From NCBI GenBank assembly GCA_037178675.1, contig JAYMGJ010000499.1:62001-126000 (forward strand): a stretch of 64,000 bases of DNA, given 5' to 3'. Both the position numbers and the translations under genes were made by a program. The stretch is from Scleroderma bovista. Lineage: Eukaryota > Basidiomycota > Agaricomycetes > Boletales > Sclerodermataceae. Position 1 is the stretch's first letter; the number at the start of each line of letters is the position of its first letter. Of this stretch, positions 1-64,000 are shown in pieces. The notes under the pieces were generated by a model. It saw only the letters and a program-made list of their open reading frames with translations. It searched no databases and was not told where the DNA came from.

Positions 1-56
1 CCATAGGACAAGGGGACAGAGTATGGGGAACATAGTGACAGCTAACAAATATGTCA

Positions 57-337
57 TCAACAAAACTGGGAAAGGAGGAGAGGACTTGCCATATTGTGCT
101 CCAGAAAATGGATGAACTTCTCCATGGTAAAGAAACCTTCAATGACATTGGAAGCTGCCATGTCATCCAGTGTGAGTAGACTGAGTGTAGAAAGACAATG
201 ACCCCAAACAAAGATGCCCTTTCTGGTGTGACTGTTCCACCTGAACATGGTCCTCTCATCCTTGAAAGTCTCATCAATAAACCCAATTTCTTCTGAACTG
301 TACTGGGACATCCACTGCACAAACTCTGCCCACTTAT
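57..337 (-). pseudogene. DDE_3-type (Tc1/mariner-like) transposase remnant
   Basis: On the minus strand a short reading frame encodes FIDETFKDERT followed further on by ASNVIEGFFTMEKF. These resemble the first catalytic-Asp block and the following block of DDE_3 endonucleases that are abundant in Agaricomycete genomes (pattern FIDETSKDER, then VEGSMTREQF). In that family the protein cuts transposon ends in the nucleus. Only about 95 residues remain: the upstream (N-terminal) side is cut by the CACTG element starting at 338, and no second Asp or final Asp/Glu block can be read towards position 1. It is a dead fragment. Family assignment is from motif memory; a profile search would settle it. 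Confidence 0.6.
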
Positions 338-1060
338 CACTGCAAGCATTTCTCAATGTTTCATGACAAAACATTGTAAAAAAAATAGAAGAAAGAGATA
401 CTCTTTTATTCACAATTTTGTTACACGAAAAAGACAAGAATCATACAAAATCTTTTCTGTCTTTCTTTTGCCAAGACATGATTTGAGATCATTTCTTATG
501 TTAGGACTATAAAAAATTTAACATTTTTCTTCTGCCTGTTCCTTGCAAAACAAATAAAGAAAAGACAATGTAACTTTTCTCATAGCAAGTATTTCAGTAT
601 GTTTTATTAGAAATAAAGCATCATATTATTGTTGAAAACATGTTAAGAGAAAACAATAAATTTTTCTTCAAGAAACATGATTGGTCCTGGATACTGATTG
701 GCTGGCTAGAGTGTTATAACCAAAAATATATAGCACATTTTCTAAACATTTATTCTTGTGGAAAAGAGTATCTTTTGATTCAAATTTTCACTGCAGGAAA
801 TTGAAAATGTCTACTGTGAGAAAAGTTACATTGTCTTTTCTTTGTTTGTTTTGCAAGAAACAGGCAGAAGAAAAATGTTAAATTTTTTATAGTGCTAACA
901 TAAGAAATGATCTCAAATCATGTCTTTGCAAAAGAAAGACAAAAAAGATTCTGTATGATATTTGTCTTTTTTGTGTAACAAAATTGTAAATAAAAGAGTA
1001 TCTCTTTCTTCTATTTTTTTACAATGTTTTGTCATGAAACATTGAGAAATGCTTGCAGTG
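338..1060. mobile_element. CACTG-type inverted-repeat element, copy 1 (723 bp)
   Basis: The element starts CACTGCAAGCATTTCTCAATG and ends with the reverse complement, CATTGAGAAATGCTTGCAGTG. The inverted arms extend inward for roughly 300 bp, so the unit is nearly one hairpin with a short unique centre. It holds no transposase frame. CACTR ends plus the 3-bp target duplications seen at two other copies point to a CACTA/En-Spm-type (CMC) non-autonomous element. This copy has no matching 3-bp flank (TAT against TGA), and its flanks belong to different elements, so it may mark a recombination between copies. Copy 2 at 10055 has the same length and lies in the opposite orientation, judged from the asymmetric centre. 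Confidence 0.85.
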
Positions 1061-1718
1061 TGAGGCTAATGCCTCGCTTATCACCAGTGACCTTGTAGTT
1101 ACACTGGAGCATTTCGCCCATAGAAATAAGGTGTGCAGTAGCGCCTGGCATATGGAGCACTTGGGTGAGTGTAATAACTTTCTCATCCCCAGAGTTGTGG
1201 TCTAGGCACCAGAGTAATACTGTGCCAATACCAGCAATCAGTGCTACACCATTTGCGGTTTTGGCATAGTACGCTCGCTTTAGCGCATTGTAGGAGGCGA
1301 AATTGCCTATGTCACCAGTGAAGTGGTGTGATGTGCCAGAGTCTAGGAGCCAGAAGGCACCAGAAAGTTCACTATCGTTGACCATTTTTCCCTTACAGCC
1401 AGCACAGTGTGCACCATTCGAACAGGAACAGATATATGCATTGCTCAAGGGGACACAACACGACATATTGTAGTTACTACTCGCTATATACAGTGACAGC
1501 ATGAAGCGCACATGTAAAGGGAGCGTGTCAGTGTCGGTCAGCATGTGTGCAGAAGGTACTTGCCTGAAAAGGCTGGCCTCCATGCCCATCGCCATTGACG
1601 TCACATTGTAGCGGTTGAGGACCATCACATCGATCTTGTTGAACTCATCATCAGCGAACAGTTCATGGGCGAAGGGTTCATCATCCCCGAGGGAGATGGC
1701 ATCCTCCTCATACATCAT
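1061..1718 (-). pseudogene. copia-1 protease / pre-integrase segment, truncated
   Basis: This minus-strand frame contains WLLDSGTSHHFTGD, the copia aspartic-protease active-site block, followed by the ANGVALIAGIGTV and LHMPGATAHLIS blocks that typically follow it in Ty1/copia Pol. The protease would process the Gag-Pol polyprotein inside virus-like particles. The frame is cut at 1060 by the end of the CACTG element, so integrase, RT and RNase H are missing. Between the gag stop at 1857 and this frame the reading frame changes, consistent with a frameshift in what should be a continuous copia gag-pol frame. Confidence 0.85.
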
Positions 1719-1856
1719 GATGTGCTCCTCAAGACGAGGGCACTTCAGCAGGGACCAGCCTCGGGCTGGTCCAGGTTCGCACTCGCAAATGACACAACTT
1801 GGTTGAGGGTGCGGATGGTCTGGCAGGAGGGCTCTACCCCCAGATGGTGTGCCAAA

Positions 1857-2762
1857 TTAAAGGCTTTGATAGTATTTTCGAATGCAGGGGCCGTAGTTGG
1901 TAGCACCGGGGGTGTGAGCCAGGGCGCGAGGGTCAATGGTGGGCTCTGGTCCATCATAGTGGACGTAAGTGGCGAAGGCTGCCTGTTGGGCGTTCTCGCA
2001 ATGAGCGTGAGCCTTCTTGCCGCCACAGCGAGTGCAGCCTCCCTGTCCTTGGGCAGGAGTGTTTCTGCTTGTACCGCCATTGGACCTGCCTTGCTGCTGC
2101 TGCTGGGCGAACTTGGGGTCAGCTGGCTTGCACTTCACAGTGCTAAGCTTGTTGGCCTGGGGGCCCTTACCACCAGCACGGGAAGAGGTGCCTTTCTGCT
2201 CAAAAGAGAGCGTGGCAGCCTTGACAATTCCATCGCACTTCAGATTTTTGATCTCGTCCAGCGACGTCTGGCTGAGGATTTGAGCTACGACCTCCATAGT
2301 GGGAGGGAGCTTGCAAAGAATGATCATTGCCTGCACAGGGGCAGGAAACTCGAAGCCAGCATCCTTCAGGTAGGTGAAGTGGCTAAGCAACTTTGTAATG
2401 GCAGGAGTGGGATGGGAGCCAGCAGGAATGTTGGTGGCCAGGAGCTTGCTAAGCTCAGTGTAGGTGGAACCGATACTAGGGGCGCTGAAGTTCTTCTTCA
2501 GGTGGTCCCATACTTCCTTGACGGATGCGAGTTCGGAAACGGCAACTTGAATCGAGGGGGCAAGGGGCAAGGTGATATTACCAAGCGCTCTCTTGGTGTT
2601 GTCGTCCCACTCCTTTTGGTCATTGTGACTGTCAGCGGGTTGCGTTGTTGAATAGACATACCATTGGCCTTGTGCCCGAAGGTAGGCCTGCATAGAGGTG
2701 TGCCACTGCTGCCAGTTGGAGCCAGTGAATACTGGAACCATCTTGTCAAGAGCGCTGGACAT
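1857..2762 (-). CDS. gag: copia-1 Gag (301 aa)
   Basis: The frame opens MSSALDKMVPVFTGSNW, the usual start of Ty1/copia Gag (VPxFTGxNW then W..M), and continues through a Retrotran_gag_2/UBN2-like helical region to about residue 180. A Gln-rich linker leads to a Cys/His cluster, CTRCGGKKAHAHC, near residue 243: a zinc-knuckle variant with the spacing C-x2-C-x6-H-C rather than C-x2-C-x4-H-x4-C. The product would form the particle shell and bind the element RNA. The start codon lies about 370 bp inside the primer-binding site. The frame is intact up to its stop, but the downstream pol is broken, so the element is not autonomous. Confidence 0.85.
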   Translation of the reverse strand: MSSALDKMVPVFTGSNWQQWHTSMQAYLRAQGQWYVYSTTQPADSHNDQKEWDDNTKRALGNITLPLAPSIQVAVSELASVKEVWDHLKKNFSAPSIGSTYTELSKLLATNIPAGSHPTPAITKLLSHFTYLKDAGFEFPAPVQAMIILCKLPPTMEVVAQILSQTSLDEIKNLKCDGIVKAATLSFEQKGTSSRAGGKGPQANKLSTVKCKPADPKFAQQQQQGRSNGGTSRNTPAQGQGGCTRCGGKKAHAHCENAQQAAFATYVHYDGPEPTIDPRALAHTPGATNYGPCIRKYYQSL

Positions 2763-3133
2763 GGTGATATTCTGTTAGGAGTCAACAGAGTCAGCAAATG
2801 AATGTGACAATAGACAAGCAAGAAAAGAAGAAACACCTGAGTGCTAGTGAAAGCACTTCTGTCAACAGCTTACTCATGACTAGGTCATGCCAGCGCAAGT
2901 CGTTGACGATGTTCGCCATAGTTGGCGCAAGTCATCAACGAACTTTGCCTGGGGCAATACAGGTGCTCAACTAGGAGCTCATTGTCTGGCGCAAGTTGTC
3001 CACTGACTTCGTCTTGTGGCTGTGCAGGGGCTCAACTAGGAGCTCACTGTGGTCCACAGCGTCAAGCTAGTTAAAGCGACGCTCAGGGAGCTGGAGCACT
3101 GCCTGGTGCATTGCTGCACACAGTGCACTCACA

Positions 3134-3145
3134 GGGCTCATAATC
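3134..3145 (-). other. copia-1 primer-binding site (initiator tRNA-Met anticodon arm)
   Basis: Read on the minus strand, the 12 nt right after the LTR are GATTATGAGCCC. This is one mismatch from the complement of the initiator tRNA-Met anticodon stem-loop (GGGCTCATAACC). Known elements that prime from a cleaved half-tRNA are Drosophila copia and yeast Ty5. The same site occurs without mismatch in copia-3 at 24734. Confidence 0.75.
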
Positions 3146-3433
3146 TGTTGAAGCAATACCTATATACGTAGAGGAACTGCTACTCCAACTCACCTGTTGG
3201 GTGGAGTGCACAACCTGAGATGGTAGTGGTAGTTGGTCAAGAGCTGTTATATTATATAAGTGATGAACACTGTTTATATACAACAAATAATGTGACTGGT
3301 GACTGTGACATGTGACACGTGACATGTAACATCTACTCTAAAGAGGACTATTACTAAGTCTACACTAATATGGGTTGCAGTCTTGTGCGCACTTCGTCGA
3401 CGGTTTATGCCAGATGCATGTGCGACTTCAACA
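3146..3433 (-). mobile_element. copia-1 5' LTR (288 bp)
   Basis: The termini are an 8-bp perfect inverted repeat: TGTTGAAG at 3146 and CTTCAACA ending at 3433. The primer-binding site abuts its inner side, and a TATA-like TATATAA stretch lies near 3250 on the minus strand. The outer edge interrupts a gypsy RT frame that resumes at 3437, so copia-1 inserted into element A. No 3' LTR is present in the window. Confidence 0.8.
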
Positions 3434-3436
3434 CTT

Positions 3437-4120
3437 TACCTTTTGTGGTTCAGGCCAATCGGAGATGGTTTGGATCTTGTCCAGTGACATAGTCAAACCC
3501 TCCGGAGATAGGTGGTAGCCAAGATACTCTACTGAGTCCAAGTGAAACTCACATTTCTCCAGTTTGGTGAAGAGGCCATGTAGCCAGAGACGGCGGAGGA
3601 CTTCCTGGACATGCTGCTAGTGAGACTCCATATCCTTGGAGTAGATGAGAATTTCATCAAGGTACATGATGACGCAGACGTCTAGCATGTCAGTGAAGAT
3701 GGTGTTGACAAAACACTGGAAGGCTGTGGGGGCGTTAGTGAGGCTGAAGGGCATGACTAACCACTCATAGGACCCATAGCGTGTGCAGAAGGCAGTTTTC
3801 CATTCATCACCTGGAGCAATCTGGACAAGATGGTAGGCATGCTGGAGGTCAATCTTGGAATAGATTTTTGCATGGCTAGGAGAGTCCAGAAGGTCGGAGA
3901 TGAGGGGGAGTGGGTAGCAATCCTTTTTGGTGATTTTGTTAAGACCTTGGAAGTCAATGCAGAGGGAGCTGTCAAATTTTAGGTAAGTCCAAAGATAAGA
4001 GGGAAACATGGGGCATAAGGGAGTTAGGGTCATAAAGAGCGGACACGTTGAGGCGGGCCTCCTTGGGTGCACTTCTGGAGTCAACACAGCTCGCCAGTTG
4101 TGCGGAGGGCCGCAAGCTGC
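3437..4120 (-). pseudogene. pol: Gypsy element A reverse transcriptase fragment
   Basis: Recognisable Ty3/gypsy RT blocks run in order: [35 protein letters not shown], then the catalytic block, and SVEYLGYHLSPEGL. The catalytic tetrad reads YLDE where the family has YLDD, so one of the paired Mg-binding aspartates is lost. A premature stop separates the ORF at 3617-4087 from its continuation to 3437. Upstream, protease-region sequence joins directly to RT, which means the N-terminal RT blocks have been deleted. RNase H and integrase are absent, cut off by copia-1. Confidence 0.85.
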
Positions 4121-4543
4121 TTACTCTTTTTTTGACTTGGAGTTGGCACCTGAGTTTGAGTCCATTTTATCAGACTCAGCAGTGTCAGTAGCCACAGCGC
4201 GAGCTTTGGCCTTTTTGGTCTTCTTTGGACAGTTGTCTGCAAAGTGACCAGGACCTCCGCAGAACATGCAGAGGTTATTATCTAGACACCTTTTGCGCTC
4301 ATCAGCAGTGAGCTTCCCATCCTTACCAAGCTTGTTGGTGAGGTCCAGTCTGGTGGAACCAGAAGAGGATGGGTTGCTGGTCGTTTTGGATGAGCCAGTG
4401 GGGGTGGAGCTAGAGGTGTTGCTGATTTTGGATTTCTCCTTGCCAGACTTGGGTGAGGTGCCTCTGGAGTTGGAGGACTTAGCTGAGGATGAGGTGGACT
4501 GACTCTTTGTGGTATGAGCAATCTTGTCTTTGCACTCCCAGTA
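4121..4543 (-). pseudogene. gag: Element A Gag C-terminal part with zinc knuckle
   Basis: The minus-strand frame carries a Ser/Thr/Lys-rich linker and then CMFCGGPGHFADNC, a canonical C-x2-C-x4-H-x4-C RNA-binding knuckle, followed by a Lys-rich tail. Its N-terminal continuation lies on the far side of the 2.3-kb unit D at 6895-7925: the two halves meet at the same point of the homologous Gag of element B (NAQYWE against VCYWEC). This is therefore one gag gene split by an insertion. Confidence 0.85.
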
Positions 4544-4548
4544 GCACA

Positions 4549-6889
4549 CTGTGCGCCTAAGTGAGGGAAGAGGTCAGAACAACCAACAACCAACACCAAA
4601 TGACAGCAAAATGCGAGTGGTGGTCTTCCTTTGCGTTTCTGGTATTTAATCTCCTCAGGGGGATGTGCTGCACGCCTTTGGGCAGGATGCAGGAGGGAAG
4701 GGAAGGGCTTCTGATGGGGATGATATGCGACTGGGGATGGTATTGACTCCTCTTCAGCCTACCACAGTGGTTAGGAAGAGTCCTGGGATAGAAGAGCGAT
4801 GATAGATTGATGATAGGGGTGATACAGCAGTGATGGAGCAGAGGGGAAGCAAGGGGACAGTTCCTGCTTCAAAAATGCGATGAACAGTGATGGGATGGAG
4901 TGGACAGAGATGCTAGACTGCGCTTGAGCCTAGAGAAATGATCAGATACAAGATATATCTGATAAACAACAATATAGGAGCTTTAGGCCAGCACTGAGTG
5001 ACCTACAAGTCCAAAGACAGAGATAGAGCTTATAGACAGAGAGGGAGAGTGAATGTGGTCGCTTTATTGAGGGGGAAGCAGACACTTCCTTGCAGCCTTT
5101 GGCTGCTGGTTTATATACAGGAGGGGCTGTGGCCCTGTAAGCACAAATGACTAAGTGCTTGGTAAGAGATTGGTAAGAAATTGGTAAGCGATTGATAAGC
5201 AGTGTAATCAGGCTGAGTCATCGATGAGGAGAGCCTGAACAAGCTGCTGAGCCAAGGGAAAGAGCAAAAACATAGGTAAAAAGGGGTGTATAACCAAGAA
5301 TATGGAAAAATCATTGCATGGGGCCCAAAAGAGAGGGGGGGAAAGCAGGGGATGAGTAGATCGAAGCTAAATGAGCATATGCGATGACATAATGCATATG
5401 AATCATAGGGGCATGAGTCATGAATTGATAAGCAGCATGATAAGCATGATTTGAAGGATGATTGGTAAGTGATTGGTAAGGGGAGTAATGGAGATTAGTA
5501 ATGCCAAGAGGGGATGAATAATGCGCAGCAGAGTGAGTCAGAGTGAGCCAGAGTGACTCTGTGTGACTCAGAAAGAAGAGAAGCACAACCTGTGATTGAT
5601 TGAACTTTAGATCTGGAGATGAGCTTCTGAAGCAGTGCCACTGATGGGAGTGGCTGGGGGATAATAAAAGAATTGATCCGACCAGAAGAGCAGTGTCAGG
5701 GGGCCTGGAATGACAAGTAGAGTCACAGCTGGTCACAGAGTGTCACAAATCCCTTGGATTGAGCTTCTGTAGAGCAAAAATGCGAAATTTGGTGCTCCCG
5801 AAGTGCAGTCTTCCCTTGAGCAGTAAGGGGAAGGTTCTGTACTCTATTAGGGCTCCTAAGAAGGGTTCTAGAGCACTGTTTCATTTGTGTTTGTTGCGGG
5901 ATAACAGGGAAGTGAAACGTGAATAGTGGATTTGACGTGTCCAGGGAAGCGAGATGAATGATAGAGGGAGATGGATGTGACAGGACTCTGGGATGAAAGG
6001 ACCATATGCAGAGGACTCAGGAGACACAGAGACGACCAGGTATGAATTTTCAAGTCTAACGATAGACTTGAGACGACCAAAGTATGTGCGCGATGCAGGA
6101 CTGACGAGGAGAACACGCTGACCGAGAACGAGAGGGACTGAGGGAGAAGGCTGGGAAGATATGTACCAGACAGTACACAGGAGCTCAGGGAGAGGCTGTC
6201 CCAAGAGCAGGACATAGTTGAGGTCTGCTGCAATAGCGGAGAAACGTTCCAGAGAAAATGTGGACTCCATAGTGAGTGATGAAGTGGGTGTCTGGATTGC
6301 GGGTGGAATATCTCCGTGGGAAATAAACAGATTTATGTCGGAACATGACAGGCAGATAGACCACGGTCTAGGCTCCATGATGGTATAGTCACATGATTGA
6401 TAGCTTCAAAAATGGCAGAGCTATTCAAAATATTGGAATGCCGGCACTGGGCACCTAAATTTGACATTTGGGCGCTAAAAATGATTCTTCCTTTTCTCCT
6501 TCGTTTCTCTATTGTTTCTTCTGCTTCTTTGGTTGTTCTGGTATGGGAGTTGGACTGCAGTAGGTTGCATTCCTCTCTCATACTGAAATGATCATCAATC
6601 CTTGGATTCTTCTGCTTCTTGGCGGTTCTCATGCGATAGATGACTGTCAGCGTTGGCATTCATCTCTCGCATCAGGATAGTCATTCTCGTGCGATAGATG
6701 GCTACAACGAGCTTGTATTCATTCTTCGCATAAGGATAGTCTTGACTTTGCGTGATATGGATAGCGAGGGCTGTCTGTATCCCTCAAGTCGGGACAATCT
6801 TTCAACAGATCTTGGGTGCATTCTTCGCATTAGTTTCATCGGCTAACTTTCTCCATGTCCACAGTACCAAACATGTTTGGTGTGTGACA
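4549..6889 (-). mobile_element. Unit D, copy 1: 2.3-kb LTR-like repeat inside element A gag
   Basis: The unit splits a gag gene and is flanked by GCACA at 4544-4548 and 6890-6894, a 5-bp target duplication (its phase is uncertain by one base on the left). On the minus strand it begins TGTCACACACC and ends close to GCGCACA, i.e. TG...CA. A TATATAAA box lies on the minus strand near 5111-5118, some 560 bp from the 3' end. Size, termini and duplication fit a very long solo LTR, although no internal region is known here. 6640-6840 holds imperfect tandem copies of a roughly 50-bp motif (CGCATnAGGATAGTC). Other copies lie at 12568, 20403 and about 41335. Confidence 0.7.
5881..6378 (-). other. Conserved 165-aa frame inside unit D, unrecognised
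   Basis: A frame starting MEPRPWSICLS runs 165 codons. The blocks YVLLLGQPLPEL, LVLGQRVLLVSPAS and HIHLPLSFI recur in the D copies at 42274-42603 and, with stops, at 21141-22700. Differences between copies often keep the residue type. I do not recognise a domain. It is Ser/Leu-rich and could be an accessory protein encoded in a long LTR, as some long LTRs do, or a fortuitous frame in conserved promoter DNA. No signal peptide or clear membrane segment is evident. Confidence 0.35.
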
Positions 6890-6894
6890 GCACA

Positions 6895-7925
6895 TTGATC
6901 TCCTAGCATAGTGGAGTCCATGGAGAGTCAGGGGCTTGCCAACTTGAGCAATCTCATCTTTCAGATGATCCAGAAGTCCAGAGTAGAACAGGTGGCAGAG
7001 TGTGCCATCTCTGTAATCCTGGACCTGGGAGGCAAGTTGGTTGAAGTCCATGATATACCGCATAATGCAGTGTGTCTTTCATCCATAGGTGTTTGAGCTG
7101 GTGCTCAGCATCAGTGATGGGGTTGTGAGGTCTGAATGTACTCTGTAGTTCGGTGATGAAGTGGACCCAGCTGTCCATCCAGCACGGATGGTCAGCTGGA
7201 TTGCCAGAGTTCAGGAGGTCTGGTTCAAACCATTCCAAGGTCATACCTTTCAAATAGGATTGGGTGAAGGTTACCTTAGCCCTATCCAGGCAGAACACCT
7301 TGGCGCGATCCTGAAAGCAGAGTTCGCACTGGACCAAGAAGGTTTTGAGCTTTTTGGGGTCCGTACTGTCAAAGGTGTCTGGTTCACAGACTTTGGCATG
7401 GGAGGAAGAGGACTTGTTGGTCCAGTGGGAAGAGTGGGAGAGGCAGTTGATGGCAATGGCTAGATTGTGGAAAACAGCTAGACCAGGGTCTAGCTCTTCC
7501 AGGGCATCGACAAACTTGTTGTTGTTGTTGTTGTTGCCATCTCCAGGGTTGTCTGGATCATCTCCAGGACCATCCTCTGGGCTGAACCATTGGAATCGAC
7601 CAGGTTCGCAATGCTCCGGAGTGGAGTCGCGATGGTAGGGAAACCTGTCACCAGGAGCAGATCCATGGTGACCTAAGTCTACAGAACCACAAAGGCTCTG
7701 AGACGCAGTGTCACAATGCGGAGTCATGGACACTGCTGTGTTTCAAGCTGTGAAGCTCTGGAATTGGCTTACCGAAGCTGGAGGTTGCCTGCAGTTAGAC
7801 AGGGCTTGTTGGGCGGCAGAGAGGTGGAAATCATCTACTGCTCCTGCTTCCTTAGTGAGTGTGGTAGCAGTACGAGCATGAGAGCATGTAGTCATGGTCA
7901 TGATGAAATGGAAACTAGTTTGCAT
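6895..7925 (-). pseudogene. gag: Gypsy element A Gag, N-terminal two thirds
   Basis: The start codon at 7925 is 45 nt from the 5' LTR, as in element B. The frame contains FDSTDPKKLKTFLVQCEL, KVTFTQSYLKG and LEWFEPDLL, the capsid core of a Gag type common in Agaricomycetes. After a frameshift near 7040-7060 come SQVQDYRDGTLCHLFYSGL and LKDEIAQVGKP. Two lesions are visible: an in-frame TGA at 7743-7745, aligned with an Arg codon in element B (consistent with CGA to TGA), and the frameshift. The C-terminal zinc-knuckle part is displaced to 4121-4543 by unit D. Confidence 0.85.
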
Positions 7926-7958
7926 ACAAGTTTAGGATAGTGAACCCACACAAGTGTG

Positions 7959-7968
7959 AGTCTGAAAT
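7959..7968 (-). other. Element A self-priming site
   Basis: On the minus strand, 2 nt after the LTR, the sequence ATTTCAGACT is the exact complement of AGTCTGAAAT in the same LTR (plus coordinates 8178-8187). That LTR segment begins about 33 nt downstream of the TATA box (plus 8213-8220), where transcription should start. This matches the Tf1 mechanism, in which the mRNA 5' end folds back to prime reverse transcription. No tRNA 3' end complement is visible here. Confidence 0.75.
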
Positions 7969-7970
7969 AC

Positions 7971-8571
7971 TGTCAAGTCCAGGTCTACTCCGGTAGGGGG
8001 TCTGGTCAAGTCCAGATGAAAGCAGACACAGGATGAGGGTAGATGCTGGACAAGATGTTAGTCTGGCTGGAGTTGGTGACCGATTGGATTCAATGACCAA
8101 GGACAACGAGCATTGATCCCTTGCATAGGTTCTGGTCAGGCAGAGACAGACAGAAGTAGGAGTAGTGACTATGGTTGATTTCAGACTAAGGAGTACAGGA
8201 CAGAGTACAGGGTACTTATACTATGGAGAACTAGGGTAGAGTATTTATGGTGACAAGTAAACATCCTAAAGGGCGGACAAGGAACGACCAGAGTCGGGAC
8301 TAGGTCAGGTCTGATGAAAATAAGTAAGGTCTGGAGAAAATACTATAAGGTAGAAGATATAAATGGAACATGGGGAACTCATGGTCCTACAGGGTTGATG
8401 GAGAGGTGAAGTAATGACTGGATAGAGACTAATACAAAGGGTTGCACTTAGCGGAAGGGTATGTATGTGTCCAGTACCAGAGTGATGCGCAGAGGTCTGG
8501 AGTTGAGCTGTAGTGCTGCGATGCGACCGGAGTAACCAGATAAGAGTCCAGAGTTGGACATAGTCTTGACA
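7971..8571 (-). mobile_element. Element A 5' LTR (601 bp)
   Basis: The termini are TGTCAAGTCC and GTCTTGACA on the plus strand. It belongs to the same family as the solo LTRs at 19340-19948 and 50498-51129. A TATA-like box is read on the minus strand. The outer flank is internal sequence of element B, so A inserted into B just downstream of B's gag. The 3' LTR of A is not in the window. Confidence 0.85.
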
Positions 8572-8725
8572 CAGGCCTCCATAGGTGCACAGTCAGGAAC
8601 AACACAACTCCCACTCTGTGTGGAGTCTTGGGAGTTGCTATCTATTTTTTTGCCTCAGTGAAGGCTGTCAGTTTGGCTTCCAACATGTTTGTGGTAGCAG
8701 CAGTAGCTGCCCTAGCTTTGGCTGC

Positions 8726-9958
8726 TCAAGAGCCTGACTTGGGGTAGTCCTTGGCCTTGTGGCCAGTTGCACCATAGAACATGCACAGATTCATGTCAAA
8801 CCTGTGCTTGCATTCCTCAGAGGTCAACTTGCCGTCCTTGTCGAGCTTGTCCAAAAGCTCAGTCTTGCCCAATTTGTTAGATTTCTGAGTTGGGGTCGAT
8901 GACAAAGAGGACTGGGCAGCATTGCCTGAGGGTTTACCCTTATCGGTTTTACCTGACTTGGTGTTGGGGCTGGTAGAGGTCTTGTTCTGACATGTGACCT
9001 CTTCCTTGTGTTCCCAATATTGGGCATTGATTTCCTGGATAAGGACATGAAGACCATTCAGAGTGCACAGTTTACTGATGTGGCTTATCTCATCCTTGAT
9101 TTGGTCGGGGAGACCTGTATAGAAGTGATGACATAGGGTGCCATTGCCATAGCCCCAAACCTGGGATGTGATGTGGTTGGAGTCAACCATGTATTGGTTG
9201 GCACAATGGTTTTCCTTCATGTGGAGGTGGTCGAGCTGATGCTCGGTGTCGGCAACAGGGTCATGGGGACTGAAGGTTGTTTGGAGTTTGATAACGAACT
9301 CCTCCTAGTTGGTCATCCAGATTGGACAATTGTGGGGGTCTCCTGCACCGAGTAGGTCTGGCTCAAACCATTCGAGAGCCATCCCCTTCAGATAGGACTG
9401 CATGAAGGTGACCTTGGTTCGGTCAGTGTGAAACACCTTCGGTTGGTCCTGGAAGTTGAGCTTGCACTGGACTAAAAATGTGCACAACTTCTTTGGATCG
9501 GTCCCATCGAAGGTGTCAGGTTTGCACACCTTGGTGTGAGATGAAGACTCAGATGAGTGCAAAGATTGCATGAGTCCGTCGATAGTGATGGAAAGGTTGT
9601 TAAAAATGACTAGACTGGCCTCTTCTGGGTCAGGGATGCCATCATCAGGGTTTGGGTCATCAGGGTTGTCGGGACCATTGGGACCATCACCACTGGGACC
9701 ACCATCACTGGGGCCATTGTCATTGGGATGGTCATCACCTAGGTCATTGCCGAGATCTTTGATGAAGGCCCCAGGTGGGTGATGCTGAGCAGGGGAGGAT
9801 CTCCGAGTGGAGAAGCCTTGGAAGTGGGAGATGGAGTCAGGTGAGTGCCTGAGGCTAGTTAGAGCACTCAAAGCAGCTGCCCGACAAGTGTTGGATGCTG
9901 AGGGTTCTGGGTTGTTTGCATGAGAAGTGCACGAGTGAGTTTGGATTGTCCTGAACAT
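8726..9958 (-). pseudogene. gag: Gypsy element B Gag (one nonsense codon)
   Basis: One frame runs from the ATG at 9958 (41 nt from the LTR) to 8726, with a single in-frame TAG at about 9305. An Asp/Gly/Pro-rich stretch lies near residues 70-110, then FDGTDPKKLCTFLVQ, QSYLKGMALEWFEPDLL and QVWGYGNGTLCHHFYTGLPD, i.e. the Gag core. At the zinc knuckle the motif reads CMFYGATGHKAKDY: the second and fourth ligands are Tyr where the sister gene at 4121 has Cys. Both are TGY to TAY changes, so RNA binding is probably lost. 8572-8725 is the post-gag sequence up to the element A insertion. Confidence 0.85.
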
Positions 9959-9986
9959 GGGTGATTGTGAATTCGTACAAGACTAG

Positions 9987-9997
9987 AGTTTGAATAT
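9987..9997 (-). other. Element B self-priming site
   Basis: Minus-strand ATATTCAAACT lies 2 nt inside the LTR. It is the exact 11-nt complement of AGTTTGAATAT in the same LTR (plus 10955-10965), itself about 35 nt downstream of the TATAAATA box at plus 10993-11000. Position and length are as in elements A, C and G, but the sequence is different. Confidence 0.75.
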
Positions 9998-10054
9998 ACT
10001 GTCAAGACCAGTTCTTCACCAATCTGATCTCTATGAGGGGTCTGGGAGTCAGGG

Positions 10055-10776
10055 CACTGCAAGCATTTCACAATGTTTCATGACAAAACATTGTAAAAAA
10101 ATAGAAGAAAGAGATACTCTTTTGTTTACAATTTTGTTCAACAAAAAAGACAAACATCATACAGCATTATTTTTGTCATTTTTGTATCAAGACATGATTG
10201 GAGATCATTTCTTATGTTGAGAGTATAAAATATTTAACCTTTTTTTTTTGCCTGTCCTTTGTAAAACAAATAAAGAAATAACAATGTAAATTTTCCCACA
10301 GCAAGCATTTTCAATTTTCTGTAGTGAAAAATTGAATCAAAAGATACTCTATTCCACAAAAATAAATGTTTAGAAAATATGCTATATATTTTTGGTCATA
10401 ACGCTCTAGCCAGCCAATCAGTATTCAGGAACAATCATGTTTCTTGAAGAAAAACCTATTGTTTTCTTTCAACATGTTTTTAGAAATAAGATACCATCTT
10501 ATTTCTAATAAAACATGCTGAAATTCTTGCTATGAGAAAAGTTACATTTTCTTTTCTTTATTTGTTTTTCAAGGAACAGGCAGAAGAAAAAGGTTAAATT
10601 TTTTATAGTTCTAACATAAGAGATTATCTCAAATGATGTTTTGGCAAAGAAAATGACAAAATGATGCTGTATGATATTTGTGTTTTTTGTTAAACAAAAT
10701 TGTAAATAAAAAAGTATCTCTTTCTTCTATATTTTTATAATGTTTTGTCATAAAACATTGAGAAATGCTTGCAGTG
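10055..10776. mobile_element. CACTG-type inverted-repeat element, copy 2 (722 bp)
   Basis: It begins CACTGCAAGC and ends GCTTGCAGTG, with inverted arms of about 300 bp. The flanks are GGG on both sides. The uninterrupted LTR at 53156-53170 shows the empty site, so the 3-bp duplication is confirmed by comparison. It has no coding capacity. The centre is inverted relative to copy 1. Confidence 0.9.
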
Positions 10777-11211
10777 GGGGTTGTTCTAGCAGTAAGACCA
10801 ATGTGCTACGTAGCATAGTCGCACTTCCTGAGTAATAGGAAGGCTGAGTGAGGGTTATACAGAGAGTCCAAGTTAGATCGGTCTACGACCAAGTGCTTGC
10901 ACGAGGCAGAGTTGGAGAGTGCGAAGAGAAAACAGAGGAGAAGTATCTTATTTGATATTCAAACTGAAGCTACAACAGACTGAGTGTCTAAGTATTTATA
11001 CTGAGTAGAACAGATGAGGCAATGTACAGGAAGTCAAGATTACCAACGAACGATGAGCACAGTCGCGCTGTGCACTGAGTAAGTATGGTAAGTGCGATAA
11101 CCGGATTACCGATAGGTATCATATTAGTGATGCAACAGGACGGGAACATATAGTAACTGGAAACGAGAAAGGAAACATATTAGGTAATCGTACAGAGAGA
11201 CAGAATGGACA

Positions 11212-12442
11212 TGTCAAGACCAGTTCTCCTCAACGATCTTACTAGGAGGTCCAGAGGTGCAGGGAACTAATGAGGAGGTAAGTCCAGACACTAGTAGGTG
11301 CTAGTTAGTGTGGAGGGTCAAGTCCGGGTTAAATGAATGAAGTCCAGGCACTAGAGAAGCACAGGGAGTAAGTCTGGGTTTTTTCAGAGTAAGTCTGGAC
11401 CGCAGGAAAGTGGTCCAGAGTTGAGCACAGCTTGTCTGGAGCAAAGGACATCCCAGAGGTGGGATAAGTCCTAAGAGGTCTAGTGTTGAGTCTGGGACAG
11501 AGGTGGCTTTTGCCCTTGTGCAAGTAGGAGACTTGCTAGGATTGGACATAGGACCAAGGGGACGAGATAGGATAGAGGCCAGAGTTGGCCGGAGTTCAGG
11601 AGTTCAGGTGAACAGATGGATTAGGAGAGCATAGTGGGTAGTACAGAGTGGGGAGTATCTTAGTCGAGATTTGATCTAGGGATCTACTAGGCCAGAGTAC
11701 GGTAGTTTATATAGTAATGAGAACTAGGGTGAGTATATACAGTGACAAGTAAACACCTTAGTTTGGACAAGGGATGGAGCAGAAACAGACAGGAGAATAA
11801 AGCAGGTACAGGAAAATAAACTAAAGTGGGAGCAGACACGGGGAACTAGGATTACAGGGACGATGGAGCAGATGCAGGGACAAGTAGGTAAAGGGAACTA
11901 GGTCAGAAGAGGACAAGTAAGGGTTGGAGGTGGACTTAACTAATGTTAAGTCTGGAGTGATGTCCAGGACTGGAGGAAGTGGAACCGAAGGAAGTGCAAG
12001 AGTGGAGGGAGTGTACAGCTAAAGGGAGGGCAGAGTAGCCAGAGAAAGGTCTGGAGTTGGACATGGAAATGACCAAGGCCATCAGTGGACCTGACAGAGG
12101 GAGCGGAGTGGACCAGGAGCAGACCTGAGCCGGAGTTGGATGTATCATCCGGAGTTGGGCTACATTGCAGACAAGACCAAGGGAGTGGCCAGACTAAAAC
12201 CGGAGTAGTGACTAATGGTAGGTACAGGTCCGACATGGAGGAGTTAGACCACGAATCTGTCTGCAGGAAGATCGGGGTTAGTCCTGCGGCAGAGATGGAT
12301 GTAGTGACCGGAGTTGAGCTGGAGTGCAGCTATGGGGCTGGAGATGGCCAGACTAGATCCGGAGTTGCATCTATGCCTAAGGAGAGGTCAGGCAGGCCAG
12401 GGTTAGACTGGAGTTGCGACTGGGAAAAGTATGGATATGACA
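11212..12442 (-). mobile_element. Solo LTR of family C (1231 bp)
   Basis: It begins TGTCAAGACC and ends ATATGACA, flanked by GGACA at 11207-11211 and 12443-12447. A TATATAAACT box lies on the minus strand near 11706-11716. It carries several CCGGAGTT octamers, the motif that fills the interior of the C element at 58.9-63.4 kb. The internal region is gone, presumably by LTR-LTR recombination. Confidence 0.9.
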
Positions 12443-12567
12443 GGACAACATGCTCACTGATCGGTGGTGATACAGGACAGATAGAGAGAAATGAAAAGGG
12501 GGTACATACAATAAATGGACAGCGAACGTGTGGATGTGATTGGACAATAGGGTATAGGGTGATTGGA

Positions 12568-13024
12568 TGTCATGAATCAAATAGGTTTGATACAGTGAAC
12601 ATGAAAGATAATGACAATATCAAATGATCCTGATGCAAAAGATGAGCACAATGGAGCCTCATCATAGCCATTTATTGCACAAGAAGACTATCCTGATGCA
12701 AGAGATGACTATCAATGTCTAGCAGTCATCACTCACACAAGAACTGCCAAGAAGCAGAAGAACCAAAGGAATAATGCCCATTATGCTATGAGAAATGAAT
12801 GCACACTTCTGCAGTCAGACTCCCAGACAAGAAGGAGCAAAGATGCTGAAGAATTGATGGAGAAACAAAGGAAAGAAGAGAAGAAACAATGTTAGCACTC
12901 AAATATTGTTTCTAGGCACCCAGTGCCAGCATTCCAGTTTCTTGAATAGCTCTGCTGTTTTTTAGGCTATGAAAAATGTGACTTACTGTCAGAGAGCCTA
13001 GAGCGTGATCTATCAGCCTGTCAA
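12568..13024 (+). mobile_element. Unit D, copy 2 (5' 457 bp only)
   Basis: It begins TGTCATGAATC and matches the starts of D copies 1 and 3, including the block around GTTAGCACTCAAAT. It is cut at 13024 by the copia-2 LTR. Confidence 0.65.
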
Positions 13025-13292
13025 GTTGTTAAGATAAACCATAAAGGAGCACTTTTGTACCCAGTGTCAGAGACTGAATTAAGAGGGAAGTTACAGATTA
13101 CAGACCTTGTGTCCAGTATCAGAGACTGAAGAGAAAGGACTCTGGGCATGAAAATTTTAAATATGCAAACAAAGCAAACACAGAAAAACAGTGTAACACA
13201 AAAGTCACAAATCACCTGATCAACCTGAAAAGGAAACACCTGAAGTAATCACTGCAAATGTGCCACACAACACAACAAAAGGTGCACAAACA
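13025..13292 (-). mobile_element. copia-2 3' LTR (about 266 bp)
   Basis: It runs from GTTGTTAAGATAAACC to GTGCACAAACA on the plus strand, directly against the 3' end of the copia-2 pol frame. Further copies of this LTR lie at 13684, 20560, 39027 and 39288. The exact terminal base is uncertain by one or two positions. Confidence 0.7.
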
Positions 13293-15060
13293 CCCAATAT
13301 CTTGTGTGGGCAAGGTGTGATAGCCTGTTCCTGGACCACATCTCGAAGCCAGTAGTAACAAACATCCAGCTGCTTCATCCTGCCATGATGTTCTGGGTTC
13401 TTGATCACAGAAATTGCAGATTGGTTGTCAATGAGCAGAGAGAAGGCACCAGGAATGGGAATACCAAGCTGATGCATCAGATTGCACATCCATTTGATCT
13501 CCTTGCCTGCTTGGACAGCTGTCATGGACTCAACTTTAGTAGTAGACAGAGCAATGATGTTTTGCAGCTTAGAAGACCAGGAAACTGCACCAGTACCCAT
13601 CTTGACCACATATTCACCAGTAGAGTGACCAGCATCCTTGGATCCACCATGGTCTGCATCAGAGAAAGTGATAAATGTCTCAGGTTGTTAAGATAAACCA
13701 CAAAGGAGCACTCTTGTGCCCAGTGTCAGAGACTGAAGAGAAGAGACTCTGGGCATGAAAATTTTAAGTATACAAACAAAGCAAACATGGAAAAACATTG
13801 TAACACAAAAGCCACAAATTACCTGATCAACCTGGAAAGGACACAGCTGAAGTAATCACTGGAAATGTGCCACACAACACCACAAGAGTGCACAAATACT
13901 CAATATCAACACAGGTTGCAAGGGATCAGAGGAATAGGTGATGGCATAGTTCAGAGTGCCCTTAATGTACTGCAGGAGGTGTTTGACAGCAAGCCAGTGA
14001 GTCCAGCCAGGATTGGAGTTGAATCTGGCCAAATGCAATATCTGGGTGTGCAGTGGTAGCAAGATACATCAGAGCACCAACAGCAGAGAGACAAGGAGTT
14101 TGACACATAGTTTTGGCTTCCTGAGCATTCTGGGGGCTCTAAGTGCAAGAGAGACAAAGGTCAGGTTCCATGGGAGTGGAGATGGGCTTACATTCAGCCA
14201 TACCAAACCTATCAAGGACATCAAGGCAATACTGCCTTTGAGAGAGTAAGATAGAGTGCTTGGGATGCTCCTGGTCAATTTTGATCCCTAGAAGCTGAGT
14301 AGTAGGTCCCAGATCATGGATTTTGAAGGACTGACTCAGTTGGGCAATAAAAGACTGGATGGCAGATTCAGATTGCAAGGCTAAAGTCATATCATCAACA
14401 AAGACAGGGAGAATGATAGTTACACCATCCTTGGAGTAGATATAGATGCTGGCATTGGAGTAGGTCTGTCAGAAGTCAAGAGACTCCAGCACAGAGCACA
14501 CCTTCTTGTTCCAGCAATTTGTGCCCTGTTTGCTATCATATATAGCCTTCTGGAGCAGACACACCTTGACCTTGGGAAATGACTCAATGTTCTTTGGGTC
14601 TCTTAACCAAGCACCAAGTATCATTGCTTCTATGTGCAGCTAGCTTATCTAGGGCAGCATGGTGCCACTAGGAAGCATCAGTGCAACACATTGCCTCAGC
14701 ATAAGTCCTAGGCTCAAACACAGCACTCAGAAAAGCCTATCTGCATTTCATCCTCATCTTTCATATCATCCTCAAGCTGCTCTGTACTGAGCTTCCATCA
14801 CTCACATGGAGGTCATCTCTGGCATGTAGGCAGCCAGGCACCAATTTCCTCTGTTTTGCAAATATGGTCTTACTATTGATCTTCTGATATAGATATGAGG
14901 AGGCAGCCATAAGGGAGTCTGAGATCAAGATCACCCCTTTTGCATAGGAAAATGGACCTCAGAGCCAAGATAAGTCCATATACTAGTTATATTTGAAACA
15001 GAGACTATTGTTTCCCTCTGTTCCACAAATTCAGATATCCATCCTTGGTGTTAAGACTCA
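13293..15060 (-). pseudogene. pol: copia-2 Pol (RT and RNase H), degenerate
   Basis: Reading the minus strand from about 14940 downward gives FEPRTYAEAM, HHAALDKLAAH, LQKAIYDSKQGTNCWN and LPVFVDDMTLA (the copia YVDD region), then FKIHDLGPTTQLLGIKI and LSQRQYCLDVLDRFGM. Past the solo LTR at 13684 comes SDADHGGSKDAGHS, then VSWSSKLQNIIALSTTKVES and SLLIDNQSAISVIKNPEH of RNase H. The order is that of Ty1/copia Pol. There are several stops and frame changes and one LTR insertion. Sequence to 15060 may be the integrase-RT linker. Non-functional. Confidence 0.85.
13684..13898 (-). mobile_element. Solo copia-2-type LTR inside copia-2 pol (215 bp)
   Basis: The same family as 13025-13292 is inserted between the RT and RNase H parts of the pol frame. 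Flanks are CTCAG and CTCAA, a 5-bp duplication with one difference. Both copies are in the same orientation, so the family has inserted into itself. Confidence 0.75.
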
Positions 15061-15348
15061 TGCACACTGTAGGATTGAAATCCATGCAGTCATACTGTGT
15101 ATATTTTCACATTTTTAACATTTCATCAGTGCTAACAAAGAGAAGTAGCATAGAAGAAGGCCTATTAATTGAATAGCAAGTAAATGACATCATTTGTAGA
15201 ACATCAGGTGCTGTGTGTTGTGTAATATGGCAAATGTTTCATATTGTTATTTTACCCCTATAATATTGTTTATCTATCCTGGGGCAGTTATACACTGACA
15301 TAAGCATTCAGTTGTGCTCTTATACACTAATATAACATACAAGACACT

Positions 15349-15840
15349 ATGTACACTGTATATGGACCAGGGATGAAGCATAGGAAGGCAAGGAAAGTGA
15401 ATAACAAAGGTGGGAAATATTGCCAGTCAACTATTTCCAAGTATGAACAGATTTTGGGTGGAGTATCACTGTTGAACTTATGTAATCATGTTTGGACATA
15501 TGCTAATGAATACTATGCAAATTTGCTAGTTAAGATAAAGGCTATTTTTCAATTTGCACTGTGTTTAAAAATTATTTTGTCCATAGCTCCATCAAATCTT
15601 AATAAATTGATTAGGTAAGGCTGTTTTTGAATTCTTTTGATTGGTGACTATCACTTCTAGTAAGACTCTGAAGCATGAAAATAACATGTACAAATAGCTT
15701 CTATCATCAAAATGGTGGTGCAAATGCAGCTTAAGAGCCTATTTCCTCTTTTGGATGTGGTGGCTGTGTTTCCCAAGCCTGATGACCCTCCTGTGATGCA
15801 GGAGTATAGTTCCAAATTTAAATATGGATACACTAAATGA
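15349..15840 (+). other. Unrecognised coding-like island with a possible intron
   Basis: An 89-codon frame starts ATGTACACTG at 15349 and includes SLLNLCNHVWTYANEYYANL. At its end lies TTAG/GTAAGG (about 15615), followed by a 46-nt stretch with TGAC and CACTTCTAG, which looks like a short fungal intron. A second open stretch from about 15711 to 15840 contains FPLLDVVAVFPKPDDPPVM. I do not recognise the protein. It could be a fragment of a host or captured gene. No similarity to the surrounding retroelements is apparent. Confidence 0.35.
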
Positions 15841-15874
15841 TTAAATATACTACCAGTCTGTCACATCCATGCCA

Positions 15875-16000
15875 ACTCCTACACATCTCCTACTTGCTCC
15901 AACGCATCTCCTCTTTGCTCCGACGTATCTCCTACCAACTCCGACGTATCTCCTATTTTGCTCCGACACATCTCCTACCATCTCCGACGTTTCTACTCCG
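15875..16000 (+). repeat. 21-bp tandem repeat, about six units
   Basis: Units of the form CTCCGACGTATCTCCTACCAA are repeated with substitutions. The frames open across it are artefacts of the repeat. Confidence 0.8.
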
Positions 16001-16139
16001 AACTCCTACTCTGTTCCTCCGGCCTGTCCGGCCCACTTCTGTCATACCTCCAGGTACATACCCTGTTTCCTTCCTGTCACTTACTTGTCACCCTGTTGCT
16101 ACGTACTCCTTCCATGTGTTTCCTCCTCTGGTAGTAATA

Positions 16140-16640
16140 GGGTATTAAAAATGTGTAGTAAAAGTGTACCCAAAGTGTAGTACAAAGTGTATCCAAAAAG
16201 TGTACTGAAAGTGTAGTAAAATGTATAGTAAAGGGGTAGTAAAAGTGTACCAAAAATGTGTAGTCAAAGTGTAATAAAAGTGTATCAAATATGTGTAGTA
16301 AAAGTGTAGTAAAGTGTACCAAAATGTATAGTAAAAATGTATTAAAAAAGTATAGTCAAAGTCTAGTACAAGTGTACCAACAAAGTGTAGTAAAATGTAG
16401 TAGAAGAGTACCAAATAAGTGTGGTATCAATTAGGATGTGTTGTGTTGTATTTGTGTGATAGTGTTGATTACCAAAAATGTGTAGTATTGATTAGCAAGT
16501 GTTGTATTGTGTTGGTGTGGTAGTGTTGATTACCAAAAATGCATAGTAGTTGTGTTGTGTTTGTAGTGTAGTGTTGATTGCCAAAAATGTATAGTACAAT
16601 TGTTGTGTAGCAAAAGTGTAGTCCCAGTTGGTAGTTGTCA
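16140..16640 (+). repeat. AGTAAAAGTGTACC-type degenerate array
   Basis: There is low-complexity repetition of GTGTAGTAAAAGTGTACC from 16145 to 16420, followed by a related GTGTTGATTACCAAAAATG array. The same array occurs in reverse complement at 36290-36880 with the same order of sub-blocks. Translations rich in His, Phe and Tyr are not genes. Confidence 0.8.
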
Positions 16641-16782
16641 CTACCACTGTGTGTCTGAAATTTGACTAAGTGCCCAAAAATGCCAAAAATGTGATATTGT
16701 AGACACTGTTTGTCATGCCCCTTGTGCACCATGGCAAACTGAACCAAACAAATGCCTTTTCCTACTATGTAGGAGTGGGCTC

Positions 16783-16934
16783 AACACAACAAATGTTAGT
16801 GCTGGAGTTAATGATAAGTTTCCTACTACCACTACCTATTGACTAGTCTAATAATGGTACTAATAGGTTATTTGACTACACAACAAATGCTAGTGCCAGA
16901 GCTAATGATAAGTTTCCTAGTACCACTACAAATT
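16783..16934 (+). repeat. Two-copy direct repeat, period about 94 bp
   Basis: ACAACAAATGTTAGTGC followed by TAATGATAAGTTTCCTA occurs at 16785 and again at about 16879 with a few substitutions. No gene is seen. Confidence 0.7.
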
Positions 16935-18211
16935 CACTGGTTCAAATACAACTAGAGGCTATTAGGCTGCCAGAAATTGACAACCTTGTAAGTTTTTCTT
17001 AGTAGCAGGAATGATACCATGCATGTAGTAGCTAGTCATTGAAAATATACTGCCATTGCTGCTATTCAAATGAACTAGAAGCATGATCATTAACAGTGTT
17101 GATACACTCTGATTTGAGTTTGACAAGGATGCTTTGCTAGTGCATCTAATGACCTTTCATTCATTAGTTGAGACACCATTTAGTGCAAAACAGTTGACTG
17201 AAATTGACTATATCTGGTTATAGGTTGCTATATATTGAAATAGTGCACTATAAATAAGGGGGGAGTGCTATAGATGCCATAATGCCATTATTGCACTTAT
17301 TACAAAAAAGGACACAAATAGCAATCTATAGTAATATATAGCAATACATAGTGACTTATGGCATTCCCAGTTGTTGCTGATGAACACCCTCTCCAATATC
17401 CTTATTAATACTAAGTTTTCAGTGCAACTCCACAATGAGTCAAGTTGATCACCCTTCAAAGTTGATATGACCTGCCATAGATACAAAGTTTTTCAGCCTG
17501 CCTTTCTCTTCATTCCTCAAACAAATGTGTATGCTAATCAACTCTTGTATGTGATTACCCTCCAACATGCATGTCATCACTGACACCATTCACCACAACA
17601 ATATTGCCCTTCTCAAGTTAAGTCTTCTATGTGATGGCCCTTCATTGAATGTAACAATGCCATTACTAAGGATAATATTTTTCAGCCTGCCTCTCCCTTC
17701 ACTCTCCAAAACAAAAGTGGTGAATATCCATCTCATTGAAGGGAGAGTGGTGCATATCAAGCTCAGACCCAGGCTCAGGCTGGTTCTGGTAATTAGTGGA
17801 GTTTTATTGAGTTTACATCTTGGGGTGGTAGAGTACACTTACAGGGTAGTCATGGTAGCAGTGGTTCAGATGGTGGTGGGGAGGAGGGACACTAACAGGG
17901 TAGCAGTGAATGGTGGGGTTTGTTAGCAGTGGTAGTGGAGAGGTGGGGCATATACTTACAGGGAGGTCATGGCGGCAGTGATTCAGATGATCATTAGCAG
18001 CAGTGGTGAGGTTTGTGAGTAGCTATGGTGGGTTATGATAGCAGCACTTGTAGTGATGGGGGTCATTAGTGGTTCTGATGAGGTTTGTTAGCACTCAGTT
18101 GTGGTGGGGGTGGTAAGACACACTTATACATCATGATAGTGGTGATTGAGGAAGTCGTTAGCAGCAGTGGTGATAGGGTTTGTTAGTGGTTATGGTGGGG
18201 TGAGTTGCATG
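16935..18211. other. No gene seen; GTGGT-rich low-complexity stretch at the end
   Basis: 16935-17530 shows no recognisable feature. From about 17750 to 18210 the plus strand is dominated by GGTAGCAGTGGTGG-like repetition. Short frames here have biased composition and no recognisable domain. Confidence 0.5.
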
Positions 18212-18501
18212 TGTTAGTTTTGGTGATTTTCACCTCTTCTTATGACTTCATTGCTTACTATCATGGTCTACCCTACTCTTTACTTGTTTCCTTTACTTGT
18301 TTAGATTTGTTTACCCAGAAGCACACATACCCTGTAGAGTCCAGTGTTTTTCCTCTTCAGTTACTCACACTAGACTCTAGGTGCTGTATACCTTTCCATA
18401 ACTGTCTAAATCATTAGTTACTCACACTGGACTCTAGTCTGAATCTTATCTAAGCAACTCAGCAGCACTTTGTATGCTTCCAGCAAGTTTTGACTTGAAC
18501 A
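18212..18501 (+). mobile_element. Solo LTR of family E (290 bp)
   Basis: It begins TGTTAGTTTTGG and ends GACTTGAACA, flanked by GCATG at 18207-18211 and 18502-18506. This copy defines the family ends. Others lie at 20130 (minus), 37988, 38482 (minus) and 44436. Confidence 0.9.
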
Positions 18502-19339
18502 GCATGTACAGTGGTGGTGGTAGCAGTTATGGTAGTACTGGTGGTGAGGTTTGTTAGCGCTCATGATAAGGGAATGTAATATACAAGGTGGTTAGTGGTT
18601 GTGGAGAAAAACCAGTGATGAAGTCAGCATAATGCAGCACTTGATCAGATACAATTGGATGTATTTGGATGGCCAATGGATGCAGGTGTCCAGGGTAATC
18701 AAAGATTGAGAGCCAGTGACTCAGTGTACTAGACAATCATGATGGGAGCATTGGACTCACCAGTGGTTATGCTAGTGAAGATTGGTTGATGCAGGTGCTC
18801 AGAGCATAGATGATAACAAGGGTGCAGATATGGATAACCCAGGAACTCATTATGTGATGGGTACAGATGTTGATTGCATGCTGTGAAGTGGCCAACTCAG
18901 ATCATCCTCATAAATCATCAGAAGGTGCCCCCTAATGTTCTGGCACTTGCTGCCTAATGCCTTTATTATACATTTGGCTATGGATAATCAGCTTACTATC
19001 CTTGAGATACTACAAATGGTCAATTTCATACTGTAGCCAAATTGAAGAATTCTGTATTGCAATCATAATTACACTGTAATCTACACATGGGTTGCATGCA
19101 CCAATACTGTCCATTGTTGTAGTGTGGTATCATTGTCATCCATTAGCATTGTTGTGGTTGTGTAGATACTGGCACTGAGGTCATTGATACTGATCATTGT
19201 TGTTGTTACATTGCAGCAAACAAGCAAGCTGGCACTGTTGACAAGGGAGTCAGTTTGGTTGCGATCATGGCCAAACATGCAAACACAAGTAATATATTGG
19301 CTACTTTCTATTGTCAACATCTACACAGCTGATGGTGAT
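18502..19339. other. No gene seen
   Basis: This is the continuation of the GTGGT-rich stretch, then AT-balanced DNA without recognisable domains. It is the target of the family A solo LTR at 19340. Confidence 0.45.
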
Positions 19340-19948
19340 TGTTGAGACCATATCCAACTCTGGACTCTTATCTGATTACTCCAGTCTCATTGTAGCTCTA
19401 CAGCTCAACTCCAGACCTCTGCACATCACTCTGGTCCTGGACACACACATAGCACTCTGTTAAGTGCAACCCCTTGCATTAGACTCAATCTAGTCATTAC
19501 CACACTTTCCCGTCTACCCTGTTATACCGTGAGTTCTCTGTATCCCATTATATCTTCTACCTTGTAGTATTTTCTCCAGACCTTACTTATTTTCATCAGA
19601 CCTGACCTAGTCCCAACTCTAGTTATCCCTTGTCTGCCCTTTGGGCTGTTTACTTGTCACCATAAATACTTGACCCTAGTTCTCCATAGTATAAGTACCC
19701 TGTACTCCATCCTGTATACCTCAGTCTGAAATCAACTTAGTCACTACTCCAGTTCCTGTCTGCCTCTGCCTCTGTCTCTGCCTGACCAGAACCTATTCAA
19801 GAGATCAATGCTCAATCCTCTTGTCATTAAATCCAACTGGTCTTAACTCTGGCTGGACTAAACCCTTGTCCAGCCTCTGTCCCTCCCCTTTATCCATTTC
19901 TGTCTGAACTTGACTGGACCCCCTACAAAAGTAGACCTGGACTTGACA
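19340..19948 (+). mobile_element. Solo LTR of family A (609 bp)
   Basis: It begins TGTTGAGACC and ends GACTTGACA, with GTGAT at 19335-19339 and 19949-19953. It retains the TATA box and the AGTCTGAAAT segment that pairs with the family A priming site. It lies in the opposite orientation to the element at 7971. Confidence 0.9.
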
Positions 19949-20129
19949 GTGATAGTGATTGTGTGCATGCTGGTGCTAGAGTGGTCATTGATAGTGGCAG
20001 CATTGGTGGTGGTCATTTGGTTGTGGTAGTCAGCATTGTGTTGATGATGATGTCATTATGGGAATTGTTACATTGTGGTGGTTGTCACCAGTGTTGTGTT
20101 GGTCATGATGTTATTGTCATCACCATTAG
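19949..20129 (+). repeat. GTGGTGGTCATTGTG-type low-complexity DNA
   Basis: Short imperfect repeats of GTGGT and GTCATTG. Similar sequence lies in the interior of the CACTG elements (54060-54200 and 57290-57440), so this may be a remnant of one. Confidence 0.4.
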
Positions 20130-20375
20130 TGTTAAAGCCAAAATTTGCTGGAAGTGCACAAGGTGCTGCTAAGCTGCTTGAATAAGGTCCAGACTAGAGT
20201 CTAGTATGAGTAACAGAAGAGCAGAAACACTAAACTATACAGGGTATGTGTGCTTCTGGGTAGGAAACAAATAAAGGGAGCATCTAGTACTACAATGCAG
20301 CAAGTTGGTAATAAGTAGGGTAGACCATAATAGTAAGCAATAGTATCATAAGAAGAGGTGGGAATTAAGGTTGTT
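20130..20375 (-). mobile_element. LTR of family E, degenerate copy
   Basis: It starts TGTTAAAGCCAAAATTTGCTGG on the plus strand, the reverse complement of the E terminus, and carries the CCAGACTAGAGTC core. The far end is decayed, and no clean target duplication could be assigned. Confidence 0.65.
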
Positions 20376-20559
20376 GTCATCACCAGTCATGGTGGTGGTT
20401 ACTGTCATGCACCAAACAGGTTTAATACATTGAACATGGAAGATAATGTTGATATTGAAACTTTCCTGACTTAAGGGATATGAGTAGCACTTGCTATCCA
20501 TATTATGCAAAGTCAAGATGATCCTGATGTGAAGGATGAGCATAACATTAATATTGGGT

Positions 20560-20840
20560 GTTTGTGCACCTCTTATTGTTTTATGTGACACATTTTTAGT
20601 GATTACTTCAGCTTATTTGCTTTCAAGGTTTGTCACCTGACTTGTGGCTGTTGTTCTTCCTTGTTATCCTCTGTTTGGACTGTTTGTATACTTAAAGTTT
20701 TTGTTCCAAGTGTCTCTTTCTTCAGTCTCTGACACTGGGCACAAGGTTTGTATTCTGTAGCTATTTCCTCAATTCAGTCTCTGACACTGTGCACAAGTGT
20801 GATCCCTTGTGATTTCTCTGAACATGTGATGGAGCCTGCA
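20560..20840 (+). mobile_element. copia-2-type LTR within unit D copy 3
   Basis: The sequence TGTTTGTGCACC, then AGTGATTACTTCAGC and CAGTCTCTGACACTGGGCAC, matches the copia-2 LTR in reverse orientation. The 3' end contains a duplicated CAGTCTCTGACACTG block. Boundaries are approximate. Confidence 0.6.
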
Positions 20841-21334
20841 AGCTACTGCAGTGCAACTCCCATACAAAAATAAGTAAAGAAGCTGAAGAATTGATGGAGA
20901 AATGGAAGAAAGAAGAGAAAAAATAATGTTAGCACCCAAATCTCATTTTTAGGTACCTAGTGCTGACATTCTGAATTTTTGAATAGCTCCACCATTTTTA
21001 AGCTATCAAACATATGACCATACCATCAGAGAGCCTAGAGTGTGGTCTATCTGCCTGTCAAGTTCCAATGCAAATCTGTTTATTTTCCATGAAGATATTC
21101 CCCTTGCAATCCAGATATTCATCTCATCAGTCACTATGGAGTTTGTATTTTCTCTGGATCATTTCTCTGCTATTGTTGCAGATCTCCACTATGTTTTGCT
21201 CTTAGGATAGCCTCTCCCTGAAATCCTGTGCACTATCTGACACATATCTTCTCTGCCTGCTCCCTTAGTTTCCCTTGTTCTTAGTCAGCATGTTCTCCTT
21301 GTCAGTCTTGCATCAAGAATATACTTTGATCATC

Positions 21335-22533
21335 TGTCATATTCATACTTTTTCCAGTCACAACTCTGGTCTAACCCTGGCCCACCTGACCTCTTCTTAG
21401 GCATAAATGCTACTCTGGATCTAGTCTGGCCATCTTTAGCCCCATAGCTGCACTCCAGCTCAACTCTGGTCACTACATTGATCTCCACCTTAGGACTAGC
21501 CCCTATTTTCCTCCAGACAGATCCACGGTTTAACTCCACCATGTCAAACCTGTACCTACCACTTGTTGCTATTCTAGTCTCAATCTGGCCACCCCCTTTG
21601 TCTGGTCTGTGACCTAGCCCAACTCCAGCTGGTACATCCAACTTCAGCTCAGGTCTGCTCCTGTCCTGCTCCACTTCCTCTTCAGGTCCACCAATGGCTT
21701 AGGACATTTCCATGTCCAATTCCAGACCTTCCAGCCCTTCTTCCACCTATGCACTTCCTCCACCCATACACTCCCTTTGCTCTTGCACTCTCTCTGGTCC
21801 TGGACATCACTCTGGACAGTCCACCTCCAACCCTTACCTGTCCTATTCTGGCCTAGTTCCCTTTACCACACTCATTTCTACTTTTTCTCTATTGTCCCTG
21901 TAATCCTAGTTCCCCATGTTTGCTTCCGCTCCAGTTTATTTTTCTGCCCCTTGTTTATTTTCCAGTCTATTTCCAGTCTATCCCTTGTCCTGACTAAGGT
22001 GTTTACTTGTCACCATATATACTCACCTTAGTTCTCATTTACCATATAAACTACCATACTCTAGCCTAGTAGTCCTTAGATCAAATCTCAACCAAAATAC
22101 TCCTCACCTCTGTACTACCCATGCTCTCCTAATCTCATTTTGAACTCCTGAACTCCAGCCAACTCTGGCCTCCATCCTATCTCATTCTCTTGATCCTATG
22201 TCTACTTCTAGCAAGTCTCCTACTCACACAAAGGAAAAAACCACCTCTGTCCTGGACTTGATGCTAGACCTCTTAGAACTTGTCCCACCTCTGGGATGTC
22301 CTTTGCTTCAGATAAGCTGCACTAAACTCTGAACTACTTTTTCATGGTCTAAACTTACTCCTCACAACCCAAACTTACTCTCTGTGTTTCTCTAGTCAGG
22401 CACTTTGTTTGTATGACCTGGACTTGACTCTCTACACTAACTAGCACCTACTAGTGTCTGGACTTACCTCCCCATTAGTCCCCTGCACCTCTGGACCTTC
22501 TAGTAAGATTGTTGAGGAGAACCAATCCTGATG
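21335..22533 (+). mobile_element. Solo LTR of family C (about 1199 bp)
   Basis: It begins TGTCATATTC and ends near GGAGAACCAATCCTGATG, the reverse orientation of the copy at 11212. The D sequence on each side is continuous when compared with D copy 4, which gives the empty site. The target duplication is degenerate (TCATC against TTGTC). TATA and AGATCAAATCT (near 22080) are retained. Confidence 0.8.
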
Positions 22534-23187
22534 TTGTCTTAGGTCTATTGTCAAGGTTGAAAAGTCTTCTCTGGTCCTCTCTATGTCCTCTGAGCCCTCT
22601 GCTTATGGTTCCTTCCTCCCAAACCTCTGTCATGTCCATCTTCCTCTGTTGTTTGTCTCACATTCCTGAATCCATTGAATTTGATACTCTATCCACTTTC
22701 CTACTTTCAGATGGTATCCTCCAGCACCATGACAACTATATCCCCACTTTAGAGTGCTATTAGAAAGAAGAACCTTCTCTTATACTTTCCCAGAACAGAG
22801 CTCATCAGGGAAGCCCATGATTGTGCTTCAGTGGCACTAGAACACATGCATTAAACCTTAGTTTATGGTGACCCCCCACAAAGCCCTTACCAATCACTCA
22901 CCAATCCTTGACAAATTCTGCTTATTCCCTTCCCTTTTTGTACTTTAATGTTGTGTCTCCCCATGTATTCAAACCCCTAGGCTCAGCCTAGTGATAAGAG
23001 AGCCCAATACCACAAATTCCCTCTCTATTCCACTCTGTCTGGATATATCAGACAGTTGTGAGGTTTAAATACCTGGGGGGGCACAGCATTAAAGTACAAA
23101 AAGAGATGGAAATAAGTAGAATTTGTCAAGGATTGATAAGGGATTGGTGAGAGCTTTGTAAGGGGTTTGTAAGCAATTAGTAAGCAA

Positions 23188-23818
23188 GAGATAAGCAGAA
23201 ATGAGTAAGCATAGAGAGTATGAATAAGCTGCTAAGTAAAGGAATGAGTAAGCTGCATGACATGATTGATTGGTAAGAGAGTGAGTCATCATTGGTGGTG
23301 ATACAGGGCAAATATAGAGACAAATGGAAAAGATGAGTACATACTGTAAACAGACAGTGAACACATGGACACAATCAGATCATAGGGTACAGGGTGATCA
23401 AATGTCAAAGTAAGACAACAATGATGACAGTGACCAGTGCCAACAGCACAGACACAAGCATGTGGACAATAATGACAATAACAATGACAACAGCATGTCC
23501 ATACCTGATCAATGAAGGTGATGATGATGAAACATGTGTGGCAAATGCCACTGCGACACACCAACAACAACAATGGCAGTACATCACTGTCATGACTGTG
23601 ACACCTGATCACCCTGTACCCTATGATCTGATTGTGTCCATGTGTTCACTGTCTGTTTACAGTATGTACTCATCTTTTCCATTTGTCTCTATATTTGCCC
23701 TGTATCACCACCAATGATGACTCACTCTCTTACCAATCAATCATGTCATGCAGCTTACTCATTCCTTTACTTAGCAGCTTATTCATACTCTCTATGCTTA
23801 CTCATTTCTGCTTATCTC
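23188..23818. repeat. Perfect 213-bp inverted repeat with 205-bp spacer
   Basis: The left arm 23188-23400 is the exact reverse complement of the right arm 23606-23818: I find no mismatch over 213 bp. The arm is a composite, the tail of unit D joined to the 3' part of a family B LTR (GGTGATACAGGGC). The spacer 23401-23605 holds ACAACAATGATGACAG-like low-complexity DNA. Open frames on both strands share an identical C-terminus only because of the palindrome. Confidence 0.95.
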
Positions 23819-24005
23819 GTGATGATGACAATGAGTGCCGTAGCCCACCACCACAGCATCATGCGTGACAACAACAATGATGTCAAGTTCCATGGCCACC
23901 ACCACAGCATGCATGCATGTGTGATGATGACAACGAGTGCCGTGACCACCACCACAGCATGCATGCATGCACTATGACAACAACAACGAGTTCCCCACCA
24001 CCACA
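23819..24005 (+). repeat. CCACCACCACAGCATGCATG minisatellite
   Basis: Imperfect copies of a 50-60-bp unit containing GTGATGATGACAACGAGTGC and CCACCACCACAGC. There is no coding evidence. Confidence 0.7.
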
Positions 24006-24148
24006 GCTCGTGTCACTTCTCTGAAGCATTTTTATTACCCATATACATCCATGTATGCATACCCTGCATCCTACTAGATATGCCTATATATTAGAATGTA
24101 ATATACTGTCATTTTTGAGCATATCTGCACAGCACGAGCAGTGGGTGT
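24006..24148. other. Short flank of copia-3; target duplication at its end
   Basis: AT-rich sequence without a recognisable feature. It ends with GGTGT at 24144-24148, the 5' target-site duplication of copia-3. Confidence 0.7.
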
Positions 24149-24733
24149 TGTTGAGAAAGTAAGTGCTTAGTCATCAATAGCACGTGACTTTCCTAGAGCC
24201 TTGACACGTGATGTGTCTGGACTCGCCAACTTCCATGTGATACTTCTGTCACATGACTGGTTATCAAAGTACCAACTAACCGGAGTCATATCTCTTATCT
24301 ATGACATCATCAAGATAAGTAGAGATAACGTTCCTTCTAGAACGTTCCTATGAGGTCAATCTAGACCGTTTCTTATCTCTTATCTTACCTGTGACTCACT
24401 GTGGTGTTCTACGAGATTCTACGAGTTTCCACAGGATACTATGTTAGGAAGGTACTTATCTACCTATCCATTTATGGACTCTTATGGCCACTCTACTTTT
24501 ACATGGTCTGTGCACAGCTCAGACGTATAAATACCCTCATGCTCCGTTGTAGCAAAGTAGGATTTTACCCACCTGTTTTATCCTCTGTTGTTATCAACAA
24601 ACTCTCAAACCACCTTCGGTTATTACTCCAAGTTAGAACCATCTACCCAAGTGAGTTAAAGACTTCATATCATTTGTGTAGAGCCCGCTGCGTAGTGTCC
24701 ACGTTCTCCTATTGTGGACATTGCCTCCTGTTA
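24149..24733 (+). mobile_element. copia-3 5' LTR (585 bp)
   Basis: It begins TGTTGAGAAAG and ends CTCCTGTTA. The end is fixed by the target duplication and by the primer site that follows. The U3 carries two CACGTG E-boxes (24181-24186, 24205-24210) and at least six GATA-type sites (WGATAR on either strand) between 24261 and 24385. A possible splice donor, AAG/GTGAGT, lies at 24651 in the transcribed part. Confidence 0.95.
24526..24533 (+). promoter_or_regulatory. copia-3 LTR TATA box
   Basis: TATAAATA preceded by GACG. The only strong TATA match in the LTR, about 208 bp before its 3' end. The same box lies at 32846-32853 in the 3' LTR. Confidence 0.75.
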
Positions 24734-24745
24734 GGTTATGAGCCC
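24734..24745 (+). other. copia-3 primer-binding site (initiator tRNA-Met anticodon arm)
   Basis: GGTTATGAGCCC lies directly after the LTR. It is the exact complement of the anticodon stem-loop of initiator tRNA-Met (GGGCTCATAACC, anticodon CAT). It does not match the tRNA 3' end used by most retroelements. Priming by a 5' half-tRNA is known for Drosophila copia and yeast Ty5. Confidence 0.88.
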
Positions 24746-24795
24746 CGTCTAGGCGAACTCCTGTGACGTCGTTATTCTCGTCGGCCAACAAGAAG

Positions 24796-25692
24796 ATGGA
24801 TAGGAACACCGAAGACCGGTTCACTTGGAGGTTATTCCTTTGTGTCATGCAGTTTTTACTTGCCGGACGTGGTGTGCAGGCTTTTCTGTACCCACATCCT
24901 GTTATCTCCGCAGAGCTATGCTTTGCTGCTTTTTTGATTGCTTTCTTCACGCTAGTTGTTGAGATGAATCAGACTCCAGATGGACGTCGGTTCATAGTTC
25001 AGGCTAGTACTGGAGATAGGCAGGGTCAATGGACTGTAACTCTTGAAAGAGAATGATTTCTTCGTTCAAATCAGGAGTTATCAGCCATTGAGCGTCAAGC
25101 TGCGGAGGCTCGGCGTAGAATTGAGGGACCCATTGTTGTTCCAACAATGTCGGATTTTCTTGAGAGACATCTCCGCGAACGGCAGGATGAGTTTCTCTCG
25201 AGACATCCGAGATCTGGCGAATACTCTCCATCTCCGAGATATTATGCTCGTCTTGCAGCTAACGAGGCTTTAGTCCTTGATAATGATGGAATCCCCTATG
25301 GGGGAAATCCTCCTGCATACGAAAGACTTGAGCTTTCATCGAGATCGGGTATTTCCAACAGTCGTATTGTTCAGTCTTTGCCTTCCCCTGGTCAAACTAG
25401 AGGCGAGTTTATAGGCTTGACTGACAATTTTGACAGGTCCTATTCAATTCAATATCAGGTAATTCCCTCTACGCCACCTCCCACTTATATCGACTCTACC
25501 GCCAATCACACACAAGATGTCATCGTCTACCCCCATTCCCAGTCTCGACACCATCTTAACCGAAGAAGCTCTACGCCTACTCTTGGAACCAGTGTGCGAC
25601 TCAGTCGAACGAGAGGAGCGGCTCCGTTCTCTTTACATCGGACCCGCTCGGACTCACCAGTCAGTCACCCCTTGTTCGATTCCGACGACTAG
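24796..25692 (+). CDS. copia-3 ORF1: membrane-type protein with PPxY motifs, one in-frame TGA
   Basis: Read from the first ATG (MDRNTEDRFTW), the frame spans 299 codons including a TGA at 25054-25056 (codon 87). Two hydrophobic segments are visible, about residues 13-31 and 41-55, separated by a short YPHPVISAE turn; this suggests a small hairpin-type membrane anchor. After the TGA comes a charged helical stretch (ELSAIERQAAEARRRIEG), then two PPxY motifs, NPPAYERL (residues 172-175) and PPPTYID (near 229). PPxY binds WW domains of Nedd4/Rsp5 ubiquitin ligases. The TGA sits where CGA would fit (CpG decay). Copia elements do not normally have such an ORF; I do not recognise a family. Confidence 0.6.
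25459..25516 (+). other. Candidate 58-nt intron joining ORF1 to ORF2
   Basis: Donor CAG/GTAATT and acceptor ACACAAG/ATG. The upstream exon would end on a codon boundary in ORF1, and the next base is the A of the ORF2 ATG, so removal fuses the two frames exactly. The length (58 nt) suits fungal introns. The branch site is weak (a CTCTAC near 25494). Not proven; splicing would also remove the second PPxY motif. Confidence 0.4.
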
Positions 25693-26539
25693 GGGACATC
25701 CTTCGACTAGTATGGGCCTTTATACGCCCACTCGTTCCAGGGCTCCTACCCCTGGTCCTGAGATTTTCGTACCCAAACAGTACGAACGAGAAGGTTCTAT
25801 CCTTAGCACTGATCCAGATTTTGATCCTAATGATCATTGGCATGATCCTCTCTTGGATCCTCGCTATCTCGCTTTCATCCTTCGGTCGGTGTACCATCGA
25901 GTCCGGGATCCGACTCCAAACTTCCCCTCACAGATTGTCATACCAGTAGAGCATCTCATTTATCTTCCCTGGCATGATTATCCTGATCCTGTTATCCACC
26001 TCGAAGACTACGTCGCTCAGTGTACTGAACAAGAGGTCTCTGTTCAAGCGACTCCCTTCCATGCAGACCACAGCGGCTGCATTCTCGGCTTCAGTCCTAC
26101 CGTCGCCGATCTTTTTCCCACTGGTCAGGGTGACATTTTTTCTGTGTTCTTCCTCAAAGAAGACATGTGTTACCCTTGGCTACGGAGTATTGGGTATAAT
26201 GTCGCTCGAAACAAGACACGCTTTAAGCAAGCGTGGTTAAGGGGAGAAGTAGATTTTGGAGAACAGTTCCCCGGAAAATTCTTTCGCTCTTTATCGTCAA
26301 TTCAGCAGAAGTTTGCTAAATTTGTCATAGACATTTCTGACTATGTCATTAACCCGGCGGCAGGAAAAATTGTTGTATGCAATAGAGAAGCGCTTGCTTC
26401 TTACCTCGCCCTGGGTGTCGACGACGACGGCGACTGGATTCTTGGCCAAGATTTTTGGCAATACTTTACCAATTCGCACGGTCCCAGTGTACCCCATGCC
26501 TCTTTCCTCTCCCGTACCTTACGTCCGAGACGCATTTGA
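25517..26539 (+). CDS. copia-3 ORF2 (340 aa), unrecognised
   Basis: It begins MSSSTPIPSLDTIL and overlaps ORF1 by 176 nt in the +1 frame. The N-terminal 90 residues are Pro/Ser/Thr-rich. From about residue 95 the sequence looks globular, with DHWHDPLLDPRYLAFILRSV, YLPWHDYPDPVIHLEDYV and FFLKEDMCYPWLRSIGYN; aromatic residues are frequent. There is no catalytic motif, zinc finger or membrane segment that I can name. It is not Gag: the canonical copia Gag starts at 27181. An uninterrupted 340 codons in a young element argue for selection. The stop is a TGA (26537-26539) immediately followed by GTATCT, a possible splice donor. Confidence 0.65.
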   Translation: MSSSTPIPSLDTILTEEALRLLLEPVCDSVEREERLRSLYIGPARTHQSVTPCSIPTTRGHPSTSMGLYTPTRSRAPTPGPEIFVPKQYEREGSILSTDPDFDPNDHWHDPLLDPRYLAFILRSVYHRVRDPTPNFPSQIVIPVEHLIYLPWHDYPDPVIHLEDYVAQCTEQEVSVQATPFHADHSGCILGFSPTVADLFPTGQGDIFSVFFLKEDMCYPWLRSIGYNVARNKTRFKQAWLRGEVDFGEQFPGKFFRSLSSIQQKFAKFVIDISDYVINPAAGKIVVCNREALASYLALGVDDDGDWILGQDFWQYFTNSHGPSVPHASFLSRTLRPRRI

Positions 26540-27179
26540 GTATCTTTTTGTCATTCAGATAAACAAAACTCTTCATCGTCTTTTTGATTACACTTCTTTT
26601 CAGACTCTTCTTCTCTTTTGTACTACCACCAGTCCAGAGGACTCGGCACAACTTCGACTCACTTCCTATATTCCCTTTGTACGAATACCGCTTGAGATTC
26701 AAGTTGCCAGTTACGTCAAATATCCTTTCACTTCTTGCGCGTTGATTTCTTTGTCTTGCTACATGAATAGTTTTGCGGAATTCCTAGGCACTGCCACGGA
26801 GATACCCAATCCACATTACTATCCCGAGCTAGACTTTGAAAGCGCAGAAGAAATGGAGTGGCAACAATCAGCGGGTTACCATGGAGTCGAGTATCTGTCA
26901 AAAGAGGGTCAACGAAAAGAGATGCGACGAGATCGGACGAGTATGCGGAGATTTGAAAGAAGAGCTAGGGATAGAGACAGACGTCTCATGGGACTTTTAC
27001 CACCGCGCAGAGCACCGGGAACTCACAACGGGAAACACCGTAGACAGACGACATCGCGACAACTTCGATCACCATCCCCACAGGCTTGGATAAATCCAAA
27101 TCCTCAAAATATTCATGGTTCTATTCCAAATGGAGAAAACATGATCGCTGACCTATTTTTCTTTTCCTCTTTGCTGTAG
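26343..27179 (+). CDS. copia-3 ORF3 (278 aa), basic C-terminus, unrecognised
   Basis: The frame is +1 to ORF2 and overlaps it by 197 nt. A possible acceptor at 26603 (CTTCTTTTCAG) would enter ORF3 from ORF2 after a 64-nt intron, although ORF2 has a TGA just before that donor, so the overlapping N-terminus may not be used. The middle part is hydrophobic and aromatic (LRLTSYIPFVRIPLEIQ, FTSCALISLSCYM). Residues about 190-230 are strongly basic (KEMRRDRTSMRRFERRARD), which suggests RNA or nuclear binding. The stop TAG at 27177-27179 is one base from the gag ATG. Confidence 0.55.
   Translation: MSLTRRQEKLLYAIEKRLLLTSPWVSTTTATGFLAKIFGNTLPIRTVPVYPMPLSSPVPYVRDAFEYLFVIQINKTLHRLFDYTSFQTLLLFCTTTSPEDSAQLRLTSYIPFVRIPLEIQVASYVKYPFTSCALISLSCYMNSFAEFLGTATEIPNPHYYPELDFESAEEMEWQQSAGYHGVEYLSKEGQRKEMRRDRTSMRRFERRARDRDRRLMGLLPPRRAPGTHNGKHRRQTTSRQLRSPSPQAWINPNPQNIHGSIPNGENMIADLFFFSSLL
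27148..27179 (+). other. Candidate 3' splice site directly before gag
   Basis: CTGAC at 27148-27152 is followed by a pyrimidine tract (TATTTTTCTTTTCCTC) and TAG at 27177-27179, then A and the gag ATG. Spacing and sequence fit a fungal branch site and acceptor. Joined to GTGAGT at 24651 in the LTR it would delete ORF1-3 and place gag first on a spliced mRNA. Confidence 0.5.
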
Positions 27180-27180
27180 A

Positions 27181-28416
27181 ATGTCCACCAAAGATCTCTC
27201 CACCTATGTCCCGATTTTCGATGGAACGAACTATAAGGAGTGGTACGACAAGTTGGAGGCATTCGCAATGGCGATGAAATGCGATGGACCCATGACCACT
27301 GACAGAGCCACTGTCCCTGCAGCGGAACGTGATGCTTTTGACGTAATCGATCGTCAAATGTGAGGCATGATACGCCTTCGTCTTGGAGCAACCTATCAGT
27401 CTCATGTAGGTGCCACTGCCAGGGCGACGTTGACGGCACTGAAAACCGCTTTTGGTACTCCTGGGAGAGTTGGAGCGCTCATTGAGCTGCGTTCTTTGTT
27501 TCAGCATCGCATGAAACCCAACGCTAATCCCATCCATGAGGCCAATAACCTCATTCAGTGTGCCGCCCGCCTTTCTACTGCGAGATATGCTCTCGCAGAT
27601 GGACTTGTCGCTTTGGCCATCCTTATGGCTTTACCTTCCGATTGGGAGAACTTAGTTTCAACACTTTGTTCTACCCTCGACGATGCTGGTTTCACAGTTG
27701 CCGCTGTCACTGCCCAAATTCATTGCGAATATATGCGACGGCAGGCGAGTCGTGGCAGGTCGACCATCTCTTTGCAAGATCGACTATCAGAGCGAACTTC
27801 TTTCGCTGCTGAGTATTCAGACGCCACTCTTGTGACACGTCTCACAAACGTGAAACCTGCTATTCGTCCTTCTTATCAAGGAAGTAACCAAGGAGGAAAA
27901 GGCAAGCAACCTGTTCGCGATGGACAGCGCAACCAGTACCCGTGCTGTGTCTTCCAGGGATGTCGCCGGAATCATTTCCCGGCTGAGTTTTGTTCTGTTG
28001 GTCGTCAGAGAATTTTCTACGATCAAGGAGGTAAACAGATTTGCTGCCAACCTCAAGTCCAATCTCCTCCAGCTGGAGGATCGAGTAATAATCATCGCGG
28101 GGTCCCTAATTGTGGTTGTGGAGGAAAAAGAGGAGGACGAGGAAAAGGGAAAGGCCGAGGAGGAGGTGGAACTCACGTTGTCTTTGATGAGTCCCTTCAG
28201 TATTATGACCAACCTGATTATGAGGAGTTTCAGGATTATACGGCCATGATGGTCGATCAACCAGCCACCTCAGGCATTGCCGAGATTCCCGTGTCTCCAA
28301 CTGTCGAGAGTCTCGATGCACAGTTGGATGAGTATAACGCGGAGAGACCCATGGCTCCTTTCTCTGAGGAAGCTGTGAGGGCGATGTGGGCTGATGAATC
28401 AATGGGCCACCTATGA
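27181..28416 (+). CDS. gag: copia-3 Gag (411 codons, one in-frame TGA)
   Basis: It opens MSTKDLSTYVPIFDGTNYKE, the classic copia Gag start (VPxFDGxNYxxW). The TGA at 27361-27363 (codon 61) interrupts a frame that continues with RLRLGATYQSHVG and the UBN2/Retrotran_gag-like helices (ALKTAFGTPGRVGALIEL, YALADGLVALAILMALP). A Cys/His cluster lies near residues 255-271 (CCVFQGCRRNHFPAEFC), not the standard CCHC spacing, followed by a Gly/Arg/Lys-rich tract near 314-331. Gag forms the particle and binds RNA. The TGA could come from CGA by CpG decay, or be read through. The last 23 nt overlap pol in +1. Confidence 0.88.
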
Positions 28417-31400
28417 TTTTGATCGTACCTGTGCGTTAATCCATGTCCCTAGGATTCCAATACAAGAACCTGATGTCCCTCTCCTATTCTCCCATCCAGA
28501 AACTGAGGTTTCTCGGAATAGTTGGGAAGAGATAGAGGATGAGGACTTTGTACGTCTAGTGTGCCGCGAGGACGTTTTATGTCCAGGTAGCAGCTTATGT
28601 GTTCAATTTTGGAATCATGGAGGACAACTCCCTTATATGGACGAACATGGCAATATTCGCCTTGATCCAATGAGTTCTGATGTGTTTTTCTTGAATCGAA
28701 CCTTTGAAGGTCACACACAGATCGTACGGAATTTTCGAATTCCACGAGCACTCATCGTTGGATGGTCATTCCTTGGTTTCCCTGCTGAAGTTCACTTTTA
28801 TAGTGGAGAAGTGGATTGTGATTTGTGTAATACCTCACACCCACATTTCAGCTTTCGTCAAGCACCTCATAGCGAATCAGATGAAGCCATTCAAATGGCT
28901 ATTGATATCGCAAAACGAAACCTTTTTCCACCTCGCCGCCCAACAGTACCAGTATCCTCGTTCCTGACAAATCGAGATGCTGAGTATATTCTTTGTCATT
29001 CTTCATGCACCTCCACTCTTTGTCTAGATTGTGGATGGAAACAAAAAGATGGAAGTACGCTGATCCTTTTGGATTCAGGAGCGTCGCGACATTGTACTCC
29101 TCATTTCGAGGATTTTATTTCCTATAAGCCATATGGAGTCTCGAAGTTCTCAACTACTGCGGATAAAGATACATTTGTGGAGAAGCTCGGTCTCGGAACC
29201 GTGCTAATGCTTCACCACGGCAAGATTATTCGACTTGCTGATGTTGAGTATTGTCCATCTGTTGCATGTCGATTAATTTCTACTGGGCAGCTCGTGGGTC
29301 AAGGTTATTCCCTGAGCACCACTGCCTCTGGCACAAGGCTTTTTGCACCTAATGGTGACTTATATTTGCGGTCGGACCCGATAGCAAGTGTAGGGCCTCT
29401 TCACTATGTCCGTGTACTTTTGCAGTGCATAGATGAAAAGGTACAAGTCATTAGTTCGAAGAAAGATGAGTATCTTCTTTGGCATCATCATATGGGTCAT
29501 CCTTCGAAGAATGCCGTTAAACATCTGCATAGTGCAACTAGGAACTTCCCCTCTGTCACAGTTCCTACCGACCTAGCTCCTTGTTCTGGGTGTGCCGCTG
29601 GGAAGATGGCTGAGAAGCCTTTCGCTATCTCGTATTCCCGAGCTACGAAGCCACTGGAACTTGTCCATTCGGATCTCTGCGAGTTTCCTGTCCTGTCCTA
29701 TTATCGTTGTCGCTATGTTGCGACTTTCATTGATGACTTTTCTGCTTTCGCATGTGTTTATCCTCTTACTGCGAAGTCTGACACTTTCCGCGCCTTTCAG
29801 GAGTATCGGTCCTGGGCTGAGGCTTCGCTTGGGGTCCGGCTTCTTAAATTGTGTTCGGATCGTGGGGGAGAATTTAGGACGAATGAGTTTTCTGCATTCA
29901 TGCGCCAGTCGGGCATAGAGCAGCAGTTTTCTTCGCCTGATACTCCTCAGCAGAATGGTCGTGCTGAACGATTTAATCGGACGATGGTTGAGAAGGAAGA
30001 GGCTATGCAACATTCCGCCTGCCTTCCACCAAATCTCTGGCAACATGCTCTGGAGACTTCCGTCCATGTTTATAATCGCCAACCCTTTCGCAGATCTCTT
30101 TGGAAAACCCCTGTTGAGCTATGGAAAGGCAAAGTACCGGATGTCTCTTACTTCCGTGTCTTTGGTTGCCTTGCTTATGTATTCATCAAAAAGGACCAAC
30201 ACAATAAACTCGAACCAAAATCCCGTCCTATGATATTTCTAGGTTACGAATCTGGCTCGAAAGCGTATAGGTTCCTAGATGAAGGAAGAATTGTTGTATC
30301 CGCGAACGCGATATTCGATGAAACAATCTTTCCTCGATGTGTAAAAAGGATCGAAGCACCACGTCAAAATGAAGTTAGCCGTGAAGACCACGATGAAGAG
30401 GATCATGAAAGTGAAGTGGTGGTTGCTCCACCAGTCACTAGTAATGAATCAAATATTCCCTACTCGTCCACATACAATCCACCACAATCTAGTGTGCAGG
30501 ATAATGATGAGCCGTCAGTTATACCTTCTGAAAGTAGTGCTCACCCTACTAGGATTCCACCAGCGGTAAGGGGGACTGTTTCTACCCCTAAACCTACCAT
30601 GGAGAGAGAAAGGTTTAAACCTTATCCTGATCCATCCGTTCCTAGACGATCTGGTCGAGTTAGGGTCATACCGACTAGACCTGATAACGTTTATGGAGAG
30701 AATGCACATCCTGTAGAGGCTGAGAAACTCGCCGAAGCAGAGAGTAATAAAGTGCAGGAGGATCCAATGACCTTAGGATTTGGGACTCAAGGAGAGAGTC
30801 ATGACCTTGTGGATTTACATCGCTTACATCATGAGTTTGGTTCAGATTTCTTGAACTTTCTGATGGCAAAAGCTGAACCACTTGCTCCACGGATTCCAGT
30901 ACAGTATAGGGATATTTTGAGATTACCAGCCGACGAAAAGAAGGCTTGGGATAGTGCTTGTCAAGATGAAATTGACGCACTTTGGAAGCGTCAAGTTTGG
31001 TCGCTAACCAATCTTCCTCCGAATCGTAAACCAGTTAAGTGTCGCTGGGTTTTTGCCGTAAAATCTGACGGTCGCAAACGAGCACGTCTAGTGGCAAAAG
31101 GTTTTTCACAGGAATACGGAGTGGATTACGAAGATGTATTCTCACCCGTTGCAAGATTCGAGTCTGTTCGAATTATTCTTGCCCTGGCTGTGCAGAATGC
31201 TTGGAGTCTTCAAGCTTTGGACGTTAAAACTGCCTTCCTATATGGTAACCTCGAAGAGGAGATCTATATGGAACAGCCAGAAGGCTTTGTCAAGAAGGGA
31301 AGAGATGAGAAGAAGGTTTACCGTCTCTTGAAAGCTCTTTATGGTTTGAAGCAAGCTGCTTTAGCGTGGAATATCGAGCTTCACAAGTCCCTTCAACGAC

Positions 31401-32482
31401 TAGGCTTCACCCGCGTCGTTTCTGATGCAGGGATTTATGTTCACCATGGAGTAACTGGGAACAAAAAGGTCAAAGTTATTCTCATCCTGATCATCTACGT
31501 TGATGATGTTCTCTTTACTGGCTCTGACCAGAAATACCTTGGGATGATGAAAGAGAAGTTCATGAAGGTCTGGGAATGCCGCGACCTTGGGGCTGCAAAG
31601 GAGTATCTTGGGATGAAAATCCAGCGAAACCCATCGACAGGTTCTTTAATCGTTGATCAGGTGGAGTACCTGGACAAGATTCTCAAACGCTTCGATATGC
31701 AAGATTGTAATCCTGCAAATACCCCACTTCCAGAGAAGTATGATCCAGTAGCGAGTATGGGGGAGTCTACTCCCAAATTACGCTCACAGTATCAATCTGT
31801 TATAGGATCCCTTCTCTATCTTATGCTCGGAACGAGACCTGACATTGCGTTTGCTGTCATCAAGATGTCTCAGTTCTCTGTGAGTCCAACAGAGGATCAC
31901 CTTAATCATGCCAAGTATATCTTTCGCTATCTTCGAGCAAATAGAGAGTATGGCATTGAGTTTAAAAGGGATTCCTCGTTGCGAGTGGAAGGATATGTCG
32001 ATGCCGATTGGGCTTCTGACAGAAATGACCAGAAATCCTGTACTGGTTTTACCGTGTTGTTTAATACCTCTCCAGTTTCCTGGGTTAGCCGGAAACAGAA
32101 GACCGTTGCCACTTCAGCCACCGAAGCTGAGTATATGGCTCTTTCTGACGCTGCGAAACAGATATGTTGGATCAAGTCTTTACTTGAGGAGTTGTCTTTT
32201 GACATTCCACCCATCGTATTATACGAGGACAATATGGGCTCCATTTTCCTGGCACAAAATCCTGCTCAGGAGAGACGAACGAAACATATCAATATTCGTC
32301 ATCATTTTATTCGCAAATGCATTCAAGAAAGAAAGGTCATTCTATTAAGACATATCTCTACTGATAAACAGTTAGCAGATGTCTTTACTAAAGCCCTTGG
32401 CAAAGTCAAGTTCCAGGGTTTTAAGAGTTTTCTTGTTACCGACTTGACACGTCTCAAGTCTGGGGGAGTGTTGAGAAAGTAA
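28394..32482 (+). CDS. pol: copia-3 Pol polyprotein: protease, integrase, RT, RNase H (1362 aa)
   Basis: Domains run in copia order. Protease: LILLDSGASRH, Asp227. Pre-integrase zinc binding: WHHHMGH with CSGC (His364-369, Cys397, Cys400). Integrase: DDE triad Asp427, Asp489, Glu525, with 35 residues between the last two, and a GKxPxVSYFRVFGC-like module near 579-592. RT: LDVKTAFLYG (Asp943) and YVDD (1035-1038). RNase H: Asp1205, Glu1244, Asp1279, Asp1329. No stop or miss in a key residue. The first 215 residues upstream of protease are unusual and unassigned. The frame is +1 to gag; at the gag stop, CTA TGA T resembles +1 shift sites with a slow UGA in the A site. The stop lies 14 nt inside the 3' LTR. 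Confidence 0.97.
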   Translation: MNQWATYDFDRTCALIHVPRIPIQEPDVPLLFSHPETEVSRNSWEEIEDEDFVRLVCREDVLCPGSSLCVQFWNHGGQLPYMDEHGNIRLDPMSSDVFFLNRTFEGHTQIVRNFRIPRALIVGWSFLGFPAEVHFYSGEVDCDLCNTSHPHFSFRQAPHSESDEAIQMAIDIAKRNLFPPRRPTVPVSSFLTNRDAEYILCHSSCTSTLCLDCGWKQKDGSTLILLDSGASRHCTPHFEDFISYKPYGVSKFSTTADKDTFVEKLGLGTVLMLHHGKIIRLADVEYCPSVACRLISTGQLVGQGYSLSTTASGTRLFAPNGDLYLRSDPIASVGPLHYVRVLLQCIDEKVQVISSKKDEYLLWHHHMGHPSKNAVKHLHSATRNFPSVTVPTDLAPCSGCAAGKMAEKPFAISYSRATKPLELVHSDLCEFPVLSYYRCRYVATFIDDFSAFACVYPLTAKSDTFRAFQEYRSWAEASLGVRLLKLCSDRGGEFRTNEFSAFMRQSGIEQQFSSPDTPQQNGRAERFNRTMVEKEEAMQHSACLPPNLWQHALETSVHVYNRQPFRRSLWKTPVELWKGKVPDVSYFRVFGCLAYVFIKKDQHNKLEPKSRPMIFLGYESGSKAYRFLDEGRIVVSANAIFDETIFPRCVKRIEAPRQNEVSREDHDEEDHESEVVVAPPVTSNESNIPYSSTYNPPQSSVQDNDEPSVIPSESSAHPTRIPPAVRGTVSTPKPTMERERFKPYPDPSVPRRSGRVRVIPTRPDNVYGENAHPVEAEKLAEAESNKVQEDPMTLGFGTQGESHDLVDLHRLHHEFGSDFLNFLMAKAEPLAPRIPVQYRDILRLPADEKKAWDSACQDEIDALWKRQVWSLTNLPPNRKPVKCRWVFAVKSDGRKRARLVAKGFSQEYGVDYEDVFSPVARFESVRIILALAVQNAWSLQALDVKTAFLYGNLEEEIYMEQPEGFVKKGRDEKKVYRLLKALYGLKQAALAWNIELHKSLQRLGFTRVVSDAGIYVHHGVTGNKKVKVILILIIYVDDVLFTGSDQKYLGMMKEKFMKVWECRDLGAAKEYLGMKIQRNPSTGSLIVDQVEYLDKILKRFDMQDCNPANTPLPEKYDPVASMGESTPKLRSQYQSVIGSLLYLMLGTRPDIAFAVIKMSQFSVSPTEDHLNHAKYIFRYLRANREYGIEFKRDSSLRVEGYVDADWASDRNDQKSCTGFTVLFNTSPVSWVSRKQKTVATSATEAEYMALSDAAKQICWIKSLLEELSFDIPPIVLYEDNMGSIFLAQNPAQERRTKHINIRHHFIRKCIQERKVILLRHISTDKQLADVFTKALGKVKFQGFKSFLVTDLTRLKSGGVLRK
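32461..32468 (+). other. copia-3 polypurine tract
   Basis: TGGGGGAG immediately before the 3' LTR, the plus-strand primer of reverse transcription. It is still within the pol frame. Confidence 0.85.
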
Positions 32483-33053
32483 GTGCTTAGTCATCAATAG
32501 CACGTGACTTTCCTAGAGCCTTGACACGTGATGTGTCTGGACTCGCCAACTTCCATGTGATACTTCTGTCACATGACTGGTTATCAAAGTACCAACTAAC
32601 CGGAGTCATATCTCTTATCTATGACATCATCAAGATAAGTAGAGATAATGTTCCTTCTAGAACGTTCCTATGAGGTCAATCTAGACTGTTTCTTATCTCT
32701 TATCTTACCTGTGACTCACTGTGGTGTTCTACGAGATTCTACGAGTTTCCACAGGATACTATGTTAGGAAGGTACTTATCTACCTATCCATTTATGGACT
32801 CTTATGGCCACTCTACTTTTACATGGTCTGTGCACAGCTCAGACGTATAAATACCCTCATGCTCCGTTGTAGCAAAGTAGGATTTTACCCACCTGTTTTA
32901 TCCTCTGTTGTTATCAACAAACTCTCAAACCACCTTCGGTTATTACTCCAAGTTAGAACCATCTACCCAAGTGAGTTAAAGACTTCATATCATTTGTGTA
33001 GAGCCCGCTGCGTAGTGTCCACGTTCTCCTATTGTGGACATTGCCTCCCGTTA
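32469..33053 (+). mobile_element. copia-3 3' LTR (585 bp)
   Basis: The same length as the 5' LTR, with three transitional differences. Its first 14 nt encode the end of Pol, and the pol stop codon overlaps a consensus GTAAGT. Target duplication GGTGT follows at 33054-33058. Confidence 0.95.
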
Positions 33054-33058
33054 GGTGT

Positions 33059-33400
33059 GACCTCATAATATCACATCATATGTGAGCATATTGCACAAGA
33101 TGCACAGCAGCACACCAGGATATGACCAGATATGTGCAGGTATGATTATACAAAAAAAATGATATATTGTAATACAGGGTCATGCCCCAGCATACTACGT
33201 CAGTCTCATGGTACGACCCAGTGTGATCCAATGTGACCACATCTGACTTTTTTCATTAAGTCCATATAAGTCATATCTTGTCACACCACATCATACCAGG
33301 TAATAGCCAGTTTTCACTGGGGATCATGGGTCTACATCTCCATGGATGGAGGAACTACGGGGTAACTATGGCTCAATCTCCTTGCAGGTATAAATCATGT
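33059..33400. other. No gene seen
   Basis: Short imperfect repetition of GATATGACC/CATGACC-like words. No coding frame of note. Confidence 0.5.
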
Positions 33401-34034
33401 TTGAACAGAAGCCACCCTACAGACACCAGACACAACCCTGGGCTGGTGTATGATACATAACCGACTAGGTACTAGAAACTCCCAAACCCAAGTGGGCTAC
33501 AGTGAATGGCACTTAAAGGCTGGCTGTGTACGAATGTGAAAGGTGAGAAATAAAGCTCCTTAACCCTGGAGTCCAGGTATAGCTCCCTTTATAAGACTGG
33601 GGAACAGTGCGTGGTAGACAAAGTGGTAATGGGTAGATTCGAGCTCTAGTGAGACAACCCTAAGGGCAAATAACCCAAAGAACTACCACATGTCGAGACT
33701 CTGAGGAGGAAAGTAGGAACCGAGTGTCTTAGAGCAAAAACCCAAAGAGAGCTTGAATGGAGAGCCTCTGGGTGCTGGATTGCAGCAGTATATATACTAC
33801 ACTACACATGTCCTATGCAAGTCCATAAGGCTATATGCCATACGAGGCAGTGAATACAGCTGCCATCCTGTGGTAAGGCTATGCTAACGATGTCAAGAGA
33901 TACAGCATGCACAGCATGAGGCTGTGGTCCAGACAGGTCTACGGATAAGATGCACTAGATAAGATACTACACTACAATAAGATAAGATGTCATCTAATCA
34001 GAGATTAGATAAGACAAAAAGTTGGACTGTTACA
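33400..34034 (-). mobile_element. Family G element fragment: 5' LTR and leader
   Basis: The LTR is 33650-34034 (TGAGACAACC to GGACTGTTACA on the plus strand; reading minus, TGTAACAG...TCTCA). The leader continues to about 33400 and matches the leader of the G element at 45269, including the GGCTGGCTGTG and CAACCCTGGGCTGG blocks. The priming site AGAGCTCGAAT (minus, 33637-33647) lies 2 nt from the LTR and pairs with the LTR segment at 33748-33758 (10 of 11; the mismatch is a CpG to TpG change). Its last base differs from the 45-kb copy together with its partner. Confidence 0.8.
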
Positions 34035-34039
34035 AAATG

Positions 34040-34375
34040 CTAGTAGCTGGGGTCAAGGGATCTTATCACAAGCATGTACCACTGGTCAGGTAGTTTCTCA
34101 TAGGCAAGAAGTTCAGCAGCATGTTGTTTGCAGGAGAAGAAAAGGTGGACATTACATGAGCACCTCTTTATAAATCTGATTATTGGCTCTTCACTGTCAG
34201 TTTTTGAGATGATCCCTAAGGTTTTGTTCTGAATTAAAAGTGAATATGCATCAGCTGTGGTTTAAATTGACACAGTACTGTTAGTATGGAGTATTAGAAC
34301 TCCATTATGCATGAAATGTGATTGGTTTTGGGTACATATTCTTCAAGTTCTTCAATGTGGTCCTGAGAGAATTTA
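34040..34375 (-). pseudogene. Decayed unrecognised gene fragment
   Basis: The minus strand reads a clear protein-like stretch from about 34258 to 34040: AYSLLIQNKTLGIISKTDSE, later HAAELLAYEKLPDQWYMLV and a TAG stop at 34040. Upstream, in a frame one base off, lies HIEELEEYVPKTNHISCIM with one stop. Composition and word pattern are like an ordinary cellular protein, unlike the retroelement frames around it. I do not recognise the family. It may be a host gene remnant or transposon cargo. The end abuts the G LTR at 34034. Confidence 0.45.
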
Positions 34376-34504
34376 ACATATGAGCTGCCATTTTTTGCAT
34401 GTTGTCTGACACATGGCATAATAGGGTATTATTGGCACACAGATTTCATGCTAGATTTTCATAGCCTTAATCATGAAGTCTAGGTATCATTGCCTTATAA
34501 TGCT

Positions 34505-34660
34505 AGATGAGTCCAGATGGAGGAGAAATAGACAGGAACATAAACAGAGGCAGGAAAATAAACCAAAGTGGAAGCAAACACAAGGAACTGGAGTTACAAA
34601 GACAGTGTAAGAAATGCAGGAACAAGTGTGGTAAAGGAAACTAGATCAGAATGGGACAGT
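34505..34660 (-). mobile_element. Family C LTR fragment
   Basis: It matches 11770-11900 of the family C LTR (GGAAAATAAACCAAAGTGG, then GGGACAG). A further fragment in the opposite orientation lies at 35590-35700, so the two bracket the segment between them. Confidence 0.65.
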
Positions 34661-34689
34661 AAGAACTCATCATAGGCAGCAAACCATGC

Positions 34690-35140
34690 TCCAGGCTTCC
34701 TTTGGAGGCATATAGATACAAGGGCCTGCCAGGCAGTAACAGGATTGTCCTAGGTGGAACTAATATGGACCCTCTCAGAGGTCAGCCTCAATGTTCAATA
34801 TCATCTCACCTGCAGTCTTGTCTGCTTTAGCATCCCATTTATCTTGAGCTCCATCAGTATTGTCTGCAGAGCAAGTCATCAAGTAGGCTATTCAGTGGCC
34901 CTTGAGGCATAGATCACATTGGTCCAGCACTCAAAGAGATCAGACCAGAGGATAATGAGTTATGAGAAGCAAGAGGTGACTGATTTGTGCACTAAGAGTT
35001 TCCCTAATGCTCCCAATGATGCACAGAGTGTTCCAACAGCTCAATCTCCACCAAACTTGATCTCTGAGGTTTTCAGGTCCTAGGAAGACAATGACACAAG
35101 TTGTGAAAGAGCAGGACAAGATCCTGAGGAAGGAGAGCAA
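34690..35140 (-). pseudogene. Possible copia Gag remnant
   Basis: Read on the minus strand in broken frames: KWDAKADKTAGEMILNIEAD, then a segment like DPVTAWQALVSI and EAWSMV. This recalls the UBN2/Gag segment of copia elements, where W, D..A, I and L..E positions recur. There are many stops. Low certainty; a profile search is needed. Confidence 0.35.
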
Positions 35141-35589
35141 TATTGAGCTTTAGGGGGAAAAAGGGGTGTTGAGAGAGATCAAAAGGAGGTCTCTCAGATC
35201 AGAGTAGTAGATTGAGGTTTTAAAGGATGGGAAACCTGATAGAGGTAGTTTCAAGGCAATCAGAGCATGCAATGAGTGCCTAGAGTGCAGGGCTTATCTT
35301 ATCTAATACCTTGTTAGACGAAACTTACCATTATTAGATAGACATACATAGTAGGAAAAGGCATATCAAGTTTGCAGGAGGCATGTCATAGTGTTCCATA
35401 GTATCTTTATCTAGTACCAACTACCAACTAGTACTACACTTTTGCAACACAACTTATCATTTTTGATAATAGGCCTGTTGACACTAGACTACAGTATAAT
35501 AGCCTCGTGCATTAGGTTAAGAAGTGTAGTCATAACTAGGTTTAGTACTGTAGTCTCACTTCTAAGGTAATATATAACACTATATAGTT

Positions 35590-35700
35590 TGCCACATACA
35601 TGCTGTATCCACCTTTCTCCTGCTTGTTCACTCCCTCTACTTTTGCACTTCCTCCAGTCTGGACATTACTCCAGGTTTAGCATTAGTTAAGTTCACCTCC
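35590..35700 (+). mobile_element. Family C LTR fragment (opposite orientation)
   Basis: CTTCCTCCAGTCTGGACATT and AGCATTAGTTAAGTTCACC match the reverse complement of 11935-12000 in the family C LTR. Confidence 0.6.
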
Positions 35701-36289
35701 ATTTTAATAGGTGGTTGTGAATGTCAGTGGTGGGCTGCAGACAATGTAATGTGGGGGTGCCTACCACTTCTGTTGCCATTGCCATTGGTGTTAATGCTAG
35801 GGGTGCTCTTTGTTTCTGCAGCTGAAGTGGTGGCATCATTGTCAATGCTGGGGCTGTTGTGGACATTAGTAAGGAGGTGCATAGTGGTGCTACATACCTA
35901 ATAGCAGTGGTGGTGGTGGTGATGGCTGTTGATGTATTGTTGTTGTTGTTGATTCTAGGGTTGTTGTGATTGTTAGTGAGAGGGTACATGGTATTAGTAC
36001 ATCCTAATACCAATGCCAAGGGCTCACTGGAGGTGATGGTGAAAGGGACACAAAGGAAGGGGAGGTAGAGTAGTGAGGCTGTAGGACTTAGAGAAAATTT
36101 GAAGTGTGGTGATGACAAAGCATGTTTCAACACTATTGTGATTACAAATCACATTTGTAAACACAACAGTTTAAATTTTCTTTAAGTCCTGCACACTCTG
36201 GAACAAAACAATGGTCAGCTGTATATGTAGTGATGCATTGTTCAATTACCAACAAATTCAGAGATAGTGCTCAGTAGGGCAACTACCAC
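35701..36289. repeat. GTTGTTGTT / GTGGTGGTG simple-sequence stretch
   Basis: Plus-strand GTT and GTG runs, densest at 35900-35960. A minus-strand frame rich in Asn and Thr spans it but has only repeat-derived composition. No other feature is seen to 36289. Confidence 0.6.
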
Positions 36290-36880
36290 TTCTAAATGAA
36301 AACAAACACTACATCACACTTCCACTACAACACAACAATTACTAATTGACACTACACATTTTTGGTAATCAACACTACACTTTTATTGGACTTTTACTAT
36401 ACATTTACTACACATTTTGGTACACTTTTGGTACACTTTGTACTACACTTTACTATGCATTTTTACACATTTATTATGCTTATTTGGTACACTTTTACTA
36501 CCCATTCACTACCCATTTTTGATACACTTTTGGTACACTTTGTACTACACTTTTACTACACTTCACTATGCTTTTTTGGAACACATTTACTACACATTTT
36601 TAGTACACATTTAGTATACTTTTACTATGTTTTTTTACTCCACTTTTTACTACACTCTGACCCCACTTTTTATTACACATTTTGGTACACTTTTGATACA
36701 TTTTTACTAAACATTTTTGATACACTTTTACTACACTTTTACTACACTCTGACTACACTTTTTACTACACTTTTGATACCCTTTTACTACACTTCTACTA
36801 AACATTTTTGATACACATTTACTACACTTGGACTACCCTTTGGGTATACTTTTTTGATGCACTTTTACTACACCTTTACT
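36290..36880 (-). repeat. AGTAAAAGTGTACC-type degenerate array, inverted copy
   Basis: Reverse complement of the array at 16140-16640: runs of CTACACTTTTACTACAC and TTTTGGTACACTTTTG. Length about 590 bp. Frames rich in Tyr, Phe, His and Leu are artefacts. Confidence 0.8.
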
Positions 36881-37083
36881 ATGTTAAGGATGGTAGTCAT
36901 GATTAGGTTAAGAAGTGTAGTTATGAGTAGGATAAGGTGTGTAGTAGTCATGAGTAGATTAAGAAATGTAGTTTGGACATAGGTGTAGTTATGACTAGAT
37001 TAAGTATTTTATAAAAGGTAGCCTATAGTGATAAATGGTTACTTAGGTGTCCCTTGTATGTTAAAAGTTGTTTATGTACATCA

Positions 37084-37422
37084 ATGGAAAAACCCATTTT
37101 TCCTGATGTGTATTTGGATGAGTTTCAATTCTCTATTCAATATGAACATATTAAGTGTGTGTTAAATGGCTTTCTGATTTGCAACCTATTCACTGCACAT
37201 ATCATAGAACCCAATGTTGTTGACTCGAAAGAATTGAAGAGAATGTTACAAAATAGTAAGTGTGTCATAAATCTGTATGCTACATTGGAAATTAAATCTG
37301 AAATTAAATCTACATTTGTATTGTATGCCTGTGCAGTTATCTTGAGATTTATATCCATTTCTTGTTCCCAGCACTACCTGCCAGTGTTACTCTGCACAGT
37401 GAAATGGCCTCCTCAATATTAG
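37084..37422 (+). other. Unrecognised coding-like frame
   Basis: From the ATG at 37084 (MEKPIFPDVYLDEFQF) the frame stays open for 112 codons, with SKELKRMLQNSKCVINLYAT and a Cys-containing C-terminus. The composition is normal for a protein. There is no domain I know. It may be an exon of a decayed gene. Confidence 0.3.
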
Positions 37423-37617
37423 CATTTATACAAGTCTTAGGAATTTGCAAATTAACTGAGGGAGTTTTCAAAGTTGTTGAGAGCAAACATAATCTGAGGA
37501 GAGGACAGATCATTTTGCTGATGTAAGTTTCCATGTTATTTGAAAGACAGCACTGACCAACAATGTGCAGGGGATACAGGTAGTTGACATAAAAGCTCAA
37601 TGATAGCCAACATGACC

Positions 37618-37920
37618 TCATATGATGTAGGAGATGCTATACTCACTGTGAGCCTGTCTGAACTGATGCTTGTGGCACTTTGTTGCACCACTCTTATTAT
37701 ACATCAATAACAGTCCAATTCCTTTCAAGGGGGGGGTAAAGGAAACACACTCCAAGAATGGGTTTATGGTATGTTTGATAGAGTCAAAATCAAGTGTGAA
37801 CATGCATGCATTTGTATCCAGCATGTCTGCAGCCTGCAAAGGGTTGACTGCTATACAATATTCTATATCATTGTATATATCTCCCCCTGCCTGTACATTA
37901 GAATTTGTGTGCTGAAACAA
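37618..37920 (-). other. Unrecognised coding-like frame
   Basis: About 100 open codons on the minus strand with DIEYCIAVNPLQAADMLDTN and FDSIKHTINPFLECVSF. A different-frame open stretch follows at 37349-37621, so an intron or frameshift is possible. Product unknown; not similar to the nearby retroelement proteins. Confidence 0.3.
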
Positions 37921-37987
37921 TTCATGTGATCATGATGGGTTGGTGGATGCAAACCAGGTCCAAATGTGATGAATACTATGCACAGTA

Positions 37988-38272
37988 TGTTAGTTTTGAT
38001 GATTTCCACCTCTTCTTATGACTCTATTGCTTACTATCATGGTCTACTCCACTTACTACCAACTGGTTAAGCTTCATAGCTGCATTGTAGTGCTAACAGT
38101 GCCCTTAACTTGTTTCCTTCACTTGTTGTTTACATTTGTTTACCCAGAAGCACACATCCCCTGTAGAGTTCTGTGTTTATGCTCTTCAGTGACTCACACT
38201 GGACTCTAGTCTGGATCTTACCTGAGCAGCTCAGCAGCACTTTGTGTGCTTACAGCAAGTTTTGGCTTCAAT
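37988..38272 (+). mobile_element. Solo LTR of family E
   Basis: It begins TGTTAGTTTTGATG and ends around TTTTGGCTTCAATA. It contains the uninterrupted ATGACTCTATTGC that serves as the empty site for the CACTG element inserted in the E copy at 44436. The sequence just before it (37930-37987) resembles the small LTR H at 38698. Confidence 0.75.
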
Positions 38273-38326
38273 ATGTTGGAAAGTGTATGTTCTGCACTAA
38301 TCCTAGAAGTGCCCTCAAGTACCTGA

Positions 38327-38399
38327 AGTCCAGTAGCTTAGTGGTTAGAGCACCTGGATATATGTCAGGAGGTCCTGGGTTCAAATCCTAACTTGGTCA
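38327..38399 (+). tRNA. tRNA-like sequence (pseudogene or SINE head)
   Basis: The A box TAGCTTAGTGG (38334-38344) and B box GGTTCAAATCC (38378-38388) match RNA polymerase III promoter consensuses. The D stem GCTT/GAGC and the anticodon stem CCTGG/TCAGG form, with a 7-nt loop ATATATG that puts ATA at the anticodon (Tyr-type codon, unusual). The T stem has one mismatch and the acceptor stem two or more. I see no intron and no second copy in the window. A degenerate tRNA or a SINE head is more likely than a working tRNA. Confidence 0.5.
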
Positions 38400-38481
38400 T
38401 ATTTTCCTGTAATTATGCACTGCCTAAGCAACAGGGGGTTTAGTTAGCCCTGAGGTCACATGTGTTAATATTGAGTGTTTA

Positions 38482-39023
38482 TGTTCAAGCCAAAACTTGC
38501 TGGAAGTGCACAAAGTGCTACTGAGCTACTCAGATAAGATCCAGACTAGAGTCCAGTGTGAGTAACTAATGATATAGACAGTTGTGGAGAGGTATACAGC
38601 ACCTAGAGTCCAGTGTGAGTAACTGAAGAGGAGAAACACTGGACTCTACAGGATATGTGCACTTCTGGGTAAACAAATGTAAACAGCAAGTGAAGGATGT
38701 TAGAATTCGTGGGCTGGGGTGATCAGGGTGGCCATGATGGGTGGATGGGTGTGAACCAGGTCCAAACATGATGATTATACACAGTATGACTATGGACTAT
38801 TTATCTTGTAGGTAGAATGATCAATATATCAAAACTAATAACAGTAATTAATCTTTTAAGTTTGCCATGTAGCGGCCGTATATTCTGACAAAGGAAACAA
38901 GTAAAGGGTGCATCTAGCACTACAATGCAGCTATGAAGCTAAAACAAGTTGGTAATAAGTAGGGTAGACCATGATAGTAAGCAATAGAGTCATAAGAACA
39001 GGTGGAAATCACCAAAACTAACA
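38482..39023 (-). mobile_element. LTR of family E carrying a small LTR insertion
   Basis: It begins TGTTCAAGCC and ends AAAACTAACA on the plus strand, the reverse of the copy at 18212. The 290-bp unit is extended by the 193-bp insertion at 38698-38890, plus a duplicated segment with ACTCTAGGTG-type blocks. Confidence 0.75.
38698..38890. mobile_element. Small solo-LTR-like element H (193 bp)
   Basis: It begins TGTTAGAATTCG and ends TATTCTGACA, flanked by AAGGA at 38693-38697 and 38891-38895. The family E sequence is continuous when it is removed. Related sequence lies at 37930-37987. Confidence 0.8.
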
Positions 39024-39026
39024 GTT

Positions 39027-39475
39027 TCTGCACTCTTGTTGTGCTTATGGACACCTTTTTTTAGTGATTACTTCAGCTCCTTCCTTTTATGGTTCATCAC
39101 ATGATTTGTGGCTTGTGTTTTCCTTTGTTTCTCCTTGTTTGCTTTGTTTGTAGACATGAAATATTTGTGCCCAGAGTCCTTTCTCTTCAGTCTCTGACAC
39201 TGGGCACAAGAGTGCTCCATTGTGGTTTATCTTAACAAAATCAGTCTAAGAGAGACTCATCCTCCCACTTCCTGATGCCAGTGTTTGTGCCCTCTTGTTG
39301 TGTTGTGTGGCACATTTGCAGTGATTACTTCAGCTGTTTCCTTTCCAGGATAATCAGGTGATCTGTGGCTTTTGTATTACAGTGTTTTTCCTTGTTTGCT
39401 TTGTTTGTATAGTTGAAATTTTCATGCCCAGAGTCTCTTCCCTTTAGTCTCTAACACTGGGCATGCAATCTTGAC
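39027..39475 (+). mobile_element. Two copia-2-type LTRs in tandem
   Basis: About 39027-39235 and 39288-39470 both read TTGTTGTG, then AGTGATTACTTCAGC, TGCCCAGAGTC and TCTCTGACACTGGGC, in the same orientation. About 50 bp lie between them. They could be the two LTRs of a tiny internally deleted element or independent insertions. Confidence 0.6.
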
Positions 39476-39716
39476 TTTTTGTTTACATTTGTTCACCCAC
39501 AAGCACACATACCCTATAGAGTGCAGTATTTCTCATCTTCAGTTACTCATACTAGATTCTAGTCTGGACCTTATTTGAGTAGCTTAATCTATCAGCATGA
39601 AGAGCTACCATTTGCTGGCAGCACCAGTGATACAATGAGGCATGGCACTGTAGGGTGAGATCTGTGCTTACTATCCAGCCCCATGCCTGGGTTGTCATAT
39701 TATAATTACCCACTTG

Positions 39717-40007
39717 TGAGGTGACCCTAGGTGAAAACACCAAGGACCTTACTACATGCAGAGACTTTGAGAAGATAGGAGTCGAGAAGCTAGGGCAAAG
39801 ACCCAAGATGAGCTCAAATGGGGAGCCTCCAGGTGCTGGATTGCATGGTATATATACTACTCTACACGAGGGCTATGCAAAGCTATCCATGAGGCTATGC
39901 AGGATGATATCAAGAGTGGCAGCATGTACAGCATGAGGCACTGGTCTAGACTAGGTAGATAAGATATGGCTGTATACTAAGATAAGATAAAAAGTTAGTC
40001 CGTTACA
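39717..40007 (-). mobile_element. Family G 3' LTR (291 bp)
   Basis: It runs from TGAGGTGACC to GTCCGTTACA on the plus strand. The polypurine tract of the element (TAAGGGGGGAGTGG on the minus strand) abuts its inner side at 40008-40021. It is shorter than the 371-bp G LTR because of internal deletions. Confidence 0.8.
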
Positions 40008-40059
40008 CCACTCCCCCCTTAGGTGCAGGATTCCAGACTGCAAAACTGAGGATCACATA

Positions 40060-40606
40060 TAAAGTTTAAAAGTCCAGTCCATAGGACCACAAAAGACTGG
40101 AAACTGAACTGGATCAGACTGTTTGCAACTGGACTGCAGTTGCCAGTTGCCTACTTTTGAGAATGATGAAAAAGACTGGTTGCAACCAGTTGCAACCACA
40201 TTATGTAAGCAATACATATATGGTATAAAAACTCCTATATTACAGACTAATTTTGGCCTGCGGTGGGTCTTAAGGGGTGTAAAATTGATCTTTTTGGATG
40301 AAATATGGCACAAATAAATATTAATGACTTGTATATAATTACTACAGTCTATAAATAGTATTTAGATGCTATCTGACACACTTTTGATGTGAAAAACATC
40401 AATAAAATGCAAAAAACTGGTTTTTTAGTGGTTTGGACTGGTTTTTTAGTGGCTTTGGACCAGTCTTTTTGAAAACTGGTTGCAACCACTTTGGATCAGT
40501 CTTTAAGCAGTCCATGAACCATTCCCAGGCTTCCAAAAGCGGTCCAGTCTGGTCCTCTTCCAAAAAAAGGCAAAAAAACCAGACTGGACTGGACTTTTAA
40601 ACTCTA
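40060..40606. mobile_element. hAT-type MITE (547 bp) inside family G
   Basis: Terminal inverted repeats are TAAAGTTTAAAAGTCCAGTCC and its near-perfect reverse complement ending at 40606, with one difference. ATCACATA is duplicated at 40052-40059 and 40607-40614. An 8-bp duplication with TA(G/A)AG ends is diagnostic of the hAT superfamily. The inside has repeated CTGGTTGCAACCA words and no transposase. Confidence 0.9.
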
Positions 40607-40614
40607 ATCACATA

Positions 40615-41330
40615 CCATAAGGTTTTCAGGGATAAAACTAAATAACAACTTAAAGTCTGCTTGGGCCATACAAAGCTTTCAAGGAGCAAAGGGGTTTTCT
40701 TGATAAAAGTGCTCAACTACCAGAGGAGAATTCTTTAATTTTGACGAGAGTTCCCAAGTTCTCTCGTGTTCTTTGTATCCTTTCCAGTGTACTAGGTACT
40801 GGAGTTGCCTTTTATAAATATGTGAGGCCACAATATAGCCCACTTCATACTCCTCATTGCATTCTTCAGAAACATGTACCAGACTGGGCCAGGAGACAGG
40901 TTGACCAGGAAGAGGACCTAAATAAGGCTTAACTCATGACACATTCACAACCAGGTGAATCTGAAGGGTCTTCAGAAGCTTAAGCCCAACTGCATTCGGG
41001 ATAACATGAGTGACCTCATAGAGGCCAATCTACTTCTCTGTAAGCTTCTTAGAAGCGTGATTTAGCATCTGAAGGTTGTCTGTAGAAAGCCAAACTTGTT
41101 GGCCCATAACATAGTCCAAAGTGGGACTCCTGTGCTTATCTGCCTGAAGCTTTATAATACATTTAGCCTTCTCAGAAGATTCAACAACTTTATTAAATAT
41201 AGTGGCAAAGTCCTTGGCCACTGGGGCCACTGAGTCCATGGATTCTACACTCATCCTAGGAGAATAACTTCAAGTGATTCCAAATGGTGTGAGCCAAAGT
41301 GAGGGTTTAGGTTGAAACAACAAGGTTTGC
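40615..41330 (-). pseudogene. pol: Family G integrase C-terminus and chromodomain
   Basis: On the minus strand, after DKHRSPTLDYVMGQQVWLST (integrase C-terminal module), comes a chromodomain: EEYEVGYIVASHIYKRQLQY then LVHWKGYKEHER. The aromatic-cage positions (Tyr, Trp, Tyr) are present, although the second Trp of the EW/TWE block is changed. Chromodomains in gypsy integrases direct insertion to marked heterochromatin. Several stops are present. The upstream part is cut near 41330 by unit D copy 4. Confidence 0.85.
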
Positions 41331-41334
41331 CTAT

Positions 41335-42975
41335 GCAGAATCCAGACAGGAGTTGGGTTGAAATCGGGGGTGCTACACAGAGAGGGAAGTGCAGCAAGGG
41401 GACAGAAATGCCTCAGACGTCCAGAGGTGAGGAAGATTGACTTGAATGAAGCCTAGACTCCACTTGAGCCTAGTAAGAAGAATAGATCTTGAATAACTTG
41501 GATGAACTTGATGATATTGAGCCTTTAGACCTTCACTGAAGCCTACAAGGACTCAAGGACTTGAAGAGATACAAGAGAGAGAGATTGAGAGAGGGATAAT
41601 TTCATACTATTGGGTCTATGATCACTGGGCTGAGCCCAGGGGGTTTAAATACATGGGGGGGCACAGCATAAAGTACAAAAAGAGAAGGGAGTAAGCAAAA
41701 TTTGTCAAGGATTGGTAAGGGATTTGGTAAAAGCTTTGTAAGGGGTTTGTAAGCGATCAGTAAGCAAGGGATAAGCATAAATGAGTAAGCTGCATGACAA
41801 GATTGATTGGTAAGGGAGTGAGTCATCAGCTGAGTAATATACCAAAAATGCGAAAGGGATAGAGTAATACTGATGACAAGAGAGTATCAGTAAGCAAGGG
41901 ATGAGTCACTGCACAGCAAGAGGAGTCATTGATGCACAGCCATGGGAGGCTGTGTACCACCAGGAACTTGATGGGGCCAACAATGGGGAAGATCTGAGAT
42001 AAATAGGGGAATTGATCTGAGACAGTACAGCCACAAGAAGGGTACCAGGGGTCCAGAGGTCTTTGGGGGGGTCAGCATACACTAAAGTATAGTGCATATG
42101 TTCTAGCACCGCTGAAGTGCAACCATGGGCTCCCTTGATGAGCTCTCTTCTTGGAAAGAACAAGAGAGGGTTCTTCTTCCTAACAGCACTATAAAATGGG
42201 GGTATAACTGTCATGGTGCTAGAGGACACTGTCTGAAAGTAGGAAAGTGGATAGAGTATTGAATTTGGCACATCTAGGAAAGCAAGATGAATGACAGAGG
42301 AAGATGGACATAGCAGGGGTCTTGGAGGAAGAGACCATAGGCAGAGGGATCAGGAAACACAGAGACAACCAGAGAAGACTTTTCAAGCTTGACAATAGAC
42401 CTAAGATGACCAAAGTACGTCCATGATGCAGGACTGACGAGGAGAACATGCTGACCGAGAACAAGAGTGACTGAGGGAGCAGGCTGGGAAGATATGTGCC
42501 AGGCAGTGCACGGGAACTCTGGGAGAGGCTGTCCTAAGAGTAGGACATAGTGGAGATCTGCAGCAATAGTGGAGAAATGATCCAGAGAAAATACAGACTC
42601 CATAGTGAGTGATGAAGCAAATGTCTAGGTTGCGGGGGGAATATCTCCGTGGGAAATGAATGGATTTGTGTCGGAACTTGACAGGCAGATAGACCATGTT
42701 CTAGGCTCTCTGATGGTATAGTCACATGCCTGATAGCTTCAGAAATGATGGAGCTATTCAAATTATTGGAATGCCAGCACCGAGCGCCTAAAAATGACAT
42801 TTGAGTGCTAAAAATTGTTTCTTCTCTTTCTCCTTCATTTCTCCATCAATTCTTCAGTTTCTTTGATCATTCTGGTATGGGAGTTGGACTGCAGAAGTGT
42901 GCATTCCTTTCTCATATCATAATTGATGTTATTCCTTCAGTTTCTTCTGCTTCTTGGTGGTTCTTGTGCAAGGGC
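41335..42975 (-). mobile_element. Unit D, copy 4 (5' end truncated)
   Basis: It matches D copy 1 from the tail repeats (AAGGATTGGTAAGGG near 41710) and the TATTTAAA-type box near 41648, through the conserved frame at 42274-42603 to the GCGCTCGGTGCTGGC block near 42780. The starting TGTCA end is missing. It lies against the family G integrase on one side and the gene island on the other. Confidence 0.65.
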
Positions 42976-42990
42976 TGAATCACAGTTCAT

Positions 42991-43233
42991 TTACATTAAC
43001 ATATTGAACTTTACATTACATACTGGGGTGTTATCTTGAGCATCTCTTCTGAGTGCTGCTTCTTTCTCAAGCCTCTGTGTCTTTGCCTGCAAGGCTGCCC
43101 TGTCTTGCTTTTGCTTCACAAGAATTTGTATAATAGCATATGATCTTTTTGCTGAGCAAAACCACTTATGGCATGATTGGACTGCTGGTGTAACAAAACT
43201 ACACTTGAAACCTATGCAAGTAATGCCTGCCAT
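42991..43233 (-). other. Unrecognised coiled-coil-like frame
   Basis: An 80-codon frame starts MAGITCIGFKCSF and includes a heptad-like stretch AALQAKTQRLEKEAALRRD. It lies head-to-head, 154 bp away, with the intron-containing gene fragment at 43388, as in a divergent gene pair. Function unknown. Confidence 0.35.
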
Positions 43234-43387
43234 TAGTAGGAAAATATCTACATGACATCCTCAGTAACATGAATGACTGAATCTGTGAGGAACTTGAATC
43301 AGTGTCCTGATTTTTGACTCCAACAGCTTACAGGCTCTGTGCCAAGTTCAATCTCTGACTTGTAGCCCCTTACCCTCTACCATCACC

Positions 43388-43861
43388 ATGTCTGACATTG
43401 AACCTGACACAGAACACCAGTGTACTATTCTCACCTTCTCAAAACTTCTTGATTATATTCTTGGCAAATCTAAAGATGATTGGTGAGATGATACACACTA
43501 TCTGAGTGGTCACAGCATGCTGATAAGCCATAGCACATTTTGCTCATTCAAGAAGATGGTGTACTTTTTTCCAATGAGTGTTAACCCATTCATGAACTTT
43601 GAGCAGGTTTTATTTCAAGCACTGCAAAGTGAGTATGAAGCAAACAAGGAGAATGAAACCAGTACTAAGAGGTAAGTACCATTCCTCTTATTCTCCACTA
43701 TGTTCTTGCTGACTCATTATTGTCAATATTGTAGTCAAGGTGGAAAGGACTACTATAACTAACTCTATAGAAGGTTCCTTGAGCAGGTCCTAGGAACTAT
43801 CAGTGAGTTCCCTTTATGATTTGAACAACATTTTGAGGGCCTGATAGCTTTCATGGATGAG
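43388..43861 (+). pseudogene. Intron-containing decayed gene, unrecognised
   Basis: ATG at 43388 in a good context (ATCACCATG). Exon 1 (to 43671) reads MSDIEPDTEHQCTILTF and later SVNPFMNFEQVLFQALQSEY. A 63-nt intron (43672-43734) has donor AGAG/GTAAGT, branch CTGAC at 43709-43713 and acceptor ATTGTAG. The frame continues into exon 2 with QGGKDYYN, LYRRFLEQVLGTISEFPL and FEQHFEGLIAFMDE, ending at another GTAAGT at 43862. Three premature stops (TGA, TAA, TGA) are each one C-to-T change from CGA or CAA. I do not recognise the protein. Splice sites and a kept frame argue that it was a real gene. Confidence 0.55.
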
Positions 43862-43938
43862 GTAAGTGCATATATGCACTGCTTGGCCATATGTTCACAT
43901 TATTTCATTCATTCAAGCTTTTAAAGGCCACATCATAG

Positions 43939-44139
43939 TCATGTACAAACAATTGTGCTAGCATCAAATGAAACACCCTTATGTATATGCTTCAAGATCC
44001 AACAAAACAAGGTGTCCACCCACTGATCAGCAAGGGGCAGCTGAAAGCTCTCTGAGGATGGAATCATCCCATGACCATGAGAAACCTTTTCCAAATGGCA
44101 TACCTCAATATATTTGATTAGGACACTCAGTGCATACAT
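43939..44139 (-). other. Unrecognised coding-like frame
   Basis: The minus-strand frame contains YIEVCHLEKVSHGHGMIPSS and QLPLADQWVDTLFCWILKHI. It converges on the gene fragment at 43388-43861. No domain recognised. Together with the two preceding entries it makes up a 1.3-kb island without retroelement similarity. Confidence 0.35.
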
Positions 44140-44884
44140 ATTATTTATAGATCATTCTGTATCACTGATCAGCTTATCTGAATAGGGAATTCATGAATTA
44201 AGTTAACAATGAGACTGCAAAATCACACACCCATTTCTTATCATGCTTTTATGATGTTACAATGTACAGTCTGCAAAACAAGAAGCTAGGCTTCATGGAA
44301 GATGAGGGTATCATAAGGGCAAGTCATCTCATTTATTAAACTGTCATATCATTTACTAATACATTTTTCAAAATCTTTCAGCACCTGTTCATATCACCAT
44401 CTTCAGCACTAAATCTAGTGTCAACATGTACAAGCTGTTAGCTTTGATGATTTCCACCTCTTCTTATGACTCTCACTGCAAGAATTTCTCAATGTTTCAC
44501 CACAAAACATTGTAAAAAAATAGAGGAAAGAGATACTCTGTTATTTACAATTTTGTTTGACAAAAAGACAAATATCATACAGTATTATCTTTGTCATTTT
44601 TGTGCCAAGACATGATTTGAGACCATTTCTTCTTTTGAGGAAGTAAAAAATTTAATCTTTTTCTTCTGCCTATCCTTTGCAAAACAAAATAAAGAAAAGA
44701 CATAACTTTTCTTGTATCGAGAGACTTAAAATCACAATGTTTTGTGAAAAAAAATTGTAAATCACATACAATATATACTTGACAAAAACATTTTATAGTC
44801 ATAAGGTATATTCTATTAAATACTACCTTAAATAAACAGTCCTTTTCTGACAATAAACAATATATGCATAATATCATTTTATTG

Positions 44885-45255
44885 TGTAATGGACCAACTT
44901 TTTATCTTATCTAATCTGCAATTAGATAGTGTTTATCTTACCTTAGTGTACAGCCATCTCTTATCTACCTAGTCTAGACTAGTGCCTCATGCTGTACATG
45001 CTACCATCCTTGATGTCATTCCACATAGCCTTAGCTCCACTGTGACATCATTAACATAGCATTGCACAGCTGCATAGCCTCATGGATAGCCTTGCATAGA
45101 CCTTGTGTACAGTAGTATATATACAATGCAATCCAGCATCCAGAGGCTCTCCATTCGAGCTCATCTTGGGTCTTTGCCCTAGCCTCTTGACTCCTATCCT
45201 CTCAGAGTTTCTACATGTAGTAAGGTCCTTGGTGTTTTCGCCTAGGGTTGTTTCA
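44885..45255 (+). mobile_element. Element G 5' LTR (371 bp)
   Basis: It runs from TGTAATGGACC to GGGTTGTTTCA. TATATATAC lies at 45116-45124, and five GATA-type sites cluster at 44901-44975. The presumed transcript start ATTCGAGCTCA is at 45153-45163. Confidence 0.92.
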
Positions 45256-45257
45256 TC

Positions 45258-45268
45258 TGAGCTCGAAT
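45258..45268 (+). other. Element G self-priming site
   Basis: TGAGCTCGAAT lies 2 nt after the LTR. It is the exact 11-nt complement of ATTCGAGCTCA at 45153-45163 in the LTR, 37 nt downstream of the TATA box. Same geometry as families A, B and C. No fit to a tRNA 3' end. Confidence 0.8.
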
Positions 45269-45449
45269 CTATAACATCTACATGCTCTACTACATGCTCT
45301 CCTAGCCTTATAAGGAAACTATACCTGAACTCCAGGGTTAAGGAGCTTCCTTTTCACACCTTGTATTTCATTCACAGCCAGCCTTTAGTGCCATTCTCAT
45401 AGTGCTTTGATATTGGGAGTTTTTAGCACCATATCCTTTATATACTGTA

Positions 45450-47279
45450 CACCAGCCCGGGGTTGTGCCTGGATGCCTCTTGTACCTCAACCACTACCTT
45501 CCCCTTTGGGACAGGCCTCCACCACACCCAAGCACCAGTGTTTTCCCTCATCACCATGCACGATCTGTCTCTCAGAGATTGGAAAGTGCTACCATGCCTT
45601 TCCCAGAGGCACCTTTCACTCTTGATTTGCTCCCCCTACAGTCCCCCGCTCGGTTCTCCAACACGTTGATGCTCACCCTTTCTTCTGGTCCTGGACCACA
45701 AAGGCTGGCCCTAACATCAGCAAATCATTCGCTGTCCCCACTGTCCTGACCTCATGTCCAAAGGACAGTCCTAAGGCTGTCCTGTGGATAGTCTCTATTT
45801 TCCATGCATTCAAATCCCAGCTCACCCTCCAGGTGCTAGACCAGGTGACGGGTAGGGTCCTCTCCACATATGTCAAGCTTTATCAAAACAACATGCTGAT
45901 GCACCTGCGTGCTCAGCTGGCCTGCCTTCATGCGGGCAAACTGTCTCCCTCTGCCACCCCCCCTCGTGCCGCCCCCCAGTCAGCTGTGCCCAAATCCCCC
46001 CAAATCCCCCTTAATGTCATAGCAGAGCTCCAAAGGGAGGTCATGGCCCTCCGGCTCTTGCACAAGGCATCCACTATGCCCCCCCTTCCTCACGTACTGC
46101 CCCCACGGTGGTGCCCCCTCATCCTCCCTTCTCTTCTGCTGCCTCCTCTATGTCCATAGTACAGGAGGGAGTTGCCCACCCAGATCACTAGTGGCTGCAG
46201 GCAATCATTGACAACCAGTACTGCCCACCAACATTCAAATACATTGACTCCTCTATGGTCCCAACCTATCCTCTTGTCATCCCCAAGGACATACAACAGG
46301 TCTTGCAGGTGATCTATGAAGTGGACATCCAGTTTGTGGGTTTCAACTCTAACAGTGACCTCTGTGTTGCCATCTGGTCCCCTGCCAAGCTGATCATCGC
46401 AGCAGTTGTTGTCCAGGTGGGTGCTCTCCCTCTGCCCCCCACCTATTAGCCCATGAGGCCCCTACCCTCCCCCTCCCCCTTCTTTCCTGCCCAGCTCCAT
46501 GGTTCCCTTGATCACATAGCACTCAGGGGGCGGTGTATACCCTCCATAGCCCATGTGGCTAGAAATCAGACTCAGTTGTTTGTGCATAGGTACAGTAGAC
46601 ACATCACATGTGTAGGAAGTGGAGTGTGATATGGGGATGATTCCCCGAGTCACTATAATACCTATTGAAAAAAAAAAAGGTTGTGCCTGGTGTCTGAAGG
46701 TCGGTGCCCGTTCAAGAGTTGTTCATAGCCACAAGGTGATTGAGACATAGTTACTTCATAATTCCTGCATCCGTGCAGAGGTAGACCTGTGATCTGCAGC
46801 CACTAGCCATTACTCTGCATAGCTGTGCCACTGCCCTGACCCAGCAAGAGCAACAGGCACACAAAATCTTACACTTAGTTTAGTGGAACACCTATGAGGA
46901 TCTAGTCTCATATAGCTCTACACCTACCTTACCCCATATAGTTAGCCACCATACCTTACCAGTTCCCTTGTCAGCTTGTCAAAGCACAACAGGAGCGCTT
47001 GGCAATCATCTACAGTCCTCACTCTGTCACAAGTGCTGAAGCACAAACAAGGGAGTTGGCAGTTGACAAAGAGCATCAGTTCACCTACACCATTGCCGCC
47101 TACAGTCACCTTGTCAGCAACTTCAAAATCCAAGTCTTCCTTGGCCTCCACCATTCCTTCCTGTCCTGCCCCTTCCAGACCTCCCTCTCGCTTGCTGCTG
47201 CACATTCTGGTCCTCCTGTCTCTGACCAGTTCAGAAAAGACCTACCTCTTACTCCTGTCTCCACCCATACTAGTTCAGG
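45450..47279 (+). pseudogene. Coding-like leader between primer site and gag of element G
   Basis: Several protein-like stretches lie upstream of gag. Around 45650-46100: VLQHVDAHPFFWSWTTKAG, VLWIVSIFHAFKSQLTLQVL and VIAELQREVMALRLL. At 46190-46410: WLQAIIDNQYCPPTFKYIDS and SNSDLCVAIWSPAKL, ending at a possible donor CAG/GTGGGT. At 46976-47130: QQERLAIIYSPHSVTSAEAQ, just after a TTCCCTTGTCAG acceptor. These could be exons of one accessory or captured gene, now with frameshifts and at least one stop. I recognise no family. Standard Tf1-like elements start gag close to the LTR, so this segment is extra. Confidence 0.4.
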
Positions 47280-48652
47280 ATGGCAGACCCTCTCCAGGTG
47301 CTCCTTGCACAACTCATCCAGGGTCAGATCAATCTTCAGAACAATATCACAGTCCTTACAGCTGCACAGCCTGGACCACCACTGCCATCGCACAAGAAGG
47401 TGGTCACAGATCCCAGCTCTTTCAATGGTTCTCCCACAAAGTTCCATGAGTAGTGGAGTAAGCTCAAGGTCTGGATTGAGATCTCAATGCAGGGAGCCAA
47501 TGATGCAACAGTGGCAGCCACTGTCTATTCTTGGCTCACAGGCCCAAAGGCTGGTCGGTGGGCTCAGGTCTGCCTTGATTAGTGCATGGTGGCCACAGCC
47601 ACCCTTGCAGCTGCTCCACCACTTGCCCCAGGAGCAGTACCTCCACTGCCAGCATGGCCCACCAGGGCACAACTCAAGGCAGAAATAGAGGGGTTCTTCC
47701 TCTTGGAAAACAACCAGGAATGAGCAAGAGTCCAGCTTTTGCATCTTCGTCAAGACCCTCGTCAGTTTATCAATGATTTCTTAGTGCAGTTCGAAGTGCT
47801 TAAGGTTCAGGGTCAGTGCATGATGATTATGCAAAAGACCTCCTCAAAAGAGCACTGCAGAGGAAACTTTTGGAGCAAATTTACATTCAAAATATGCATA
47901 GAGAAACTTATGCCCAACTAAGCATGTTGGCTAGGGAAATAGGGAGAGCACAGGAGCTCTTCCTAATCAACACACTGTTACGGACCAACTTTTATCTTAT
48001 CTAATCTACGGTTAGATAGCGTTTATCTTATCTTAGTGTACAGCCTCTATCTTATCTACCTAGTCTAGACCTGTACCTCGTGCTGTACACGCTGCCACCC
48101 TTGACATCATTACGCATAGCCTTAGCTCCACAGTGATGTCATTACATAGCCTTCTGCCTGCACGGAGCCTCATGGATAGCCTCGCGTAGCCCTCATGTAT
48201 AGTAGTATATATACCGTGCAATCCAGCACCCAGAGGCTCCCCATTCGAGCTCATCTTGGGTCTTTGCTCTAGATACTCGCATCCTATCCTCTCAGAGTCT
48301 TAGCGTGTGGTCGGATCCTTGGTGTTTGCCTAGGGTCGTCTCACACACAGTCACAGTCACTGACCTGGTATTTCCAGGGCCAAAATTATTCATCATCTTC
48401 AGCCTTGGGCAGTAGCATGCCCATGGACATCAGTGCTGCTGACACTACTCAGCAAAGGGGTAAAGGGGCCCAATGTTACAACTGCCAACTCTTTGGCCAT
48501 ATTGCACAAGAGTGCACCAAACTTTGTTGCCCTCGTCATGGGCAACAACAAGCATGGGTAACACAAGCTCAACCAGAGGATGACCAGCTAAATGCAGTTC
48601 GGGGAATGATGTTTGCAAAGATGCAAGCATTCTTCCATGATTTAAAAGATTA
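47280..48652 (+). pseudogene. gag: Element G Gag, with three stops and a solo LTR inside
   Basis: From the ATG at 47280: MADPLQVLLAQLIQGQINLQ, then DPSSFNGSPTKFHE followed by TAG, and WSKLKVWIEISMQG, VYSWLTGPKAGRWAQ, EIEGFFLLENNQE, TGA, ARVQLLHLRQDP and FINDFLVQFEVLK. This is the Retrotrans_gag capsid core. After the solo LTR the zinc knuckle CYNCQLFGHIAQEC (48474-48515, C-x2-C-x4-H-x4-C) is intact. Stops at about 47449, 47578 and 47726 look like TGG/CAG to TAG and TGG to TGA changes. Confidence 0.8.
47976..48343 (+). mobile_element. Solo family G LTR inside element G gag (368 bp)
   Basis: It begins TGTTACGGACC and ends GGGTCGTCTCA, with CACAC at 47971-47975 and 48344-48348. It is closer in appearance to an undecayed LTR than the host element's own LTRs (it keeps several CpGs), so it is the younger insertion. 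Confidence 0.92.
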
Positions 48653-49068
48653 AAGAGTGAGGACATGTTGGGCACCCTTGCTCTCAAATCTTCTTTGGAC
48701 ACAGCTGTATGTATTTTGGACTATAGACTATCTCACACTACTACTCCTGTGGTGCAGAAAATATTTAAGTATCACATTGCCTTGTTATGTAGTAAAATTA
48801 GTAAAACCTACAAAAAAGTCTCTTCTGTAGTCTCTCCTGTTTCTGTTTCTCCTGGCTGCTACTCTGTTCTGTCTATTGATACCATGGACTGTGATATGGA
48901 CTGTTCTGTACCATCTAAGGGGGTCCCTGCAAAGAGCTCGGCACTGGATGTAAAATTGAGCATGCTTAATTTCTGATTGAATAATTTTTTTTTTCTTTGA
49001 CATCTAAGGAACTGGAAAGTCCTGCCAGCAACTTGGAAGTTTCTATGGACTTATGAAGGTCCTTCACA
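48653..49068 (+). other. Element G gag-protease linker, degenerate
   Basis: Ser/Val/Pro-rich broken frames between the zinc knuckle and protease. Nothing identifiable beyond its position. Confidence 0.5.
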
Positions 49069-49590
49069 ATGGAACATGAAGTGACAGTACTGGTCTGCAT
49101 CCGTGGACCCCTTAATACTATTGAGGTAGACGCTCTGCTAGACAGTGGTGCTATTGGTTGCTTTGTTGACAAGAGTTGGGCTCTTGATTGACACCTACAG
49201 CTATCTAAGCTGGTGAAGCCCATTCCAGTGCTTAATGTAGATGGCACCAGGAATCAGGAAGGTGACATCACGCATTATATATTGTTCACAATCAGTATTG
49301 GAAAGCATGCTGAAAAACTATGGTGTACTGTCACTTGACTTGGAAAGGTTCTGCTTATCCTCGGCCACACTTGGCTTCAGAAGCACAATCCCAATATAGA
49401 TTGAGTAACTGGCAAAGTTAATTTAACTTGGTGTCCCTCAAAGTGCAAGTCACTTTTGGAAACACACTTTGCTAAATTATTACAAGAAAATGAATCTTAG
49501 AAAACTTGAGTTTAAGCTTTGAAGACCCACAAGTCAAAGGTCGCTATTGATGAGTCAACTCTAGAAGAAGCCCAGAAGCAAGTACCTAAG
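49069..49590 (+). pseudogene. pol: Element G protease
   Basis: After ATG at 49069: TVLVCIRGPLNTIEVDALLD then SGAIGCFVDKSW, an aspartic protease active site (LLDSGA, Asp at 49141). A TGA follows at 49189, then the recognisable ILGHTWLQKHNPNID flap-side block (family pattern LGxxWLxxHNPxID). Degenerate but in order with gag and RT. Confidence 0.8.
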
Positions 49591-50497
49591 GAATACTAGA
49601 CATATTTAGTAAAAAGTCATTGGAGTGTATGCCACTAAGGAAACCTTGGGATCATGGATCCTGCTCTCTGTTGATGAACAAAAGGAAGTTGAATCCTTCC
49701 TAGATGATCAGCTGGAAAAAGGATATATTTGGCCTTCTATTAGTCAACAGATGTCACTGGTCTTCTTTATCCTGAAAAAGGACAGCAAAAAACACATGGT
49801 ACAGGATTACCAATATGTAAACGACTGGACAATAAAAAATAACTATCCGCTGCCACTTATCTCTCAGCTTGTTGACAAGCTCAAGGGTTGTAAGCTCTTC
49901 ATGAAGATGGATCTTCATTGGGGCTATAACAATGTGAGGATTTGCAAAGGTGATGAGTGGAAAGCTGTGTTTGTAATGCACAAAGGGGCTTTTGAGCTGT
50001 TAGTTATGTATTTTGGTCTCTGTAACTCACCCACAACATTCCAGAAGATGATGAATGAGATCTTCCATATGTTGGATGTCTACATGGTGTACATCGATGA
50101 CCTTATGATATTTACAAATATGGATGATCAGGAAAAGTATGATAGAATTGTGCTAGAAGTTTTGAAATGGTTATATGATAATGATCTTTACGTCAAACCC
50201 GAGAAGTGTTGCTTCAGAGTCACCAAAGTTGACTTCCTCAGAATGATTGTCTCACATGATGAGATCAAAATGAACCCTGAAAAGGTTAACACTGTTTTGA
50301 AGTGGCCAGAGCCAACAAAAGTTAAGCAGGTCTGTGCATTCTTAGGCCTTGGCAACTTCTATAGACGGTTTATTAAGGATTATGTGATCATGGCTAGGCC
50401 CATGACAGACCTTACCTGTAAAGACACTGTATTTAACTTCAGAGAGAAGGAACACACTGCATTTGAGGCTTTGAAAGCTGCCTTTACTCATGCTCTG
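49591..50497 (+). pseudogene. pol: Element G reverse transcriptase
   Basis: A long open stretch with the Ty3/gypsy RT blocks: FLDDQLEKGYIWPSIS, VQDYQYVNDWTIKNNYPLPL, KMDLHWGYNNVRI, YFGLCNSPTTFQKMMN, VYIDDLMIF (YIDD, both catalytic Asp kept), CCFRVTKVDFLRMIVS and LGLGNFYRRFIKDY. The connection to RNase H is cut at 50497 by a family A solo LTR, and the frame resumes at 51135. The RT core itself shows no stop over about 290 codons. Confidence 0.92.
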
Positions 50498-51129
50498 TGT
50501 CAAATCCAGGTCCACTCCAGACAAAGTCTGGACGAAATCTGGTTAAGATCTTGAACGAGGGAGGGGCAGAGGTTGGCCTAGGCCAGGAATTGCTCAGGGG
50601 GGCAGGATAGACCAATTGGGTACAACAACAGAAGTCAAGTGTTGACCCCTTGCATGGATTCTGGTCAAGACAAGAGAGAGTAGGGAAGGGAGATACAGAG
50701 TGGGTGACTTAGTTGATTTCAGACTCAAGATACAGGACTGAGTACAGGACTTTATATATGGAGGCAGAACTAACCTGAGTATATACAGTGACAAGTAAAC
50801 AACCAGAAACCGGAACAAGGAAACGAGAGTGAAAGGAATAGGTCGGTAAAATAAACAGGGACAGGAAAATAACCAGGGAGTCAGGCTCAAAGCAGACATG
50901 GGGAACTGGAAGTATATAGGATCGATGGAACGGGTGCAGGAACAATGTGATAAGTGGAACTAAACCGGATTGGAAAGATGGATAGAGATGAGTACGGACT
51001 TAGCAGATACTATGTGTGTGAACCTAGTCCGGGACCAGGGATGAAGTGCAAGGGCCGGGATCGAGCTGCATAGCTGTGATGAAGCCAGAGTAACCAGGCG
51101 AGCAACCGGAACTGGTCATGGTCATGACA
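50498..51129 (-). mobile_element. Solo family A LTR inside element G pol (632 bp)
   Basis: It begins TGTCAAATCC and ends GGTCATGACA on the plus strand, with CTCTG at 50493-50497 and 51130-51134. It keeps ATTTCAGACT and the TATATAAA-type box of family A. Confidence 0.92.
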
Positions 51130-51134
51130 CTCTG

Positions 51135-52600
51135 GTACTTCAGTACCCTGATCAAGACCATGAATTCTGCCTTAAAACAGATGTGTCTGAGTTTGCCATT
51201 GGGGGAGTGATATCCGTAAAGTATGAAGACAGCGAATTCAGATCCATCACATACATGTCACATTTCATGACACCTCCTGAATGAAACTATCCTATTCATA
51301 ATAAAGAGATGCTGACCATCATAAAAGCAACTGAAGCCTGGCACCACTATCTTGAAGCCACTCCTTATGCTTTCAAGATTTATATGGATAGCAGATTCAG
51401 ACCTATATAAAGCACTGTCAAAAGTGCCAACAATCCAAAGTGTTGAATCAAAAGATTTCTGGAAGTCTTGTCCCTCTACCTACCCCTAGTGGCCCATGGC
51501 TTGATGTCACTATATTTTGTTAGATGGCTCATGCAGGGAACTAGCTCAGAGGCAAACTCAGTGTCTCATTTGGAACACTATCTGTATGATAACTAACCTA
51601 GCTCAGAGGCAAACTAATAAGTAGGTTAGTACTGAGTAAAAGAGAGTGGTGACTAGATGTCTTACCTCAGTGTCTCATTTGGAACACTGAGGTGAAAGAA
51701 ATCCTTGAGTGGATGAAAATACTCTGTGCTTACATAAGGATGCTTGATGCACAAATAAGGAAACTAACACAAGTCCTAAAGAATGGTAGTGACTGAGTAG
51801 GAATTTCAACACTATGGACTTTACCAAGATGCTGAAATCCCTCAGTTACAATTATATATTAGTGATTGTTGATCAGTTCTCCAAGGAGGTTGTGTTTGTG
51901 CCTTGTACAAAGGAGGAAACCTGGTTGCCTTGTCAACCATTGAGTTATTTAGAGACCATGTTTGGTGTCAGCACAGACTCCCATCTTCTGTTGTGTCTGA
52001 CCATGGATCAGTCTTTGTGAGCAACTTCCTGGGGGAGTTGTATAGACTTTTAGGCATGAAAAGGAAAATGTCTACAGCATTTCACCCTCAGACCGATGGG
52101 CAAACAGAGCAGTTGAACTGCGAAATTAATCAGTATCTCTGAACATATGTAAATGATCATCAGAACAAATGGACTAAATGGATGAAGATTGCCTAGTTTG
52201 TTTGGAACAACATGGTTTCAGAAGTTACTACTGATTCACTGTTTGGAATCACTTGAAGTTATTCCCCTAGGATGGGTGTAGAACCCATGGACTCAGTGGC
52301 CCCAGCAGCCAAGGACTTTACTGCTATATTTAATAAAGTCATTGAATCTTCTGAGAAGGCTAAACATAATATGAAGCTTCAGGCAGATAAGCACAGGAAC
52401 CCTGCCCTGAACTATGTTGTAGGGCAACAAGTTTGGCTTTCTACAGACAACCTTTGTATGTGAAATCACACTTCTAAGAAACTTACAGAGAAGTGGATTG
52501 GCCCCTATGAGGTCACTTGTGTTACCCTGAATGTGGTTGAGCTTAAGCTCTCAAAACCCCTTTGGATTCACCCAGTTGTGAATGTGTTGTGCTGCAGGTT
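51135..52600 (+). pseudogene. pol: Element G RNase H and integrase, with a deletion between
   Basis: RNase H: HEFCLKTDVSEFAIGGVIS, YPIHNKEMLTIIKATEAWHH and YLEATPYAFKIYMD. The sequence then jumps into the integrase zinc region (CQKCQQSKVLNQKISGSLVP, family C-x2-C), so the RNase H end and tether are deleted. Core: VIVDQFSKEVVF, LPSSVVSDHGSVFVSNFLGE and MSTAFHPQTDGQTEQLN (DDE with Asp and Glu visible), then DKHRNPALNYVVGQQVWLST. 51540-51800 is an out-of-place segment with internal duplications (AGCTCAGAGGCAAACT twice, TGTCTCATTTGGAACACT twice). Several stops. Confidence 0.85.
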
Positions 52601-52670
52601 AAACCTCATTTAGGTCCTCTTCTCAGTCAACCTGTCTCCCAGCCTGGCCCAGTGCATGTTTCTGAAGAAC

Positions 52671-52831
52671 ATGATGAGGAGTATAAAGTGGGCTATATTG
52701 TGGCTTCGTGTATTTATAAAAGGCAACTCCAATACCTAGTGCACTGGGAAGGATACGAAGAACACAAGAGAACTTGGGAACCCTCATCAAATTTAAAGAA
52801 TTCTCCTCTGGTAGTTGAGCACTTTTACTGA
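52671..52831 (+). pseudogene. pol: Element G chromodomain
   Basis: EEYKVGYIVASCIYKRQLQY, then LVHWEGYEEHKRTWEPSSNL and VVEHFY. The fold signature of chromoviral integrase tails is complete: two aromatic cage residues (Tyr and Trp), the second Trp, and the C-terminal helix. It would read methylated histone H3 and guide insertion into heterochromatin. Open in frame, although separated by stops from the integrase core. Confidence 0.88.
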
Positions 52832-52968
52832 GAAAACCCCTCAGCTTCTTGAAAACTTCATATGGCCCAAGTGGACTTTAAGTCGTTATTTAGTTGTATC
52901 CCTGAAAACCTTACAGTTTGCAACCCTTAGTTCTGCAGTCTGGAATCTTGCACCTGAGGGGGGAATGA

Positions 52969-53937
52969 TGTAACAGACTAACTTTTTATCTTATCTTAGT
53001 GTACAGCCGTCTCTTATCTACCTAGTCTAGACCAGTCCCGCATGCTGTACATGCTGCCACCCTTGATGTCATTCCACATAGTCTTAGCTCCACCATAACA
53101 TCATGTCAAGACTGGTTCTTCACCAATCTGATCTCTATGAGGGGTCAGGGGTTCAGGGGTTGGTCTAGCAGTAAGACCAAGATGCTACATAGCATAGTTG
53201 CACTTCCCGAGTAGCAGGAAGGCTGACCGAGGGTTATATGGAGAGTCTGAAGGTAAACAGTCAACAACCAAGTACTTGAACAAGACAGAGACAGAGAGTG
53301 CGAAGGGAGAACAGAGGAGAAGTATCTTATTCAATATTCGAACTGAAACTACAACAGACCAAGTATCTAGGTATTTATACTGAGTGGAACGGAAGAGGCG
53401 ATGTATGGGAAGTCAGGATTACCAATGAACGACGAGCGCAGTCGCGCTGCATGCTGAGTAAGTATGGTAAGTGCGATAACCGGATTACCAATAGGTATCA
53501 TATTAGTAAAGCAATGGGACGGGAACGTATAGTAACTGGAAACAAGAAAGAAAATATATTAGGTAATCATACAGAGAGATAGAACAGACAATGTGCTCAC
53601 TGATCGGTGGCGATACAGGACAGATAGAGAGAAATGAAAAAGGGAGTACATATTATAAATGGGCGGCGAACATGTGGATGCAATCAGACAATAGGGTACA
53701 GGGTGATCAGATGTCATGGTCGTGACACATCATTAACATAGCATTGCATAGTTGTATAGCCTCATGGATAGCCTTGTGTAGCCCTTGTGTAGAGTAGTAT
53801 ATATACAGTGCAATTCAGCACCCAGAGGCTCTCCATTTGAGCTCATCTTGGGTCTTTGCCCTAGCCTTTCAACTTCTATCCTCTCAGAGTCTCTGCATGT
53901 AGTAAAATCCTTGGTGTTTTCACCTAGGGTCATCTCA
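52969..53937 (+). mobile_element. Element G 3' LTR, interrupted by a family B solo LTR
   Basis: It begins TGTAACAGACTAAC at 52969 and ends GTCATCTCA at 53937. The pieces 52969-53103 and 53728-53937 match the 5' LTR. Removing 53104-53727 restores the AACATCATTAACATAGC junction seen at 45048. Confidence 0.92.
53104..53727 (-). mobile_element. Solo family B LTR (624 bp)
   Basis: It begins TGTCAAGACTGG and ends GGTCGTGACA, with CATCA at 53099-53103 and 53728-53732. This full-length copy supplies the empty sites for the CACTG element at 10055 and the C LTR at 11212. It retains ATATTCGAACT, one change from the element B pairing segment. Confidence 0.92.
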
Positions 53938-54236
53938 TATTGCCCAAATCAAATTTTAAAAGAACTCAACATGTTTATGGCCAGAACAAGGAGTATGTAT
54001 TTTTAATGTTTTTTGTTGAAAATTTAAGCTGGGGTTGTGGTGGTCAGAGATGCATGGTGGTCTTGTGATTGTGGTGACAGTCATGGTTGTGCTGCAGCAT
54101 GTGTACATGCTGGTGCTGGGATCATTGCTGTTGTACCACTGTTGTAGTGGCACTGGGGTCAGGTGGTGGTCATGTTGGAAAAATATTTTTTGGTTTGCCA
54201 CTGGTTGTAAGCAATTTGTTATGACCATGTGACTCC

Positions 54237-54695
54237 TGTCAAGACCAGTTCTTCACTGATATGATCTCTACCAATGGTTAGAGATTGGCCTAGTGATAGG
54301 ACCAAGCTGCTACATAGCATAGTTTTGCTTCTGAAGTGATGGAAAGGCTGACTGAGACAGAGACAGACAGTGCAAACAAGAACAAAGGAGAAGTGTCTTG
54401 TTAATATTTGAACTGAGCAATAACAAACCAAGTGTCTAAGTATTTATAGTACAGTAGAATGCATGAGGCAATGTATGAGAGGCAGGATTACTGATGAATG
54501 ATGAGTGCAGTCATGCAGAGTAAGCACGGTCAATATTGTAGTTGAATAACCAATATGTACAGTATTAAGTAAGGAGATGGAACAGTAACAAGAAGAAACT
54601 GAGAAATGGATAAGAAACATATTAGGTAATTGTAAAGGGAAATAGAATGGACAACATGCTCACTGATCAGTGGTGATACAGGACAGATAGAGACA
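54237..54695 (-). mobile_element. Family B LTR, truncated
   Basis: It begins TGTCAAGACCAGTTC and follows the B LTR to ACAGATAGAGACA, then breaks off. It is inserted into the interior of the CACTG element. Confidence 0.75.
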
Positions 54696-54699
54696 CTGC

Positions 54700-55350
54700 A
54701 CTCACTCACCACCATCACCACCCCCCTCACATCAAGATGCACATGGCCAATACCATGGTAAAGACAGTGACATGAGTCCAAGCTGAACCAGTGACACCAT
54801 TAACTTTGTTGCATATTACTGTACATCTCTCACCCTCTCTCACAGAGATTCTTGGCAAGCAAAGGTTGACTGATTGTTTAACAACCCTCATGTCAAGCTG
54901 TTTTTGACACTGATAATGACTTGGACTGCTAGCTTCTGCATTGGAGACCATCTCTGTTGGCAAAAACACAATGAGGGTCCAGATGACACTGTTAACAAGA
55001 CAGATTCAATTCAAACTTAGTTCTAGGGAGTATATAGGCTCATAGGTATTCTATTCAGTTGTATGTTACATACTCCAACAATCTCCACCTCCTATACCAT
55101 AGAATCCTTCTGTGTGGATGTCCTCCATTACTTGGTATGAGACTTTGAGTCCAAGTTGAACTGGTAATGACTTGGACTGCTAGCTTCTGTATTGAGGATC
55201 ATCTTCACCCTCCTACATCATAGAATCCTCCATATCTGGTGGGCAGGTTCATTTTGGAGTTGTTTCTATCCTGAATATTTTCCAGGCCATCTCCTTGGCC
55301 CTCTTGAGTGAGTGTATTTCTGTCATTCAATGGTGCCTCTGGTGTTAACA
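54700..55350. other. No gene seen; short direct repeats
   Basis: AATGACTTGGACTGCTAGC occurs at about 54915 and 55167, and CATAGAATCCT occurs twice near 55100 and 55220. Otherwise no recognisable content. It lies in the presumed interior of the CACTG element. Confidence 0.5.
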
Positions 55351-56257
55351 CTCACACTCATGCACATTGCAACAACAGCAACCATAGCAATGACCCCAGC
55401 ATCAGCATGCACATATGCTGTAGCACAACCACCACACCATCACTGGCATCACAATCCCAGCACAATTTTTCAGCAAAAAACATTGAAAAGAAATTCTCCT
55501 TGTTCTGGTCATAAATATTCTGAGTTTTAAAAAAAATTGATTTGGGCAATAAAATGATATTATGCATATAATGTTTATGGTCAGAAAAGGGAATGTTTAT
55601 TTAAGATAGTATTTAATAGAATATACATTATGACTATAAAATGTTTTTGTCAAGTATACATTGTATGTGATTTACAATTTCTTTTTACAAAACATTGTGG
55701 TTTTAAGCTCTCAATATAAGAAAAGTTACATTGTCTTTTCTTTATTTTGTTTTGCAAAAGACAGGCAGAAGAAAAAAGTCAAAAATTTTACTGCCTCAAA
55801 AGAAGAAATGGTCTCAAATCATATCTTGGCACAAAAATGACAAAGATAATGCTGTATAATATTTGTCTTTTTTGTTAAACAAAATTGTAAATAAAAGAGT
55901 ATCTCTTTCCTCTATTTTTTTACAATGTTTTGTGGTGAAACATTGAGAAATGCTTGCAGTGTCTATTGCTTACTATCATGATCTACCCTACTTACTACCA
56001 ACTTGTTTCAGCTTCAGCTGCATTGCAGTGCTAGATGTGCTCTTAACTTGTTTCCTTCCCTTGTTGTTTACATTTGTTTACCCAGAAGCACACATACCCT
56101 GTAGAGTCCAGTGTTTTTCCTCCTCAGTTACTCACACTGGACTATAGGTGCTGTATGCCTCTCCACAACTGTCTATATCATTAGATACTCACACTGGACT
56201 CTAGTCTGGATCTTATCAGAGCAGCTCAGCAGTATCCAGCAAGTTTTGGCTTAAACA

Positions 56258-56618
56258 GACTACATGCCTTGAAGACAAGGTGGTGCATGACTGATGAAAG
56301 GAGGCAATGTTGGGGATGGGTGCAGCATGGCAGCAATGCCTGAGGTGTCCATAAGGTGGGACTTGTGTGTGACTAACTTTTGTTACAGGGAGTCATTGAA
56401 CAATTCTGTTGCACTGCCAAGCTGCTAGGGTATACAAACCAGCATTCATTAACTCTTTACAGCTGCACACTTTGCAACATTTGCAACAGAGTCCAACCCA
56501 AGTTACACTAGCTTACAAGATATGATAATCAAATTTTGTCCATGTTCAGGGTGGAACAAGATTGATGCTGCCCAAAAAGAGCAAGACTTAGCAAGACTTG
56601 TGCCTCCTGTTGCACAGT
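56258..56618. other. No gene seen
   Basis: Unassigned sequence between the family E LTR and CACTG element copy 4. Confidence 0.5.
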
Positions 56619-58870
56619 CACTGCAAGCATTTGTGGATGTTTTGTGACAAAACATTGTAAAAAAATAGAATAAAGAGATACTCTTTTATTTGCAATTTTG
56701 TTTAACACAAAAGACAAATATTATACAGCATAATCTTTGTCATTTTTATCTCAAGACATGATTTGAGACTATTTCTTATGTCAGGGCAGTAAAAAGTTTA
56801 ATTTTTTTTTCTGCCTATCCTTTGCAAAACAAAATAAAGAAAACACAATATAACTTTCCTTGTATTTAATGACTAAAAACCATAATGTTCTGTGAAAAAA
56901 TATTGTGAATCACATACACTATATACTTAACAAAAAAAGCCTATAATCACAAGGTATATCCTAATAAATGCTACTCTAAATAAACATCCCTTGTTCTGGC
57001 CATAAACATTACATGCATAACATCATTTTATTGCACAAATCATTTTAAATAAAACTCAACATGTTTATGGCCAAAACATTACATGCATAACATCATTTTA
57101 TTGCACAAATCATCTTTAAAAAAACTCAACATGTTTATGGCCAAAACATGGAGAATGCATTTTCAATGTTTTTTGTTGAAAAATGATATGGATACCTGTG
57201 AGACCTGACTATCTAAACATGGACTGCCTCAAACATGGTGGTGAGGAAGACACCTAGGTAGCTAGTGGAATAGTGATTGTTGTCATGCTGGTGGGTGGGG
57301 CTGTTGACATTTGTCAACAGGGGTGGTGGCAGTGGTGGTGCTGGTGTCAGGTGTCATTGTTGTGCTGGTGCTGGAGGGACCATAGTTGTCATGCTGGTAG
57401 TGGGTAGGGCTGTTAAGTTGTCATTGCCTGGCTGGTGAGGCTTGTATATGCTGCAATACAATCATTTGTACCAAATATTGTTGCAGATGGAGGTGATGCT
57501 TACCCTCTGAAGAACCTCTGATGGATCTCCCCACAATGTTGTCAATCTTACTTGATAGACCCAATAGACTGGTGGGAGGGATGTGATACCCTCAGTGCAC
57601 CTTCCTCACAATGTTGATTGGGCCCAATAGACTTCTGTCAGGGGCTCTCAACCATTTCGGGAATTGGCATTGGAAGAGGGCATATATTAGGTACATTGTC
57701 AGGTACACAAAAATTATTATATCTAAAGACCATGGGAACACAAACAAACTGCTGCCAAAAGTGGTGCCATGCCACTGGTGTGTTACTGATCTTTCCTCAA
57801 GAGATCTGGGGGTCAGGTGTTGGCCTAGCATTAAGGCCAAGGTGCTATGTAGCATAGTTGTGCTTCCCAAAGATTAGAAAGGCTGAACAAATACTTAAGC
57901 ATGAGACTGAAGGGTATGGTCAAAGACTGACTTAGTATGAGTGCAGACACAGTGAGGGGAAAAGGCACATTACATATGGTAAGAGTTCCCAAGATTGATT
58001 TAGCCATTGGAATTAAAGCTCCATGAAAAACTCTAGCTGGGAGTTATTGATGCAACTCTGGATGGCAGTGGCCAGCCAACACCGCTATGACAAAAACCAA
58101 CTTATGTGTTAATGTCAATGGCTCAACCACCTGTGAGCATGATGGCAAGTGCCAACACTACTCACTACAGACAACACCACTACTGTCCATGGCTGTTGAT
58201 GTGGACAGCCTGACCACCACATGAGCATGCCAAGCATGAGTGCCACCACAGCTTATTGCTGATGACACCACTGCCCCAGCTATCAATAGAGTTCAGCACT
58301 ACGATGACCATTGACATCTTTCAGCCCTGAGTTATTGACATGTTAATACTAACTAGTTAATAACGTGGGAGTTTTTCATGGAGCCATAATTGGCATTGTC
58401 CTCATGGTGAAGTAATGAGTAATGACTACAACTTGCTAACTCTGATGAGAAGTATAGTATTCACAATCACACTCAGTTAGGGAGTGGTACAGGTCAACTC
58501 ATGGGTGTCACCAGTCCTGACAGAACCCATGATCTGGCCAGGTTGCCAGTTATCTATATCCACAATCATGGCTACATGCCCACACCACCAATACCATCAA
58601 TACCACATGTTACATCCACATCCACAGCCTTCTCCAGACAATTTTCAAATAACTCCAGATGTATTTCAGATTGAGCAGATACAGGACAAGCATAGACAAA
58701 AGTCTGGTAATACTCATTATGGGAGACTGATATTAGACATATTTTCCACACTATTTTTAGAAAGTCAGGTCTCACAGATATCCATATCAACACATGTGAT
58801 TTTTAAACTAAAAACATGAAAAATGCATTCTCCATGTTTTGGCCATAAACAGGACCATTAGTCATGTTAT
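56619..58870. mobile_element. CACTG-type inverted-repeat element, copy 4 (right end missing)
   Basis: It begins CACTGCAAGCATTTGTGG. The left arm runs past 57200 and includes CAACATGTTTATGGCC, which is duplicated in tandem at about 57058 and 57117. Part of the opposing arm is at about 58765-58860 (GTCAGGTCTCACAGATATCC, TCCATGTTTTGGCC), after which the outer arm is lost. The interior (57200-58760) is GTGGT/GTCATTG-rich and contains a family B LTR fragment at about 57790-57900. No transposase frame recognised. Confidence 0.75.
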
Positions 58871-58969
58871 TGCTGTTGACAGCATTGTCTGGCATGTGTG
58901 GGCTTTGGTGATGTGGACAAAGTGTTCCGGAGAAAACACCAGGAGTCAGGACAAGGAGTCTGATGACAC

Positions 58970-59510
58970 AGGAGGTCCAGAGTTTTGAGTTGCAAGCAGG
59001 GAACTGCAAGCAAGAGTCAAGGCAGGGAAGCAGATGGCTCCGGAGATAATACGAGAAATCCGGAGTTTTTTAGATATGGACCAGAGATCACAAGCAGGAG
59101 TCAAGACAAGCAGTCAGATGAATCCACAGATGATACAAGAAGTCCGGAATTTTTTGGTGCAAGCTAAAGATTGCAAGCACAAGTAGTACTGACAGAGAGT
59201 CTGATGACTCTGGAAATGACACGGAAGTCCAGAATTTGAGTTTCAAGCTGGAGATCACAAGCAGGGTGTCAGGAGAGGGAGTCAGATGACTACAAGGGTG
59301 ACAAATAAAGTCCAGAGTTGCAAGTCGGAGATCGCAAGCAGAACTGCTAGAGGCGTCGACAAGGACAGAGGACAAGATGTCCAGAGTTTTGAGGTGCAAA
59401 CCAGACAACAAAGCAGAGCTGCTGGAGGTGGGTCAGATGACTCAAGAGGTGAGGCAAGAGCTCCGGAGTTTTGGATAGAAACCGGAGATGCAAAGCAGGA
59501 CTTGCGGAGA
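58970..59510 (+). repeat. Tandem repeat, about 83-bp period, seven imperfect units
   Basis: Each unit starts near GTCC(G/A)GAGTTTTGAG and contains GATCGCAAGCAG and AGTCAGATGAC. Unit starts are near 58975, 59053, 59142, 59227, 59310, 59381 and 59461. Confidence 0.75.
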
Positions 59511-61970
59511 TGTCAGAGAGACAGAGGGTCTCGAAGGAAGCACCAGGAGTTTGGACAAGAAGTCGGGTGACTTAAAGAATGTCCAGGGGCAAGATGCAAA
59601 CCGGAGTTTGCAAGCAGGACTGCTAGAGCTGACCAGGACGTGACCAGGAAGTCCGCCGGAGTTAGACAGGTCAAAAGCGGAACTGCAGGAGATGGTCAGA
59701 ACTTGACCAGGGAGTCTGGAGATGGACTGGAATGATGACCAGGAGTTAGAATAGACTGTCAGATTGCGCATAGAGACAAGCAATGTCTCGAGTCCAGATG
59801 CAAACCGGAGGTCGCAACCGGAGATGCTAAAACTGACCAGGAGTTGACCAGTAAGTTCAGAGCTGGGCTGGAGTTGACCACAAGGGCCGGAGAGACCAGG
59901 AATGGTCCGGAAACAGATTAGTGCAACTGGGGGAGGCACAGATTAAAAGCGCAGACAAGTAGTATAAGCTCAAGGAGCAAGATGCAGGTGGCTGTAGAGC
60001 CAGAGTGACCAGAAGGTCGGGAACAGGGAATGTCCAAGCTATAGGAACCAGTGGCCGGAGAGTGGCCATAGAGTGACCCTAGAGGTTACTGACAAGGAGG
60101 GAAAATGGTCCGACAATTTCCGGGCAAGTACTCAGCTTTCCTGTGGAAACAGTCCGGAGTTTTGAGTACAAAGTAGTACAGTTGACCGGAGAAAGCATGG
60201 AGTTGATCTGGAAGTGGTAGGATCAGTTGGCCGAGAGCCTAGATGGGTCAGGAGTCCACAAATATCAGCAACAAGAGAGAGAGTCGAAGGTTGAGGTTCT
60301 GGGTGTGCGGAAGAGAGCCGGAGTTGGGGTGCAAGTACTGCCAAGTGACCGGAAGTCCGCTAGTAGGGCCGGACAAGGATGGGACAGTTGGTACTAAGGT
60401 AGTCAGCAGATACAAGCAGGCTAGCACAGAGGACATAGTTTTGGTGAGCCAGCGCAATGCTGTCTCGGTTGGTCGCAGAAGATTGACACAGCTGGAGAGA
60501 AGCCTCCAAGCTAGAGAGCGACCGGAGATTGGGTCAGGAGTTCCGGACTGGCCGGAGACGCAGTCGGAAAGGTGAGTCAGCATGACACTGTCTCAGTCGA
60601 GAGGGTTGGTATAGGACCAGGAGTACCAGACTGGTTGGAGACACAGTCGGAAGAGTGAGTCAGCGCAAAGCTGTCCCAGACAGGAGTGTTGGCACGAAGC
60701 CAAACGAGCTAGCTAGTAGCTGGAAACAGAGTATGAGGTTCCAGACTGGCCGGAGATGCGACCGGAAAGGTCAGATACAGACTACGATAACAATAAAAAG
60801 TGACTAAAGGTTGGCTGGGGCGAAGCCCTTATCCCCTTCTTTGGGTAGATGTCCCATAGTCTACCCTCAGGGTAATGGGGTCAAAGCACCAGATGGCCAG
60901 GTCCGAGAGCAGGTAGTGCAGATGCACCAAAGCAATACTTGAGGCTAGCAAGCATAAAGCGGGTTAGGTAGAACAGCAGAGGATGGTGCTGTGGAGTGAG
61001 TAAAATCCGGAGTATTGACAACAAGGTCCGGAGTATTGACAAGAATAGTCCGGAGTAGTGATTACAAAGTCCGGAGTTTTGACAAAGAGGTCCGGAGCAG
61101 AATAGCACAGAGTGCAGTTGTCCAGGTGGACAACAACCGGAGTTACTCGAGTAGTCAGGGATGGTGACGAGAGGTAGCACAGGTATACGGAGACAAGAGA
61201 GTAGCGAATGGAAGGGTGAGTCCGAGTTGGTGAAACTGAAGACAAGGTCTTAAGTGGTAGCGGGTGGTTTCCAGGCAGAGGTGGTTCCTTCCAATCAAGG
61301 AAGAACTGGAGTTGCTTTCAAAGTTAGATTGCAGTCATGGGGGTTAGCCATCGCAAGCTGGATAGAAGCAGGTGGGTTTGCCCGGAGTTACCAGGAGTTC
61401 AACTGGCTAGTCGACAAGGGGTCAGAGAGAGCAGGAGGCGGAAGTAAATTCCGGAGTTTTGGAAACTAGGTTCCCAGGGGATGACGTCAGGGGCTTGGCA
61501 AACACTGCAAGGTATTTGGTGATAATACAAACCAATACCTAATTGATCAACGGATCCTCGTAGGTGGTATGTTATGTTTCGAAGTTACTCCTATTAGTAG
61601 TTCCCGAGCGAGGGTTGTGCACGGAGGCACAGATTTGTGCATATAGCACCAGATTGCACCGGAGGTGCAGATTGTGCAAAAGAGCATGAAGGTTTGTGTG
61701 CAGAGACACAGAGGTGTGCGCAGGGGCACGGAGAGAGTTTGTGCGACGATGCCAGAGGAGCAGAGATGACCGGAGTTGACAATTTCAGAAAGGACAGACT
61801 CGGAGGTTGACAAGATAGTCAGAGGCAGGCAAAAGGGGTCAGAATGACAGACTGGATGGCAGGACAGTGCCGGAGTTCCGGAAATAGGGGTTTCCGATGG
61901 GTAACAGCAAAGCCTGTTAGTCTGGGTAGGTGGAGAAAGTCCAGAGATACCAAGCAATCAAGTGGAGATG

Positions 61971-62280
61971 TGACCGGAGTTAGCACACAGGGCACAGGAG
62001 GTGACCGGAGTTAGTGCGCAACCACAGGAGTTGACCGGAGTTAGTGCGCAGCCACAGGAGATGAGAAGAGTTGGTGCACTGGGCACAGAAGGCAACTAGA
62101 AGTAGTATGCAGGTCACAGGAGGTGACCGGAGTTAGTGCACAATCACAGGAGTTGACCGGAGTTAGTGCGCAGCCACAAGGAGTGACCGGAGTTAGTGCA
62201 CAACTACAGGAGTTGACAGGAGTTGGTGTGCAACCACAAGACACAACCGGAGTTAGTGTGTGGTGCACAAGAGATGACTG
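61971..62280 (+). repeat. 30-bp tandem repeat, about ten units
   Basis: The unit is TGACCGGAGTTAGTGCGCAG followed by CCACAGGAGT. Being a multiple of three, it leaves frames open on both strands. Repeats are contiguous with no spacers, so it is a minisatellite, not a CRISPR array. Confidence 0.9.
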
Positions 62281-62756
62281 GACAAGGTCTAGATACCACA
62301 GACAAGAGTGTCAATGGTGCAAAGAGCGACTAGAAAGGACAGACACAAAGGACAGACAGAAGGACAGACACAAGACTGTCAAGAGCAAAGGTAGGGAGCA
62401 AAGACTAGTGGATGGCCTGCTGCATAGGTCCGGAGTTGGCTGGAGTTTCCACAGAGCGGAAAGAGTTCTGAGTGCAAGGAGTGACATTTTGACTAAAGGG
62501 AGCCCAAGTGAACAGTAGGGCGACCGGAGTTTTGAGCTAAAACATCGGAGTTGGTTATAGAGTGTTCCAAAGCACTGCGGAGTACTTCTAGTGGAGTCAG
62601 GGAGCCGGAGTGGACCAAGATGCCGGAGTACCAAGGTGTTAGACACCCAAGTAGCTGCAGAGAGACAGGATATGATGTCCGAGATTGCTGAAGGCAGTGA
62701 GGTGGACGAGGACAGCAGATCCAATGCCTAGAGATGGCTACAGAGTGTAGACAGTG

Positions 62757-63125
62757 ATTTCCGGATAGAGCGGGAAGCCGGAAATTCAAAAGTCCGGAGT
62801 AGCCAAGAGTCTTGGTAGACAAAAGGAGGCAAGAGGCAGACAGAGGCAACAGACACAATGCCAAAGAACGGCTGCAGAGTGCGGACAAGGTTTCCAGGTG
62901 GAGCGAAGAGTTTCCCAGTCCCGGAGAAGGGACAACAAGCCGGAAAACCAAAAGTCCGGAGTTGACGAGGGTCAGAGCAGCCAAAGGAAGGCAAAGGTAG
63001 GTGCAGGCAGCAGAGCTGGTGACAAGCCAAGGCAACAGAGTGTAGACAAATACTTCCGAGTCAGCCAGAGAGTTTCCGAGTCCAAAGAAAGGACAAGAGG
63101 GCGGAAATTCAAAAGTCCGGACCAA
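62757..63125 (+). repeat. 162-bp tandem repeat, three partial units
   Basis: The block GGAAATTCAAAAGTCCGG (with variants) ends near 62797, 62959 and 63120, a spacing of 161-162 bp. The flanking sequence (TTTCCGAGTC, GGACAA) repeats with it. Confidence 0.75.
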
Positions 63126-63442
63126 ACAAGGGTTTGTAAAGCCGGAGTAAGATAGGGGTGACCGGAGTTGATGCCCTAAAGAAGAGCAGTCATTGGAAAT
63201 AAAGTACAAAGGACTTAGAGCAAAGTCCAGGAGTAGTTGCCAGTCAATGCGGGTGACCGGAGATGGTCAGAGCAGAAAGTCCGGGTAGGACAAGTCATAG
63301 AGCGCGATGCTCAGGAGTACAGAGGCCAAGATTGGCCGGACATGAGAGGACATGAGTGACAGACAAAGAGTGTGAGTTTATGCATACTGTCAGAGACAGT
63401 AAGTTCAGAGCCATGGCGGATGAATTTGCACGAGTTTTGGTG

Positions 63443-63453
63443 AGATCAAATCT
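63443..63453 (-). other. Family C self-priming site
   Basis: Minus-strand AGATTTGATCT lies 2 nt from the LTR. It is the exact complement of AGATCAAATCT in the LTR (plus 63911-63921 reads AGATTTGATCT), about 36 nt downstream of the minus-strand TATATAA box (plus 63951-63957). Confidence 0.75.
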
Positions 63454-63455
63454 AC

Positions 63456-64000
63456 TGTCAAAACCGGTTCTCCTCAAAGATCTTACTAGGAGGTCCAGAG
63501 GTGCAGGGAACTAATGAGAAGGTAAGTCCAGACACTAGTAGGTGCTAGTTAGTGCGGAGAGTCAAGTCCGGGTCAAATGAACAAAGTCCGGGCACTAGAG
63601 GAGCACAGGGAGTAAGTCCGGGTTTTTGCGGAGTAAGTCCGGACTGCGGGAAAGTGGTCTGGAGTTGAGCGCAGCTTGTCTGGAGCAAAGGACATCCCAG
63701 AGGTGGGATAAGTCCTGAGAGGTCTAGCGTCGAGTCTGGGACAGAGGTGGCTTTTGCCCTCGTGCAAGTAGGAGACTTGCTAGGATCAGACATAGGACCA
63801 AGGGGACGAGATAGGACGGAGGCCGGAGTTGGCCGGAGTTCAGGAGTTCAGATGAACAGATGGATTAGGAGAGCATAATGGGTAGTACAGAGTGGGGAGT
63901 ATCTTAGTCGAGATTTGATCTAAGGATCTACTAGGCCGGAGTACGGTAGTTTATATAGTAATGAGAACTAGGGTGAGTACATACGGTGACAAGTAAACAC
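63456..64000 (-). mobile_element. Family C 5' LTR, running off the window
   Basis: It begins TGTCAAAACCGG and follows the solo C LTR at 11212 base by base with few differences, keeping many CpGs that are TpG there. The outer end lies beyond 64000. Confidence 0.9.

Follow-up and report, generated by a model that had tools for sequence, protein, structure and literature searches.

Four families of Ty3/gypsy retrotransposons, A, B, C and G, found in the 64,000-nt stretch of fungal DNA analyzed here (the window, in whose positions all coordinates are given), very probably belong to the Tf1/sushi type, in which reverse transcription is primed by the element's own mRNA. Self-priming in all four had been proposed in the initial annotation and is supported by our analysis, with most of the testable sequence predictions of the Tf1 model borne out. 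This reading is based on a complement of 10-11 nt between the primer binding site (PBS) and the LTR of the same element, its fixed place, its presence in other genome copies, the lack of an initial TGG in the PBSs, the SH3/chromodomain region of Pol and a second duplex. The mechanism is already known from Tf1, of which the families described here are a new example. By analogy, transcription would start at the A residue 33-37 nt after the TATA box, and mRNA nt 1-10 or 1-11 would pair with the PBS located 2 nt past the 5' LTR. Cleavage of the mRNA by RNase H behind nt 10-11 would then, as in Tf1, release a short RNA to prime minus-strand synthesis into U5. Should this primer serve as the template for the new PBS, the two may be expected to stay matched while the families diverge.

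In the window copies of A, B, C and G (copy G1) the PBS is a perfect reverse complement of a segment of the element's own LTR and starts 2 nt past the 5' LTR end, as verified at all eight partner sites. The pair comprises 10 nt in A (self-primer AGTCTGAAAT, 8178-8187, putatively mRNA nt 1-10; PBS 7959-7968; both on the minus strand) and 11 nt in B (AGTTTGAATAT, 10955-10965; PBS 9987-9997; minus strand), C (AGATCAAATCT, 63911-63921; PBS 63443-63453; minus strand) and G1 (ATTCGAGCTCA, 45153-45163; PBS 45258-45268; plus strand). The LTRs end in CA (TTGACA in A, B and C, TTTCA or TCTCA in G, according to 3' or solo copies within the window), and the distance from the first T of the TATA box to the first primer base is 33 nt in A, 35 in B, 34/36 in C, 33/35/37 in G1 and 34/36/38 in G2, the other copy of family G. 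The geometry given in the initial annotation, a PBS beginning 2 nt past the 5' LTR and a complement at TATA+33-37, is confirmed for A, B, C and G1. In G2 (self-primer ATTCAAGCTCT, 33748-33758; PBS 33637-33647; minus strand) 10 of the 11 positions are matched; the last base of both partners does differ from G1, as had been noted, but the difference is not limited to it, and an internal A.C mismatch is present as well.

Could the paired segments act in transcription, packaging or RNA circularization instead of priming? Such roles would produce an identical-looking pairing, the primer overlaps the presumed transcription start, and long-range pairing in leader RNAs is common in retroelements. On the other hand, one partner occupies the exact position required of a PBS, and the stretches examined showed no recognizable alternative PBS at the LTR end; we regard this explanation as very unlikely. 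We give even less credence to the idea that a tRNA or half-tRNA binds the PBSs and that the match with the LTR is incidental. A neighboring copia element does carry a tRNA-like PBS (TTATGAGCCCCG, 24736-24747, plus strand), which we take to be of the half-tRNA-iMet type, at the same distance of 2 nt from its LTR, whose end is set by the flanking repeat GGTGT. However, the PBSs of the four gypsy families start with ATT, ATA, AGA and TGA, never with TGG (a judgment by letters rather than against the full tRNA set), and each matches the start of its own LTR at a fixed place, which four families would not all do by accident. Membership in the Ty3/gypsy class primed by tRNA 3' ends was considered and rejected by the same reading of letters, none of the PBSs having the initial TGG.

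The pairing is retained in other copies from the genome. The A primer is identical in 39 of the 40 distinct copies, and all 10 positions pair in 28 of the 29 distinct copies with a fully aligned PBS; the primer window is among the most conserved of R-U5 (3 of 230 windows score as high, the primer included). Pairing is kept in 4/4 copies of C and in 15 of the 20 copies of G, with G.U wobbles in two of the remaining five. For B it is kept in 38 of the 46 matches to a pattern that takes in only copies exact at every other primer and PBS letter. The varying position is a CpG, with primer/PBS combinations T/A in 1, T/G in 2, C/A in 6 and C/G in 37 copies (the last obtained by subtraction from 46). 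Covariation within B, considered as a separate signal, was rejected (Fisher p 0.13 with the window copy in the T/A cell, 0.40 without it), being inseparable from CpG decay.

A comparison with shuffled LTRs showed that the real runs exceed chance. Among 2000 dinucleotide shuffles of the LTR (from the primer to the end), scored for the longest run at any place with the 30 nt that follow the LTR, the real length was reached by 13 for A (copy L036), 2 for B (copy L038), 0 for C, 1 for G1 and 2 for G copy L053; the real runs of all families share one start place, whereas shuffle matches were counted anywhere. We also scanned 356,746 nt (the window and the retrieved loci L001-L078) for words at TATA+28 to +42 with a reverse complement located 2 nt past a CA. 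This yielded 80 rows for 10-mers, as opposed to 1 with the reversed word and 3 with the complement only, and 52 rows for 11-mers (controls: 0 and 2, respectively). Families A, B, C and G account for 72 of the 80 rows, some of them double owing to overlapping TATA words and to the presence of the window A copy also within L001; the other 8 stem from long inverted repeats of L007 and L019. An origin by chance, or as an artefact of decayed sequence rich in repeats, has a negligible probability, despite the 13 A shuffles with an equally long run, in view of four families with constant position and spacing, the excess of scan rows over controls and the many genome copies. No further self-primed family was found among the scan rows with CA 2 nt upstream in the 356,746 nt, which are not a random sample because most of them were retrieved through queries with the four families or through RT hits; 20 places were read among the RT and integrase hits.

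Further predictions derived from Tf1 were borne out in part. The sequence just 3' of the PBS pairs, according to a run score, with the LTR of the same family downstream of the primer (z-scores: A 4.8, B 2.3, C 2.6, G1 2.8, G2 1.4), the score having been picked after the shuffle-run and duplex-energy results were known. The halves, LTR half first, lie at 8120-8132 and 7942-7954 in A (minus strand; run score from copy L036), 10896-10905 and 9972-9981 in B (minus strand; run score from copy L038), 63759-63767 and 63426-63434 in C (minus strand), and 45214-45222 and 45288-45296 in G1 (plus strand). In B there is one mismatch in copies L031 and L033 and in the window copy, where the last letter of the half 3' of the PBS forms C.A. 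Duplex energy alone is weak (p-values: A 0.12 in L036 and 0.18 in the window, B 0.04, C 0.22, G1 0.10, G2 0.18). No such pairing with the LTRs of the other families was found in the run-score comparison among A, B, C and G. This second duplex, reported here for the first time, resembles an additional duplex of the Tf1/sushi "pretzel" and, as in Tf1, probably contributes to holding the fold together. The Pol domains of A and B also agree with the prediction: A exhibits a Tf2-1-like SH3 and chromodomain (25.1 bits, cut-off 25.1), and B the Tf2-1-like SH3, with the chromodomain at 24.5, just below the same cut-off. For a duplex of the PBS-upstream flank, nothing exceeded the shuffles in either the run or the duplex-energy test. 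The primer helix is absent from the nested fold predicted for B, another structure being favored by 5.3 kcal/mol; in A, C and G1 this helix has a high predicted probability.

Nt 1-11 of the RNA complement the PBS in Tf1/Tf2 of Schizosaccharomyces pombe (PMC7175516), and the Tf1 "pretzel" includes PBS-flank duplexes (PMC10085805). A putative self-primer complementary to the PBS links our families to these elements, as does the chromodomain of A, with that of B just below the cut-off. Unlike Tf1 with its single ORF (PMC10085805), the A copy L036 has Gag and Pol on two neighboring ORFs; moreover, the A primer has 10 nt, the PBS-upstream duplex was not found in A, B, C or G, and our families are known from sequence alone. 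A self-primer and PBS were also proposed from sequence for Tj1 and Tosmo of other fission yeasts (PMC4600332, PMC10085805), of which Tj1 has been demonstrated to transpose, as opposed to the sequence-only A, B, C and G. Among basidiomycete elements, self-priming was proposed for Tcn1 of Cryptococcus neoformans and possibly novel priming suggested for Tcn2-5 (PMC7175516), while marY1 of Tricholoma matsutake is listed in Tf1/sushi-related clades (PMC6317226); the likeness to our families is by description for Tcn1 and by clade listing for marY1, rather than by sequence comparison. Plant chromoviruses of the Tcn1 lineage and the TAR copia lineage were predicted to self-prime from a match of 10 bp or more that begins 0-5 bp past the LTR (PMC6317226); A, B, C and G give a positive result in the same kind of test, in a different host. 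No published account recognizable as these families was found in literature searches, and no relatives in an IMG/VR scan. The self-priming signature of the Tf1 type, together with one pretzel-like duplex, is extended here to several coexisting families of one fungus, probably a basidiomycete of the mushroom type.

The initial annotation described the primers as unrelated between families, which does not hold for A, B and C: their LTR cores are 66-78% identical over 92-109 columns, and the Pol identity between A and B is 74-85%. These relatives have differing primers with the PBS matched in each, and their comparison can ask how a self-primer changes while its site is kept. It is tempting to speculate, albeit with considerable doubt, that each of the four families has a primer/PBS pair and a second duplex private to it, that its RNA therefore primes mainly itself, and that a changed primer copied into the daughter PBS creates new specificities; the sister families A, B and C would then have been caught at such primer switches. 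G1 shares only 27-29% identity with A and B over the SH3/chromodomain region. It is a single decayed element (44885-53937, plus strand) with TATTG at both flanks, into which a solo G LTR and a B-type LTR intervene, and retains, in this order, remnants of protease, RT, RNase H, integrase and a weak chromodomain region.

Four Ty3/gypsy families of the window (A, B, C and G, the last with copies G1 and G2) carry, 33–38 nt from the TATA box depending on the TATA word chosen, a 10–11-nt LTR segment (the primer) complementary to the primer-binding site (PBS) behind the 5' LTR; the match is conserved among genomic copies and is accompanied by a second, family-specific match. The assembly comprises 51.8 Mb in 850 contigs, and the window is rich in LTR elements. 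The positions and letters of the pairs proposed in the initial annotation, from which Tf1-type self-priming had been deduced, proved correct for A, B, C and G1. In G2 the last base is indeed altered on both partners relative to G1, but ATTCAAGCTCT and AGAGCTCGAAT form only 10 of 11 pairs, the A.C mismatch having gone unmentioned. With LTR ends set from 3' and solo copies within the window (TTGACA in A, B and C, TCTCA in G), the PBS follows the LTR after 2 nt in every family, as had been claimed.

The A sample consisted of 40 distinct copies (30 genome loci, one being the window's own, and 10 of 20 stretches fetched from the same genome, with copy L036 as reference). The PBS was fully aligned in 29, of which 28 pair at 10/10 positions and one (L010) has a single change in the pairing; in the remaining 11 the PBS does not align in full, as 3' or solo LTRs would lead one to expect. 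The B primer-PBS pattern, with one variable base per side and hence taking in only copies unchanged at other letters, occurs at 46 genome places (reversed control: 0), with C-G in 37 (by subtraction) and T-A in 1, i.e. 38 fully paired, U.G in 2 and C.A in 6. Among six B copies examined, four show 11/11 pairs and two (L031, L033) 10/11. LTR pairs detected in 11 of the 20 fetched stretches are 94–100% identical, which marks some copies of A and B as young. For C, the 40 listed rows include four copies, apart from that of the window, that extend to the PBS, and all four show 11/11 pairing. Twenty of 40 listed G copies, chosen for reaching or nearly reaching the query end beyond the PBS, include 15 with 11/11 pairing, two with one G.U wobble each (L061, L068) and three with a C.A or A.C mismatch (L052, L059, L067); L052 and L063 were scored by eye.

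Chance accounts poorly for these matches. Among 2000 shuffles of each LTR (primer to end), compared with its 30-nt downstream flank and allowing a match anywhere, runs as long as those observed arose 13 times for A, twice for B, never for C, once for G1 and twice for G copy L053; the real runs begin at nt 1 and fall on position +2. A scan of 356,746 nt, mostly gathered through A, C, G or RT queries, for words at TATA+28..42 with the reverse complement after CA plus two bases returned 80 rows for 10-mers, versus 1 with reversed and 3 with complement-only words, and 52 for 11-mers, versus 0 and 2. By our own count, 72 of the 80 belong to the four families (some twice) and 8 to long inverted repeats in stretches L007 and L019.

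The pairs had also been described as unrelated between families, which is wrong for A, B and C, since the Pol proteins of A and B are 74–85% identical and the LTR core of all three is alignable (66–78% over 92–109 columns, spanning TATA and primer). AGTCTGAAAT, AGTTCGAATAT and AGATCAAATCT resemble a single segment that has diverged, each with a PBS to match. The coding regions of A and B specify Gag and Pol, including protease, RT, RNase H, zinc-binding and core integrase and a Tf2-1-like SH3 domain; a chromodomain scores at the cut-off in A and just under it in B. Of 7958 matches to A Pol, 120 were listed; the best named relative among them belongs to Pisolithus tinctorius (79% identity across the full query), Trametes and Leucocoprinus are also named, and one entry bears the label of a Chlamydiales bin. 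These relatives make an agaricomycete the probable host. G is distant, its RT being 43% identical to that of A. G1 is a single decayed element (44885–53937, TATTG flanks, Pol remnants in the expected order) interrupted by two LTRs, one of B type and the other a solo G LTR (47976–48343, CACAC on both sides). The B LTR contains, between primer and LTR end, a fold-back repeat of ~720 nt (10055–10776), with inverted-arm relatives at 338–1060, 44473–44884 and 55501–57078.

By analogy with Tf1, as described in PMC7175516, transcription would begin at the A of the primer, and the mRNA would be cut after nt 10–11 to yield a short priming RNA. Were the primer copied into the new PBS, the two would remain matched; the double changes in B (Fisher p 0.13) do not prove such copying. 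Self-priming is described as common among Tf1/sushi elements (PMC10085805). It was proposed for Tcn1 of Cryptococcus, a basidiomycete (PMC7175516), and a similar test predicted it for 12% of plant elements (PMC6317226). It is not seen in all relatives: PMC2864245 reports that a primer site of neither kind was found in SM-Tcn1 of a spikemoss. Self-priming itself is thus already known, and A, B, C and G are new families.

In the Tf1 'pretzel', according to PMC10085805, both PBS flanks also pair with the LTR downstream of the primer. The 40 nt after the PBS contain a run pairing with the own-family LTR in A (GAACCTACGCAAG with CTTGTGTGGGTTC, copy L036), B (CTCGTGCAAG with CTTGTACGAG, copy L038), C (TTGCACGAG with CTCGTGCAA), G1 (CATGTAGTA with TACTACATG) and G2 (TGTGGTAG with CTACCACG). 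Against 200 LTR-body shuffles the z-scores are 4.8, 2.3, 2.6, 2.8 and 1.4, respectively, versus -1.7 to 1.3 on LTRs of other families; the G1 flank scores 3.3 on the G2 LTR and the G2 flank -0.5 on the G1 LTR. Read from the segments, one A-T pair of G1 is G-C in G2, both sides being altered. Few windows in A are as well kept as the LTR half (7/227 as high, itself included), whose two variants retain a standard pair, and the half after the PBS is identical in 29/29 copies; the B duplex has one mismatch in L031, L033 and the window copy. Duplex energy alone (p 0.04–0.22) counts against the second duplex, and an upstream 'pretzel' duplex of the PBS-upstream flank with the LTR was looked for in these families and not found. 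Nested folding predicts a highly probable primer-PBS helix in A, C and G1; in B the model gives it no probability and favours an alternative fold by 5.3 kcal/mol. The second-duplex halves of B (10896–10905) and C (63426–63434, 63759–63767) are approximately mutual reverse complements, as though these sister families had swapped the two sides.

A contrast is provided by a copia element at about 24149–33053 (LTRs 99.5% identical), where TTATGAGCCCCG lies two bases after the LTR. Its complement is contained, save one end base, in GGGGCTCATAACCC, a word found at two neighbouring genome places and absent from the reversed control, which we take to be the tRNA-iMet anticodon arm. The Pol frame of the element is open over 1367 aa, and ahead of Gag lies an additional open stretch (25463–27179) with no Pfam match.

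A tRNA-like match at 38327–38399 (tRNA-Tyr with anticodon ata by ARAGORN; Rfam 35.7 bits) adjoins dispersed repeats (18231–18513, 38023–38697, 56016–56280) and may represent a tRNA-derived SINE. Short ACTACACTTTT-like units form imperfect arrays at 36350–36900 and 16131–16596, which lie on opposite strands, and an inverted repeat at 23185–23821 has 227-nt arms, 98% complementary, separated by 183 nt.
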